Shown one piece after another: positions 1 through 64,000 of a stretch of DNA of 64,000 nt (position 1 is its first letter; every line of letters begins with the position of its first letter). The DNA is taken from positions 14,198,001 through 14,262,000 of the forward strand of contig NC_092801.1 in the NCBI RefSeq assembly GCF_918797505.1, in the 5' to 3' direction. This stretch comes from Bemisia tabaci (taxonomy: Eukaryota > Arthropoda > Insecta > Hemiptera > Aleyrodidae). A program made the position numbers and the translations under genes. Below the pieces are notes generated by a model, which searched no databases, was not told the origin of the DNA, and was given only the letters and a program-made list of their open reading frames with translations.

Positions 1-35
1 GCCATCGCACTTATTTGCAACCGCCGGCCGTCGGC

Positions 36-273
36 GCGCAGTGGATCGAGTCAACAGGAGAGCTCGGACAAATTTCGGAAACTTTTAACGCTTATGACTC
101 CGTTCATACAAAACTTTTAGGTTCTAAAAGTAGCTCCATTGATTTTATCCTAAATCTTGTCTTCCAGAGACACCCCTTGAAACCTAAATTGTGACGAAAT
201 AAACATCAACATTTACAGTTTTAGTCCAAAATGTTATGTCCGACCTCTCCAATCGAATCGATCCGCTGAGCGG
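36..273. repeat. Inverted-repeat element, GGATCGAGTCAA family
   Basis: The left end (CAGTGGATCGAGTCAA, then GAG..TCGGACAAA) is mirrored at the right end (TCCGACCTCTCC, then CGATCCGCTG). The interior carries no open frame. A second whole copy lies at 16930-17163, and half of a copy has become part of the tandem array at 61.7-63.2 kb. A target duplication is not clear because the left flank is close to the window edge. Confidence 0.6.
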
Positions 274-383
274 CGGAGCCTAAAGATTCTGGAAATTTAT
301 GATCATCAGGCATTAAAGCTAACTACGCGCGGATCATCAAATAAAGTATTGAAGAATTGGAATTATGTGTAGGCAGCCTCAAG

Positions 384-640
384 CTTCCGTGCTTGGGAAG
401 AATGTCGTATGAACATTCAGACTTGCCAAAACCCCCTCGAAGAAATATCAATTTTTTTTTAGAAAGTCGTGAATATTTTTTCTTGATATTTTCATACAAT
501 TTAGATTGGATTCTTAATGAGATTCTCTGAAAATTTTGAGGGGAAATATCCGCAAGTTTCCCTGAAAATTCTTGTTTTATCACAGGAGATTTGGCGACAT
601 TCATGAGCTCATGCTGTGTTTTTCCGCAACACTAGCCGTG
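384..640. mobile_element. Diverged CTGCCGTGC element
   Basis: A degraded member of the family best seen at 57064-57316. The left end reads CTTCCGTGCTTGG, then GTCGTATGAACATTC; the right end carries GGCGACATTCATGAGCTCATG and a decayed GCCGTG. It is about 255 bp and non-coding. Bases 641-1620 downstream are AT-rich, and I see no gene or recognisable repeat there. Confidence 0.5.
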
Positions 641-1623
641 TTGTTTCGTGTTGAATCTTGTAAATGAGAAAGTTTGAAATTGAGTAGGCTTTTTTGTCGG
701 ACATACGCTCGAACATGAAACTACTCGATTAAAACTTCTAGGCGTTATTAAGAATGCGGTAAGGAGGTGCGTTTCAGTACATTCCATTGGTGAAAGTAAA
801 ATATTTGCGTGAGGAATTTTTCGAAAATATGGATTAATAACCTGCCAATTCGATTTTGTTTTGGTTAGAATTTTAAAACAGCTCACAGCTCAATAGCTGT
901 GCGTATTGCATATCAAAAATATTGAAGGAAATTTGATTCTCCTTACGCTTACAGCGTAATCTACCTAATGTTTAAAATTTAAAATATAGCGAGCGCACCT
1001 ATATTATGAACCAGCAGGAAACCCATGTTACGCACACTGAAAACGCCCGGCATTCAGCAATCAGTGTAATTAGTGATCAGTAACAAATTTTGTTTCTGTA
1101 TTTTTATTTACTTTTTCAAAATTGTCGAGTCGCATTGGTTTGATAAAAATACAGAGATTAGTGGTATCAATCATAGAATTTTTCTTGTAATATTTGCGAA
1201 GTATTAAATAATAATTCAAAGGCCACTGTTTGTTAAAATCCTATAAATATTGGCGAAGCTCACGCATTTCAGTTTTTGCCAGGTGATTGCAGCCGTTCAC
1301 TGGGCTGGGAAGAGTGGAAGACCATTAAGACGTTTATATCATTCTCACTTATTAAACTTTATTGGTAAAGTTGTCACGTCACATTATTTTTAAAAATACT
1401 TTGAATTTCATCCAGGTATGGTATATGTTCTCCTGTTCTTACGATTTATGAGATATTTTGGGTTGTGGAGATGGGTCTATTGTGTATCACGTATGGTTGG
1501 GTTGTATATAGTAGTGTTATAAGGAAAGGGGGTTCAAAAATGCCAAAAAAATGTATAAAGTGCCGCCATAGAGACGGAGATTCTCAGACACCGCAAACGA
1601 TAAATGTGATTACGGACTTACGC

Positions 1624-1850
1624 CGTCAATATGCGCAATGCGAGAAGTATTCTTCTGACCTTGTAGGCGCTAATATGCGCCGCTCGCCGACCGCACCGTT
1701 TTGCGCAATGCGAGAAGTTTTCCTGCGGGCTTGTAGGCGCTAACATGCGCCTCTCGCCAACCGCACTGTTTGGCGCAATGCGCGAAGTATTCTTGCGATC
1801 TTATAGACGCTAATATGCGTCTCTGACCGCACTGTGTTCAGCGCAATTAT
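1624..1850. repeat. GCGCAATGCG minisatellite, about 3 units
   Basis: Three head-to-tail units of roughly 66 bp each contain GCGCAATGCGAGAAG..TTC, then CTTGTAGGCGCTAATATGCG and GACCGCAC. The third unit is decayed. The same unit recurs at 35040-35190, 55190-55410 (opposite strand), 33113-33188 (as a perfect palindrome) and about 39660-39725. The open frame across it follows from the period and is not treated as a gene. Confidence 0.8.
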
Positions 1851-2013
1851 TCAAACTTACTTTAAAATATTTACTTCAAAATTATTACGGAATTACGTTC
1901 TATAGTATGTTGAAAGAGGAAATGGTTATGGCAATTAGCATTCTTGAATCCTGAGGTGTCCATTTTCTAGTTCAGGTAGTGAAATGCTACAAATAATCCC
2001 AATAGCATTATAG

Positions 2014-2291
2014 CCAGGGTTGCAATTTTTCATGAAATTAAAATTTTGAAATTTCACGTGAAATATTTCATGAAATTTTAGAAATTCATAAAAAATATTG
2101 AAAAGCACCAGTTCCTTTTCATGTTTCGCAATATGTAAAGATTGTGCCTGTAGTTTATTTTTGTGTATTTGAGTGGGGGTTGCATACTCCAACCCGTGAA
2201 AAATATGAAATTTTTCACAGTCCGTGTTTCATGAAATATTTCACGTAAATATAGAATCTTTCATATTTTCCATTTCACGCCTGCAACCCCG
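2014..2291. mobile_element. hAT-like MITE, CAGGGTTGC ends
   Basis: The left end CAGGGTTGCAATTTTTCATG faces a right end TTTCACGCCTGCAACCCCG. The interior is made of repeated TTTCATGAAAT / TTTCACGTGAAA motifs. The flanks ATTATAGC and TCTATAGC resemble a decayed 8-bp target duplication (6 of 8 match), as expected for hAT transposition. It is non-coding. Confidence 0.55.
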
Positions 2292-2309
2292 TCTATAGCT
2301 GTACTAGCC

Positions 2310-2430
2310 GTTCTGAATGCGCTTCGCGTATCCGTCAGGTTTTGCCAAGGGGCTGCGCCCCCTGAACCCCCCGTTCACTCGCTACGCGCGTGACATTCGG
2401 CTCGCTCCGCGAGCCATTTTTCTGATTAGT
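2310..2430. other. GC-rich patch with GGGGCTGCGCCCC palindrome
   Basis: A 120-bp patch whose base composition differs sharply from its surroundings, with the hairpin-forming GGGGCTGCGCCCC at its centre and a second GGCTCGCTCCGCGAGCC palindrome. I cannot assign a function. Bases 2431-3080 following it hold AT-rich DNA in which I see nothing. Confidence 0.4.
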
Positions 2431-3084
2431 TGGACGTTTGATCACTATGCTGTATACATTTTGCAGACTCTCAAGGCAAAGAGGATTTTGTCGCAGAACC
2501 TTGATACCGGAGCGTGCCATCATTTGCACATTAATTTTGTGGAGATGAAGCAATGATGGGGATCAATCATTTATTCAAAAACGTATTTGACTGGTACGTC
2601 AGTCCCATCGGGTGGAGGAAAATGACAACCGTAGATCTCCTTCCGCGATTTGACTCGCTGAAGTAGCAAAAGTTCATCTTTACTTCCTAAGAAGATTATC
2701 GGTGGCGTAGGGGTCTAAAAACTGCTCAACGATAGTATAGTTCGAGTTCCGAATCGCAATGAGCCCACTCGTGTTTTTTTCTTATATTTTCATCGCATAT
2801 ATATTTCTCCGACGTTTTTGTTTTATTCTCTCTGATTGCATAAGTAATTGTATCCTCAAGTCATTTACTTTTCTTTTCATTTTTTCCTTTTTTGTAGCAT
2901 CTATGTCCACTTGCAATTATTATTTTAAAATAGCTTTCCCTAGTATACATTTGATGCTTCAAACGGATACAATTTGTTTTGATGACATTTCTGGCTGAAT
3001 CATGGGTTTTCTCAGGAAGGCAGCCTCTCGTCCCTCGCAGGCTCTATTGTTGCCAGATAATTTGCTTTTTCGACACTATTCCCG

Positions 3085-3530
3085 GTTCAAACCCATGTAA
3101 AATGTTCACATTTATCGCACGATCTAACAATCCCTCGAGTGAAATAGAAAAAGGTGGAATCGACTGAAAGTCTGAATCCTTCGAAGTTTATATTAATGAT
3201 GATGATGATGATGATGATGATGTAGGTTTGATTTCAAGATCTAGTAGAGAAAATGCGAAAAAACAGATAAGGATGAAAGTATGTTGATATATAAGAGAAC
3301 GCTAAGTGCGCAGAGTTTATTAAAATTTGTCCCTTTTTTTCTTTCTTTTTTTTTAAACGCACGTCATGATATGGTTTTGAAACATAATAACAGTTTCAGC
3401 ACTGTTTTCGGTTCAAACCCATGTAAAATTTTCACATTTATCGCACGATCTGGCAATCCCTCGAGTGATATAGAAAAAGGCGGAATCGTCTGGATGGTGG
3501 AATCCTTCGAAATTTATATCAATGATTTTG
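3085..3530. repeat. Direct duplication of ~110 bp plus (ATG)n
   Basis: The block beginning GTTCAAACCCATGTAAAAT at 3090 recurs at 3411, with matching ATTTATCGCACGATCT and TCCCTCGAGTGA segments, spaced about 325 bp apart. A (GAT)n microsatellite lies at about 3195-3223, just after the first copy. A weak third relative occurs near 38685. No coding evidence. Confidence 0.65.
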
Positions 3531-3663
3531 AAATCGTTCTCTCAAATTATGTAAATTGTGTGAGAGTGGAACATTTGTGTGTGAAAATTGTGTCAATTGT
3601 GCAATTTAGGGATGGAGTTGAGTTTCCTCGGCCAGGGAACGACGGTATCACCCTACCCCAGCA

Positions 3664-3975
3664 GCAGTGATCGCGATACATAGCGATTTTATCGGTTGAT
3701 TATCGCGATTATATCGGTGGCAATTTATCGCAATATTATCGAATGAAATATTGCGATTTATGGGGATTAAATCGCTATGCATCGCACTTTTTTGCTCGAT
3801 AAAATCGAGATTAAATTGCCACAGATCGCGATTTTTGTTTCGATAATATCGCGATAAATTGCTGGGCAATAAAATCGCGATTATATTGCAACAAGATCGA
3901 GATAATCGCCCAGATGTTGATGATCCTAGCGATATAATCGCCGATAAAATCGCAATATATCGCGATTTTTCCGTT
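3664..3975. repeat. Degenerate ATCGCGAT-rich block
   Basis: About 310 bp built from imperfect iterations of the self-complementary word ATCGCGAT and its variants (TTATCGCGAT, AAATCGCGAT, ATAATCGC), in both orientations. No strict period is visible. It stops sharply at the GC-rich block that follows. It is non-coding. Confidence 0.7.
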
Positions 3976-4005
3976 AAAAAATGCTACTTGGGAGCGTGTG
4001 ATGTC

Positions 4006-4313
4006 ACCTCGCAGCCGGCGACGAATACCGGCGGTCAGCGCTCCGTGACGTGGCGGCGGCGGTTACGAGGAGCGGCTTCCGGGCAGCCTTGCCGGTCACC
4101 GCACCGCTCCCGACTCTCGGGACCGGTTTCACTGACCCGGGAGATCCGACCCACCGGTTCACACACGATCCCGGTTCCCGAGCCCTTCCCCTCCCCCGCC
4201 GACGCCCGACGCCACTTTCTCTGACGCGCCGCGACGCCACCGACGCGGGACGCGGGAAGGTCGAGGCCACCGCGGATTCGCGGAATCGTCCAGCAATCGT
4301 GAGAGTCGGCATC
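4006..4313. other. Isolated GC-rich block
   Basis: A compact, strongly GC-rich stretch (many CG dinucleotides, GGCGGCGGCGG, CCTCCCCCGCCGACGCCC) within AT-rich DNA. It is open in several frames on both strands, as expected for low-stop GC-rich sequence, so I do not call a gene. It could be a displaced CpG-rich promoter or first exon, or foreign DNA. Confidence 0.45.
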
Positions 4314-4323
4314 TAGGTGCAAT

Positions 4324-4635
4324 TAGAGTCCCTTTATACTGAGAGGCAAGACAATTTGAATCCATTTCTGATTGGTTCCCGTATTTTAAGCCTCCACAGT
4401 GTCACAAACGGGAATAAAGATTCCATTTTCACCACTTGCAAAGATTATAATCTGAAATGGACTAGGGAATTACGGGTTCGGCAAGGAACAAACGGAATGA
4501 GAGGGGGAACGGAGAAAGGCATTTGAGAATGGGCCGATCAAAGATTACGAAAAACGTTCAATTTCTGTAATCTTTATTCCCGTTTGTGACATCCATGAGC
4601 CGAATTGTCTTGACTCTCAGTATAAAGGGACTCTA
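4324..4635. mobile_element. hAT-like MITE, TAGAGTCCC ends, copy 1
   Basis: A 312-bp non-coding element with terminal inverted repeats TAGAGTCCCTTTATACTGAG. It is flanked by a perfect 8-bp target duplication GGTGCAAT (4316-4323 and 4636-4643). The second copy at 24778-25089 has exactly the same length and its own 8-bp duplication. The 8-bp duplication and the TAGAG-type end fit the hAT superfamily; the transposase source is not in the window. Confidence 0.85.
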
Positions 4636-4644
4636 GGTGCAATA

Positions 4645-4897
4645 TTGCCGTGCCAAGGAAAAACGTCGTATGGACCCTCAGGCGATGCCACACTTCCTTT
4701 CGTAAATCATGAATATTCGGGAAAATCTGTAAATATTTTTCATCCGATTCTTCAGATAATTTTGTTCGTAATTTCACCTGAAATTCCTGAAAATTCAAAG
4801 GAAAAATATTTATAACTTTCTTCAAAAATAAATATATTCTGAGGAGAAATTTGGCAACTTTAGAATGTTCATACGGCGTTTTTCCTAAGCACGGCAG
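4645..4897. mobile_element. CTGCCGTGC element
   Basis: Ends TTGCCGTGCCAAGGAAAAAC and GTTTTTCCTAAGCACGGCAG, with AATA on both sides (4641-4644 and 4898-4901) as a 4-bp target duplication. It abuts the hAT-like element on its left. A stray CTGCCGTGC end follows at 4903. Non-coding. Confidence 0.75.
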
Positions 4898-4938
4898 AAT
4901 ACTGCCGTGCAGAGGAAGAGCGTCGTAAAAACTGACGT

Positions 4939-4985
4939 TTGCGCAAAAACTGACGATTTACGGTAAATCGTCAGTTTTTGCGCAA
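4939..4985. repeat. Perfect 47-bp hairpin
   Basis: Two perfect 23-nt arms (TTGCGCAAAAACTGACGATT..) separated by one base. A further half-copy (AAAAACTGACGTTTGCGC) precedes it. It is not part of any other repeat I recognise here. Confidence 0.85.
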
Positions 4986-5009
4986 CGAATTCTGGCTACG
5001 ATTGACATA

Positions 5010-6207
5010 CAGGGTGTCCCAAAAGTCCCTTCCACCCCCTCTAAAATTTTACCTAATTGATATTTTGAAACGAAACTTTGGGGATGCTCATCGATCAATG
5101 TTAGCTACTTTTGGGGCCCCCCAAAATGTTCAGACCCCCCCGTGGGGAGGGGCTGCGGACCCCAACTTTTTTTTTCAAATTGCAACCCCTATCTTGTGAT
5201 ACCTCATTCGAAAGAGCATAAAAAACTAAGAATTTTGGCGCAAACCGCAGATAAATATCTTAATTTTTGACCGAGTTATGATAGGTCAAAGGTCAAATTT
5301 GACCTATTTTCAAAAAATCATAACTTCGGTTCAAATTATCGTAATGAAAAAAATGAAACGGGAAAATTTACCAAATTGTAAGCACTTTTATGTAAAAATC
5401 ACAAAAATTACTTAAAACTAATTTTAAGGGGGGTTTCGGACCCCCAAATACGTAAATTCAAAGTTCATTAAATTTTCCCGCGAAATAAGCCAATTTCCCC
5501 CAGATTTGCCTCCACGTTAGTTCAGTAAGGTCAAAATCAGTTCAACATTACGTTGGCAAGTCCCAAAATTTCGGAAAAAGTTTAAAAAAACGAAATTTAA
5601 GGTGATTAAATTTGACCGTTTAATTTTTTTTTTTACTTTGCTCGAAATTTGGGGACTTGCCAACGTAATTTTGAACTGATTTTGATCTTACTGAACTAAT
5701 GTGGAGGCAAATCTGGGGGAAATTGGCTTATTTCGCGGGAAAATTTAATGACCTTTGAATTTACGTATTTGGGGGTCCGAAACCCCCCTTAAAATTAGTT
5801 TGAAGTAATTTCTGTGATTTTTACTTAAAAGTGCTTACAATTTGGTAAATTTTCCCGTTTCATTTTTTTCATTACAATAATTTGAACCGGAGTTATGATT
5901 TTTTGAAAATAGGTCAAATTTGACCTTTGACCTATCATAACTCGGTCAAAAATTAAGATATTGATCTGCGGTTTGCGCCAAAATTCTTAGCTTTTTATGC
6001 TCTTTCGAATGAAGTATCACAAGATAGGGGTTGCTATTTGAAAAAAAAAAGTTGGGGTCCGCAGCCCCTCCCCACGGGGGGGCCCGAAAATTTTGGAGAG
6101 CCCCAAAAGTAGCTAACATTGATCGATGAACATCCCCAAAGTTTCGTTTCAAAATATCAATTAGGTAAAATTTTAGAGGGGGTGGAAGGGACTTTTGGGA
6201 CACCCTG
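5010..6207. mobile_element. 1.2-kb foldback element, CAGGGTGTCCC ends
   Basis: Two ~560-bp arms that are near-perfect reverse complements (about 5010-5572 and 5648-6207) flank an AT-rich loop. The outer ends are CAGGGTGTCCCAAAAGTCCC on both sides, with TA flanking each end (5008-5009, 6208-6209). No transposase frame is present; short frames at 4978-5199 and 5946-6203 are the same arm read on opposite strands. Partial relatives of the end motif occur at about 21834 and 28170. Confidence 0.85.
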
Positions 6208-6338
6208 TATAGTGAGCATGGTTTGAACAGTTTTCGACCCAGCCTGACAAAAAGCGCTTTTTTGGAAATTTCGCCCTCAGTGCCTAAGATTTCTATTCCC
6301 GTGGACAGTTATAAACACGGAAAAAATGTTGATCAATA

Positions 6339-6590
6339 CTGCCGTGCTGAGGAAGAACGCCGTATGAACATTCGAGAGTTGCCAAATTTATTCGAATAAA
6401 TTATGTATTTGTGAAAAAAGTTTTGCACAGTTTTCCTTGAAATTAAGATATTTTAAATTAAATCGCGAACAAAATTTCCTGAAAATTTTGGAAAAAAATG
6501 TTCACAATTTTCCATTAAATTTCACTTTCATTGAAAGAATTATGGCAACATCTGAAAGCTCATATTACGCTTTTCCTTTTAGCATGACAG
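6339..6590. mobile_element. CTGCCGTGC element
   Basis: The left end CTGCCGTGCTGAGGAAGAAC is intact; the right end (CTTTTAGCATGACAG) is diverged. The flanks AATA and AATT are consistent with a decayed 4-bp target duplication. About 250 bp, non-coding. Confidence 0.7.
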
Positions 6591-6770
6591 AATTGTTAGT
6601 TCGCTACCCGTAGACTCCAATTCGGGCTGAACCGGTACCTACTCAAAATTTAGGCGATGGCATTTGACCTACCTCTGTGGGCATGAGCGCATGAAACCAT
6701 TTTTGTCGGGGATAGTCATTGAGTCGGTCATATTGAGACATGATGCAAATTATACATACATATCAAGCCG

Positions 6771-7778
6771 CTAACTCAGCGCACTAGAGCGCTCTGCGAC
6801 TCCAAATCGCCATCGGAATCGATCCTCCCACAAATCATCGGGCATATTACACCGTCTGATCTCCCCCTCCACTCCCTCCCGCCAACCTTTTACTGGACGT
6901 CCACGCCGCCTTCTTCCGGGAGGAACCCAATCAAATACCTTTCTGGGCAACCTACTATCTGCCATTCTCCGCACGTGTCCATACCAAACCAGCTGCCTGG
7001 TTTTGATATCGTGGACAATATCTTCCTCAACTCCCATTATCTCACGCACTCGTTCATTACGAACGCGCTCTCTCCGCGAGATCCCTGCAGACCTTCGCCA
7101 AAAGTCCATTTCGGTTGCCCGTAAGATATCCTCAGATCTTTTCTTCGATTGCCAGACCTCACTCTCGTACGTAATTATGCTCTTCACGATGGCGCTGTAA
7201 ATTCTCCGTTTATTTTCCTTCGAGATTCTCTGATCCCAGAGAACCCCGTTTAACATCGCGATGGCTTTTCTTCCTTGCAAATTACGTTCTCTGATGGCCC
7301 GATCAAACTTCCCATCTTGGGTCAGCCATACTCCAAGGTATTTATACTCTTCACATCCGTCGATGTGCCGGCCATCCTCCAACTCTATACCTTGCTGATC
7401 ACCACCAATAACCAATTTTTCAGTTTTGGAGACACTAACATCAAGGCCCCATAATCGATATTCCTCCACTAACTTGCGTGTCATGTAATCTGCATCTTCT
7501 TCGTCTTGCGCCACCACCACTTGATCATCAGCAAAGCAAAGAGTATAGAGTGTGCCACCATCTTCCAACGGGACGCCCATATTTGCACATTTCCTCTTCC
7601 ATTCTTTCAATGCGGTTTCCAGATAAACTTTAAACAAGGTTGGCGACAGGCAACATCCTTGTTTTAATCCCTTAGTCACAAAAAATCCGGGGGATAAGCC
7701 CCCGTGTGATTTAATCCTAGCATACGTCCCATTATAAAATTCCTTAATAGCATTCACCAACCCCCCACTAAAACCACT
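6771..7778 (-). pseudogene. Reverse transcriptase C-terminal part (sense segment)
   Basis: About 335 uninterrupted codons encoding the second half of a non-LTR reverse transcriptase. Visible landmarks are motif B (GLKQGCCLSPTLF), the catalytic FADD of motif C (near 7525-7536), the KTEK motif D, YLGVWLTQDG, and a C-terminal block with WYGHVRRM, PPGRRRRGRP and DLWEDR. The translation aligns along its length with the copy at 11138-12622. It has no native start: the upstream half is inverted at 7790-7961 and the rest is absent, so it cannot make an active enzyme. The frame still lacks stops, so the insertion is fairly young. Confidence 0.9.
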
Positions 7779-7789
7779 TCAGCAAGCCG

Positions 7790-7961
7790 GAGCAAGCCGG
7801 TTTCAGAGCAGGGAGATCAACGATCGATCATTTATTTACCATCACCCAAGTGATCGAAAAGAAAATGATGGTGGGCCAGGGGTTGCATTTGGTGTTTGTG
7901 GACCTGCAGAAAGCCTACGATAGTGTGCCGTTAGTGAAACTTTGGGAAGCCTCGAACAAAA
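7790..7961 (+). pseudogene. Inverted 5' segment of the same reverse transcriptase
   Basis: About 57 codons on the plus strand read EQAGFRAGRSTIDHLF, then the motif-A aspartate region (FVDLQKAYDSVP), then VKLWEA. They correspond to the part that directly precedes the sense segment in the protein. The block is truncated on both sides by the internal junction and by the target duplication. It was deposited antisense to its own 3' half during insertion. Confidence 0.88.
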
Positions 7962-7978
7962 ATGATGCAAATTATTCC

Positions 7979-8526
7979 AATGAACCACTAGACAAGGTAC
8001 GAATTTCAGCATTCTGATACATGTTTCTTTATCAAAATTGCACGTAAAACACGATACGCACAACGAAAATTACCAAAATCAACTCCTGACGAAGATATTT
8101 CATGATTTTTGATGCGTAAATTCAAACCACCCGCTCATGAAAACTCAATGCTCTGCGTGATTCACATCGCGCGCTAAATGTTTATCATGACAGTCTCTGC
8201 GATGTAAAAATCCTCAACTTCAATCTTGACTATTTGGCTCAGCTATAGCAAATTACTAATAGTTTGAACAACACATGGTGGAAAATGAACATTGCTCGAT
8301 TGAGAAGCTTGCTGAAACCGTTGTAGTGCGCGATTTGACTCACGTAGAGCTTTGAGTTTCTTGTGAGCGGGCAGTTCAAATTCCTCGTGACCAATGTGAA
8401 ATAAAAACGTCTTCGTTAGGAGTTGATTTCGGTAATTTTCGTAGTGTGAATCGGGTTCTACGTGAAATTCTGGTTAAGAAACATGTATCAGAATGCTTAA
8501 ATTCGTACCTTGTCTAGTGGTCCATT
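7979..8526. mobile_element. ~550-bp inverted-repeat element, GGACCACTAGACAAGG ends
   Basis: The left end GAACCACTAGACAAGGTACG is mirrored by CGTACCTTGTCTAGTGGTCC on the right. The inversion extends inward through CAGCATTCTGATACATGTTT. A second copy lies at 29944-30507 and a loose end at about 28847-28862. Non-coding. It directly abuts the twin-primed retrotransposon. The following ~1 kb (8527-9556) contains AT-rich DNA in which I recognise nothing. Confidence 0.75.
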
Positions 8527-9556
8527 CAAATTGACAACCACGCTTCAGTTACTCATTTGCTATCCTGACCGTGCAAAAAACGACGGTCGCGAATTTTTCT
8601 TCACACTGCATCATTACGTCAGTTAGTTCCGGTGTTCCTCGAGATGTCTTCATGAGGAGTTCGGTCGTGCCTCTGGTTGGCTCCGGGGCTGTAATTTGAG
8701 GCAATTAACTGTGAATGCACGCTACACCCACCGACCAGAAAAAGAGATTTGAATAATGGGCCGTTGGACAGGGTGAAAATTACAGCACAAATATACATGT
8801 TTTCTCCTCATAATTCCGTGCCAAATATATCGATGCTCGATGGAAAGAACGCGAATGGAACGGAGATGTAAGAGCTCCCTAACAGTATACCAAAAAATAA
8901 TTTTATTTTATACAAATGTTTTATTTTGATATTGAAGTCACAAAAAATGAAGGCCCGAAGATTTTTTTGGCCTTGCTCTCTCCAAAAAGTAGCGGAGAAT
9001 CAGAAAACGACTTGAGTACCTATTCTCAATTCTTGTAAACATGTTGTAAATATTGAATTATGTTTCTTATCTTTGGTAATAAAAATTAATAGTTTAAATG
9101 GTCGGATTAAACCGCCTAACCGTCTCTAATTGTTTTATGTGTTGAGCAAGAGACTGAGCAGCACTGAAACTTGAATGTGAACATGTTCTAAAAATAAAAT
9201 AATTCTCTGTTGAAAAAATAAATCATGAGTGAAAGTTAGGCAAAAATGCAGTTAGTCTGATTTTAGTCAAAGTCGTTAGTAACATTTTATCAAAAACCCC
9301 ACTTTTTAATAACGAAGATATTAAAAAATATTTAATAATTAAGTGTGTATGAATTTCGAAAACCATATTAGAAATTGTTTTAAAAATGATAACCACGCAT
9401 TTTAAAATCGATGCTTTTAACAATAACGTATCCCAAGAACTTTTTGAGTGTTTTAGATTTCCCCCCATTATTAAAAAAAAAAAAGAAAAAAAAACACCCA
9501 TCAAACATTTCATCCGTTTTCAAAGATATGTTAAAACCATCTTTAAATCGTCATTG

Positions 9557-9783
9557 CACTGGAAAAAAAACACATTGGATCTAGAGTCCAGACTCTTGAA
9601 AACATTGATAAGAAAAAATACTCTTGATTCAATCAGATTTAAGCTTAAATCAAAAGGAAATCCGCTCAAATTAAAAGGCTTGGTTCTTGATTTAAGCAAA
9701 AATCCGATTGAATCAAGAGTATTTTTTCTTGTCAATGTTTTCAAGAGTCTGGAGTCTAGATCCAATGTGTTTTTTTTCCAGTG
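9557..9783. mobile_element. Palindromic CACTGG MITE, copy 1
   Basis: A 227-bp palindrome. The ends are CACTGGAAAA..CATTGG and CCAATG..TTTTCCAGTG, followed inward on both sides by ATCTAGAGTCCAGACTCTT-type sequence and AATACTCTTGATTCAATC. Target duplication TG (9555-9556, 9784-9785). Both strands read open by symmetry, which explains the apparent frames; no protein is implied. Confidence 0.9.
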
Positions 9784-10504
9784 TGTGCTACAAAACCCGA
9801 TACGTGAGAACGGAGCCATTCATATTCAGCATGAAATTGAACAGAGCTCTCGCGTGTAGCGAGGACTTTCGATTAACGTAATGAACTATACCTTGAGACT
9901 TTTCGTGGAAATGCGAATGTACAGCTGATTTTTTTTCCTCCAAAATGCAAAAAACCCTGCCGCAAGCGGCAGAGTTTTTCCGTGGGGTTGCCGGCAAGTA
10001 CGGGACGGTTCTTTTTGTAGTCCGCGCATTTACCGCGGCATGAGTGTATTTTCCGAAGAGCAGTGTCACATTGGGGAATAAAATCATTTACCCTACCCTT
10101 CTTACCACAGATATGTTTCAAGAAACAGTTCCCCTTGGCTGCGCAACTCCTACCCCCCCCCCCCCTCACCCGTAAAAACGGTAAATTGCCACTATTACGG
10201 AACGCGTCGGCCGATTTTGCTGAAATTCAATAGGAAACCAGTCTTAGTAGATATCTAACTACCATCAAAATTTCAGCTCAAAATATTCATTTTTACTCGA
10301 GTTATCGCGTGGACAAAATTAAACCTCCCCCCGCTTTGACCCCTCGCTGTGCGAAAAGTGATTAACGTATTCCGATTTTTTCTTCACAGTTTGAAAGTAC
10401 TCTTAAGGGACTATAAACCCCAGAAGTTTCGTTTCAAGAAACTTAAAAATTAACTGCCTCTCAACGCTCTGAAAACTGAAAAATCCTCACGCTGGCTGAA
10501 ATAC

Positions 10505-10650
10505 ATCCATACATACATACATACATACAGTTGCTGAATGTCTCAAAATTATAATAACTAACTAACTACATACATACATACATACAGTTAGTTATTAGTT
10601 AGTTATTATAATTCTAAGACATTCAGTTAGTTAGTTAGTTATATATATTT
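10505..10650. repeat. Palindromic microsatellite cluster (ACAT)n/(TTAG)n
   Basis: Runs of CATA/CATACATA at 10507-10530 and 10563-10587 alternate with TTAG/ACTA runs, arranged so that CTGAATGTCT..AATTATAATAACTAA on the left is mirrored by TTATTATAATTCTAAGACATTCAG on the right. The 9784-10500 stretch before it has a poly-C tract at about 10154-10166, and I see nothing else there. Confidence 0.75.
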
Positions 10651-10862
10651 TGCGACTCAGGCTTACATACATACAGAACGCAATAGTGTATCTTTCCTTC
10701 GGAAAATACACTAAAAAGGCTCGTGGAGTTGAGGCCACAGTGAAGGAGAACTCCAGATTGTTCAAATCTATATCCTATGTCTGACAACTCTCCGCGCACA
10801 TGAAATCGAGCAAACACATTAGCAGACTGCCACTCACCGGGGCGACCCCAAACGTTACAATT

Positions 10863-10984
10863 GGACGTATTTCTATCAAACGGAACTATGTGCATTAATG
10901 CATGAGCCCTGAGACCCATAAGAATATGTGCATAACAGGGTTCACGTCATAATGCACATAGTTCCGTTTGACAGAAATACGTCC
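10863..10984. mobile_element. GGACGTAT MITE
   Basis: A 122-bp element with ends GGACGTATTTCTATCAAACG and CGTTTGACAGAAATACGTCC. The inversion continues through GAACTATGTGCATTA. AATT lies on each side (10859-10862, 10985-10988) as a 4-bp target duplication. Non-coding. Confidence 0.85.
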
Positions 10985-11137
10985 AATTTTGACTAAAAAA
11001 TTCTCTTGCATTCTACCGCAAAGTTTATTTGCAGACGAGCTAATATCGACGGTGAAACTACCAAACCACGTATCTCGTTTGCGGTGTTTAAAAATCTACG
11101 CTCACATTTTATTTTTTTGAAGTAGACCAAATCAATA

Positions 11138-12622
11138 ATTAAAGCGGTTAAAGAGCTAATTAATGACAAAGCACCGGGTCCTGGTGGGATTCCTGTCGAG
11201 TTGGTCAAGTACGGGACTGCCAAGCTCTTTGAGTGCCTCAGAAAACTGATGCAACAATGCATCAGGGGTGACGAGGTACCAAGGGAGTGGAAGGAGTCTT
11301 GGATCAAGGCCATCTACAAAAAGAAGGGAAGGAAGGACGACTGTAACAACTACCGGGGGCTCTCAGTGACCGGGACAATAAGCAAAGTGTACGGGAAGAT
11401 ACTGAAAGCGAAGATCGAGGACGAATGGCAGGATCACGAAGCAGAGGAGCAGGCTGGTTTTAGAGCTGGCAGGTCTACGATAGATCACCTCTTTGTTATT
11501 GTCCAGGTCATTGAGAAGAAAATGGCCGTAGCTCAGGAACTGCATTTAATTTTTGTGGATCTTCAGAAGGCGTATGACAGCGTGCCGTTGGTGAAACTTT
11601 GGGAGGCCTTGGAAAAATCGAATTTTAACGGGGGGTTGATTGACGCTGTTAAGCGATTTTATAAAGGGAGTTTTACCAAAGTTAAGTGCCATGGGGGGTT
11701 GTCAGCGGGATTTTATGTGACTAAGGGTTTAAAACAGGGATGTTGTTTGTCGCCAACATTATTTAAAATTTATCTCGAGTGCGTGCTAAAAGAATGGAAA
11801 AAAAAATGCTCTGGTATGGGTGTCCCCTTGGGTGATCTCGAAACTCTGTTTACTCTGTGCTTTGCTGATGACCAGGTGGTGGTTGCTCAAGATCAAGATG
11901 ACGCGGAATACATGATGCGCAAGCTAGTAGAAGAGTATCGGAAGTGGGGTCTGGAAGTCAGCATATCCAAATCTGAGAAGATGACTTTTGGCGGTGATCA
12001 GCAAAGCATTGAGTTGGAGGATGGGCAGCAGATCAAAGGCTGCGAGCACTTTAAGTACTTGGGAGTGCGGTTGACCCAGGATGGAAGGACGGATCAAGCT
12101 ATCAGGGAAAGGAACACCTTAGCAAGGAAGGCTATAGCGATGTTAAATGGAATCCTCTGGGATCAGCGGATTTCCAAAGATAACAAGAGGAGGATATACA
12201 ACGCTGTAGTCAAAAGTATATTAACATACGGATGTGAAGTTTGGCAGCTGAAGAAACGGACACAGGATATGCTAAGAGCAACGGAGATGGATTTCTGGAG
12301 AAGGTCAGCAGGAATTTCTAGGAGAGATCGGGTCCGTAATGATAGAGTGCGTCAGATAATGGAAGTCGAAAATGACATCGTGTTCGACGTCATGACCAAA
12401 CAACTTGTTTGGTATGGTCATGTCAATAGGATGACGGAAGAGAGGCTGCCAAAAAAGATGCTTGATTGGGTTCCTCCTGGGAGGAGACGTAGGGGACGCC
12501 CAGTGAGAGGTTGGCGACAGGGGGTGTTAAATGAGATAAGAGATTGTCAACTCCCTGATGACCTGTGGGAAGACCGAGCTTTGTGGCGATTAGGCGTCGC
12601 ACAGCGCCAAAGAGCGCTATAA
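11138..12622 (+). CDS. Reverse transcriptase, 5'-truncated, frame intact
   Basis: About 494 uninterrupted codons from the truncation point to TAA. Motifs in order: KAPGPGGIP and the YKKKGRKDDCNNYRGLS region; AGFRAGRSTIDHLF; motif A FVDLQKAYDSVP (about 11552-11587) with its catalytic aspartate; motif B GLKQGCCLSPTLF; catalytic FADD (11861-11872); motif D SKSEK; YLGVRLTQDG; and a C-terminal WYGHVNRM, PPGRRRRGRP and DLWEDR block. The family enzyme copies its RNA into DNA at a nicked target. Here the N-terminal endonuclease and the native start are absent, so it is a dead copy despite the clean frame. RTE-like classification rests on the C-terminal block and short 3' tail and is an inference. Confidence 0.9.
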   Translation: MKAVKELINDKAPGPGGIPVELVKYGTAKLFECLRKLMQQCIRGDEVPREWKESWIKAIYKKKGRKDDCNNYRGLSVTGTISKVYGKILKAKIEDEWQDHEAEEQAGFRAGRSTIDHLFVIVQVIEKKMAVAQELHLIFVDLQKAYDSVPLVKLWEALEKSNFNGGLIDAVKRFYKGSFTKVKCHGGLSAGFYVTKGLKQGCCLSPTLFKIYLECVLKEWKKKCSGMGVPLGDLETLFTLCFADDQVVVAQDQDDAEYMMRKLVEEYRKWGLEVSISKSEKMTFGGDQQSIELEDGQQIKGCEHFKYLGVRLTQDGRTDQAIRERNTLARKAIAMLNGILWDQRISKDNKRRIYNAVVKSILTYGCEVWQLKKRTQDMLRATEMDFWRRSAGISRRDRVRNDRVRQIMEVENDIVFDVMTKQLVWYGHVNRMTEERLPKKMLDWVPPGRRRRGRPVRGWRQGVLNEIRDCQLPDDLWEDRALWRLGVAQRQRAL

Positions 12623-12647
12623 AAGCGACTCATATATATATATATAT
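11138..12647 (+). mobile_element. 5'-truncated RTE-like non-LTR retrotransposon
   Basis: A 1510-bp insertion flanked by the 12-bp target duplication ACCAAATCAATA (11126-11137 and 12648-12659). The reading frame is open from the first base of the insertion. The 3' end is a very short untranslated tail ending in (TA)n, like the copy at 6754-7961. The endonuclease domain is missing through 5' truncation. The homologous unfilled site at about 57650-57670 supports the boundaries. Confidence 0.92.
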
Positions 12648-13392
12648 ACCAAATCAATATCATTCCTTGAAATTTTCACAGAATTTTCTCCGCACGAAGA
12701 GGAAAAATCACAGAAATTTTCAAGACTGCACGTTAAGTAGTTTTTCACTTAAAAAATAAAGTATGACAGGAAGTCTGCGACGTCGCAAACCGAGATACGT
12801 GGTTTGGTAGTTTCACCGTCGATATGCGTTTTCTATCGTGGAATTCCACTCCGGTTGTAATCCGAAGGTGTGTGAGCCAGTGGGAGACGGTGCGTAAATG
12901 CTAATCCATGCGTATTACTCTAAGCTTTCGTTTAGAAATTAATTAGCTCGCAGATCCAACCTTCAGCCCACCCACGCCTCACAGTAATCAAGAATAAATA
13001 TCGAGTAAAAAAAAACAAAAAAACAAGAAGAAAAATCCAACATGAGTATGTTGGAAAAGCGTGCCGAATATCTTAAATATGGACGCATACCTACTATTTT
13101 CACGTCTTTGCTGTATTTGTATCAATGGGTACTTTTTACTAAATTTGGGAGAAAATATACTGATTCATGAACGTTGAATGTAAATTAATTTTAAAGATTC
13201 CGTCCAATTATCTTGATTTTAAGCTGATATGCGGCATCTACGCACGACTGCGATTTGGGCGAACTGCTGTGCATCGAAATCGCGTTAAGTTAATCTGTTT
13301 GGACTTCGAACTGTAACCTCTCTCGTATTCGGCCGATTTTTACAAATGAGGTCTGTTTTTATTCGTCTTTTAACGGAGATCAAAGGAACACT

Positions 13393-13618
13393 CACTGGAA
13401 AAAAAAACATTGGATCTAGAGCCCAGACTCTTAAAAACATCGACAAGAAAAAGTATTCTTGATTCAATCAGAATCTAGCTTAAATCAAGAACCAAGCATC
13501 TTAATTTAAGCGGATTTAGTTTTGATTCAACCAAAAATCCGATTGAATCAAGAGTATTTTTTCTTGTTAATGTTTTCAAGAGTCTGGACTCTAGATCCAA
13601 TGTGTTTTTTTTCCAGTG
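13393..13618. mobile_element. Palindromic CACTGG MITE, copy 2
   Basis: Same palindrome as at 9557-9783, 226 bp, with target duplication CT (13391-13392 and 13619-13620). The internal arms carry several point differences. The preceding 12826-13390 stretch shows nothing recognisable. Confidence 0.88.
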
Positions 13619-14154
13619 CTCGCTAAATAGACGGAAAACAATTTTTGTAAAAATTTGGTTTTCCATCTTTATTCTGAGCCATCCTGAGCGCCAGTTTATG
13701 ACAGCTGGTCGGTGGCTGTGGGTAAATAGGTATCATCAATGGTCAGCCTCCATATCATCGGTATGTGTGTTATTGTTCCAGTATCGAGCAAAGTAATCGT
13801 TACTCAAGAGCAGCGCCCAGAACGTGTTTTTTTCCTCTCGAGTGCCCCCAAGTGCGTAATTTGTGTTCTTGCTCTCTTGCAAATCACAAGAGTAAACGCT
13901 CAGTCATTTTACTCTGCTGTGCTGAGGAAAAAGGGAGGGTATGGATTCGATCGACATGAATCGATCGAAAAATGAAAACGTGAATCGATCGACATGAATT
14001 GATCGACCTAACCTAACTCGACATGAATCGATCGACACCGATTCGATCGACAAACTATTAAAAACCCGATGTCGATTCGATCGACATGAATGGATCGAAA
14101 AATGAAAACGTGAATCGATCGACGTGAATCAATCGACACCGATTCCGTCGACAA

Positions 14155-14360
14155 AATTCGATTGATTCACGGGCTTTTCGATCGATTCACGGGTTTGTCG
14201 ATCCACTCACGGTTTCGTCGATCGATTCACGGGTTTTTCGATCGCTTCACGGGTTTTTCGATCGCTTCACGGGTTTTTCGATCGACTCACGGGTTTGTCG
14301 ATCGACTCACGGGTTTGTCGATCGATTCACAGGTTTGTCGATCGATTCACGGTTGTCGAT
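14155..14360. repeat. 21-bp minisatellite, CGATTCACGGGTTTTTCGATC
   Basis: Roughly nine consecutive 21-bp units, each an imperfect CGATTCACGGG..TCGATC. The preceding 13940-14150 has related CGATCGACATGAATCGATCG words. Because 21 is a multiple of 3 and the unit lacks stops in one frame, an 81-codon heptad-like frame appears; I treat that as a side effect of the repeat. The rest of the nested element (14400-15780) shows nothing recognisable. Confidence 0.85.
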
Positions 14361-15792
14361 CGAATCGGTGCGACTCTCTCAAGAATCGTTTAAATTTTTT
14401 GTCGTAGGAGATCTAAACAAGCAGTGAACTCCAACACAATGTGTTGATAAGGCGCGTCATTAACTCGCGCATATCAACCCCTTTAGTTCTCATTCACAAA
14501 GATTTCAAAATAGGCAAGTAGCACAACAAGAGAATTCATACGGTCCAACACTTCAACGACGCACTTTGACGAGACCCTGTATTGTGAATGTAGAAAGCTA
14601 TTCGAACGAATTTAAGTTTTTTGATCTGCCTGAAGCAAAATCGTATCAGATTCTTGAGCTCCTTCATAAAAATGGTCGGGGAATTGAACGCACAAGTAGA
14701 GCGATCGCCGCGCCAACAAGACGCGCCTTCCAGAAGGCGTTGATACCGCTAATCGTACACCTAACATACACTTCGATATACTTTGCTGTATTTGGTGCAG
14801 AAGCATTGAATTGAAGGCGTTCTTAGCACCGTTTGGAGAGACTTTAACCGCGAGTTAGATTCGACCGGAGTGACCGGAAATGAAGGCTCAACGCCACGAA
14901 AGTCACCAAAACTTCTTAGTGCCGACCGGAAACGAAGGAGTAACGTACCGGTCAGTAGCCTCCAGGTAAATTAAATTTAGCTTCGCTGAGATTTCCTGGA
15001 GATTGTTCCTGTCATTTAGTTTGTATCCCTTACTACGTGCAAAACACTTAATGTGAAATAAAATTTTAATTTCATCGAACGCGATTTTATAGATATAAAA
15101 TTGCGACAAGATCGGGGATAATTGATCTTTTGTCAATGACCATGACGATTTTACCACCAAACAATCATTAAAAAAATCTCAACTTAATTTTAAAATATCC
15201 CAATTTTTCCATCGAAAAATGCCTCTTCGGTCACACAACGGGATACTTGGAAATCTTAAACACAGGTCAAATGGAAGTTAAATTATATAAATGGCGTCAT
15301 TTGTATTTTTGCCATTTAACAAATGCTGATTGTTAGCGCTCATAGCTTGCTCAGTAGTTGATTTCAAGACATCCCGTTCTGTGATTTCATTTTCTTCATG
15401 AAATTTTGAAGAGGATACGTATTACGTGGTGCTTTAAATCTATGTGCAGGATTTCATGAGCTTCAACCAGTTTTTGTCCAAATGAGATTTTTCAACGTCT
15501 TTTTCACGCGATTTTATCCGTAAACCGTATATTTATTTGGCTGTATTTCGTGCGTGCAACAGACCTACTCATACTTAGAAGAAGATACAAAAAAGTAGGG
15601 AATAGCCGCGACGACTTTTGCTCGAGAGAGAGACATGCGATGGGAGTATGTACGTTTGGAGATTGACGTCAGAGCATTCAAATAACGTTGACTGCGGTAA
15701 CGTTTACGCAGCTCGGCCACCGATCTCGTGTACTCCGACCTCCTCTACGAAGTATCAAAGCCCATCAGTGTGGTTAGCGAGAGAGTACCCAG

Positions 15793-16188
15793 CAGTGCTC
15801 GAAACTCACCTTTGAGTTTTAGGAGCCATGTGGCGCATCAAGCCCGATTTTAAGGCGCCATTGAAGTTTTTGTAGGGGAAAAATTGACTTTTTGCCTATA
15901 TATCACGGAGTATTTAGTGAAAAATTAGATGCAAGATGTTTTCATAACAGGACTAGTAAGTAGATGTGACTCGAGAGAGACGAAAGCACTAAGAATGAAA
16001 TCGTGAAGAACAGAAAAAGCTATCATATGTAGTGTTGGAAATTCTGAGTTTTTTTTTAATTTAAATAGATTTGTTTTTCTTATTTGTGATTTCCTTTGAA
16101 GATCCAGATTTTTAGGGGTTACGTTGGTGCAAAGCCTTCATTTTTTAGGCGCATTTCGCGCGTTGGCGCCTGTGAGTTTCGAACACTG
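15793..16188. mobile_element. hAT-like MITE, CAGTGCTCGAAACTCAC ends
   Basis: A 396-bp non-coding element with ends CAGTGCTCGAAACTCACC and GTGAGTTTCGAACACTG and the perfect 8-bp target duplication GTACCCAG (15785-15792 and 16189-16196). It sits inside the 2.55-kb element, giving a three-level nest. A GGACGTAT-family fragment follows at about 16228-16345. Confidence 0.88.
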
Positions 16189-16929
16189 GTACCCAGCCAA
16201 CTGATTTTAAACAAACTTGCTCGAACAGTTGAACGTATTTCTGCCCAACGGAACTAGAGACAGGTCGGAATAAAGGGGTTTGCTCGTTAGTTCTCGGGCC
16301 GCAAGAATGAATAGGAATTATTAAGCGCCAGTGACGTCAGCGGCAACGACACCGCCGCCGCACTTTAATCTACAGACCGTATTTAATCGGTGACGATCGA
16401 ATCGGTGTCGATCGATTAATGTCAATCGATTCACGTTCTCATTCTTCGATCGATCCATGTAGATCGAATCCATACCCTCCAGGAAAAACACCGCATGAGG
16501 ATTCGAATGTTGCCAAATTCCCTCTCAGGAAATATTTATTTTCGAAGAACTTTGTGAGTTTTTTGTCCCTTGAAATTGTCTGGCAATTCAGATCAAATGA
16601 TGAGGGAAATCCTCCGAAAAATTCCCATAAAAATATTTACAAATTTTTCCGACAATTCGTGATTTATCGAGGGAGATTTGGCAACGCCGGAAGGCTCATA
16701 CGGCGTTTTCCCTCAGCACGGCAGTACTGAGAGCAGCATTAAGTGTAAAAATGAAGTTTTGAGGAAATACATGGGGTTTGGAGGATAAATGAAGTTTTTG
16801 AAAAATTGAGATATCCATGGTTTTAGGTAAAACTAGTCTTAATGCACAGGCAGACTCTGTCGTAAATTGACTCTCAAATTTCAATTTCTTAGCATCAAAA
16901 AGTAATTTTGAACTTTCGCTCCACCGTAG

Positions 16930-17163
16930 ACTGGATCGAGTCAATTGAAGAGGTCAGACATGAAATTTTTTACTAAAACTGCAAATTTTCATGTTTATTT
17001 CGTCACATTTTAAATTTTAAGGGGTTCTAATAAAAGAAAATTTCACGAGGAAATTAATGGAAACACTTTCAGGACCTCAAAGTTTCGTATTAACGGCGAT
17101 AAAAGCGTTTAAAGTTTCCAAATTTCGTCCGACTTCTCTTCTCCTATATTGACTCAATCCACT
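16930..17163. mobile_element. Inverted-repeat element, GGATCGAGTCAA family, whole copy
   Basis: Left CTGGATCGAGTCAATTGAAG, then AGGTCAGACA; right GTCCGACTTCTCTTCTCC, then TTGACTCAATCCACTG. About 234 bp, non-coding. It is the best intact relative of the element caught in the tandem array at 61.7-63.2 kb. Confidence 0.7.
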
Positions 17164-17659
17164 GTGTACTTTTGGGGGCTTCTGGGTACCAGATGCGCCC
17201 TTTCCAACCGTTCGACTCCCCCGATGTAACATGTACTATACTACATGCCCTTTTGCCTTATGGGTAATGACGCCATTCTGGTACACCCGGGAAAATTGGA
17301 TTTTTTTCTGCATCTGGTATTCGTAAAAGTTTTCGTGAAATGTTTTGCTTTTAAGCATAACAATCTCGCACGGACGTATTACCTGGTTAAAGTATTTTAG
17401 GGCCTCCTTATGCTTTAAATACTTATATCCGAGGCAGTACTTTCAGATCGATTTGAAAATATTACGAACAGTCACGTGATCTCTTCATTTTAGTGACGTA
17501 TTACTGTGCTACTTTGTGATTGGTTCATTTTCTTGGCGCAGCATCGACACGTCAGCTGTTTGCGGCATTGAGCGGAAGGTTTAAGGTTATGTCATGGACC
17601 AAGAGAATGAATAAGGACCCCCAACTCCAGTTAGCGGAGACATTAGCGCTGCCTAGAGT

Positions 17660-17895
17660 GTTCTCGCCGTGAATATGGGTCCAGCCAGCGCCGATGTCAC
17701 CGCCGCGCCGGCCGGCCGGTCCCTCTCTTCCCCGCGACCCGCGCTTCCCCTCCCCACTGCTGAACTCCTCTTCACGCGGCCCCGCTCCCCCGCGACCTGC
17801 GCGCCCTACCTCGCGGCGTCGCGACGCCGCTGTCCGCTAGATCGCGTTGACGCACCAGCTTTAGAGGTTCCGCCGCTCTTTCCCGTCGTCTGATT
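17660..17895. other. GC-rich, CpG-dense block
   Basis: A compact GC-rich island (GCCGCGCCGGCCGGCCGG, GGCGTCGCGACGCCGC) in AT-rich surroundings, comparable in composition with 4006-4313 but different in sequence. One frame is open for 74 codons (17669-17893), rich in Pro, Ala and Arg with no recognisable domain. It may be a promoter or 5' exon island or foreign DNA. The flanks 17170-17655 and 18176-18700 show nothing recognisable. Confidence 0.4.
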
Positions 17896-18114
17896 TACAG
17901 TGCATCCTTTATGTTTCCATTCACTACTAACTTAATTTCATCACAAAGAGATAGTGGAAAATTTCAGATCTTCGCAATCGATCTGAAGTTTTGAAGAGTT
18001 TTGCGGTAAAAAAATCCATCTTTAAATTCCATCTTCGTCAGTCTTCGGGTACATAGGTCGGTAATAATACGCTTTGTCAAAGAAGCGCCCTCCAACGCTT
18101 GGGCGTTGGAACTG

Positions 18115-18175
18115 CTTGTTTTTGTTTTTGTTTGTTTGTTTGTTTGTTTGTTTGTTTGTTTGTTTGTTTGTTTAT
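18115..18175. repeat. (GTTT)n microsatellite
   Basis: Uninterrupted GTTT repeats of about twelve units. A second tract of the same motif lies at about 55895-55970. Confidence 0.95.
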
Positions 18176-18710
18176 TATCTCTTGAGTATATAAAACAGAT
18201 ACATTTTTCACTTACAATGGAAGTGACGATTGAAATTAAAGACAAGAATTTTCAGGACTATAAAGAAACAAAAATTAGCAAAGGTTGATATGAAAAACAA
18301 GTACAGAAGGTTACTTAATTCAACTCTGGTTGAAAATGTGCGATACCGGAATCCGCCGTTTGGCATTCATAGGCAAAATCCACTGTGTACTAAAACGATC
18401 CATGTAATTTCGAAACTTCTAACACGTTTTTCTGGAAACAGCAAAAAGTGTACTTAAGCGCCTTGTCCTCCAGGCCCCTCACATTATTTATCCGAGAAAA
18501 CCTAGATTTCTTGAAATAACCCTAAGTGGTGGAAAAATGGAAAAGGATGGCATTTTCAGACTGAGCATTAACGCGACTCTTGAATTTTTTGCTCATTTGC
18601 GCAGCTTTGGCTATTTCGCGTGAAATTCACTCTCTTAGAAACGGAACGTTCTCGAATCGACTGATTCATTTTAAGCTCGATTCTATTTTTTGCTACTTTA
18701 AACGTCAATA

Positions 18711-18963
18711 CTGCCGTGCTGAGGAAAAACGCCTTATGAACTTTCGAGAGTTGCCAAATTTCCCCGGATGAAACGTGTATTTTTGAAGAAATTTATGATT
18801 ATTTTTCCTTAAAATTTTTAGACATTTTAGATTAAATTCCGAACAAAATAGTCTGAGACATTGGAAGAAAAATATTTACAATTTCCCCAATAAATTCGTA
18901 TTTTATCAGAGGAAATTTGGCAACGCCTGCGGGTTCATACGACGTTTTTCCTTAGCACGGCAC
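18711..18963. mobile_element. CTGCCGTGC element
   Basis: About 253 bp, ends CTGCCGTGCTGAGGAAAAAC and GTTTTTCCTTAGCACGGCAC, with AATA on both sides (18707-18710 and 18964-18967) as 4-bp target duplication. Non-coding. Confidence 0.85.
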
Positions 18964-19057
18964 AATAGGACTTACTAATGCTACAAGGAACGATGTACCG
19001 TTGAATTACGTGGAAGGAAGTCTGTGCATAGAGTTTGCGTGCTGCATAGTTTCTTTT

Positions 19058-19179
19058 GGACGTATTTCTATCAAACGGAACTATGTGCATTAAAACATGA
19101 GCCCTGAGAACCATGAAAATATATGCATTACAGGGCTCACGTCACAATGAACATAGTTCCGTTTGATAGAAATACGTCC
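19058..19179. mobile_element. GGACGTAT MITE
   Basis: Same length (122 bp) and ends as the copy at 10863-10984. Flanked by TTTT on each side (19054-19057 and 19180-19183). Confidence 0.88.
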
Positions 19180-19218
19180 TTTTGATTTAATACATTTTCA
19201 TTTAGTTCGTTTTTGCAA

Positions 19219-19445
19219 CAATGGACAAAAAACACATTGGATCTAGAGTCCAGACTCTTAAAAACATCGACAAGAAAAAATACAGTTGATTTAATCGGAT
19301 TTTTGCTTAAATCAAAAACCAAGCCTCTTAATTTGAGCGGATTTCCTTTTGATTTAAGCCTAAATCTGATTGAATCAAGAGTATTTTTTCTTGTCAATGT
19401 TTTCAAGAGTCTGGACTCTAGATCCAATGTGTTTTTTTTCCAGTG
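19219..19445. mobile_element. Palindromic CACTGG MITE, copy 3
   Basis: The left end is mutated to CAATGGACAAAAAACACATT; the right end TTTTTTCCAGTG is intact. Target duplication AA (19217-19218 and 19446-19447). Confidence 0.85.
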
Positions 19446-19740
19446 AAAATTACGTCAAATCTTGCGTGACAGTCACCTGCACTAATTACGCTTGAAAAAC
19501 TGCCATATTTTCCACCTTACCTGTTTTTCAAAACCCTCTTCGTTTTTTCCCTCTCTTTTTCCTGGTATTTTGGAAATCACCTCATAAATATTAAGCCCCA
19601 CTCGTTTTTCTTTTCAATTTTGATTCAGGCTTTTCCCCCTCAAACCATTAGATTGAGTGTTTTCACGCGGTAATTATAATTCCATGCAACGAATTCTTGG
19701 AAATTTCTTATAGAAGCTGGAATTCCAATTCTGTCCCATG

Positions 19741-21548
19741 GGGCCAGATTTCTTCTTTCTCATTGCGTTGCAAACATGTTCCGTTCGCCACGTTATTTTG
19801 CCAACCGCGTGGTCGCTCATTGGTGCTTTGGCACATCTGCTGCGCAATTGCTCAGTTGCACTGTTTAAGGACGAGCGTCATCAGACTTTCAATAATGTTA
19901 AATTTTACAGCTATATTCATCAGGCGCGAATCATGCATCCTTTATTTCGTCACCAGTCGAAAACGCCTTCAGCCCCGCGGGATACTTCACCGCACACACT
20001 AGAATTAAAATATTTGTATCATGAATTGTTGTGCAGAATCCCTCGTTTTCTGAACAATCATAGACTTTAACGCGAAGATAGAAAAGTTATCGGACAAAAC
20101 GTGTGATACGGCTTTTTCGCCTTTCAAGTAAGTAAACTTGCAGATCCGCAAAAATGAAGGAGAACATGGTCCCTTTCCGCAGATGATATTATGTTTAAAG
20201 ATTCTGTAAATCCTCTTTAATGATGATAATGGAGATTTTGATCAAATGTGATTTAAGTCGGAAACCCTGGAGATAGGAAGTAGCAAATGAGTTTAGGAAT
20301 TGGAAAATTAAGAAATTATGGAAACCCTAAGAGTTTGATCAAAAGCTCCACCATCATGGTTTAAAGAAGCTTTAAACATAATATCATCAGCAGGAAAGGG
20401 ACCAAGTTCTCCTTCATTTTTGAGGGTCTGCAATTTTACCTTCTTGAGAGGCAAAATAGTCGTATCATGCGTTTCGCCCGACAACTTTTCTATCCTGGCG
20501 TTAAAGTCTCTGAGTGTTCAGAAAGCGAGGGTTTCTGCACGGCAATTTATGATACAAATATTTTAATGCTAGTGTGAGCGGTGAGGTATCCCTCGAAACT
20601 GAAGGCGTTTTCGACTGGTGAGTCCGGAGACGGACCCACACTGAGTCGGATGGGGGGGGGGGGGGCATTTGTCGATGTCGAGTGGAGGTTTAAGTGGTGT
20701 CTCCCCAGAGCAAAGACGGTCCAGAAAATTTAAAAAGAAATTGCCCCTGCCAGATTAAATTTTGCAGCAGCTTTAGCACACAAACTGTGCATTATGAAAT
20801 TTGAAAATTGACGAATATTTGTTGTTGTTTTTTTTTGTAAGTTAATATTTATTGATCCTCGTACAGCGGAATGAAAACAAATTTTATTTCAGTATATGCA
20901 CTATTTATTTCTGCGGTGTTGAGTAACCTTTGGTTTGGTAAACTTTGGTTATACAGTTCTGTCTTGATGCCATTTCAGTAAATTTTCAGGAGTGCTTTTT
21001 TTCTCCCCCTTTTTCTTCCTTTCTTCCTTTTATCCTTCTTTCTTTTTTTTTCTCATTTTGACCCGAGACGATTCCCTTGGATCCGCCACTGCTGGTGACA
21101 ACTTGAAGGATTTATGTTTTGATTTTGATGCATATAGCGATAAAATTAAACAGTAAATAGTTTAAATATACATATAAAATAAGCGAAATAGTCGTATTTT
21201 GCGTTTCACCCGACAAACTTTTCTATCCTCGCGTTAGAGTTGAATGTTCCGAAAGCGAAGGATTCTGCACGGCAATTTATGATACAAATATTTTAATTCT
21301 AGTGTGAGCGGTGAGGTATCCCTCGAAACTGAAGGCGATTTCGACTGGTGACAACATGACGGATATTTATGTCTCGCTCCTAATGAATACAGCGATAAAA
21401 TTAAACATTAGTTGAAAGTCTTAGTACGTACGTCCTTATTAGTGCAACTGAGCAACCGCGCAGCAGATGCGCCAAAGTACCAGAGAGTGACCAGGCAGTC
21501 GGCAAAATTACGTGACGAACAGAACACGTTTGCAACGCAATGAGAAAG
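19741..21548. mobile_element. 1.8-kb compound inverted element
   Basis: The outer arms (about 19745-19935 and 21375-21545) are inverted copies, sharing CTCATTGCGTTGCAAAC and TGCCAACCGCG-like sequence. An inner palindrome runs from about 19937 to 20625, with ends TCACCAGTCGAAAACGCC and GGCGTTTTCGACTGGTGA. A second half-copy of the inner unit lies at 21180-21360. The arm encodes similar short peptides (FLIALQTCSVRHVILPTAWS) in both copies, but no start, domain or longer frame supports a gene. A fragment of the inner unit also occurs at about 35990-36120. Confidence 0.6.
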
Positions 21549-21592
21549 GAAAGATGGAAGCTTGATTTGACCCCTGAACCGCGATGATAAAT

Positions 21593-21712
21593 GGACGTAT
21601 TTATATCGAAAGGAACTATCTCCATTGTGATGTGGACCCTGGCGTGCATGTAATCTTTCCAGTTTCTCGGCCCAAACTCAATAAGTAGAGTTTTTTTTTC
21701 TTAAGTACGTCC
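21593..21712. mobile_element. GGACGTAT MITE
   Basis: Ends GGACGTATTTATATCGAAAG and TTAAGTACGTCC, with AAAT on both sides (21589-21592 and 21713-21716). The right arm is decayed. Confidence 0.75.
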
Positions 21713-21833
21713 AAATCAGTTTTATTCCGTAGCTAATTACTGGTGCTTTAAAGACCGTAAACAGCTATTAAAAATGACGGAAGGGGGCTGTTCAGTAAAT
21801 CTTTCAAGTTTGTCGCTAGGTGTTATACGCATA

Positions 21834-22190
21834 CAGGGTGATTTTCGAGTTTTGACCTTTTCACAGGCCCACCACAAGGGGCACCAAATGTACATAATCG
21901 TACTTTGAGCGCCAATCGTAGCCAGAGGGGGGGGGGGGTGCTAAAATGTCTTTCGTCTCTTTTATTTATTTACTTTTTCAGAGATTCCCTCGTGATTATC
22001 TTCTGTGTTGTCTATTCTTTCTTCGTTGACTTCTTTCTTCCCCTTCTTCTTCCCCTTCTTCTCCCCTTCTTCCTCTCCTTCTTCTTCTTCGTCTTTTTCC
22101 TCCTTGACATCGTTATTTTCTCATTCTCATTTTCTGTTCTTTTATTTCTTCTTCGTCTTCGTCTTTTACCCTCCTTCATTCCGTAATTTA
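21834..22190. repeat. CAGGGTG-type fragment, poly-G and pyrimidine tract
   Basis: A single CAGGGTGATTTTCGAG end without a partner is followed by a G-run (about 21926-21937). From about 21990 to 22190 the plus strand is nearly pure C/T (CTTCTTCCCCTTCTTC and similar), which gives Phe/Leu/Ser-rich artefact frames. Confidence 0.7.
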
Positions 22191-22349
22191 GATTGCTAAA
22201 GTACGAAGCCTCGTATTTCCGCGCTTGCGACTCAGTCGTGTGAAATGGTGATTGGACTATATATTTTGCAATATGGAACTATAGTATTTCTTTTTTTAAA
22301 AAAACACAAACATATTGAAAACACTACGTACTCACTTGCGTAAATATTT

Positions 22350-22427
22350 GAACGTAATTATGCTAAAAGGAACTATGCTCCGAACGCAAACCCTATGTAC
22401 ATAGTTCCTTTTAGCATGAATACGTCC
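22350..22427. mobile_element. Short GGACGTAT MITE
   Basis: A 78-bp member with GAACGTAATTATGCTAAAAG and CTTTTAGCATGAATACGTCC ends and ATTT on both sides (22346-22349 and 22428-22431). It lies within a further inverted pair (GTACTCACTTGCGTAAATATTT at about 22329; AAATATTTACGG, then AAGTGAGTAC, at about 22495-22516). Bases 22520-23390 show nothing recognisable. Confidence 0.8.
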
Positions 22428-23390
22428 ATTTGTAAAAGTGAGCCGCAGCTGATGATGGGACCTAAGGACAAGAGACGCGTCCCTTTATTTTTACAAATAT
22501 TTACGGAAGTGAGTACATTAGCGTTTTCAAAATTTTTGTGTTTTTAAAAACTTGAGAACTTATATAGCCACCTAACGATGTTTTTTGGTATACTATCTCC
22601 AACTCATCCGTAAAAGCACCCATCTGCCTATGGAAACCAATTGCACATGGTTTATTTTTTAAATGAATCTCAGATAGGAGTTCCTAGTTGCAGAATTCTG
22701 TCCACTCAAAAATTTGAAACTGCGATCGTAAAAAATGATTTTTCTAATCATCTATCTTTACATACTATAAAAAGAACTGTTCTTTTTCAGGCGGAGGTTT
22801 GGAGAGAAATGAGGTTCTTTTCCATTTAAATGACAATGTATCAAAGTGGATTGCACACCAAGGATTGATATACTCTAGAGACTTTACGCAGCGTAAAACA
22901 GTAGCCAAATTCTACACCAGTGACTAATATCTACATGAAGAGAATAAAATCGAAATTGAAAAGGAGAAAATGAGAGTGAAGAAATCTTCAGAAGCTTATA
23001 GATGTACCTAAGCTGTAAAAAACACACCTATTCTTACAATTGATTCAAAACTAAGGAACGCAGTCTTCCTTTATTTTCACCCGGAACGTTTTACGCTGAA
23101 ACCCCTTTGGCATGATTGAAGCATTACGTAACCTAACCCCACTTAATACTAGCCTGCCCACACCGGTTACTCGGTGAATCGGCGAGTTCATAAGGTAATC
23201 CTATTGCGGACTGTGAAGATGTGCTTTGCGGAGACATTCTCCGTTATTCATCCACACTTTCTCCACTCATCTTTTATCCCAGTGTAATACCGTAAATTGC
23301 AATGTGACTCTGATATCACTTCCAACGCTTACATGGAAAATTCAATGATCGTAAATCCTGCACTTACGCACGAGGGGGCTACGCAAGGCG

Positions 23391-23545
23391 GAGGCGATTC
23401 TCGAAAGTTGGCAACACTGTTTTCCTCCATTTAAGTATATTAAAAACAATCGATTCTTGGTGAGGCAGCTTACCTCACTAACAATCGATATTTTTAATGG
23501 ATTCAAATGGAGGAATAATTTTGTTACCAACTTGCAAAATCGCTA
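23391..23545. repeat. Inverted pair around AAACAATCGATT
   Basis: GTTGGCAACACTGTTTTCC, then CTCCATTTAAGTAT, faces ATTCAAATGGAGGAATAATTTTG, then TTACCAAC. A CGATTCTTGGTGAGG..CCTCACTAACAATCG inner stem separates them. The outer motif resembles the palindrome at 57868-58438. Confidence 0.55.
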
Positions 23546-23676
23546 CTGACACAAGATGATCCCAAATTCCATTGTAAAGCATCTAAGAAATTCCATACCT
23601 ACTACCTAGCGCTGACTAAAAATGTATTATATAAAAGCGATTATCGTCCTTTGTGCTTTGACATCAGAAGCATTAA

Positions 23677-24117
23677 GGTGATTCGATGGACGCCATATTT
23701 TGTGTCAGAACGGCATATGCGATATATCGCATCACTTGGTTCCATTTTTTCAGCTACTCGTCATTTTTCTCCAATTTTGAGATCGAAATTCTGTTGTCAG
23801 GAGACTAAAAAACTCACTTACCAATTTTTACAAAGAAATTCAACGTAATGAGGGCGTGGTTTTTTTAGAGAGAAAATATCTCATTCAAGTGCAGTTTCGA
23901 TATCAGTATCGAATACGACGTTTTCTCTTTAAAAAAACCACGCCTTTATTACGTTGAATTTCTTTGTTAAAATTGGTAAGTGAGTGCTTTAGTCTCCTGA
24001 CAACAGAATTGCGATCTCAAAATTGGAGAAAAATGACGAGTAGCTGAAAAATGGAACCAATTGATGCGATATATTGCATATTGTTCTGCCACAAAATACG
24101 GCGTCCATCGAATCACC
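23677..24117. mobile_element. TTAA-flanked palindromic element, copy 1
   Basis: A 441-bp near-perfect palindrome with ends GGTGATTCGATGGACGCC and the reverse, flanked by TTAA on both sides (23673-23676, 24118-24121). Copies 2 and 3 are at 49918-50359 and 60711-61152. TTAA duplication is typical of piggyBac-type transposition, but the terminal bases (GGTG) are not the usual piggyBac CCC, so the assignment is tentative. A GGACGTAT-family fragment begins immediately after it (24124-24290). Confidence 0.8.
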
Positions 24118-24777
24118 TTAAAAGGATGCATTTCTGCTAAACGGAACAAGAGACAGGTGGGAAAGAAGGGGTGTGCTTGTTATAGTTGAGGGCCGTAAGA
24201 ATGAATGGGGATTATAAAGCGCCAGTGACGTCAGCGGTGACGACCAGACTTTACGAGCTCAACGCTGCCGCATTAACTCATGAGCCTTGTTTTCAACGCT
24301 CTTGTCACATGCGCAAAGCTTATGAGTCAGCATAAAGTTACCGCTTACTTCCGTTTCATAGAATGTAAAATCTCGCTTCTCCATTTTTCCAAAAGGAATA
24401 TCACGCCCACTTTTACATTATTTCGTGCGCGGCTCACCACGAGCCCATCCCATCTTGTCCCACACGTCTCTAAATCCGTTTGCCAAAAATACTTCTAAAT
24501 AGAAGTATCGCAAGTGAATATATTCTAAATATGTTAGGCCCCTCTTTGCGATCTTGTCGTTGATATGGTGCGTCATTTGAACGCTTCCCCACTAGTTACT
24601 AGAATTCTACAGGCAAATTGAGATCGGAAAGCGCTCCCTGTCGGCTGAGCGTTACGCATTCTCTTAACATAAAATTTAATTTCAATAATAAGAAAAAGTT
24701 TTTGCTAACAATTTTTTTCAATGCCTTGTGCTCTTTAGCTCCCTCATTCTTCAATATACACATCCCGCAGTTGAATC

Positions 24778-25089
24778 TAGAGTCCCTTTATACTGAGAGT
24801 CAAGACAGCACCCCCTCATGGAGTAACTAACGGGAACAAAGATTACACAAATTGAACGTTTTTCGTAATCTTTGATCGACCCGTTCTCAAATTCTTTTCT
24901 CCGTTCCTTCTCTCATTCCGTTTGTGCCATATCGAACCCGTAATTCCTAGGTTCATCCCAGATTATAATATTTGCAATCGGTAAAAATGTAATCTTTATT
25001 CCCGTTTGTGACACTGTGGAGGCCGAAAACACCAGAATTAATCAGAAATGGATTCACATTATCTTGACTCTCAGTATAAAGGGACTCTA
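24778..25089. mobile_element. hAT-like MITE, TAGAGTCCC ends, copy 2
   Basis: 312 bp, the same length as the copy at 4324-4635. Flanked by the 8-bp duplication GTTGAATC (24770-24777 and 25090-25097). The internal region carries CACAAACGGGAATAAAGATT-type sequence shared with copy 1. Non-coding. Confidence 0.9.
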
Positions 25090-25121
25090 GTTGAATCGAC
25101 ATCAACGTGACTTTCCTTACA

Positions 25122-25393
25122 GTGGGGCGATTATTGAAACTGATAGACAAAGCGATAGACAAAGATGACATAGGAAGTATAAAGCAATTCTATTGCTTGA
25201 AATGGGTGGTTCTCATCGACTAAGAGGGAAAATGATAGACTAACTGTCGGGTTTCTCGTGGGTTGCCGTTACTTAGTCGATTACCTACCTCCTTTGTCCA
25301 TTGCAACAACCCGTTTCCACCAATAGGATCCCTCCAAATCCCTTTTGTCGTCTTTGTCTATAGCTTTATCTATCAGTTTCAATAATCGGTCCG
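25122..25393. repeat. Palindromic element, GATTATTGAAACTGATAGAC ends
   Basis: The left end GATTATTGAAACTGATAGAC is mirrored by GTCTATAGCTTTATCTATCAG, then TTTCAATAATCG. The arms contain GACTAAG/CTTAGTC further in. No coding signal. Confidence 0.65.
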
Positions 25394-25451
25394 CAAGCCG
25401 GTTCGATGTGCCATGACAAGCGGAACACATGGATTGACAGCGCGTCGTTCC

Positions 25452-25695
25452 CCGTACAAAGAAACGTAACTCCATTCCAAGGTTGCCAAATTGACTCAAA
25501 CAATTAAATCATTTTACTAAAATGTACGTGAGCAATTTTTATCCAAAATTTTCTAATTTTTGCATGGAATCTAGAGAAAAATCAGTGAAATTTTCAGTTT
25601 AAAATGCCCATAATTCTCTTGCTTAATGAGCGATTTGTGATTAGGAATTTGGCAACATTGAAATGGAGCTATGTCCTCTCATGACGGAACGACGA
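25452..25695. repeat. Inverted element, CGTAACTCCATTCCAAGG ends
   Basis: Left AAACGTAACTCCATTCCAAG, then GTTGCCAAATTG; right TTTGGCAACATTGAAATGGA, then GCTATGT. A relative lies at about 60107-60340 (GAACGTATCTCTATTCC..GGCAACATTGTAATGGAG), and a loose end occurs at about 56380-56440. Confidence 0.6.
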
Positions 25696-25783
25696 GTTGC
25701 GACTTTATGATGCATCCGAAAGATTTATGAACGTTTTAGCGTTGCTACTTGCATCGACAGCCATGCTCGGGGCATTCGAAAAT

Positions 25784-25863
25784 GAACGTATTTATGCTAA
25801 AAGGAACTATGTGAATAAAGTTCGCATGTGACATAAGTAATGCCTTTTAGCATAAATACGTCC
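25784..25863. mobile_element. Short GGACGTAT MITE
   Basis: 80 bp with GAACGTATTTATGCTAAAAG and CTTTTAGCATAAATACGTCC ends. Flanks AAAT and GAAT differ at one base. Confidence 0.75.
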
Positions 25864-26182
25864 GAATCATTCATCATTACGGTGTCGTCCGTGCTTTATT
25901 TATCATGTGCGTCCATTGTTTCAGCGCGTGCCCTTTTGAACTCGCCGAGTTAAAATCATGGATGTGCTACTGGTTCCTGATTGAATTTTAGTTCCGCTAA
26001 AGTGAAAGCGAGGGGCTCGGCCGAAGTGCGTGATAATACGTGATAGCTTTATTCTCAGTGGCACGTCGATTTTCGTCGCTTCTGTATGTTACACCAGCAT
26101 CATTCATAACATGTGTCAATGTTGCACTAAATATGTGATTGGAATAGTCTGCTGGGCTGCCGAGGTGAGCCTGAGCATGTCG

Positions 26183-26595
26183 CTCTGAAAAAAAATTCTC
26201 GGCGTTTTTACCAAGGTCCGTTGGTACCTTTACCATTTCACTTTTTTTACCAATTATTGGTAATTTTACCAAGATAGACTGGGAAGCTTACCTAAAAACC
26301 GGTATTTTTACTGTTTTTTCAGGTAAAAATCCCTTTTTTATTGGTAATCAATTCCCGGCAACTTTGCCGTTTTATCTCGGAAATTCTACCAGAGCCGATA
26401 AAAAATATTGGCGTTTTTACCGGGGTCCGGTAAAATTACCGAGAAAGTCGATAATTTTACCGAGATTTCTCGGTAAAATTACCAATTCGATAAATGGCAA
26501 TTTTACCAAGAAAAAACTGGGATCAAATAGAACCCTGAATTCTTGGTAATTTTACCCTTTTCTTAGTAAATACACCAAGATTTATTTTTTCAGTG
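26183..26595. mobile_element. GGTAA/TTACC-rich element, copy 1
   Basis: About 413 bp, built from many TTTTACC / GGTAA words and ending in CCAAGATTTATTTTTTCAGTG (left end decayed, CTCTGAAAAAAAATTCTCGG). A second full copy is at 52461-52877, in an intron of the poly-Cys gene. No clear target duplication. Non-coding. Confidence 0.7.
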
Positions 26596-26673
26596 ATGGC
26601 CAAAGCGCGAAACCACGCATCTCCATTTGCGACGTTGTAGACTTCCTGTCATACTTTATTTTTCCTTCACCAG

Positions 26674-27214
26674 CAGGGCCGGATTTACCTACTTGCCGCC
26701 CATGGGCCGCTAGTATTTTTCCGCCCCCTTCTCATTCGTTTTGAAACATCAATGAAAACCATCAAATGGACGTGCCAGCGGGGGAGAGGTGCATAAAACG
26801 CCTTTACTGATGTTGAACACATTTTTTCGCAAAGCCCTGTAAACACTACTAGCAAAAGTTCACGGAACTTTGCGCGAAAGTTAAGTTTCGTAGACCTATC
26901 TCTGTGTGGACAAGGCCTTCTATTCATAAGAAATGAACGAAAAAATCATGAAAGAACAAACGCGCCGTTCCAGCCAAATTGCGTGTTTGATTTCGCTCTT
27001 AACTCGACTATTTAAAGGTGCTGTCTCTTGTATCACTGAAAGACGACAAAAGTAGAAATTACTATACTCTCAGAAAATTAGAGATTTCGTTGCCTTTTCT
27101 CGTTTGTAATTTTCTATTCTAAATCCGAATTTTTTTAATACCTACATTTAAAAACATTGCAAAATTTGCCGCCATGGGCCGCGGCCCATGTGGCCACCCC
27201 TCTTATCCGGCCCT
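26674..27214. mobile_element. hAT-like element, CAGGGCCGG ends, copy 1
   Basis: 541 bp with ends CAGGGCCGGATTTACC and ATCCGGCCCTG. The flanks TTCACCAG and CTCACCAG agree at 7 of 8 bases, an 8-bp duplication as in hAT elements. It is inserted in a relative of the 57568-57826 element. It lacks the internal minisatellite that copies at 35040-35539 and 54862-55580 carry. No transposase frame. Bases 27345-28165 downstream show nothing recognisable. Confidence 0.82.
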
Positions 27215-28167
27215 GCTCACCAGCAAACTTTATTTCTTGAGAACTTCCTTGATAATTCCTCCCATTCAACAGAAAATTCCGTGTAAATTTCAAGCCATTA
27301 TGTTGGCTTTTTTTTTCGCGGAACAATAAATTAAGCTCGGAGATTTTTGAACGCCGTAATGGAGATACTTTTCAACATTTGGCTATCGATGTGTACAAGT
27401 GAAATTTGAGGAAATGAACCTTGTTTCGTTTGGGCTGAAAATATTATTGAATGCATCATCTGCGTAAAGTTGTCAATTAATTTGCTTTGTACTGGGCAGA
27501 AAATTCACTAAAATTTGCAAAAAACCTGCAGGACCATTTTCATATAAAAAATTAAATTTCCAACTTAAATTTGGCAATAGCTGATAAGGCTTGGTTCCTT
27601 TCTGCTTAACGCGGTCCGAATTAGCTCGTCCCACTTTGTATAATAACAGAATATTGATGCTAAACTCTGGCCTTTATAATCTACCGCACTTATATTGTCT
27701 ACGTTGATATTGTAAAGGTCCAGATTGAAAAGGGTTTTTCCGGTCTGGTGCACAGAATTAGTTTTGAAACTGAGTGTACATGCATCATCCTAGTTGTTGC
27801 TATCTTTTTTTTTCTTAAACATTTTTATTCGATGAAAATTTAACCGCTAAAATCTAAACATTTTTTCGTAACTATCTACATATGATCTACGCGAAAAGCT
27901 AAGAACTAAGTTAGAAGCTAACATTAATGATCACCTAACTAAAGAGTATTAAAAATTCTCAAGCTGTACATAAGCCGAAAGTAGGAACACGACGGGGAAA
28001 AAACTAAGAATATGGGCACACAAACATCAAATTTTAACGATTCTATGAAAGCATGACGTTTAGAGCCGTCACAGGCTGATTTTCAACTGTTATACAAACA
28101 TGTGTACAATTGTACAGAGCGGTCCACGTAAGATTAGGGTCCCTGTATACCCTCAAACACTTATGTA

Positions 28168-28360
28168 TTATACAGGGTGTCTCACGAAAAAGGAGCCACC
28201 TGGAATATCTGGCGAACGGGTTGGAATTTCGAAAAACGGTAAAAGACGTGTTCGTTTATATCGTGGAGGACACCTTTTGACGTATTTTAAATTTTCCACA
28301 GCTGCGGGAGGGGCGCGGGGCGGGGGGGGATGCCCCTCCCGTAATCGAACTTTTTAAACA
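28168..28360. repeat. Single CAGGGTGTCTCACG end with G-run
   Basis: An orphan element end (ACAGGGTGTCTCACGAAAAA) followed by a GGGGCGCGGGGCGGGGGGGG tract. No matching right end is visible nearby, so I read it as a truncated copy of a foldback-type family. Confidence 0.5.
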
Positions 28361-28400
28361 ATTACATGCAATTCTGATTCTGGAACATGTAATAGAGTGC

Positions 28401-28845
28401 TGAAATGGGTCAGTTGTGCTGGTCACAGAATCGTGTTTTGATGCATGATTCTAGTAGATTAGCTAAAAATAATGAGATTCGTCCAAACAGCAACTTTCCA
28501 CATTCAATATTAACCGAGAAGTAGCCCTGCGGATATTTGGGTTTTATCCACGCGACATTATATCCATCGCGGTAGTGACACCCTTGGTTTCTTTCACCTT
28601 GCCTTCATCCAAGATTCATGTACCTAAGTGACCAGTGCGTCACTGACTGTTGGAAGCAAGGTGGAAGAAACCACAGGTGTCACTTCTGCGGTGGATGGCG
28701 TCAAAAATCTGACTTTTTGAAGAGCGATATCTCGATTCATATTGAACGTAGAAAGTTAAAGTTTGAACCGATCTCATTAATTTCAGCTAATCTACTAGAA
28801 TGGAGCATCAAAACAAAATTATGTGACCAGTGCAACCGACCCATT
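28401..28845. repeat. ~445-bp diverged palindrome
   Basis: TGAAATGGGTCAGTTGTGC, then TGGTCAC, on the left is mirrored by GTGACCAGTGCAACCGACCC, then ATTCG, on the right. An inner stem shares GTGACACC..GGTTTCTTTCACCTTGC and GCAAGGTGGAAGAAACC. No frame of interest. Confidence 0.65.
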
Positions 28846-28863
28846 CGTACCTCGTCTAGTGGT

Positions 28864-29373
28864 CAATGGAGATGCTGCATGCGTGAGGAATTTGCGATTT
28901 GACTACTGATTCTCATGTAAAAGTTCGCGAGAAACACGATGGGGCAACTGGTTTTCTCTAAAATCAGCTCCCAAGCTCAAAAAAAGCTCTCAAGTTGAGG
29001 CCAAAAAGGAGGGAATATCCCACGCTACCCCGAGAGTCCACCTCTACATCAAGACTAACTATCCATGCAAAGATAGGGAGCAAATACATTAGTAGTGATG
29101 CCGTGTTTTCAGTTTTAGAGTCCCCAAATAAAGTGGCAGCCCTGTCAATGTATTTGCTCCCTATCTTTGCATGGATAGTTAGTCTTGATGTAGAGGTGGA
29201 CTCTCGGGGTAGCGTGGGATATTCCCTCCTTTTTGGCCTCAACTTGAGAGCTTTTTTTGAGCTTGGGAGCTGATTTTAGAGAAAACCAGTTGCCCCATCG
29301 TGTTTCTCGCGAACTTTTACATGAGAATCAGTAGTCAAATCGCAAATTCCTCACGCATGCAACATCTCCATTG
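28864..29373. repeat. 510-bp near-perfect palindrome, CAATGGAGATG ends, copy 1
   Basis: The arms are almost identical reverse complements, giving the same 92-codon frame on both strands; this is symmetry, not coding. The central loop is about 90 bp. A second copy is at 36432-36942, and a 55-bp terminal fragment is at about 51001-51055. It ends 24 bp short of the stop codon of poly-Cys copy A. Confidence 0.9.
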
Positions 29374-29396
29374 TTAGGATAGGATAGGCATATGTC

Positions 29397-29733
29397 TTAT
29401 TGGCGTGGTGGGTAAGGATATGGTTCATTAGGATCGGGTGGGAAAGTATACCGCTTGTACTCATCTTCGTCACAGCAATTTGCCCAGCAGCAGCAGCACA
29501 TGAGGCCAAGAGCCGCTTTATTCTTTCGGGCCCATCTTTTGAACCGAATCCCTATGTGAGCGGGTTTTTCCTCGTGTCTCGTGAGTCCTCGAGTGTCTAA
29601 CGTCCCTTCACCACCACCCACGCTTCTGGTTTCCAGCTGTCCCACGATGGGCGGATGTGCAGAGGACATCCGCCGTGCTAGGAGTTTCGGACAACACTGT
29701 CGAGGAGTTGAGAATCGCTTCAGCATCCAATGT
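29397..29733 (-). pseudogene. Poly-Cys secreted protein family, copy A, last exon
   Basis: Not a family I recognise. The exon begins after a TTGCAG acceptor. In the phase supplied by the first exon (30884-30913) it reads TLDAEAILNSSTVLSETP, homologous to copy C, but then meets a stop. One base out of phase, the same DNA encodes QLETR, a basic stretch (KRWARKNKAALG), CCCCWANCCDEDEYK and a Pro/Tyr-rich tail ending in TAA. The exon length (337) is not a multiple of three, so at least one frame change or an unseen splice is needed, and I call it a probable pseudogene. The closest paralogue is copy C. The poly-Cys is encoded by TGC/TGT codons. Alternative: a still-functional gene with a small intron I cannot place. 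Confidence 0.55.
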
Positions 29734-29943
29734 CTGCAATTAAATTTAATATTATATTGATAGGTGCTCAATGCTCGGAGGGTTATATTTCGACGGAGGG
29801 CAGTGTAGTTTAGGTGTCGTAGAGCGCTAGGGAATGCTAAAGCGACTTATTTGTGTGTTGTTGTTGTTTTAAACATTTAAGGTGTTTTAGCAAAGCTCGG
29901 CCATTGACACCTAGAGCAGAGATCACAAAAAGAGAGGTGCAAA

Positions 29944-30507
29944 AAATGGACCACTAGACAAGGTACAAATTTAAGCATTCTGATACATGTTTCTTAACCA
30001 GAATTTCACGTAGAGCACGATTCACTCAACGAAAACTAATAAAACAATTAAACTCCATACGAAGGTATTAACGTTTTTATTTCACATTGGTTACAAGGAA
30101 TTTGAACTGCCCGCTGACAAGAAACTCGAAGCTCTACGTGAGTCAAATCGCGCACTATAACGGTTTCAACAAGCTTCTCAATCGAATAATGTTCATTTCC
30201 CACCATGTGTTGTTCAAACTATAAGCAATTTGCTACAGCTGAGCCAAAGCGTCAAGATTGAGGTTGCCAGATTTTTGTATCGTAGAGGCTGCCATGATAA
30301 CGTTTAGCGCACGATGTGAATCACGCAGAGCATTGAGTTTTCATGAGCGCGGGTTGTTTGAATTTACGCATCAAGAATCATTAAATATCCTTGGAAGGAG
30401 TTTATTTCGGTCATTTGCGTTGTGCGCGTCGTATTTTACGTGAAATTTTAGTTAAGAAACATATACCAGAATGCTGAAATTCGTACCTTGTCTAGTGGTC
30501 CATTATG
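29944..30507. mobile_element. Inverted-repeat element, GGACCACTAGACAAGG ends, copy 2
   Basis: Both ends match the element at 7979-8526 (AATGGACCACTAGACAAGG and its reverse). It lies in the intron of poly-Cys copy A. Non-coding. Confidence 0.8.
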
Positions 30508-30883
30508 TATGGATGTATGCAAAAGAGAAAAGTTACGGTAGCCCGAAATACAATAGTGAAAAACACAGTAAAAACGGTGGGAAACAAGGCTAAACAAATG
30601 AAAATATTCATTCAATATTCATATTTATGAAAATATTCGCAGGACGTTTTGGTTGGTGACCTAAGCCATTATCAACTGCTAAAATAAATACAAAATTAAA
30701 CAAAAGTCTAAAATGACACAGCCACATTAAAAAGCGTGTGATCAGCCCCGAGGAAAATTAGGTCTAAGTATCAGTCCGGTCAATTGGCTGTTCTGATATT
30801 AGCTGCGCCTAGTGTTAGAGATTGGTGTTTACTTTTACTCTTGCCTATTCAATACTAATAATTGAGCGCAAATAATAACTTAC

Positions 30884-30913
30884 CAAACCAACAAAGTATA
30901 TGAGCCAAAACAT
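30884..30913 (-). CDS. Poly-Cys family, copy A, first exon (30 nt)
   Basis: ATG at 30913 begins ten codons, MFWLIYFVGL, followed directly by GTAAGT. Length, phase 0 and the leading MF-x-L pattern match the first exons at 45453-45482 and 56038-56067. The encoded peptide is the hydrophobic start of a signal peptide. The 5' flank up to about 31270 is homologous to that of copy C (shared CTGGTCAGTAGTTTGTG and GTTTAAAAGGA on the minus strand), so promoter and exon were duplicated together. Confidence 0.65.
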
Positions 30914-31497
30914 GATTGCGTAGCAGGGAGATTACGGTGGCCGTTTCAGAATGGTACAACTTTTTATCACCGTATACGAATTGTAATATATTACACAAGA
31001 TCACTTCTCGGTTTTGGTTGCACCAAGGTATATGATATTATAGGTGCCTTTGACGACGACAATACCACACAAACTATACCGATGAGTGTCCAATGGACGT
31101 TACCGGGGGGTCAGGGTGCACCTTTGTAAAATTTTGTAAAATGTTGTAATTTTTCCTCCGACTTGAACAATAAAGAAAAACCGCACAAACTACTGACCAG
31201 GATATGAGAGTCACTAGGCATGCCAACAAGCTACTCGTTCCTTTTAAACCTCATTCCCCCCCCCCCCCCCGAACGTCTGACGTTTGTTTCCAGGGAGCTC
31301 ATCGACGTGATGATGTTCGCCCAACGTAAAGGCAAGTGGATTTTGACATGCAGCAAATTTGTATTAAAAAATATGTTTATGAAAAAATTTCAATTATTCA
31401 ATTGAAAAAAAATAATTCAATTGCGACATAATCAAGTAAGTATTATGGGGTTGACGCGTTTCGAGCGGACGGCTCATCATCAGTGAGGGAAAAAAGT

Positions 31498-31662
31498 CAG
31501 TGGCGTGGTGTGCTTTGCGATGTATCGATTGTTATGTCATTTTAACCTATGGAAAAGGATCGATAAACAGGGAGTACGCAGCGAACACCTTAATAATCGA
31601 TTCTTTACCATAGGTTTAAATGGCATAACAATCGATAAATCGCAATTCACGCCACGCCACTG
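31498..31662. mobile_element. hAT-like MITE, CAGTGGCGTGG ends, copy 1
   Basis: 165 bp with ends CAGTGGCGTGGTGTGC and CACGCCACGCCACTG and the perfect 8-bp duplication AAAAAAGT (31490-31497 and 31663-31670). The palindromic interior is built around ATCGATTGTTATG. Non-coding. It lies in the shared 5' flank region of poly-Cys copy A. Confidence 0.9.
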
Positions 31663-32705
31663 AAAAAAGTCATGTTCTTTGTCATAAGCAAGCAGAAAAG
31701 GAAAGAATGAAATTTTAATGAACAAAAAATTGAAGGAATTGCGACAGATGACATTGTGAAACGCAGGAAAACCACGCCAATGAACTAGTCGGTTATCCGT
31801 GCGCTGCAATTCTGAGTACGACGTTTGCGTATGCTTTCTTGTAATTTGTGAGGTCATCCTTTACCAAAGATGTAAAGACGAAGTGCTCGACTGCTCGTAT
31901 CTATAAGCACAGGGAAAAAGTGAAGCCTGGTTTTGCGCTGGGTGCTTGTGTGAGTGTGTAAATGAGGGCGGGAATTCATGGCGGCAAACGGAAATTTGAT
32001 TTGAACTCGTCCTTTTGATTTTTCCACATTTCTTCTTCTAAACGTGTTTTAAATGCCTACAACGAATATATTAAAAAAGTTGGGACATTGATTTTTATAA
32101 TACACCTACTTTTGCTCGGTAACAGGCAGTAATCTCAGATAAAGTTAGTTTTTCCTCTGCTCATGGTGGTCCTGCCGGCTCAAATAGGCCGTTACAGTCC
32201 TAGATGACCGTTACTCCCGAATGAAATTAATTGGTCTATGACGGACCAAAAATAACCTAAAGCCAACAAAATATATGTTGGTAAGTGGATATGGGCAAAA
32301 ATCAACCTAGAATACTTTGTTTACGCAATTTTATTCAGTTCCCGCCCTACATTTGAATTTCAAACTTGTCCCGATTTTGCCGCCAATCCTCTAGCCGATA
32401 GTAGAGGTGGTTGGAAAGAAGCTTCATTTTTTGCTTTTAGCGCTCTGTCTTCACGTCTTTGTGCTTTACAAACGGGAGGACCAAAAACTTTAAGGGAAGA
32501 CAAAAATTGGAAAGCTTGAATATCTGGTTGGATGCAAAAAGTGTGCGTCTTCATTGCAATATTTAGATATCCTGGACTATGTGTTTTCTTCCATTAAGGA
32601 AAACGAACCAAAATGCTACCTCGCAGTTTTGTATTTTTTTTTTAGAATAGGTTACAAAAATTCACGTGTACTTTCAATGAAAACTTTTGATGGATATTCC
32701 TTTGC

Positions 32706-33645
32706 CCTGGTAAAAATTGGCAGTAGAATCTGTGTTCCAAATATCATAGACCTAAAGCTGGCTGTAAGATTTCCAATAGCTTCTGCAGTCGGCTGTACAA
32801 TTTCTTATAGCCTTTTATAGCCGATGGCGATTAAGCAACAGCCAGACAATAAAGTTTATGCTAAACGTTACTAAATACGGATACTAGGACTTTGTTAGTT
32901 TTTGGACTACCGCTCTCTTTTTGGGCCGTAGTATCTTGATTTATTTTGCGAGAAAAGCTCCGTACTTTTGAAGGATGCCTGTCATTCTTAATATGTTGGA
33001 GCGCTTTCAATTTCTTATGATACTGTGCAATACCTCTGGTGTGAAATAGTTGCTTCAGACGCCGTGGCACGCTGCGGCGCGGCGGGCGGGCAGGGAGCGC
33101 GAAACGCGCATTGGCGCCTACAAACCTAACAGGGATACTTCACGCATTGCGCAATGCGTGAAGTATCCCTGTTAGGTTTGTAGGCGCCAGTGCGTCGCCG
33201 CTCCGCTTTGTGTTAGGCTCTAATATTTAATCTCGCGGAGTCAGCGTTATTCAACTCATGATTTTGAAATGTTTGCACACTCTGTATGGACTATTCTCAT
33301 TTTAATTGATGAAAAAAAAAAAAATATGTTGCAAAGGAAAGTATAATGTGTGTTTTGTAAATATAAGGGTAGTTCCGTATCAAACTTACTGATTTCCAAA
33401 GCACACGAATTTCTACACAATTTCTTATAGCTTTTTATAGCTAATGGCGATAAAGTGGAAAGCCCGGCGATAGGAACTATAGCCCGACTGTACATTTTTT
33501 TATAGCTTCGTACAGCCCGGCTATATGATTTGCTCCGCTTTCTATAGCCAGCTATATGATTTTCAATAGCCTTTTTTAGTCGGCTATAAGAACTCCTATG
33601 GTATTTTGAAACGCAGCTCCTATCGCCAATTTTTACCAGGGTGAG
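32706..33645. mobile_element. ~940-bp element with CCCTGGTAAAAATTGGC ends
   Basis: The left end CCCTGGTAAAAATTGGC is mirrored by GCCAATTTTTACCAGGG. Inner inverted words are based on TTATAGCC/GGCTATAA. No transposase frame. It contains the perfect 76-bp palindrome at 33113-33188. The preceding 31863-32705 and following 33646-34327 stretches show nothing recognisable. Confidence 0.65.
33113..33188. repeat. Perfect 76-bp palindrome of the minisatellite unit
   Basis: Two 38-nt arms (GGCGCCTACAAACCTAACAG..ACGCATTGC) meet with no spacer and no mismatch. The sequence is the minisatellite core (GGCGCxTACAA..TACTTCACGCATTGC) folded head to head. Confidence 0.9.
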
Positions 33646-34327
33646 CAAATGCGGAGATTTAGAAAGGCGTAAACGGAGGTAGACATTTTTTGACTTACGT
33701 TAAAGTAAGCCTCCTTGTGTGGGTATGAAATACTCCCTGCGACGATGAAATCGGTAAGAAAGTTTATATCAAGGATACTTACATAGTTTTTTTCTCCGTG
33801 TACATAAAACTTGGGATGCGTTTCAACACACTTGGCGTCATCCTCAGTTGCGACTCCGTCGTCATATTTCCTTCAATAAAAACGAATTTACCGAGAGTAT
33901 TTTAAATCTTTTTCCTTAAATTTTTCGGGAACTTTTATTCACAACTCAATTTAAAATATCTAAGATTTGAAAAAATGTGCACGACTTTCTTCAAAATGTT
34001 ACAAAGGTGGGAGACCTTTGAACACCCATCAAGATTTACTTTGTAAATAGTCTGTAAGGTATGAACGAGAGTGTGAATGGAGTGCGAAAAGAAGAATGTT
34101 AAATAACTAAATTAAAAACGTATATGTTTTAATATTTCTAAAAAAGAGGACAGAGAATTTTATAATTCGTGTTCTTTAGATAATAATTTTATTAATCTAA
34201 CGTTACTCTGTAAATTTAATGCAATTAGTTCAGTTATAAATGATCTAGATAGATACAAGAAAGAACTCGAGTAGCTACGTTGTGCTCAATTTTTTTTATT
34301 CTTTTTTTTAAAACTTTCTTAAAATTG

Positions 34328-34555
34328 CACTGGAAAAAAACCACATTGGATCTAGAGTCCTGACTCTTAAAAACATCGACAAGAAAAAATACCCTTGCTT
34401 CAATCAGATTTAACTTTAAATCAAGAACCAGGCCTCTTAATTTGAGCGGATTTCCTTTTGTTTTAAGCTTAAATCTGATTGAATCAAGAGTCCTTTTTCT
34501 TGTCAATGTTTCAAGAGTTTGGACTCTAGATCCAATGTGTTTTATTCCAGCAGTG
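34328..34555. mobile_element. Palindromic CACTGG MITE, copy 4
   Basis: Left CACTGGAAAAAAACCACATT, right TTTTATTCCAGCAGTG (an extra CAG). Flanks are TG and TA, so the 2-bp duplication is imperfect here. Confidence 0.82.
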
Positions 34556-34570
34556 TACAAGTTTTATTTG

Positions 34571-34624
34571 CGGAAATTTGGCAAGTCTTGAAAGTTCAAA
34601 CGGCGTTCTTCCTCAGTTTGGCAG
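34571..34624. mobile_element. Right half of a CTGCCGTGC element
   Basis: GGAAATTTGGCAAGTCTTG, then CGGCGTTCTTCC, is a family right end; the left half is gone. The opposite half of another copy begins at 34895 (CTGCCATGCTAGGGAAGAAC) and stops near 34998, where a GGACGTAT-family left end begins. Confidence 0.6.
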
Positions 34625-35039
34625 TACTGCAATTGCTGCCCCGGTTTCTGAACTGGATCCATCATCGATACGTGGGAAGATTCCTAGGTTTGGCAGAGGT
34701 CCTACTTATTTCGGACTTTTGGCACGATTCTATACCATGATGTAATCCACGCGCTGGTATGATTGAGTGCTGCGTGCGCGAGTCTATTGAGTAACAAATC
34801 ACGAAACATTGATGTCTAGGATGCATTCAGAGCTTCGGCGAGTTGATTTCCGGAATCATGCATGGCCAAAAAATCGTCGCTTCGCTGACATAGGCTGCCA
34901 TGCTAGGGAAGAACATCGTATCAGCCCTCAAACGTTGCCAAATTTTCTATGATGAAATAGGAATTTTCAGGGCAATCAGTGAAAATTTCTCTGCCAATTG
35001 GACGTATTTCTATCAAACAGAACTATATGCCGGTGGGAA

Positions 35040-35539
35040 AGATTTGTTGTGCGCACTGTGTTTGGCGCAATGCGTGAAGTATTCATGCATTCTTGTAGGC
35101 GCTATCCGTTCTACGCTGACCTCAATAACCGCACTGAGTTTGATGCAATGCGTGAAGTATTCGTGCAGTCTTGTAGGCGCTAATATGTGGTACATGCCGA
35201 TCGCCGCGGCGAGGGCGTCTCCTTTTCATCTCAAGTCCTCGTCATCATTTCTCCCTAAGTCGCGGCTAAGTTCCAGGCCAAATTGTGAGTTTGGTTTCTC
35301 TCTTAACTCGAATCATTAAAGGTGCTGTCTCTTGTATCATTTCGACTAAAGTAGAATTTACTATACTCTCAGGAAATGAAAGATTTTGTAGCCTTTTCTC
35401 GTTTGTAATTTTTTTTCCAAATTCGATTTTTTTTATACTTACATTTAAAAATATTGCAAAATTTGCCGCCCCCTGTAGATTTTCCGCCATGGGCCGCGGC
35501 CTATGTGGCCACACTGGCCACCCCCTTAATCCGGCCCTG
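35040..35539. mobile_element. hAT-like CAGGGCCGG element with internal minisatellite, partial
   Basis: The right end CCTTAATCCGGCCCTG and GGCCGCGGCCTATGTGGCCA match the elements at 26674 and 54862. It retains two minisatellite units (about 35060-35190) at the same internal position as the 54862 copy. The left terminus is lost. Confidence 0.7.
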
Positions 35540-36233
35540 CGCGCAATGTAGTTAAGTCCTTATGTCGGAAGATGACGAAATGTCCCACCATCCACGAGGA
35601 AAGGGGCTTTGGTGGGCTGCTTATTAAATTTGCAACATTTTGAGGGGGAAAGAGGGTCTGAGCGTGCGGTACGAGGGCGTTACGGGGGAAGAAAGGGGGC
35701 CAGGGCAGCGAAACGTATAACGTTTGATAAAAATATAAATTCTTGATTTTGCTTAAAAGAAAGTCTTTTCACGTTCTTCTTCCTTTTTATCTCCTGCATT
35801 TCAATCGATTGTTTGAATGTTGAATAATGATTTTATATTATTAGTAAGATTTAAATTCTTCCTCTCGTTCCATTACTCTCCTTTTGCGGTGAAACACGTG
35901 ATGCGACTATATTCTGACCTTCAAGTATAGGTGATAGAGCATGACCACGAACAGAAAAGTACAAGGTCATTTTTCTGTTGACTTAGAGACTTTAACGCAG
36001 GAGTAGAAAAGTTGGATGGAGCGAAGCGCTTGATACAACTATTTCGGCTTCAAGTAGGTAACATTGCATATCCTAAAATTGAAGGAGAACATTGTCTCTT
36101 TTTCGCTGACTCGAAACCTTTGGACCGGGAGGGGAAGGGGGGCTTTTAAACTTGAAATATCACACTTTAAAGTTATGAAAAAACGAAATTCCAGGCCAAA
36201 CTGTTCGGTGTATTCGAGGAAAAAGTGTCATAT

Positions 36234-37142
36234 ATTGCCCATCAATCTCTTCCGAAAAATCTGGAACATTGATCTCTGAAATCTACGACGCATGAATTTT
36301 CCCTTGTTTTCAAGATACTTCCGATGAAAAATGAACCCCGTATTATTTTCCACAAGGGCCACAGAAAATGGGCACCAGGCAAATTAGCCAATCAGAAACG
36401 ACTCGTAAAAGTAAGAACCACCACTCGGCCCGCAATGGAGAAGTTGCATGTGTGAGGAATTTGCGATTTGACCATTGATTCTTCCGTAAAAGTTCGCGAG
36501 AAACACGATGGTGCCACTGGTTTTCTCTGAAATCAACTCCCAAACTCAAAAAAAGCTCTCAAGTTGAGGCCAAAATGGAGGGGATATCCCAACCTACCTT
36601 GAGAGTCCACCTCTTCATCAAGACAACCTCTCCATGCACAGATAGGGAGCAAATACATTAGCAGGGTTGCCGTGTTTTCAGTGTTAGAGTCACCAAATAA
36701 AGTGGCAGCCCTGTCAATGTATTTGCTCCCTTTCTTTGCATGGAGAGTTTGTCTTGATGTAGAGGTGGACTCTCAGGATAGCGTGGGATATCCCCTCCAT
36801 TTTGGCTTCAACTTGAGAGCTTTTTTTGAGCTTGGGAGTTGATTTCAGAGAAAACCAGTGGCACCATCGTGTTTCTCGCAAACTTTTACGTTATAATCAA
36901 CAGTCAAATCGCAAATTCCTCACACATGCAACATATCCATTGCCCATCAATCTCTTCCGAAAAATCTGGAACATTGATCTCTGAAATCTACGACGCATGA
37001 ATTTTCCCTTGTTTTCAAGATATTTTCGATGAAAAAATGAGTCCCGTATCATTTTCCACAAGAGCCGTAGAAAATGGGCATCAGGCAAATCAGCCAATCA
37101 GAGACGACTCGTAGAAGTAAGGACTACCAATCGGCCCGCAAT
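36234..37142. repeat. ~203-bp direct repeats bracketing a 510-bp palindrome
   Basis: The left repeat 36234-36435 and right repeat 36939-37142 are about 95% alike by eye (both start ATTGCCCATCAATCTCTTCC and end CGGCCCGCAAT). Between them sits copy 2 of the CAATGGAG palindrome (36432-36942). The repeats are in direct orientation, so they are not part of the palindrome. The flanking 35540-36233 and 37143-37617 stretches show only a fragment of the 19.9-20.6 kb unit (about 35990-36120). Confidence 0.85.
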
Positions 37143-37617
37143 TAATATCGCGGCTCTTGGTTTCTCTTTGATAATCAGGCTACCGGTAGATTAACCCTCA
37201 ATTCGAGCAGTTACGAGGATAATCTCAAATTTCAAAAGTACACATCGGTGGAGAGAAAATACCGAGCGTATCCCCAACTCATACTCATAAATGACTTATT
37301 CACGCGGCAACGGATCCATCCTCCATTCCTCCTCCGGAAAACAGCCGTAAAAGTGTTCGAGCTTGAGTCGCAGTCAACGCCATCTTCAGTACCTCGGGAG
37401 CTCATATCGGAATGCACTTGCTGCCGTCTTGGGCGGTGGTTTTGAAGAAAGTTGATTACAGAGTCGGTGTCGGCGATGACGAGTTGATCGATTCGCTTCT
37501 TCGGAGCCGTCAAAATGGGAGCCCCCAAGTTCACGGCTCCAGGATCGCGGTCTGTAATCCGGCGCGGCGGCCGCATCGGCTTCCGGCGAGTAGTTTCCTG
37601 AGTTGCCAGATTGTTAA

Positions 37618-37845
37618 CACTGGAAAAAAAACCACATTGGATCTAGAGTCCAGATTCTTAAAAACATCGACAAGAAAAAATACTCTTGATTCAATCAGAT
37701 TTAAGCTTAAATCAAGGACCAAGCCTCTTAATTTTAGCGGATTTCCTTTTGATTTAAGCTTTAATTTGATTGAATCAAGAGTCCTTTTTCTTGTCAATGT
37801 TTTTAGAGCCTGGACCCTAGATCCGATGTGTTTTCTTTCCCAGTG
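37618..37845. mobile_element. Palindromic CACTGG MITE, copy 5
   Basis: 228 bp, ends CACTGGAAAAAAAACCACATT-like and TTTCTTTCCCAGTG, target duplication AA (37616-37617 and 37846-37847). Confidence 0.9.
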
Positions 37846-38640
37846 AATCAACACTTTTGCCGTGATAGCGAAGGAAGCGGTAAGGGTCAAATTTTCGAAA
37901 TCGAGTTTCCTTCAAAATTGGCCTAAACTCTTTCAGACGAAATCACTGGAATATCTAAAATAGTAAATTTACCTTATACTGGGAAAAAAAAAGAAAAAAA
38001 AAAAAAAAAAATTGGATCTAGAGTCCAGACTCTTGAAAACATCGACACGAAAAAATACTCTTGATTCAATCAGATTTTTGCTTAAATCAAAAGGGAATCT
38101 GCTCAAATTGAGAGGCTTGGTTCTTGATTTAAGCAAAATTTCGATTGAATCAAGAGTATTTTTCCTTGTCGATGTTTTTAAGAGTCTGGACTCAAGATCC
38201 AAGGTGTTTTTTTGCCAGTGTAATTATATAAAAATGACATATGAGAAAGCCGTAAGTGCGCAAAATATGACTTAGTTTCAGGCAAGAAAGCAGTAAGTGG
38301 CATCATTCCTCCAGAGAGCCAGTTAGAACTGTGCTTTCGAGTAAAGCGTCACCCCTTTCTGCCAATTTCTAACCTGTGTTTGTTGTGTGTCCAACTCGAA
38401 ACTTCTCGAAAGCATGCAGAAGATAATACTTACGGTTGTCTTGCCTCACAATAGCCTAGCATGAAAATGAAAAATACCCTTTTTATGTAATAGAAATAAA
38501 ATCAGTCGTTTTTTAATCATCCAAACGATAGCTAAGACTCTCTCGGATGATTAGGGACAATTTGACAAAGAACGAGGGCTTCTTTGAATAAAATTTTCCG
38601 GCGAAAAGCTTCTGATCCCGTTTTCTCAAAATTTCATTTT
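37846..38640. repeat. 3'-flank segment of the poly-Cys locus, copy I
   Basis: Outside the inserted MITE at 37977-38220, this DNA is homologous to 49505-50400 and 63237-64000: GCCGTGATAGCGAAG.., ATCGAGTTTCCTTCAAAAT, CAGACGAAATCACT, GAAAGCATGCAGAAGA and GAAATAAAATCRGT. In the 49.5-kb copy it is the DNA immediately downstream of gene B's stop codon. Here no poly-Cys exon follows, which suggests a lost or moved paralogue (inference). Confidence 0.65.
37977..38220. mobile_element. Palindromic CACTGG MITE, copy 6
   Basis: 244 bp with an expanded A-run at the left end (TACTGGGAAAAAAAAAG). Target duplication TA (37975-37976 and 38221-38222). Inserted in the repeated 3'-flank segment, whose other copies show the empty site. 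Confidence 0.85.
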
Positions 38641-39186
38641 TGCACTTACTATTCTCTTCGCTATGACGGCAGACCTCTCCCTATTTAAACCCATGTGAAA
38701 AATCCATATTTTATCGCTCAATCTGACAACTGTGGTGGTTTTGTGTTAATGATACGCCTCACAGTGGTCGACTCCTCCCGCTCACCCACTTCTCATGGCT
38801 GACCTGGTCTCCTTGTTCCTGGCGGGAGTTTCTCACTCCCGATTGGCCTAGAGTAGAGCACCTATGGGGAGAGTACGGACATATCGGTAATATTGAGGTT
38901 CTATCATAAGGCCTGGATACACGCTCCCGTCAATTCCCGGTCAAAATGATGACAAAAATGGCGGTCGAGAGTTATCAAAATTGTTACCTAAAATTAATTA
39001 AAACAGCGTGTTGATTGAAATAAGCATGAAATAAGCACGATTGTGTGCGGAAATCAGATGACGGATGAGACCCACACTGCCGTGCTAAGGAGAAACGCCG
39101 TATGAACATTCGAGAGTTGCTAAATTTCCTTTGAAAAATGCTTATTTTTGAGGAAAATTAAGAATGTTTTTTCCTTGCAATCTATG

Positions 39187-39466
39187 GCCTGGTTACACGC
39201 TCAAATTTCCGTCAAATTCCGATCAAAATGATGACCAAGATGACGGTCGAGAGTTATCTAGATGGATGAGTAAAATTAATTAAAACAGCGTGTTGATTGA
39301 AATAAGCATGAAATAAGCACGGTTACGTGGAAATTAGATGAAGGATGAGCCCCACAGCTCCATCATCTACCATCAAATGTTTGCAGGCCGCAGAAATTTG
39401 ATGGTAGATGGTGCGCACCAGTCACCATTTGATCGGAAATTGATGGAAATTTGAGCGTGTAACCAT
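39187..39466. repeat. Palindromic element, GGTTACACGCTCAAATTTCC ends
   Basis: GGTTACACGCTCAAATTTCC on the left is mirrored by GGAAATTTGAGCGTGTAACC on the right, with an inner ACCATCAAAT..ATTTGATGGT stem. A related left half precedes it at 38912-39070 (GGATACACGCTCCCGTC), interrupted by a truncated CTGCCGTGC end at 39077. Confidence 0.75.
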
Positions 39467-39659
39467 AGCATAAAAAACGCGTCATCATAGAAACGCATTA
39501 GAATTTTGCCGCTTGCTTCTTCATTTTTTTTCATTTTGAATAATAGTTCATGAAAAGTTTACGAACATTTTGAAATCACAAAAACCGTTAAAACACGGTT
39601 CATGACATAGTGCCAGACCTGTGCACGCAACTCAGCGTGGACACGTCGCGCGTCGCGCT

Positions 39660-39807
39660 AGCCGGTGCAAAACGCATATTAGTGCCTACAAAACTGAAGG
39701 AATACTTCCCGCATTACGTGTTCAACAGAGTTTAACACATACCACGGTGGGCACTCTAACCGTTTAAAATCTGTTTTCTCTCGGTGTCGGACCCACCGTG
39801 GTGTATG
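39660..39807. repeat. Minisatellite fragment and ACCACGGTGGG hairpin
   Basis: One decayed minisatellite unit (AACGCATATTAGTGCCTACA, then TACTTCCCGCATTACG) is followed by an imperfect stem pairing AACACATACCACGGTGGG with CCCACCGTGGTGTATGTT. Confidence 0.55.
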
Positions 39808-41509
39808 TTGCCGTGCTAAGGATGAACGCCATATGTACTTTCAGACGTTGCCAAGTTTCTTTCGATAACAACCGAATTTACTGGGAAAATTGCTCGTATC
39901 AATTTCCAAAAATTTGAGATAATTTTGTACGCAATTTAATCTAAAATATCTGAGAATTTCAAGAAAACATATGCATGAATGTTGTCCAAAATAAATGTTT
40001 TATCTACACTGAAAAAAAAGTGGAAGTGGGATTGACCATAATGGTATAGTAAAAAAAAATATGGTGATAAAAAGCCAAATAATGGTCGATTTAAGCATCT
40101 AGATGAAAGTGAGAATCATACTCGATATAAAAATTACCATACCCGGATTGTAAATATCAGTTAGGTGTGTCTGTCCATCGTTTAGGTATTTCTCACCATC
40201 AGCTGGGTATTTTTTACCATACGATGAGTTAAAAGTATGGAATAACATGGTAACACTTGCGTTTGATATCTGTAGGCATCTGTATGCGACTGGTCATGGT
40301 GTTGGTAGGTTAAATTTACCATACTGGTATAGTCAGCGTGGTGAGAGCTCCCGCTTGACTGCGCTGCGGTCTGTGGTCCGCCATTTTTCGTTTGTCTGTT
40401 TGTCAGTTATAAATTTATCACGTTGAGGGTCGGAGTCCGTGGCTGTGTTTTATTGATCCATATTATTCCATGTGAATCCACGCGTAATTTGCCCAAATTT
40501 GTGTTCGAATTGACCCTAAAGCTACCGTCTTCTCTTCGAATCTATCTATATTGATCTGCCACTTACATTTTCTGAGATTTTTTCGTTATTCGTATCGACC
40601 AATTTCTGGAGGTTAGGAGTTGCTACAATGAATCTGGCTTGCAAAGTGAAGGAATCCTGAAAATTTGAAAACCTTCGCAAAGTTGTTCTGCAATCCAGTG
40701 AATATCGGTTCTGTGTAAAGTCATTTCGAAAACATAAAAGTGCGGAAGTAATTTGAAAATAATCGACTAGAAGTGATTTTTGAATACTTCGTTCGTAGGT
40801 ATACCTATATTCTTGTTAAAATTTTCGAAGCTCAACATACTCAGATGAAGAGACAAATGTGCGTGGGATTGATGTTTAACTGTAACTTTAAGCAAAATTT
40901 GGCAGCTTCTGCCCCACCGTGAACCGTGCGATTGGATTTTCATGTAGTGTCTTTTTGTGGGTATATTTTGAACTATCTATTTATTATATGCAATTAAATT
41001 TTCCGTGGATCTGATTTAGTCTGTAAATGATACCTTAACGCGAATAACAAGTATGGTTTTGGTATCATTTACTTGAAATCAGTGAAGCAATTATCTGCTA
41101 TTTCTCGTTGAAACTGTCTTTAACTGCCATTGATTGTGTATGTAACGGAATTTCTAAAAGTAAGATGTAAGTAAAATATCCACGACTTTCATCAAAAGCA
41201 TTTAATAATATAAGATGAGTGGATTTTAGAATCTACAAGGTTTGTCGCAGCATCTGGATGCTTGAAATTACCATACTAGTCAGTCGGGAACGCCACACTG
41301 GCACTGTGTCGCATAGTGTCAGCCGTATCGTGTTATTTACCATACCGGTATATTGGTAACTATGCTGCAGCTTCACTGTGTAAAAAATCAAGTAGACAGT
41401 ATGGTAAACAACACCCAAACTCTGGTAAATCCCACCGATTATTTTTTTCAGTGTAGGGAAATTTGGCAACTCTCGAATGTTCATACGGCATTTTTCCTTG
41501 GCACGGCAG
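39808..41509. mobile_element. CTGCCGTGC element carrying a nested 1.4-kb insertion
   Basis: Left TTGCCGTGCTAAGGATGAAC, right TTTTTCCTTGGCACGGCAG. TATG flanks both ends (39804-39807 and 41510-41513) as a 4-bp target duplication. The insertion at 40007-41453 splits it. Confidence 0.85.
40007..41453. mobile_element. 1447-bp element with CACTGAAAAAAAAGTGG ends
   Basis: Ends CACTGAAAAAAAAGTGG, then GTGGGATT, and AATCCCACCGATT, then TTTTTTTCAGTG. TA flanks both sides (40005-40006 and 41454-41455). The interior is non-repetitive with no frame over about 70 codons; short motifs such as TTACCATAC recur near both ends. It looks like a deleted DNA transposon of the CACTG-terminus type. Confidence 0.75.
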
Positions 41510-42157
41510 TATGTATGTTAACCACGAGGCTGGGACCGCAGGGTCGAAGGATCGATGAAATTTTGTACCTTTAAATTTTATCTTTTCTTTTTAATTTTTT
41601 CCCTTGAAAAGGTCTGTCTCCGAAGATATGCGAACTCTATTTTACTCAAGCTTCGTCAGATTTAACTTTATTTAAGCTGTGAGACTAATAATTAAAAAGT
41701 ATGTACTAATAATTGATAAAAGAACTCTTTCAGAGATCTCTATTCATCACAATGTATACTAGAACTTTCGGTTCCGAAAAAGTAGATTTCGACGAATTGA
41801 TTCGATTTCGATTTATTCTGAATAATCGTCATCCTTATCCACAGTATTAAAGGCAGCAATCATTGTCAGCTACTCCTTCCCATGGAAAAATCCTTTTGGT
41901 TTACACTGTGGTTAAGAACTAAGGGCGTTTCGAGGAGGGCCATATCATAGCATCACAAAAAAAGTCAATCTTTGCAAATCTGCTGTAAAATTCATCAATG
42001 TACGTCTGGATCCTTACGACAATGATTTGCCATTTAAAAAAGTACAACATATGGAAGAATAATTCCTCGTTTATTGCCATATTTAGATATAAAAATACAA
42101 ATAAACGCTTCTCATTGTCAGAACAGAAGAAGCTACTAAATTATTACCCACGCCTGA

Positions 42158-42301
42158 TTGGACTACATTTTGCTATTTGGAACTACAATTTCTGGCTCAG
42201 TTTAGAAACAGACGTATATGCACCATTAGTTTCCCTATGCACATAAGTGTTTTTACGGGTAAGCCAGAAATTATACTTTCGAATTGCAAAATTTAGTTCA
42301 A
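42158..42301. repeat. Palindromic element, GGACTACATTTTGC ends
   Basis: GGACTACATTTTGCTATTTGG, then CAATTTCTGGCTCAG, is mirrored by AAGCCAGAAATTATACTTTCG, then AATTGCAAAATTTAGTTC. Relatives are at 56441-56578 and, split by a CTGCCGTGC element, at about 56982-57376. Bases 41514-42157 before it hold nothing recognisable. Confidence 0.75.
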
Positions 42302-42419
42302 TTGATCGACATTTAGTCGGAAGCTGAAAATGAAACTGGAAAAAACAAACCACTGCAACGCAGCTGCACTGACATGAGAGAAAATACAACACAATTTTCG
42401 GCTAGAATGCAGAGTAGAA

Positions 42420-42463
42420 CTTACTTCCTGCTCATTTTACTCACTTAGTTACTTACTTGCTTG

Positions 42464-42494
<31 letters not shown>

Positions 42495-42515
42495 CCTTAC
42501 TTTAACTTACTTACT
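42420..42515. repeat. (ACTT)n microsatellite
   Basis: Imperfect runs of CTTA/ACTT. The 42516-43068 stretch after it holds AT-rich DNA with a CGATAGAT(A/G) motif and no gene. Confidence 0.9.
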
Positions 42516-43068
42516 CACTAACTTCGATAGATGCCCACCGATTCGATAGATAAAGCATTTAATTTAACAAAAAATTTCGGGATTTTAAAAGAAGTCCTTA
42601 ACGTAGTCCACATACAATTTTACAGAAGTAACTATAATTATAGTATATATATAATTGATTATAATTAATTATTAAAAGTAGGATACTAGTTTTTTTTTAC
42701 CACTTTAAGTAGCCCACAAGGGCTAATCCCGCGCTTTACAAGTACTTACGTGCACATGCGTATGCAGCAGTAACAATTTAAACTAGCATATCTACGAGTA
42801 ACATATGAAAAACCTTCGCCTTTATCATAGGAGTATGTAAGATGTGCATAACCTCAAACTTGCTCGCTGATAGCAGCCCTCTTGTTTGTTTATTTACGGC
42901 CGTAAAAACACATCATGTCAGCCTATTTTCACGCGAACAATGAGAAACTGGCACAGAAAATGGCCATACTCTGTTTATAAAGGTACTCTAATCTAATGGT
43001 CCATTTGGCAACATTCGAATGCTCATGAGTCGTTTATCTCTAAAGGCGGTAGGATAGGCGGCGTCAGG

Positions 43069-43466
43069 TTAGTATAAAAAGACGTATTCGGGAGGATCAT
43101 CTTTTTCAAAATGATCTTTGTCACAGCAATGTGCCCAGCAGCAACAGCCAATCATGTGCAGTGCCGGTTCATTCTTCTTGGCCCATCCTTTGCACCGAAT
43201 GCCACAGTGAGGTTTTTTCTCGGCTTTTCTGGATTTTCGCGTCGTGCTGGGGGTAGGAGATCGTTGCGTCTGAGTTCTCTGCAATGTTGCATCAGGTTTA
43301 ACGGATTTAACGGGCTGGCGTAGCGACTTTATAAGCGAGCGAGGACGGATTCTACACCTCTGGTTTCCAGTTGCCCCACCATTCCTACCAAGGTCGAGTC
43401 GTCAGAGTCGATCCCAGTTTCGGGCAACGCAGTCCGGGTACTGAGAATGGCTTCAGTCTCAAAAAT
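43069..43466 (-). pseudogene. Poly-Cys secreted protein family, copy C, last exon
   Basis: After a TAGTTGCAG acceptor, the phase set by the first exon (45453-45482) reads IFETEAILSTRTALPETG.. and ..VGQLETRG, then stops (TAA) after about 45 codons. Shifted, the downstream part encodes a basic linker (RKSRKAEKKPHCG), then CKGWAKKNEPALHMIG, CCCWAHCCDKDHFEKDD and a stop. The exon length (398) is not a multiple of three. Similarity to copy A covers both the AIL/LETR and CCCW-CCD blocks, so the homology is real even though the frame is broken. An 80-nt intron between the LETR codons and the linker (AGAG/GTGTAG..TTGCAG) was considered but does not restore phase. Probable pseudogene. Confidence 0.55.
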
Positions 43467-44378
43467 CTGCAACTAAAGAAAGGGATCGTTGAGCTTGCAT
43501 CCAAGGCAGTGGCGACCATTGTACTCTCTCGCAAGGGTCCATTTCCGAAGCTATATACTGCTGAATTTTACTCGAGGCTTGCAAAAATTGTCCTTTTTTA
43601 TGGAGATCGAAAGTTAAGGATCTCCTCGAACTACTCCCTAAATCACAATATAAACCAGCGGAGGTTTCGTAAGGAAAAAAGCTAAGAATTAGGAGAACTT
43701 TAACGAGACCCTAAATGCAGCATCGTAAAAAGGAAAATTTTTTGCTAATCTCGAATAAAAGACAGCAGTGTAACTTTGGCGATGAATCCTTGCCTATCAT
43801 AATCTTATATATAAAGTAAAGGTCGATTTTGACTGTTTTCACAAAATGGGGGTCAAACCGTCTTTTCGATCTTCCCTAAAGTTTGTATACCGGTCTTTCC
43901 CGGTTCGGTGAGTGACACTGGCTATTTCCATTCTCTCCCTGTCGTGATTTCGGGATTTTAGGGTCAAAAAATGGTAAAATTGGGGAGTGAAACGGGCCCA
44001 CGGTTGCTAAGCATGCGTTGCTAGGCACCTTTCTCTGCGGTGCGTATCGCTATACATGCAATAATCGATCCTAACTCACTATATATCGATCTGAAAGAAA
44101 TCAATGAAATATCAAAAAAATTGGGAGGAAAATATATTTAGAGTTTATTAAAATTAAAGGTAGGTCCGCCGCTACCTGAGAGATTGTCAAAATACCACAT
44201 TTTGTCTATGGTATTATGTACTTTTTGCATCGGAAAATCATTGTAATCTCCTGCAGGAATTCATCTCCTAAGTTGTATTGCTGAATTTCACTTGAGGTTT
44301 GCAGAAATTGCGTCTACTTGAACCTACTTTTATCATGGTGTATTTCAGTTTCCCCCTTTCTCTAAGGATTACTCTGTG

Positions 44379-44543
44379 CAGTGGCGTGGCGTGCTTTGCG
44401 ATATATCAATTGATTTGCCATTTAAACCTATGGTAAAGAATCGATTATTAAGGTGTTTGCTGCGAACACCCTGTTTTCCGATCCTTTTCCATATGTTTAA
44501 ATGGCATTTCAATCGATACATCGCAATTCACGCCACGCCACTG
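44379..44543. mobile_element. hAT-like MITE, CAGTGGCGTGG ends, copy 2
   Basis: 165 bp with perfect 8-bp duplication ACTCTGTG (44371-44378 and 44544-44551). Lies in the intron of poly-Cys copy C. Confidence 0.93.
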
Positions 44544-44767
44544 ACTCTGTGTATTATATAGTATCTATTTATTTGGAAGGTTTCACCAAGGGCCTAATTT
44601 TACTGTATTTTATTGTATTTATTTGAGATCACAATAAAAAACAAACACATAATGTAACTATAGTGACGCCATCGTCTTTTTTGAGGAATTTTTCAAGAGA
44701 AAAATCTTTAAAATTGGAAATTCCTGTGGTGCGTAAGCAACTCAATTTCTTGCGTGGAATATGCATT

Positions 44768-45146
44768 GGACGTATTTCTGCCAAACGGAACTATATGTAT
44801 ACGAGTGGGAAAGATGGGATGTGCTCGTTGATCTGCATAAGGAACAATATAAAAGTAGACGTGGTTCTCCTTGGAGAAATGTAAAAGCAGGATTTCACAC
44901 TCTATCAAACGGAACTCCGTGCCAACTGAATGTAACTCTCATGAGCCATTGACATGGGGAAAGAGCCTTGTGGACAGCGCTCATGAGTTAATGCGGTGGA
45001 GGGGTGACCGCGGAGGCAGCTTTGCTGCCGCTGACGTCACTGGCGCTTTATAATTCCCATTTATTCTTATGGCTTTCGACTAACGTGCATAGAGCACATC
45101 CCTTCATTCTCACCTGCCTCTGGTTCCGTTTGGCAGCAATACGTCC
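44768..45146. mobile_element. Long GGACGTAT element
   Basis: Ends GGACGTATTTCTGCCAAACG and CGTTTGGCAGCAATACGTCC, 379 bp. The interior carries GCGCCAGTGACGTCAGCGGC on the minus strand, also seen in the fragments at about 16320 and 24220. Its right edge received the hAT-like element at 45147. Confidence 0.8.
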
Positions 45147-45311
45147 CAGTGGCGTGGCGTGCTTTGCGATATATCGATTGTTACGCCATTTAAACCTTTG
45201 GAAAAGGATCGATAAACAGCGTGCTCGCAGCGAACACCTTAATAATCGATTCTTTACCATAGGTTTAAATGGCAAAACAATCGATACATAGCATTTCACG
45301 CCACGCTACTG
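45147..45311. mobile_element. hAT-like MITE, CAGTGGCGTGG ends, copy 3
   Basis: 165 bp with perfect 8-bp duplication ATACGTCC (45139-45146 and 45312-45319). The duplication is the terminal ATACGTCC of the GGACGTAT element, so it landed at that element's very end. Confidence 0.93.
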
Positions 45312-45452
45312 ATACGTCCAATCAAATAGAAATATTCGTCGGTGTCAGTGAAGGAAAACAATAGCCGTTTTGATACTAGCTGCACACACGGTGTTGGGGT
45401 TTGTTTTTTGTCCCTAGCTTTCCTGATAATAGTTGAAATTAAAAAAACTTAC

Positions 45453-45482
45453 CAGGGCAAGGAGGTATATCAGCCGAAACAT
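45453..45482 (-). CDS. Poly-Cys family, copy C, first exon (30 nt)
   Basis: ATG at 45482, ten codons MFRLIYLLAL, then the donor GTAAGT. Identical in length and phase to the first exons of copies A and B. The upstream minus-strand flank (to about 45990) is homologous to the flank of copy A. Confidence 0.65.
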
Positions 45483-46099
45483 GATCGGGTGCAACAGAAA
45501 CAACAAGTATATGTATTTTGCCACCGTTTCAGATTTACACAACTGTCTATTACCGACAACAAATTAAAATGTTATGTTACACAGATTCATTTCTCAGTGG
45601 TGGACACACCGAGGTCCATGGTATTCGGGTGCCTCTGACTATGACAGTACTGCACAAACTACTGACCAGAATATCGAAGTCAATATGCACGCTAGTAAGG
45701 CTATTCTCTCCTTTTAAACTCCATTTTCCCCAGTAGAATGTTGACGTCTGTACAGGGAGCTCACAACAGACTCACCCACGTAATGGTTTTGCCCTAACGT
45801 CCAACTAGGTTGCCTTGCTAGCCATGCGGTAAATGCATGTGATAAAAAATTTGTGGCGAGAAAGCTTTTCTCCTAAATCACGGCTCTTGGTCGAAGTGCA
45901 AAGAGACAAAAAAGGCAGTTTTAATGGACAAAAAATTGTAGACTTGACTCTTCTGACACTGTGAAGCTACGCAGGACAGTATTAGTGTTTCACACTTCAA
46001 AAATAATTTCTTCGTAGACGAGTGACATGTTCACGGATGTCATACAGAAAAAACGGAGGTGTTCGCAGTTCGGCCATCTTGGCTTTTTTGATGACGCAC

Positions 46100-46457
46100 A
46101 TGGAGAAAAAAACCTCGTGCGTGGGACCCGAAGTTTAGGTCATATGGATCTCTGAAGTTTTCGGATTAAGCATCTGAACACTTTAGGTCTAGCTGTCGAG
46201 GTTCGGATCACACATCTGAAACTCCAGTTCTTACATCTGAAGTACTTCAGATGTGAGAACCGAAGTTTTTCGGATGTGAGAACCGAAGTTGTTCGGATGT
46301 GAAAACCGAAGTACTTCAGATGTAAGAACCGAAGTTTCAGATGTATGATCCAAACCTCAGCAGCTGGACCTAAAGTGTTTAGATACTCAATCTGAAAACT
46401 TCAGAGATCCATATGACCTAGACTTCGGGTCCCACGAACGAAGTTTTTTTCTCCGTG
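46100..46457. mobile_element. Palindromic element with TTCGGATGTGA internal repeats
   Basis: Ends CATGGAGAAAAAAACC and TTTTTTTCTCCGTG flank GTGGGACCCGAAGT and its reverse. The centre has tandem ~26-bp units TTCGGATGTGAGAACCGAAG. The surrounding sequence without the insertion recurs in inverted orientation at about 46850-46905 (CCGACCTACGTCATCAAAAA), which gives an empty-site view. Confidence 0.8.
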
Positions 46458-46768
46458 TAGGTTGGTACGGACGATTTTTATCATCGATTTTCTTGGAAAT
46501 GGTGTAGTTTTTGGAAAAAAGTCATTCTGTATTAAATGTTTGAAATTATTTCTATCGTAAGTTGATTAAAACAAAAACTCGGACGTTATGGTCCGTCTTT
46601 CATACCGCGAATTCCGGATTTTGCTGGAATATCGACGCCATGTCGTAGTTGTACCGACCTACGTCGCGGGGTGAGTAATCCTCGAGATGCAAACACCACC
46701 TTCTTTTTCTCTATGCACGGATGTGTTCTCATGATGCGTGAGGTGATTGTTGACAACACTGAAAGTAT

Positions 46769-46860
46769 CAGTGGCGTGCCGTAATTTGCCATGTATCGAT
46801 TGATCTACCATCAAAACCCATCCATGGAAAAGGATCGATGAAGAGGGCGTGTCGTCCGTA
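46769..46860. mobile_element. Truncated CAGTGGCG MITE
   Basis: The left half (CAGTGGCGTGCCGTAATTTG..GGAAAAGGATCGATGAAGAG) is present; the right half is replaced by the CGTCCGTACCGACCTACG repeat. Confidence 0.65.
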
Positions 46861-46974
46861 CCGACCTACGTCATCAAAAAAATCCAAGATGCCCGAGATG
46901 CAATCACTTCCTTTTTTTCTGTATGCGACATGCCACTAAATTCCCTATGCATGCTCTTACCTTTCCCTAGTAGC

Positions 46975-47428
46975 AGAACCACAGAAAGAAAAGATAAATA
47001 TTATGTGCGAAAGTTAATTTTTTGATATAATGCATGCATACAAAAGTGAACATTTTTATGTAACCATTATATAAAAAAAAGTTATAATTTTCGTGAGCTT
47101 TTCGCGAACATACTAAAAATTCTTCTAATTCGCGAAAAGCTCACGAAAATGATGACCTATTTTTTATATAATCGTTACATAAAAATGTTCAGTTTTAACA
47201 CTTTCGTATGCATGCGTTATATAAAAAAAATAAAAAATGTGTGTATAAAAAAAATTACCTTATCTAGCTTTTATCGTTTTTCATATATTACGGTCAGGTC
47301 TGAACTTTGATTTTTTTTTATATAAGCGTTACACGTTTTTTATATAAAACGATCATTTAGATAACAGGTATGTTTTTTTTATACTTTTTTTTAGAAAAAC
47401 AAAAATTTGTTCTGCTACTAGGGTTACG
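46975..47428. mobile_element. ~450-bp foldback, CCCTAGTAGCAGAAC ends
   Basis: The left CCCTAGTAGCAGAAC is mirrored by GTTCTGCTACTAGGG, with inner inverted pairs around TTCGTGAGCTTTTCGCGAA and ATGCATGCATAC. Several TTATATAAAAAAAA motifs. Non-coding. The following 47430-48030 holds nothing recognisable. Confidence 0.75.
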
Positions 47429-48033
47429 GATGAGTCAGACAGAGAAGTTACTCATTGCATAAAAAAGTCCATTTGTAACAAATCTTTACCATACGTTGCA
47501 GTTAAGACCTTCTATTTATTGAAATTAATAGATTATTAAGTACTTTAAAGGCAACTTCATCGTATGAATTCTCTTTCATAACGAATTAAATCCTAACAAT
47601 ACCTGTTTTAATGCTCCCATTGAGAATAAATCGACGTGGAGTTTTTTTGCGATGTAGGTGTAATGAAGTCTATTTAAGTCGAGTGAAGCACGCTATTGGG
47701 AGCTCATCATGAAAATGGATGGAGAGACATGACGTCAACAATAAAAAAGTGTGCGGCTTGAAAGGTTTTTTGTCGTCGTATGACGTCAGTATACCAGTAA
47801 CTTAGCTTTCTGGTACCTAAGCTTTTGCGCATGTCGATAATTTGCATTCTCACAAATTAATATTGAGGATGAAAACTAAAATACATATATATGTATTGAC
47901 CATCTAATTGTTATAATAGACGGTTGAAATCATTATTTTAGTTTTCGTGACCATTCTCAGAAAAACGATCTGGGAAACGAATTATCCAATTGAAAGTGTT
48001 GCTTGGAGGAGTCTTCAATGGATATTTTGCGAT

Positions 48034-48197
48034 TAGTGGCGAGGCGTGAATGATCGATTATCGATATTTTCCCATTTGAAAATACGGTAAAGAATCGATT
48101 AGTAAGGTGTTCGCTGCGGACACCCTATTAATCGATCCTTTTCCATGGTTTTAAATGGCAGATCAGTCGATATATCGCAAAGCACGCCACGCCACTG
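48034..48197. mobile_element. hAT-like MITE, CAGTGGCG family, copy 4
   Basis: 164 bp with the first base mutated (TAGTGGCGAGGCGTG) and perfect 8-bp duplication TTTGCGAT (48026-48033 and 48198-48205). Confidence 0.9.
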
Positions 48198-48596
48198 TTT
48201 GCGATCCGACACATGTTTGGGCGTCACAAAAAAAGCTCAAAAATGCCAAACCAAATCGGAGTGTCATGCTTTAAAATTTTCAGTTTCAAACACAGCGCTC
48301 TGAGAAGAAGTTTTACAAAGTTTTTGTTTCGATTTCAGGGTTCAAAATTGTCGGATCATAATGTAAATTTACACGTATTATATTATCATTTCCCCCAAAA
48401 TTTTTCACTCCTACCCCTACTTCCCACTCACCTACTCACTACACCCCTGTCCAATCCACCCCCCTCAATTTTGTGAAAACTGCGAATCTCTTGCTCCACT
48501 TCAAAGGTTATTTTTTTGTGGGATCCAGAACAACTTTTTTATGAGTTTTGTTTCAAAGCAACAGCTACAGCGAAGAAATTGTGGAGCAGAGCAATG

Positions 48597-48754
48597 CTGT
48601 GGCGTACTTTGCGATGTATCGATTGACCTGCCACTTAAACCTATGGAAAATGGTCGAAAACAGGGTGTTCGCATCTAACACCTTAATAATCGATTCTTTA
48701 CTAAAGCTTTAAATGGGTAGATATCGATAATCGATCATTCACGCCTCGCCACTG
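48597..48754. mobile_element. hAT-like MITE, CAGTGGCG family, copy 5
   Basis: Ends CTGTGGCGTACTTTGCG and CACGCCTCGCCACTG. No duplication is visible, so it is older or has been rearranged. Bases 48755-49504 show nothing recognisable. Confidence 0.75.
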
Positions 48755-49504
48755 AAGTGAAGCGTATTTTATACGCTCACTGGATAGCCCCACTCCGACC
48801 CCTCCCCTTTGCTCGTCAAAAATTAAATGCAATTTAAAAAAAGAAACAAAATACTTGTATTTCTCCTGGAAAAATGAAAAAAAAGGAAATAACAAGGACA
48901 CACATACCAAAACCGATTTTTTTAACATTTTATTTGGAATAATAATTTGCAAAGCTCTGAGAGTCAAATATGCATATCAATTTAGGCACTTTTCTGCCCT
49001 TAGATTTTATCTCCAACTTATGTTTCATCTTCTTTCGGTAATTGTGCATTGAAATTATTGTGGGTAACAAATTTATCAAAATTAAGCCATTAACTTACAT
49101 TGCAGTCGTAATAACTAGTATTTTGCGCTGACACAACACAAGTCAAAATCTTCTTTTAAAAGTACCGATCGTCCTATATCTATATATGGTGAAAAAATAA
49201 TTTGGCTCATGACTGGTGGAATCAAATGCATTTTGCCTTCATATATTGTAAGAATATTTTATGTCATTTTGAAACCTAACGAAACTTAATTTTTACTTTG
49301 TGCGTATTCAATTACGATGAAATACAACAAATAAGCAACAAACGGGTTTACAAGCCTAAAATCAGGATGTAATTACAAACAGGACGTTTCGGGCATCACA
49401 CATTTGATTTTACACATCTCTACAAAAAAGCCCTATTACAATCATTTTTTATAATGTTACCTTATAGTTTGGGAAGAAGGAGAGAACAACTTAACCAGCG
49501 GATG

Positions 49505-50383
49505 CATATTTAAATAACAACTTGCATGTTCTGCCGTGATATCGAAGAAAGCAGAAAGTATAAAATTTTCAAAATCGAGTTTCCTTCAAAATTTGTCGAG
49601 TCTCTTTTAGATGAAATCACTCTTATAGATAAAACAGCAAAATTCATCTTCATTGTAAGAAAACGAGAGACATGAGAAAGCCGTGAGTGCGGGAAAAATT
49701 CCGCAGTTTCAGGCAAGACAGCAGTAAGTGACATTATTCTTCCAAGGAGCCAATGAAATCAGTGCTTTCAAGTAAAGTGCCGCCCTCTTCTGCCAATTTC
49801 AAACCTGAAAATGTGTTTGTTGTGTGTCCAAAACGCAACCATGAAAGCATGCAGAAGAAAACACTTACGGCTATCTTGCCCAACACCAGCCTAACATGAA
49901 TATGAAAAATACCTTAAGGTGATTCGATGGACGCCATATTTTGTGTCAGAACGGCATGCGATATATCGCATCAATTGGTTCCATTTTTTCAGATACTCGT
50001 CATTTTTCTCCAATTTTGAGATCGCAATTCTGTTGTCAGGAGACTAAAGCACTCACTTACCAATTTTAACAAAGAAATTTAACGTAATAGAAGCGGGTTT
50101 TTTTTTAGAGAGAATATATCGCATCGAGTGCAGTTTCGATATCAGTATCGAATGAAATGTTTTCTCTGTGAAAAAACCACGCCTTTATTACGTTGAATTT
50201 CTTTGTTAAAATTGGTAAGTGAGTGCTTTAGTCTCTTGACAACAAAATTGCGATCTCAAAATTAGAGAAAAATGACGAGTATAGCTGAAAAAATGGAGCC
50301 AATTGATGCGATATATCGCATGCCGTTCTGACACAAAATATGGCGTCCATCGAATCACCTTAATGTAATTGAAATAAAATCGG
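49505..50383. repeat. 3'-flank segment of the poly-Cys locus, copy II
   Basis: The DNA immediately downstream (minus strand) of gene B's stop codon. It is homologous to 37846-38640 and 63237-64000, and is interrupted by a TTAA element at 49918-50359. Confidence 0.65.
49918..50359. mobile_element. TTAA-flanked palindromic element, copy 2
   Basis: 442 bp, same ends as the copy at 23677, TTAA on both sides (49914-49917 and 50360-50363). The other two 3'-flank segments lack it and act as empty sites. Confidence 0.85.
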
Positions 50384-50809
50384 TTAATTTTTGATCTTAG
50401 AATGCTTAGGGCTCACGGTATAATCTATGACGTCACCAGGTTTATCGAGCGCGCGAGCCACACAGCAACAGCAACAGAAGTGAAAAAGTATCTCCTTACT
50501 GTGTAAAAATTTTTGCGCCTTCAACCTCCTTTTCTCTGCCTTTGACGGTTCAACCCGATGCTGCTCTACCCTCTTCTTCCAGCTCTCGGTTTTCCAGGGT
50601 AGTACCTCAGTGCCGTCGGAGTTCCATTCCTTATCGTGAAGTGGGTCATATGGGACTCGCGGCGGTGGAGGGGGAGGAGGGTTACCTTTGGGCTCGCCTT
50701 TTTTCCTACCTGCTCTGGTTTCTAGGCGTTCCCGCGACTCCTGCGAGGTTGCCTCGTAACGGGGCGATGTTAAGTGCTCCACCGGGATGAGAATCGCTCC
50801 TGTGGTAGT
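50384..50809 (-). CDS. Poly-Cys secreted protein, copy B, exon 3
   Basis: I do not recognise this family. The exon (426 nt, 141 codons plus TAA) starts after TTTCTGCCCGCAG and continues the phase-0 frame of exon 2. It reads TTTGAILIPVEHL, LETRAGRKK, a Pro run (seven prolines) leading to VPYDPL, a Lys/Arg-rich helix-like stretch (VEPSKAEKRRLKAQKFL), ILFHFCCCCCVARALD and a short polar tail. The PYD, V-E-x-P-S-K, AQKFL and five-cysteine blocks match copy D in order, which supports real coding. With exons at 56038-56067 and 52054-52152 the product is 184 residues with a signal peptide, so it is probably secreted or membrane-anchored through the hydrophobic-Cys segment. The Cys run is coded by mixed TGC/TGT. 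Function unknown. Introns are 1.2 and 3.9 kb and full of transposons. Confidence 0.72.
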   Translation of the reverse strand, partial: TTTGAILIPVEHLTSPRYEATSQESRERLETRAGRKKGEPKGNPPPPPPPRVPYDPLHDKEWNSDGTEVLPWKTESWKKRVEQHRVEPSKAEKRRLKAQKFLHSKEILFHFCCCCCVARALDKPGDVIDYTVSPKHSKIKN

Positions 50810-52053
50810 CTGCGGGCAGAAAGGCACAACCGATGACGTATGCAGGATAAGGCTCTGGAGGAAATAACCTGCCATGAGGGGGTCCGGAACATTTTCAGGA
50901 TTTTAACCCAGTAAAACCCTACGTTTTAACAATTTCTGTAATGGAAGGTGATTAGAAACTGTCCACTATTTTTCCTCAAGAAGACCTTTAAAAAGACCTT
51001 TACATAAGAATCAATGGTCAAATCGCAAATCCCTCACACATGCAACATCTCCATTGAAAATGCTTAAAGCTACGGTGACCCTCTCATTGCTTAAATATAA
51101 GCACTGTGGTACGATCGCTACGCGTTTCGCCTTCAATTTTCCTAGTAGGCAAGACAGTCTCCCACGTGGTCGAATAGTGGTATCACTGATAGTGCAAACA
51201 GTCGTTGAATGTGCGACAGAAACTCCTGTCGCTTTCATTTCTTGAAGTAGTCAAAACGGCCTTCCGCCTGGTCAAATACCGGCAATACTCATGATGCAAA
51301 AAAAAAAAAAGCTATTTAAAATGTTTTTTGGCCGAGTTGTGTGTGAAAATACATGACGTACTGCAACGTGATATGATGCTTGGAAATTTTTAAGAAAAAT
51401 CCTGAAATCCAGAAGTTATTAATCGATCGTTCGACTATTGGATCAATCTTAAAAATATTGAAAGAACTCTCTAAATTAAGAGTTATAGACATCAATATTT
51501 CAAAAAAATCGGGCATCAGCATAATATTTCTACAGAGTATCCGGCCCTGACAGTTGTTTCGAAGTAGGTAACATTTTACGAAAAGAAAACAAATTCCATT
51601 TAAAAAGAGCTTCTGTGGGATGAAAAAGTTTATTAAAATCGGACCAACTAGCGGCAGGCAGATAGTCGTAATGACATTTCGAAGCAGACCTCCTCGTCTG
51701 CCTATTCGCCATGAAAGACCGCCAATAATATTCTTTCAGGTGGGTTCAGATTTGGGCGATTTCAACATCAATTTTCTTCATCATATTTGGTCAAAACATG
51801 ACTAGGTGCTGAGTTCACGCAGTATACTTAAAGAGAATGCACTTTAAAAAAATGTGCATCACTGACTCGTTGATAAATAATATACAGTAATATTTTTTTA
51901 AACGACACTCGTTTCAACGCAAATATCCCTAGGACGAAATTTACGAAAAACCGTTTGGCCTGTAGCCGATTAGTTACAAAAGAGTATGAAAACTGATAAT
52001 AAAAAGTTAAATCAAATAAAATGGATTGCCACCGTAAAAATAAAAATACTTAC

Positions 52054-52152
52054 TTCAATTAATTCCTCCGCGCTTGAGAATGTCTCACTATTATCGTTAT
52101 TTTTATCTGACCTGCTTTTTGATTGCGAATTGATTTCACTAAACAATAAGAA
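52054..52152 (-). CDS. Poly-Cys secreted protein, copy B, exon 2
   Basis: 99 nt, 33 codons, between a strong acceptor (TTTTTCTTTCTTTTTCCAG) and the donor GTAAGTATT, phase 0 at both ends. It encodes FLLFSEINSQ, which completes the signal peptide begun by exon 1 and supplies a likely cleavage region, then a Ser/Asp/Asn/Glu-rich linker (SKSRSDKNNDNSETFSSAEE). Without splicing, an in-frame upstream ATG at 52194 would also give a plausible start (MTKLRIIYFSFFFQ), but it lies across the pyrimidine tract, so I prefer the spliced model. Confidence 0.7.
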
Positions 52153-52460
52153 CTGGAAAAAGAAAGAAAAATAGATAATACGCAGTTTCGTCATTTTTCG
52201 AAGTAATTCGTTGGCAATGACGTATAATGGGTTAGTTCGCTAGCGCACAGAGTTAAAAATTTTGGATCGAAATTCTGTGCTGGAGTCTATATAGCTCCCA
52301 ATACCCCTAGTTATATGAATGCGGAAGGGAATCTATCTTCTTAGGAGTAACTTACACTCTTACGGAGCGGATTTACTTTTTTTTACAGAGTTCTGTTCGC
52401 TTTTATGGTGCTAATTTACTTCGCATTCATATCACTCGGGGTTTTTGGGCGCTACACATG

Positions 52461-52877
52461 CACGGAGAAAAAAATTGTCGGCGTTTTTACCAAGGTCCGT
52501 TGGTACCTTTACCATCTCACTTTTTTTTACCAATTATTGGTAATTTTATCAAGACAGACTGGTAAGCTTACCTAGAAACCGGTATTTTTACCGTTTTTTT
52601 TCAGGTAAGAATGCCACTTTTATTGGTAATCAATTCCCGGTAACTTTGCCATTTTATCTCGGTATTTTTACCACAGTCGATAAAAAATATTGGCGTTTTA
52701 ACCAAGGTCCAGTAAAATTACCGAGAAAGTTCAATAATTTTACCGAGATTTCTCGGTAAAATTACCAATTCCATAAATGGTAATTTTACCAGGAAAAAAC
52801 TGGGATCAAATAGAACCCTGAATTCTTGGGAATTTAACCCTTTTCTTAGTAAATACACCGAGATTTTTTTTTCGGTG
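52461..52877. mobile_element. GGTAA/TTACC-rich element, copy 2
   Basis: 417 bp, very similar to 26183-26595, with CACGGAGAAAAAAATTGTCG and CGAGATTTTTTTTTCGGTG ends. It sits in intron 1 of gene B. Target duplication not evident. Confidence 0.75.
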
Positions 52878-53079
52878 TCGACTCGAGGCATCGAATTTCA
52901 CCTCTTGGTTTTTAACAGTGTATGATAACGTTTAGTGACAATCTCTATGACCACTGTAATTCTAGCAAAACTAAGGGCTAAGTGTTTTTTTTTAAAACAG
53001 AGGATACTCTTTTTAACTTTGCAAATTTAATATGCATGATACCCTCCAGCTGGTCTGCAGCAGAGTGCTAATTTAAAAT

Positions 53080-53306
53080 GGACGTTATATCTGTTAAACG
53101 GAACTAGGCGCCAAAATGAGATCCTTTTGAGGAGTTTAGAGTCCCGGATAACGCGTTCGGTCAAACAGAACTAAGCGCCATGAAAGAGCATTGCGAGAAT
53201 AGGACGGAACGAGCATCACGGCCCGCAACACCCGCCAATCCAAGCCCCCCCCCCCTCTCCCTTCTTCCTCTTATGGCGCTTAGTCCCGTTTGATAAAAAT
53301 ACGTTC
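53080..53306. mobile_element. GGACGTAT element
   Basis: 227 bp with ends GGACGTTATATCTGTTAAACG and CGTTTGATAAAAATACGTTC and AAAT on both sides (53076-53079 and 53307-53310). Intron 1 of gene B. Bases 53310-54860 after it contain a G-run near 53456 and nothing else I recognise. Confidence 0.8.
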
Positions 53307-54861
53307 AAATGACCCGTTGGTCGAGCTAGAGTATCTTTTATTCTTTAGAGACAGTATGGGCAGGACTCTGCGCGTGGAAACTTTTAGAACCCAGATAGAC
53401 AGTGGAGAAATTTGGATGAGAGAGATTAGAGGTTGAGGTCTGACACTTTTTTGGAGGGGGGGGGGGGGGAGCTTGTGTCTTACCTACGCTGGTGTCAAAA
53501 ATGAATTTGCTAATACCCCAATCCATACAATCTGACACTGGTACGAAAGTAAGTACTGCAGCGTATGTTTTCTCATCAAACTGTCACGCACAACACGTTG
53601 AGCGAATAAAAAACCAAAACGAACCAAAAATATTCCATTCGTGGGAAACAGACGTCCATAGCGTATAAACAAACACTAAATTCAAATTTTTCGGTCGCAA
53701 AAAATCCATCATTAATGTAGGCAAAATTATGCATTGAAATTAACCTGTACGCTAGACAATTCAATGGCGCCTAATTTCATGCTCATTTTCTCCCTATTTT
53801 GAGTTTTACACAAGGTACCTTTAATCGTGCCAAAAAAAGTGTTGGCAGTAATATACCAAAGTTAGCTCAGTTGAGTGGACTTTGGCCTTCTCCTAGGCGG
53901 GAAGTATGAATTAAGGTATACAAGAACCATTATTTCTAACTTATGAGTTGAATCTGTAAATTTTTAAAAGGTTCATCCTACTCTTCCTAAAATTCCAATA
54001 ATGAGCCAAGCTGGTAAATCAAACACAAGGTGTTGGAAGAGCGCGCCATAAGCATATATCTGCTTAGTCACATTGAGGCTTATCCTGGTTTTTAGTTATT
54101 GAACGAATTATAGAAACGCCTTAAAATAATTGTGAGTTATATTCATACCGCCAAAAACATTTCCATGTCACCTAAAATAAAATGATATCCCAATTAATAG
54201 ACGCCAAGTAAAATGTATTGACATTACTTTAAAGTTTCTCCTGTCTTCAACATTACTATCGGAAAAACGCAAGATATAGATAAAAGAATTTTAAAAAAAA
54301 AAATCGATTTTAATTTATCGATATTTTTCGTAGTGCAAAGCAACTTCTGTCATCACTGCGTTTGGTTGATTTACGGTCAGCCGCAAATAAAGTGAACATT
54401 AATCTGACCCAATGAGAGAGTTTAAGAACAACTCATAGGCTTTGAAACAACGGGACCAAGTTTAACGAAAATAAATTTATCAATTTCAGAGGCTAAAATA
54501 GCAATTTCGGCCTCATTCACAATCTTGGATTTGAAAAATTTCGAAAATTGAACTGAAAATTCGAGTTGTCGGTAGAAAAATACCTCCTAGTATAAAGTTT
54601 TACGAAAGTCGATAGAATAGGAGCCAATATGGCATTTTAGGCCATATCCGCCATCGTGGATTTGTGAATAAGGAAAAGTGACTGTAAATTCGAGTTTCTC
54701 GTCGAAAAATACCCTCTGGTACCAAGATTTACGAAAATCGATACAACAGGAGTCGAGATACGGGGTGCAGGGATGACGTGTCTCCGTGAAGGAGGAGAAG
54801 AACACGGCGAAACCAACGATTAGGGTCTCGTGACGTCATAGCAATGATTGGTGGGTCGCTG

Positions 54862-55580
54862 CAGGGCCGGATTAAGGGGTTGGCCACATGAGCCGCGGCC
54901 CATGGCGGCAAATCTTTGGGGGGGCGGGGGGCAAATTTTGCAATTTTTTAAATGTAGGTATAAAAAAATTCGGATTTAGAAAAGAAAATTTCAAACGAGA
55001 AAAGGCGACAAAATCTCTAATTTTCTGAGGGTATAGTAATTTTTACTTTAGTCGTCTTTCAGTGATACCAGAGAGAGCACCTTTAATTAGTCGAGTTAAG
55101 AGAGAAACCAAACACGCAATTTTGCCTGGAGAGAAATGATGACGAGAACTTGATATGAAAAGGAGAAGCCATCGGCGCGGCGATCGGCATGAAACACATA
55201 TTAGCGCCTACAAGACTGCACGAATACTTCACGCATTGCATCAAACACAGTGCGGTCACTGCGGACAGCGTGAAACGGATAGCGCCTACAAGAATGCATG
55301 AATACCACACGCATTGCGGCAAAGACAGTGCCATCAGCGTGAGACGCGTAACGCCCACAAGACTGCGTGAATACTTCACGCATTGCGTCAAACACAGTGC
55401 GGTCCGCGAGGCGCTGCGGCGGAAGTTAAAATCATGAATCCACATTTATGTTTGTTCTTTCATAATTTTTTCGTTCATTTCTTATGAATGAAAGGCCTTG
55501 TCCACACAGCCATAGGTTTACGAAACTTAACTTTCGCGCAAAGTTCCGTGAACTTTTGCTAGTAGTGTTGACAGGGATTT
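54862..55580. mobile_element. hAT-like CAGGGCCGG element with three-unit minisatellite
   Basis: It begins CAGGGCCGGATTAAGGGG and is collinear (reverse orientation) with 26674-27214 up to the point where the minisatellite (about 55190-55410, three units of ~66-70 bp) interrupts it. It then rejoins the element through GGCCTTGTCCACACAG and stops near GTTGACAGGG, lacking its other end. Confidence 0.78.
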
Positions 55581-55894
55581 CCAAAAAGGAATTCTTTTGG
55601 CGGGTAGTGAAAAAAAGTTGGGAAATGGGCTGACTTTAATGTATAAAAAATTTCAGGCCAAAATTCCGATTTCTTGCTGGCGCACCTAAGCCTGAAAGGT
55701 CTAAATTTTGAAATTAGACATTTGAGGCTTGATGTACATGGTTTTCCATCGGAATTAATTAGTCTTGTTCTGATCCATTGTTATTTGACACTGACACTCT
55801 AATACACACAAAACACATTTTATCTCTGTAAAGGATGATATCGTACACGTTTTTTTCCCTAGCCCCCTTTATCTTCATCTTCTTAGGGGACTTT

Positions 55895-55970
55895 TGTTTC
55901 TGTTTGTTTGTTTGTTTGTTTGTTTGTTTGTTTGTTTGTTTGTTTGTTTGGTTGTTTGCTTGTTTGGTTG
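55895..55970. repeat. (GTTT)n microsatellite
   Basis: A run of TTTG/GTTT units with a few substitutions near its 3' end, in intron 1 of gene B, about 70 bp from the exon 1 donor. Confidence 0.95.
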
Positions 55971-56037
55971 TCCCTTTAGTTACCTTACTGGATTATTGAA
56001 AATTCAATCATAAAGCTATCAACTTAATTTTACTCAC

Positions 56038-56067
56038 CAAGAAGAGATAGATTAATAGCCGGAACAT
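56038..56067 (-). CDS. Poly-Cys secreted protein, copy B, exon 1 (start)
   Basis: ATG at 56067, ten codons MFRLLIYLFL, then GTGAGTA. Phase 0. Joined to exon 2 it gives an uninterrupted hydrophobic core (MFRLLIYLFL + FLLFSEINSQ) of typical signal-peptide length. The same 30-nt exon exists at 30884-30913 and 45453-45482, which is the main reason to believe it. Confidence 0.7.
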
Positions 56068-56122
56068 TGCTTCGGACCTGCGTTACCCGTAATTAAATGT
56101 CTTTTTCAGGTCGAACTAAAGC

Positions 56123-56144
56123 ACTGACGTATACAAGATTTATA
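56123..56144 (-). promoter_or_regulatory. Possible TATA box and TCAGT initiator of copy B
   Basis: On the minus strand TATAAA (56144-56139) precedes TCAGTGC (56127-56121), about 60 bp upstream of the ATG. TCAGT is the arthropod initiator word. The spacing (about 19 bp) is shorter than the usual ~30, so this is tentative. Copies A and C have CTGGTCAGTAG upstream of their first exons. Confidence 0.3.
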
Positions 56145-56440
56145 AGTTCTTTTGCCCAAAATATGTTAAAGTTAAGAAAATCTATTTCTTAGAGGCGAGG
56201 AGTGTACCTTTTGGCTCGAGAACGCACCAAAAATCACTGAGCAGGCAAGGATTAAAGTCAATGTAAAATCAATCACTCTAATTAATTTTTTTTGAAATTC
56301 TCTACTTTTTTAACCGTCTGGCGCAAATTTCCTACTCTCATATTTTCCCCCGTTTACGCATTTGAATTTTTTTCGCCGCATCGGCGTTCCCTAAACGAAG
56401 GATAACCCCATTCCGAGGTTGCTATATCGACTCGAACAAT

Positions 56441-56578
56441 TGGACTATATTTTGCAATTCCGAACTATAATTTCTGGCTCAGGTGAGAAAACACTTATGT
56501 GCACAGGGAAACTAATGGTACATACGTTGTTCCTAAACTGAGCCAGAAATTGTAGTTCGGAATTGCAAAATGTAGTCC
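56441..56578. repeat. Palindromic element, GGACTACATTTTGC family
   Basis: GGACTATATTTTGCAATTCC, then GAACTATAATTTCTGGCTCAG, is mirrored by CTGAGCCAGAAATTG, then GGAATTGCAAAATGTAGTCC. Relative of 42158-42301. Confidence 0.82.
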
Positions 56579-56579
56579 A

Positions 56580-56793
56580 CACTGGTTTAAAAAACCCCTT
56601 GGACCAATACCGCATTGCATTGACTTATTAAGAGTGCAGTTTCTTGTCGCCAGATTTAAGAGTCTTGAACTATTGTTTCAAGCGAATTTAGCATATTGAT
56701 TCAAGCGGGTTTTGCATTGAAACAAGAGTTCAGACTCTTAAATCCGGCGACAAGAAACTACACTCTTGAACCAAGAGGTTTTTTTTACCAGTG
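56580..56793. mobile_element. Palindromic CACTGGT element
   Basis: 214 bp, ends CACTGGTTTAAAAAACCCCTT and AAGAGGTTTTTTTTACCAGTG, related in layout to the CACTGG MITEs, including a CAGACTCTT-type inner word (GTTCAGACTCTTAAAT). Flanked by CCA on both sides (56577-56579 and 56794-56796). Confidence 0.75.
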
Positions 56794-57063
56794 CCATTCA
56801 ACTTTTTACAGGAATATGACTGTGCGATTCTTTTTTAAAATGTATTGATATTTTCACGCAATTGGAGCATAGACGCTTTTAGTGGTTACCTCGCCACGAC
56901 GGCTCTCTATTACATTGGTTTGGTCAACAAAAAAATGACAATGACATAACCTCTTTCAATGCTGACAGTGAGTAAAAATGGGACTGCATTTTGCAATTAA
57001 GAACTACTATATCTTTAGGTATAGCCCATTCAAAAAAGGGCCTGTATGCATATGAATACTATA

Positions 57064-57316
57064 CTGCCGTGCTAAGGAAGAACGCCGTATGAACTTTCAA
57101 GAGTTGCCAAATTTCCGCCGATAAAATGTTTATTTTTGAGGAAAGCTATGAATATTTTTCCTTGGAATTTTCAGGAAATTTAGGTAAAATTGCATACAAA
57201 ATGATCTGAAAACTTGGATAAAAAATGTTAACAAATTTTTCCGAAAAATCGGAATTTATTGAAGAAAATTTGGCAACGCCTAAAGTCTCATACGGCGTTT
57301 TTCCTTAGCACGGCAG
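57064..57316. mobile_element. CTGCCGTGC element, best intact copy
   Basis: 253 bp, ends CTGCCGTGCTAAGGAAGAAC and GTTTTTCCTTAGCACGGCAG, TATA on both sides (57060-57063 and 57317-57320). It is inserted in a GGACTACATTTTGC-type element (about 56982-57376). Confidence 0.9.
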
Positions 57317-57567
57317 TATAAGTACGTATGCTCTTTCTAAATTGAGCCGGGAATTGTACAACCGTATTATAAAATGTAGTCCAATCGATACTCATCGCTT
57401 TTCTGTGATGTTTAGCGTTTATATCAGTGTTTAGTGTGGATATGTCCAACAGTATTCGATAAAAATAAAATCGTGACTAAAATCCCGCTACTTTGAGTTG
57501 CAATTACGATCTCTCGGCTAGAAATCAATAACATGTAAAATTTGACACTTCAACTTTGTCACCGTAA

Positions 57568-57826
57568 TGTCGTCGGTGAAACTGCAAAGATGTGTATCTC
57601 GGTCGCGGTGTTCCAAAATCTCCGCTCCTATTTTATTTTTTAAAAGGAGACTGAATCAACATCATGGTTTGAAGTTTTCACAGAATATTCTTCATAAAGA
57701 AAGGAAAACTGAACTTTTTTTAAAAAAATGACGCGCAGTAGTTTTCCACGTAGAAAATAAAACATGACATGAAGTTTGCAACGTCGCAAACCAAGATACG
57801 CATTTCCGCAGTCTCATCATCGATGT
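57568..57826. mobile_element. Uninterrupted relative of the 11044-12825 host element
   Basis: Left TCGTCGGTGAAACTGCAAAG, right CAACGTCGCAAACCAAGATAC, then GCAGTCTCATCATCGATG. The sequence corresponding to the retrotransposon insertion point (GACTGAATCAACATCATGG at about 57650) is continuous here. Confidence 0.8.
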
Positions 57827-57867
57827 GGGATCTGGTGCTAATTTTTTGCCGCCGTAACAATCAGAGG

Positions 57868-58438
57868 CAGATCCAGCAGTTTGGCAACACCGGATTTCCT
57901 CCATTTAGACCTATGCTAAATAATCGATTCTTGTCGGAGCGCACCTGTAGAGTACCTATATTGAGAGAGTATGGCTACTGGGGTTACCACCTCTGATTGG
58001 CCCAGCCATCTTAGGCTGAATGGAGCCCTTAGGACCCAAACATGGCGGACGCCATAAATTAATGTAATGCAAAATGACTCAAAATGTAGTTTTCTTTGCT
58101 TATCGTAACGAGAAATTGACTCAAATGCACTCTTGCGACTTCTTTACATATTTTAAAGACTAATCGTGTGCAATTTTTGAGAAAAATTATCTTAGATGTA
58201 GTAAGGTTGGCAGCAAGTACGGTTGGTGATAACCGTCAAAAGTTGGCAATGACCCCCCTCCCATCCACAAAAACCAAAACAAAGCACCGCCATTTTTGGG
58301 TCCTAAGCCTCTCCATGGGGCCCAGTGGCCATACTCTCTCAATATAGGTACTCTACGCACCTGGCCCCTACAAGAATCGATACATTTCCATAGATTTAAA
58401 TGGAGGAAATCCGGTGTTGCCAAATTGCTGGATCCGCC
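57868..58438. repeat. ~570-bp palindrome, GGCAACACCGGATTTCC arms
   Basis: GATCCAGCAGTTTGGCAACA, then CCGGATTTCCTCCATTTA, is mirrored by TAAATGGAGGAAATCCGGTG, then TTGCCAAATTGCTGGATC. The arms also share GAGTACCTATATTGAGAGAG and its reverse. No gene. Bases 58439-59840 after it contain AT-rich DNA in which I see nothing. Confidence 0.8.
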
Positions 58439-59839
58439 AATGATAGTAATTGATTACTCAAAGTAAGAGGAGCGCAAGGAAGGAATGAAGTATGTCTCAT
58501 CCGACGTTGTTCAAGTTGTGCAAACTTTTAGTTCCGCTCGTTCAAAGGACAAAGACCCCGATCGATCATGATTGACCCAGGAAATATTTTAAGGCATGAG
58601 AAAAATTTGTGATCGAAAATTTGGGGAAGGTTTGTGTTCCGTTGCCTTCCGGGAGATTTATAAAATTTCACGATTCGCACAACGTTTGAGGTAACTTCTC
58701 CCTCGAATACCACATAAGTAAGGAACATGGTTTGCCAAAAATGAGTAGGGAACATGTTTTGCCGCGCGAGCGTTCAGGAGGAGCACGTGAACAATTTTTT
58801 TAGATCCGGAAAAAAAATTAGTCAACTTCCGTGCATTAGAGGAAAAAAGTCTCGTTTCTAACCTTAGGGAAAGCGAGCTCGGGAGCCATGTTTTTTCCGG
58901 GGACATATCGCGCACGGCTCGTGAAATTTTCGAGCTTAATGGATTTTAGACACTTTTGCCCCAGCATCATATTTTATTTTCGCGCTCTTGGAGTAAAAAA
59001 AGCGTAGCTCGAAAGTCCGTACAACAATCAGATACTTTTTTTTCAGATTGTTTTCTCTTTTCCTGTTACCGCACGGAATTGATTCTTTCCTGGGCAAATT
59101 CCGACTCCACACGGAAAAAACATGTTGAATTTCGATTAATGGTGTACCTCCCGGAAATGATCTCAACGCACGTGGAGGACAATGGGGGGGGGGATGCTCG
59201 GGGGGAGGGGGTTGGTTGCATTAATAAAAACTTTGTACATCATGTCTCAAATAACAAGTGTGATTTATTCCGTAACACTATTTTGCGCTCAATCAAAAAT
59301 TAAAAGTAAAGTCAATGCTTAATCTTAAAATACTGCAGTTGCCGTTAATAAAACATTAAATTGATTTATTAGATCATTCAGAAATTGAAAGTAACATCTA
59401 AAACTACACGCACTCGAGCTAAGAAGAAATATTTCCAATAAATTTAGTCCAAATGAACCACGGAATACACAGCTGAAATGTACATTGTCCCTTTTGATTT
59501 CATTCATATTCACACGCTCACGCACCTGATACCATTTTGCATGAATAGGGTCAATTGATTGCAAATAATTTTAATCAGCTTTAAAAACAACATATTATGA
59601 AAGCTTAACGCTAGCAGAGAACAGGAATGGCTAAGTGGCTAATGAATGGAGGGTGCAAGAGGGCCCTAAGGGCTCTGAAGACCTTCCAAAAAACACGTTC
59701 CTTATAGGTACCTCCTTCTATCCTACTAAAATATTTGTGTAAATTTATCATGACGCTCCATCTAAAAATGTAGCGAGGTATCCGGATCTTAATGGAGGCG
59801 AAATTCTCGGTTTTCGCAACGGATTCAGCATAATTGCTG

Positions 59840-60340
59840 CACCAGTAGACCGATTATTAAAATGGATAGCCGAAGCTATGGACAAATGAGAACCGAGGAG
59901 AATGGAGCGCCCCTATAGGTTGCAACGGGTGGTCACTATAGACTACGTGGGAAAAAGATTAACCACAACTAGAAAGTCGCTCGAGGGTTACTGTCGGGAA
60001 GCCTATTACTTACCGGCTTTGATCATTACAACCACCCGTTTCAACCAAGAGGATCGCTCAATTTTCTCTTTCTCTAATTTGTCTATCTTTCGTCCTTTCC
60101 CGCACGAAGGAACGTATCTCTATTCCATGGTTGCGAAATCGAATCAAAGAATTCAATTTTTAACGAGAAAAAACCTGCATAGTTCTCATCGAAAATTTGT
60201 CTGATTTCTCCATTAGAGCAGAGGAAAAATTAGTGGTATTTTCAGTCAGAAAGTCACCAAACTTTCCCAGTAAAAATGCAATTTGCGTAGTAAAATCGGC
60301 AACATTGTAATGGAGTTACCTTCGGTCGTGGGGAAAACGA
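59840..60340. repeat. Decayed inverted elements
   Basis: Contains a GACCGATTATTAAAATGG / TTGTCTATC pair resembling 25122-25393, and a GAACGTATCTCTATTCC..AACATTGTAATGGAG pair resembling 25452-25695, in the same order as at 25.1-25.7 kb. Non-coding. Confidence 0.5.
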
Positions 60341-60575
60341 CGAGTTGTGTACATCAATTTCGATTTTCAGGCAAATTTCTTACACAGATTACAAAGCTAG
60401 GAGTGCATTTCAAACTTTGCCGATGCGCTCTTCGTGATTTTCGAGACATTAACTGATAGAAATAACTCTTATTTTTGCTCTAGCAAAAGTTTGCAATAGG
60501 CCCATTATCAACGTGTCCATGCTAGACCCACATAGGCACTTTACCTGAAACGCTCTTACGAAAAAAAAGAGGTAC

Positions 60576-61240
60576 TGTAGTAACATCCTGGATGTTAAAA
60601 AAATGTGCGACAATTCTTGGATGTCGTCATTACCACTCTGGCTGTGAAAGTAACATCCTCGGATGTTACTTTTACATCCTATTATGCTACGTTAACTGCC
60701 AGAGTGTTAAGGTGATTCGATGGACGCCATATTTCGTGTCAGAACGGCATGCGATATATCGCATCAATTGGTTCCATTGTGTCAGCTACTCGTCATTTTT
60801 CTCCAATTTTGAGAACGCAATTCTGTTGTCAGGAGACTAAAGCACTCACTTACCAATTTTTGACAAATCAATTCAACGTAATAAAGGCGTGGTTTTTTCA
60901 GAGAGAAAATATCGCATTCGAGTGCAGTTTCGATATCAGTATCGAATGCGATATTTTCTTGCTGAAAAAACCACGCCTTTATTACGTTGAATTGATTTGT
61001 CAAAAATTGGTAAGTGAGTGCTTTAGTCTCCTGACAACAGAATTGCGATCTCAAAATTGGAGAAGAATGACGAGTAGCTGAAAAAATGGAACCAATTGAT
61101 GCGATATATCGCATGCCGTTCTGACACAAAATATGGCGTCCATCGAATCACCTTAACTGCCAGAGTGTTAATGGCAACATCCGAGAGTTGTCGCACATTT
61201 TTCCAACAACCGTAACATCCGAGATGTTACTACATGCATC
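60576..61240. repeat. GTAACATCC palindrome carrying a TTAA element
   Basis: Left GTAGTAACATCCTGGATG, then GTGCGACAATTC, then TACCACTCTGGC; right GCCAGAGTG, then GTTGTCGCACATTTTTCC, then AACATCCGAGATG. The TTAA element at 60711-61152 is inserted in its right arm. Confidence 0.75.
60711..61152. mobile_element. TTAA-flanked palindromic element, copy 3
   Basis: 442 bp, same ends as copies 1 and 2, TTAA on both sides. In addition a perfect 19-bp direct repeat TTAACTGCCAGAGTGTTAA (60692-60710 and 61153-61171) brackets it, longer than the TTAA duplication alone. Confidence 0.85.
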
Positions 61241-61281
61241 TTTTCTTTCGTTGCGAACGTACGCAAAAAAAAAAACCCGAT

Positions 61282-61692
61282 TCAATGACTATCGCACCAG
61301 TGCGATATGCAGCAACAGCAGCATAGGTGCAAAAGGGGTTCGATTATCTTCAGGAATTTCTGGGCCCCTTCTACTCGTTTTAAGTCTTTGCTCTTGGGTC
61401 GCTCCACTGGGTTGTCACGCCAATTCCGATAAGCCTGGGTATCATAATACGGGATTCGCTTGCCGGTTGCTGTGTACTCCTCGATGTCATACGGCGGCAT
61501 TGGGTTGGGGTCGCGGTCCGGTGAAAGCGTGGGGTAGAACTGACGACCCCTCGCCTTCACATAGCTGGCGTAGATTGACAGGCAACACCCCCTATCGCTT
61601 CCTCTCGTTTCCAGAGCTCCGTGCGAGTTCGGGTCGGAATCAGGTTGGGAAAAGTTTCCCGCTGGGATGAGGATTGCACCCGGGTCGGAGAG
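61282..61692 (-). CDS. Poly-Cys secreted protein, copy D, last exon
   Basis: Function unknown. The exon (411 nt, 136 codons plus TGA) begins after CACTGTTTTCAG and reads LSDPGAILIPAGNFSQPD, LETRGSDRGCCL, a Tyr/Pro-rich middle (FYPTLSPDRDPNPMPPYD), RNWRDNPVERPKSKDLKRVE, AQKFL, LLHLCCCCCISHWCDSH and stop. Order and spacing match copy B, and the frame is intact from acceptor to stop. The C-C-C-C-C..C-D end resembles, superficially, cysteine-rich membrane-anchoring modules such as CYSTM or palmitoylation sites (inference). No first exon is visible between here and 64000; it may be beyond the window. The acceptor region has been copied six more times upstream. Confidence 0.68.
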   Translation of the reverse strand, partial: LSDPGAILIPAGNFSQPDSDPNSHGALETRGSDRGCCLSIYASYVKARGRQFYPTLSPDRDPNPMPPYDIEEYTATGKRIPYYDTQAYRNWRDNPVERPKSKDLKRVEGAQKFLKIIEPLLHLCCCCCISHWCDSH

Positions 61693-63060
61693 CTGAAAAC
61701 AGTGAGGTTTTATATGGTTAGGTGTGTCGCACAGTTGATCGAGTCAATAGGAGAGATCGGACAAAATATGGAAACTTTAAACGCTTATAACTCCGTTTAT
61801 ACAGAAAAGTGAGGTTTTAGGGTCGAAATCTAGGTGGTTTGGGTCGAAATCAGGGTGGGATAAGTTTCCCGCTGGGATGAGGATTGCACCCGGGTCGGCG
61901 AGCTGAAAACAGTGAGGTTTCATATGGTTAGATGTGTCGCACACTGAATCGAGTCATTAGGAGAGGCCGGACAAAATTTGGCAACTTTAAACGCTTTAAA
62001 CTTTACCTCCGTTTATACAGAAAAGTGAGGTTTTAGGGTCGAAATCTAGGTGGTTCGGGTCGAAATTAGGGTGGGAAAAATTTCTCACCGGGATGAGGAA
62101 TGCACCCATGTACGCGAGCTGGAAACAGTGAGGTTTCATATGGTTAGATGTGTCGCACAGTGGATCGAGTCAATAGGAGAGGTCGGACAAAATATGGAAA
62201 CTTTAAACGCTTATAACTCCGTTTATACAGAAAAGTGAGGTTTTAGGGTCGAAATCTGGGTGGCTCGGGTCGAAATCAGGGTGGGAAAAGTTTCCCGCTG
62301 GGATGAGGATTGCACCCTGGTCGGCGAGCTGAAAACAGTGAGGTTTCATATGGTTAGATGTGTCGCACAGTGGATCGAGTCAATAGGAGAGGTCGGACAA
62401 AATTTGGAAACTGTAAATGCTTACAACTCCGTTTATACAGAAAAGTGAGGTTTTAGGGTCGAAATCCGGGTGGCTCGGGTCAAAATCAGGGTGGGAAAAG
62501 TTTCCCGCCGGGATGAGGATTGCACCCGGGTCGGCGAGCTGAAAACAGCGAGGTTTCACATGGTTAGATGTGTCGCACAGTCTTGTCCAGTTTGGAAACT
62601 TTAAACGCTTATAACTCCGTTTATACAGAAAAGTGAGGTTTTAGGGTCGAAATCCGGGTGGTTTGGGTAGAAATCAGGGTGGGAAAAGTTTCCCGCTGGG
62701 ATGAGGATTGCACCTGGGTCGGCGAGCTGAAAACAGTGAGGTTTCATATGGTTAGATGTGTCGCACAGTGGATCGAGTCAATAGGAGAGGTCGGACAAAA
62801 TTTGGAAACTTTAAACGCTTATAACTCCGTTTATGCAGAAAAGTGAGGTTTCAGGGTCGAAATTAGGGTAGTTCGGGTCGGAATCAGGGTGGGAAAAGTT
62901 TCCCACCGGGATGAGGATTGCACCCGTGTAGCTGGAAATAGTGAGGTGTCATATAGTTAGATGTGTCGCACTCAGTGAATCGAGTAAATGGGAGAGGTCG
63001 GACTGTGAAGACTTTAAACGCTTATAACTCCGTTTATACAGAACATTGAGGTTTTGATAA
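61619..63060. repeat. ~210-bp tandem array of a splice acceptor and exon start
   Basis: Seven head-to-tail units; GGGATGAGGA recurs at 61664, 61874, 62090, 62300, 62510, 62698 and 62908 (steps 210, 216, 210, 210, 188, 210). Each unit contains, on the minus strand, the intron end (..TTTTCAG or TTTCCAG), the first ~25 codons of copy D's last exon (GAILIPAGNFS in most units), and then transposon DNA with a stop. The rest of each unit is the left part of a GGATCGAGTCAA element. The first unit is the real exon. Confidence 0.9.
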
Positions 63061-63205
63061 GACTGCGCCACTGGTTTTCTCGTGAAATTTTCGTCTGGAA
63101 GTACCCGCGCTTAAATTTAAAATGGGACATAATGAACGTCGAAATTTTCAGTTTTAGTCAAACATTTCATGTCCGACCTCTCCGATTAACTCGATCCGCT
63201 GTGTG
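63061..63205. mobile_element. Right part of the GGATCGAGTCAA element beyond the array
   Basis: Continues as AAATTTTCAGTTTTAGTCAA, then ATGTCCGACCTCTCCG, ending ACTCGATCCGCTG, equivalent to the right end at 273 and 17163. It shows that the array expanded inside a once-complete element. Confidence 0.75.
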
Positions 63206-63236
63206 TAGCAGGCAAATAGTCAAATCAGACATTCAA

Positions 63237-64000
63237 GTTGTTCGTTACTTGCTGTTCTGCCGTGATAGCGAAGAGAGCAGTTAGTAAGTGTCAAATTTTC
63301 GGAATCGAGTTTCCTTCAAAATTTGTCGAATCTCTTTTAGACGAAATCACTGAAATAGCTAAAACAGCAGAATTCATCTTAATTGTATGAAAACGAGACA
63401 CATCAGAACTCAGAAAGCCATGAGCGCACAAAAAATGACGCGGTCTCAAGCAAAACAGCCGTAAGTGACATTATTCCTCCAGAGAGCCAATGAAAAAAGC
63501 GCTTTCAAGTAAAGTATATACAGCCCTCTTTTCGTAATTTCTAACTTGAAAATGAGCTTGTTGTGTGTCCGAAACGAAACCACGATACACTGGGGGAAAA
63601 AAAAACACATTGGATCTAGAGTCCAGACTCTTGAAAACATTGAAAAGAAAAATACTCTTGATTCAATCGGATTTTTGCTTGAATCAAAACAAAATACGCT
63701 TAAATTAAGAGGCTTGGTTCTTGATGTAAGCTAGATTCTGATTGAATCAAGAGTACTTTTTCTTGTCAATGTTTTTAAGAGTCTGGACTCTAGATCCAAT
63801 GTGTTTTTTTCCAGTGTAAGCATGCGGAAGATAGCACTTACGACTGTCTTGCCTAACAATAACTTAGCATGAAAATGAAAAATTCCCTTTTCATGCAATG
63901 GAAATAAAATCGGTCGATTTTTAATCATCCAAAGGATTTCTAGGAGTCTTCCGGACGATTAGTGGCAATTTGACAAAGAAATTGCAACTAGGCTTCTTTC
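63237..64000. repeat. 3'-flank segment of the poly-Cys locus, copy III
   Basis: Homologous to 37846-38640 and 49505-50400, interrupted by the CACTGG MITE at 63588-63816. By analogy with gene B, a further poly-Cys paralogue would lie just beyond base 64000 (inference). Confidence 0.6.
63588..63816. mobile_element. Palindromic CACTGG MITE, copy 7
   Basis: 229 bp, left CACTGGGGGAAAAAAAAAC, right TTTTTTTCCAGTG, target duplication TA (63586-63587 and 63817-63818). The homologous sites near 38410 and 49845 lack it. Confidence 0.9.

Follow-up and report, generated by a model that had tools for sequence, protein, structure and literature searches.

A dispersed family of predicted small secreted proteins with cysteine-run tails in the whitefly Bemisia tabaci

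In a stretch of 64,000 nucleotides of the Bemisia tabaci genome (hereafter the window; contig NC_092801.1, positions 14,198,001 to 14,262,000) the minus strand carries four last-exon regions, A (29397..29733), C (43069..43466), B (50384..50809) and D (61282..61692), each with a run of cysteines at its C-terminal side. The locus raises the question whether these regions belong together and, if they do, what their products might do; all coordinates given are those of the window, on its minus strand. It was clearly demonstrated that the four C-termini form a single family: profiles built from three of them found the fourth among the 2,890 ORFs of the window with E values of 2.8e-11 (A), 4.2e-13 (C), 1.5e-6 (B) and 1.1e-7 (D), and the top ORF outside the family stood at 0.12-0.41. 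The division into two subfamilies, A/C and B/D, which had been proposed in a preliminary description, was also borne out.

The last exon of B encodes 141 aa and a stop in phase 0 and in a single open frame, is matched by the family profile, and is composed of an AIL head, a LETR motif, a basic and proline-rich middle and a CCCCC tail. A 99-nt exon at 52054..52152 (phase 0-0, hydrophobic start) had been listed earlier as an exon of interest, and among the possible 0-0 internal exons of B it scored highest (acceptor 10.9, donor 8.7), which makes it exon 2; a candidate exon 2 stands at the corresponding place in G and I, two members located outside the window. The first exon of B (56038..56067, 30 nt, MFRLLIYLFL) ends in a phase-0 donor, and its counterpart, MFRLLFCLLW, is found upstream of G on another contig. 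The AlphaFold2 model of the B last exon was poor (mean pLDDT 58.1); it gave no structural support and did not have the quality that a fold search requires.

The last exon of D is a single open frame of 136 aa and a stop, with CCCCC and then WCD near the C-terminus. It is accompanied by a tandem array (61627..63055, 6.9 copies according to TRF), missed in the preliminary description, in which six copies of the acceptor and AIL head of the last exon stand upstream of the genuine acceptor and head. The phase of the first unit differs from that of the remaining units. The changes within the array are 11 synonymous and 16 non-synonymous with 0 stops, the expected synonymous share being 23-28%, a comparison that does not establish the copies as conserved coding sequence. 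The array was scanned for five poly(A)-type hexamers; TATAAA alone was present, seven times, six of these at the repeat spacing, and the 31-mer of the repeat was found in neither the viral nor the prokaryote contigs. B, C and D have an AATAAA within 500 nt past their stop codons, and A does not.

For all four last exons the preliminary description had assumed a phase-0 acceptor leading to the cysteine run. The Cys-run ORFs, the acceptors and the AIL and LETR motifs were recovered in each of them, but the continuous phase-0 reading did not hold in A and C. In C the frame with AIL and LETR stops at 43331 and does not include the CCC tail, which is read in a different frame; in A the AIL frame stops at 29610, and a different frame contains LETR and CCCC. 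Small extra introns joining the AIL and Cys frames were considered and rejected: C offers weak splice sites only and A none worth the name, therefore both are read as frame-broken in this assembly, where an assembly error may still be the cause. Upstream, C has a 30-nt first exon at 45453..45482 (MFRLIYLLAL, donor score 10.8) and A one at 30884..30913 (MFWLIYFVGL), the latter with the counterpart MFWLIYLVGL in H, a member elsewhere in the genome that is related to A and C and is intact. The 5' regions (45483..45731 in C, 30914..31261 in A) are common to A, C and H, that of C showing 71-77% identity to A and 74-75% to H, and they contain a TCAGTA element 183 nt (C) and 283 nt (A) before the ATG.

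At least nine last exons were found at four places of one B. tabaci assembly, A-D in the window and E-I at three others; the genome was searched with B, C, F and G as queries, and nine is accordingly a lower bound. The last exons of all five members outside the window are open, hence seven of the nine are open and two (A and C) frame-broken. F, on contig C10, shares 52% identity with D over 124 aa (E 1.7e-19), and the single TGA in the genome matches to F and to H is the terminal stop of the gene itself. An inverted partial copy adjoins E. Across the family the last exon is 102-141 aa long. When the four tails of the window were made into a profile and run against 10,387 ORFs, drawn from the window, 230 kb of its flank and three added loci, no new member appeared besides those three loci. 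The family is dispersed, diverging and partly clustered; the earlier claim of such a family, hydrophobic at the N-terminus and with a Cys run at the C-terminus, is supported, and no recognisable Pfam domain was found in the scanned members.

Upstream of six of the nine members (A, B, C, E, G and H) there is a phase-0 first exon with a hydrophobic MF or ML start, in each case exactly 30 nt long, and these six exons are alike. The three of them in the window, described beforehand as having perfect donors, were confirmed at their positions with good donors; hydrophobic MF first exons of this length number three on the minus strand of the window and zero on the plus strand, none was obtained in 100 simulated 64-kb single strands, and the same scan of the 230 kb flank gave none. 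For D no first exon of the 30-nt type was present in 220 kb, and a loose scan of 20 kb past the window gave no convincing one (candidates of 39 and 51 nt were weak and not accepted). For F none was located in 10 kb, the candidates of other lengths (57, 39 and 87 nt) being weak and not accepted, and for I none in about 2.6 kb. Where the first exon is known, splice-site scans predict two to three exons per gene, and this splice structure is kept at unlinked loci. The N-terminal signal peptide is a prediction from hydropathy.

Among D, E, F and G the pairs gave dN/dS values of 0.31-0.41, with the exception of E-F; altogether six of the seven pairs with finite values fell in this range and all seven were below 1. 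The recent pair E-F (dN/dS 0.70, Fisher P 0.15) was not distinguishable from neutral. D-B gave 0.335 in one alignment and about 0.25 in another, with dS saturated in both, and these B/D values carry the bias of a protein-guided alignment (one of 300 codon-shuffled D sequences was as low). Neutral dN/dS, named in advance as a result that would speak against the proposal, was not what the family gave, although E-F may be neutral. These values bear on the possibility that we are looking at a decaying orphan family, mostly relics without present function. Such decay would account for the frame breaks in A and C, the E-F ratio, the head-only copies upstream of D, the inverted partial copy beside E and the first exons not found for D, F and I in the stretches scanned; nevertheless seven open last exons, a dS of about 1.5-2.1 between several open members, the low dN/dS and the splice structure retained at unlinked loci argue against it, and we consider it distinctly improbable.

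The tails consist mostly of 4-6 consecutive cysteines; C has only three, and in I the run is interrupted (CFCCC). Cys-codon runs of at least four occur in the window at five overlapping positions on the minus strand, at three loci (A, B and D), and once on the plus strand, where simulation leads one to expect a mean of 0.13 and at most 2 (60 simulated windows). The runs of A and E use TGC codons throughout. Our tentative explanation, which has a reasonable chance of being right, is that this is a dispersed family of predicted small secreted proteins, the tails of which, mostly Cys runs, would bridge chains by disulfides. Exon 1 and the next exon would provide a cleaved signal peptide, and the proteins would leave the cell through the oxidising secretory path. 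Since neighbouring cysteines pair poorly with each other, adjacent residues of the run would be expected to bridge different chains, by analogy with the gel saliva of aphids, for which hardening by sulphydryl oxidation has been proposed. Saliva would be the site of action, and this is the weakest step.

The best 15-residue hydropathy around the tail cysteines is 1.1-2.0 in A-D, and such a hydrophobic tail, or an uncleaved N-terminus, might instead hold an unreleased protein in insect membranes. The CYSTM proteins, which are short and have a Cys-rich membrane C-terminus according to the relevant part of PMC8049917, provide a model for this. However, the Arabidopsis PCMs have 71-82 aa (PMC8049917), compared with 102-141 aa in the whitefly last exon alone; four window ORFs and five members (H and I not included), scanned with a cut-off of E 1, did not match the CYSTM profile of Pfam; and the whitefly family has a predicted N-terminal signal, its hydrophobic first exons favouring entry into the secretory path. 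Retention in the membrane is judged highly unlikely.

Predicted secretion together with clustered cysteines would also suit metal binding, for which there is a precedent in PCHTP of the Trichinelloidea: this Cys-dense, lineage-restricted poly-Cys protein has its signal peptide in exon 1 and is reported to bind iron, nickel and zinc (PMC2954182). It is, however, a protein of 48 kDa in which two domains of spaced Cys are combined with a tail of seven His, and is described there as residing in cuticle and tissues and not as excreted. In the whitefly family, with its last exon of 102-141 aa, the cysteines are consecutive and near the end, and by eye no His run or tail and no spaced poly-Cys domains were seen. 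Metal binding appears unlikely.

Another way to read a divergent, partly clustered family of predicted secreted proteins is as effectors, injected with saliva into plant cells, where host enzymes would S-acylate the Cys run, so that the protein would settle on host membranes; the hydrophobic surroundings of the tail cysteines in A-D would suit this. The tandem pair G/I fits this, as its heads are alike at 90% over 126 nt and its tails are not shared: head kept and tail changed, as in the KQY/KHI cassette families of the pea aphid, also a sap-feeding hemipteran, described as having small exons and a conserved N-terminal secretion region with a divergent C-terminus (PMC7495047, in part). The same arrangement can be recognized in the alike first exons and the G/I head of the whitefly family, a likeness drawn from descriptions and not from sequence comparison. 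KQY1a, on the other hand, is spread over 45.7 kb in 37 small exons (PMC7495047), whereas the whitefly genes are predicted to have two to three, the first of them of 10 codons, and end in a Cys-run tail; they show neither the KQY or KHI residues nor the numerous miniature exons, first-exon residues and predicted exon number being different. Furthermore, the salivary effectors of B. tabaci evolve relatively slowly according to a passage of a review (PMC13297706), therefore the effector reading is not favoured, and dN/dS below 1 in all seven finite pairs also stands against it; we regard it as rather doubtful. Returning to disulfide-bridged secreted proteins, one may speculate that a secretion head is joined to varying cysteine-clump tails and that the D-array heads are alternative terminal exons switching between tailed, cross-linking products and short tail-less ones, but this is very far from probable.

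Known relatives were sought widely. In literature titles such a family was not met, a title-level search that carries no claim of its being unpublished, and the seen part of PMC10357772 does not mention effectors. B and D gave 218 candidates and parts of A and C eight in a database of 5.77 billion proteins, none of them a relative at E up to 1, in a search matched by shared words that a very diverged relative could escape; the reverse transcriptase of the window, used as a control query, showed that B. tabaci proteins are present in that database. Pfam, NCBIfam and PDB gave no match of weight and Rfam no match, and no relative was found in viral contigs (B, D and parts of A and C) or prokaryote contigs (B and D).

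The bicycle genes of aphids have many very small internal exons, a feature that the whitefly genes, with two to three exons predicted by splice-site scans, do not share. They are otherwise similar in being highly divergent, putatively secreted and hemipteran; they are reported from aphids, phylloxerans and scale insects and not from three more basal outgroups (PMC9168663). Bicycle proteins carry CYC motifs (PMC9168663); by eye no literal CYC string was seen in the whitefly translations.

If it is expressed, the family is one that the protein set of a much-studied crop pest and virus vector seems to lack, perhaps since gene predictors fail on small divergent exons and on a first exon of 10 codons. 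With seven open members and six first exons, it can be compared with existing RNA-seq. The change of head and tail in G/I, together with the head array of D, may offer a small system for how the secreted-protein families of sap feeders change their business end.

The family of genes whose last exons end in a run of cysteines is real and larger than stated in the preliminary description, and two of the four last exons listed there are broken. In the window (G000:C9:14198001-14262000) all four cysteine-run open reading frames (A, 29397-29733; B, 50384-50809; C, 43069-43466; D, 61282-61692), their acceptors, and their AIL and LETR motifs lay where they had been described, as did the three 30-nt first exons, for which chance expectation does not account. 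Leave-one-out profiles placed A, B, C and D in one family. A single frame running from the acceptor through the cysteines to a stop held for B and D and failed for A and C: there the phase-0 frame stops at 29610 and 43331, respectively, and the cysteine run is in a different frame. A and C are clear paralogues (71-88% identity by segment: 5' region, first exon, AIL, LETR and cysteine parts), and a repeat element lies 5' of both (83-91% identity).

When the assembly (610 Mb, 151 contigs) was searched with B, F, C and G as queries, five additional last exons were recovered, all of them open: E (C10:28387730-28388107), F (C10:28420129-28420506), G (C10:3615865-3616260), I (C10:3604423-3604731) and H (C9:31255875-31256267). 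The family thus has at least nine members; the tail profile revealed no additional one in 230 kb of sequence flanking the window. H is an intact gene of the A/C type, with the matching 5' region, a corresponding first exon and six cysteines, therefore the A/C subfamily has a single-exon layout, and A and C are broken copies in this assembly. D, E, F and G have in common the head A-I-[LI]-I, L[ET]TR, a block of C-L or C-C with [LI]-Y after it, and the motif P-x-x-[ST]-P-[DE]-R-[DE]; each closes with five cysteines, three residues and W-C-[DN].

First exons of exactly 30 nt and phase 0 were found 5' of A (MFWLIYFVGL), B (MFRLLIYLFL), C (MFRLIYLLAL), E (MLRIVLCALS), G (MFRLLFCLLW) and H (MFWLIYLVGL, detected with a slightly looser donor pattern than in the scan for the others). 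No such exon came out of the same scan when it covered both strands of 230 kb adjoining the window, the window's own plus strand, and the opposite strand of three 10-kb upstream stretches. Some gene models are weakened by these scans: for D, a loose scan of 20 kb gave no convincing first exon and the 30-nt kind was absent from 220 kb beyond the window; for F this kind was absent from 10 kb, and for I no first exon was present in the approximately 2.6 kb read. The predicted second exon is 99 nt in B, 66 or 105 nt in G, and 105 nt in I, resembling the longer G form. By splice-site scan no second exon came up to the threshold in A or C, and E had only a weak, hydrophilic candidate.

The dN/dS ratio of D and B, which the preliminary description had proposed to measure, was 0.335, and about 0.25 in another alignment. 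Among the pairs of D, E, F and G it was 0.31-0.41 in five; since these low values stand at dS of about 1.5-1.7, and D-B at 2.1, they are rough estimates. E-F (0.70) was indistinguishable from neutral (Fisher P 0.15), dS was saturated in the remaining three B pairs, and the cysteine part of A/C had dN 0.41 and dS 0.90 (Fisher P 0.058). No sign of dN/dS above 1 was seen among the pairs measured.

The neighbouring genes G and I are separated by 11 kb; their identity is 90% over a 126-nt stretch at the acceptor and head and 88.5% in the second exon region, with divergence afterwards, and the Cys-rich tail of I (CFCCCLNLLC) is unlike that of G. The head of D has six additional copies with acceptors in a tandem array (61627-63055, units of 188-216 nt), so that seven acceptor-plus-exon-start units are present, six of them head-only and one of these out of phase; evidence for constraint on the array is weak. 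At L032:795-1321, on the stretch bearing E, an opposite-strand self-comparison revealed a near-palindrome (92%) that contains, beside E, an inverted partial copy of the end of that gene with its cysteine run. On these three grounds head and tail seem to duplicate and change separately, with the joint near LETR.

A repeat element (50208-50363 and 61003-61156, copies 95.5% identical) lies directly 3' of B and D, and by eye a similar stretch stands after the E stop (L032:945-1010); insertion may favour this site, or the element may belong to the unit that was duplicated. The window also carries a short element with GGTAAAGAATCGATTATTAAGGTGTTCGCTG (31579-31609, 44432-44462, 45228-45258, 48086-48116, 48672-48702; five occurrences when up to 3 mismatches are allowed, 0 expected), and tandem repeats of about 70 bp at 1632-1819 and 55202-55404 with a common core by eye, of ACTTCACGCATTGCG type, of which more copies can be seen near 33.1 and 35.1 kb. 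It has two reverse transcriptase ORFs related to each other, 6771-7778 (97% identity over 334 aa to P0002) and 11126-12622 (89% over 230 aa to the B. tabaci protein P0045).

With a limit of E up to 1, neither the B/D nor the A/C queries had a match in a database of 5.77 billion proteins, while a control query with the window reverse transcriptase recovered the B. tabaci proteins P0014 and P0045 from the same database. D matches F at E 1.7e-19 within one genome, thus an F-like protein, were one annotated, should have surfaced, and we infer that the family is absent from annotation in the protein sources searched. As far as the searches reach it is undescribed; its kind is known, being small, predicted secreted, modular and apparently lineage-restricted, and what makes it unusual is the tail with its run of cysteines.

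The hydrophobic 10-codon exon would, with the next exon, form a signal peptide. The remainder of the protein is hydrophilic and rich in proline; its charge is basic in B, whose last exon has a net +8, and neutral in D, and in a low-confidence model of B a predicted helix leads into the cysteines. For adjacent cysteines in the oxidising secretory path the simplest outcome would be the bridging of chains; rival readings are S-acylation by the host following injection, metal binding or membrane retention. Each functional step is one that we infer. In PMC3462764 the aphid gel sheath loses its structure under a reducing agent, and, by analogy with this and given sap-feeding, a natural guess is that the family may supply a cross-linking salivary or structural protein.
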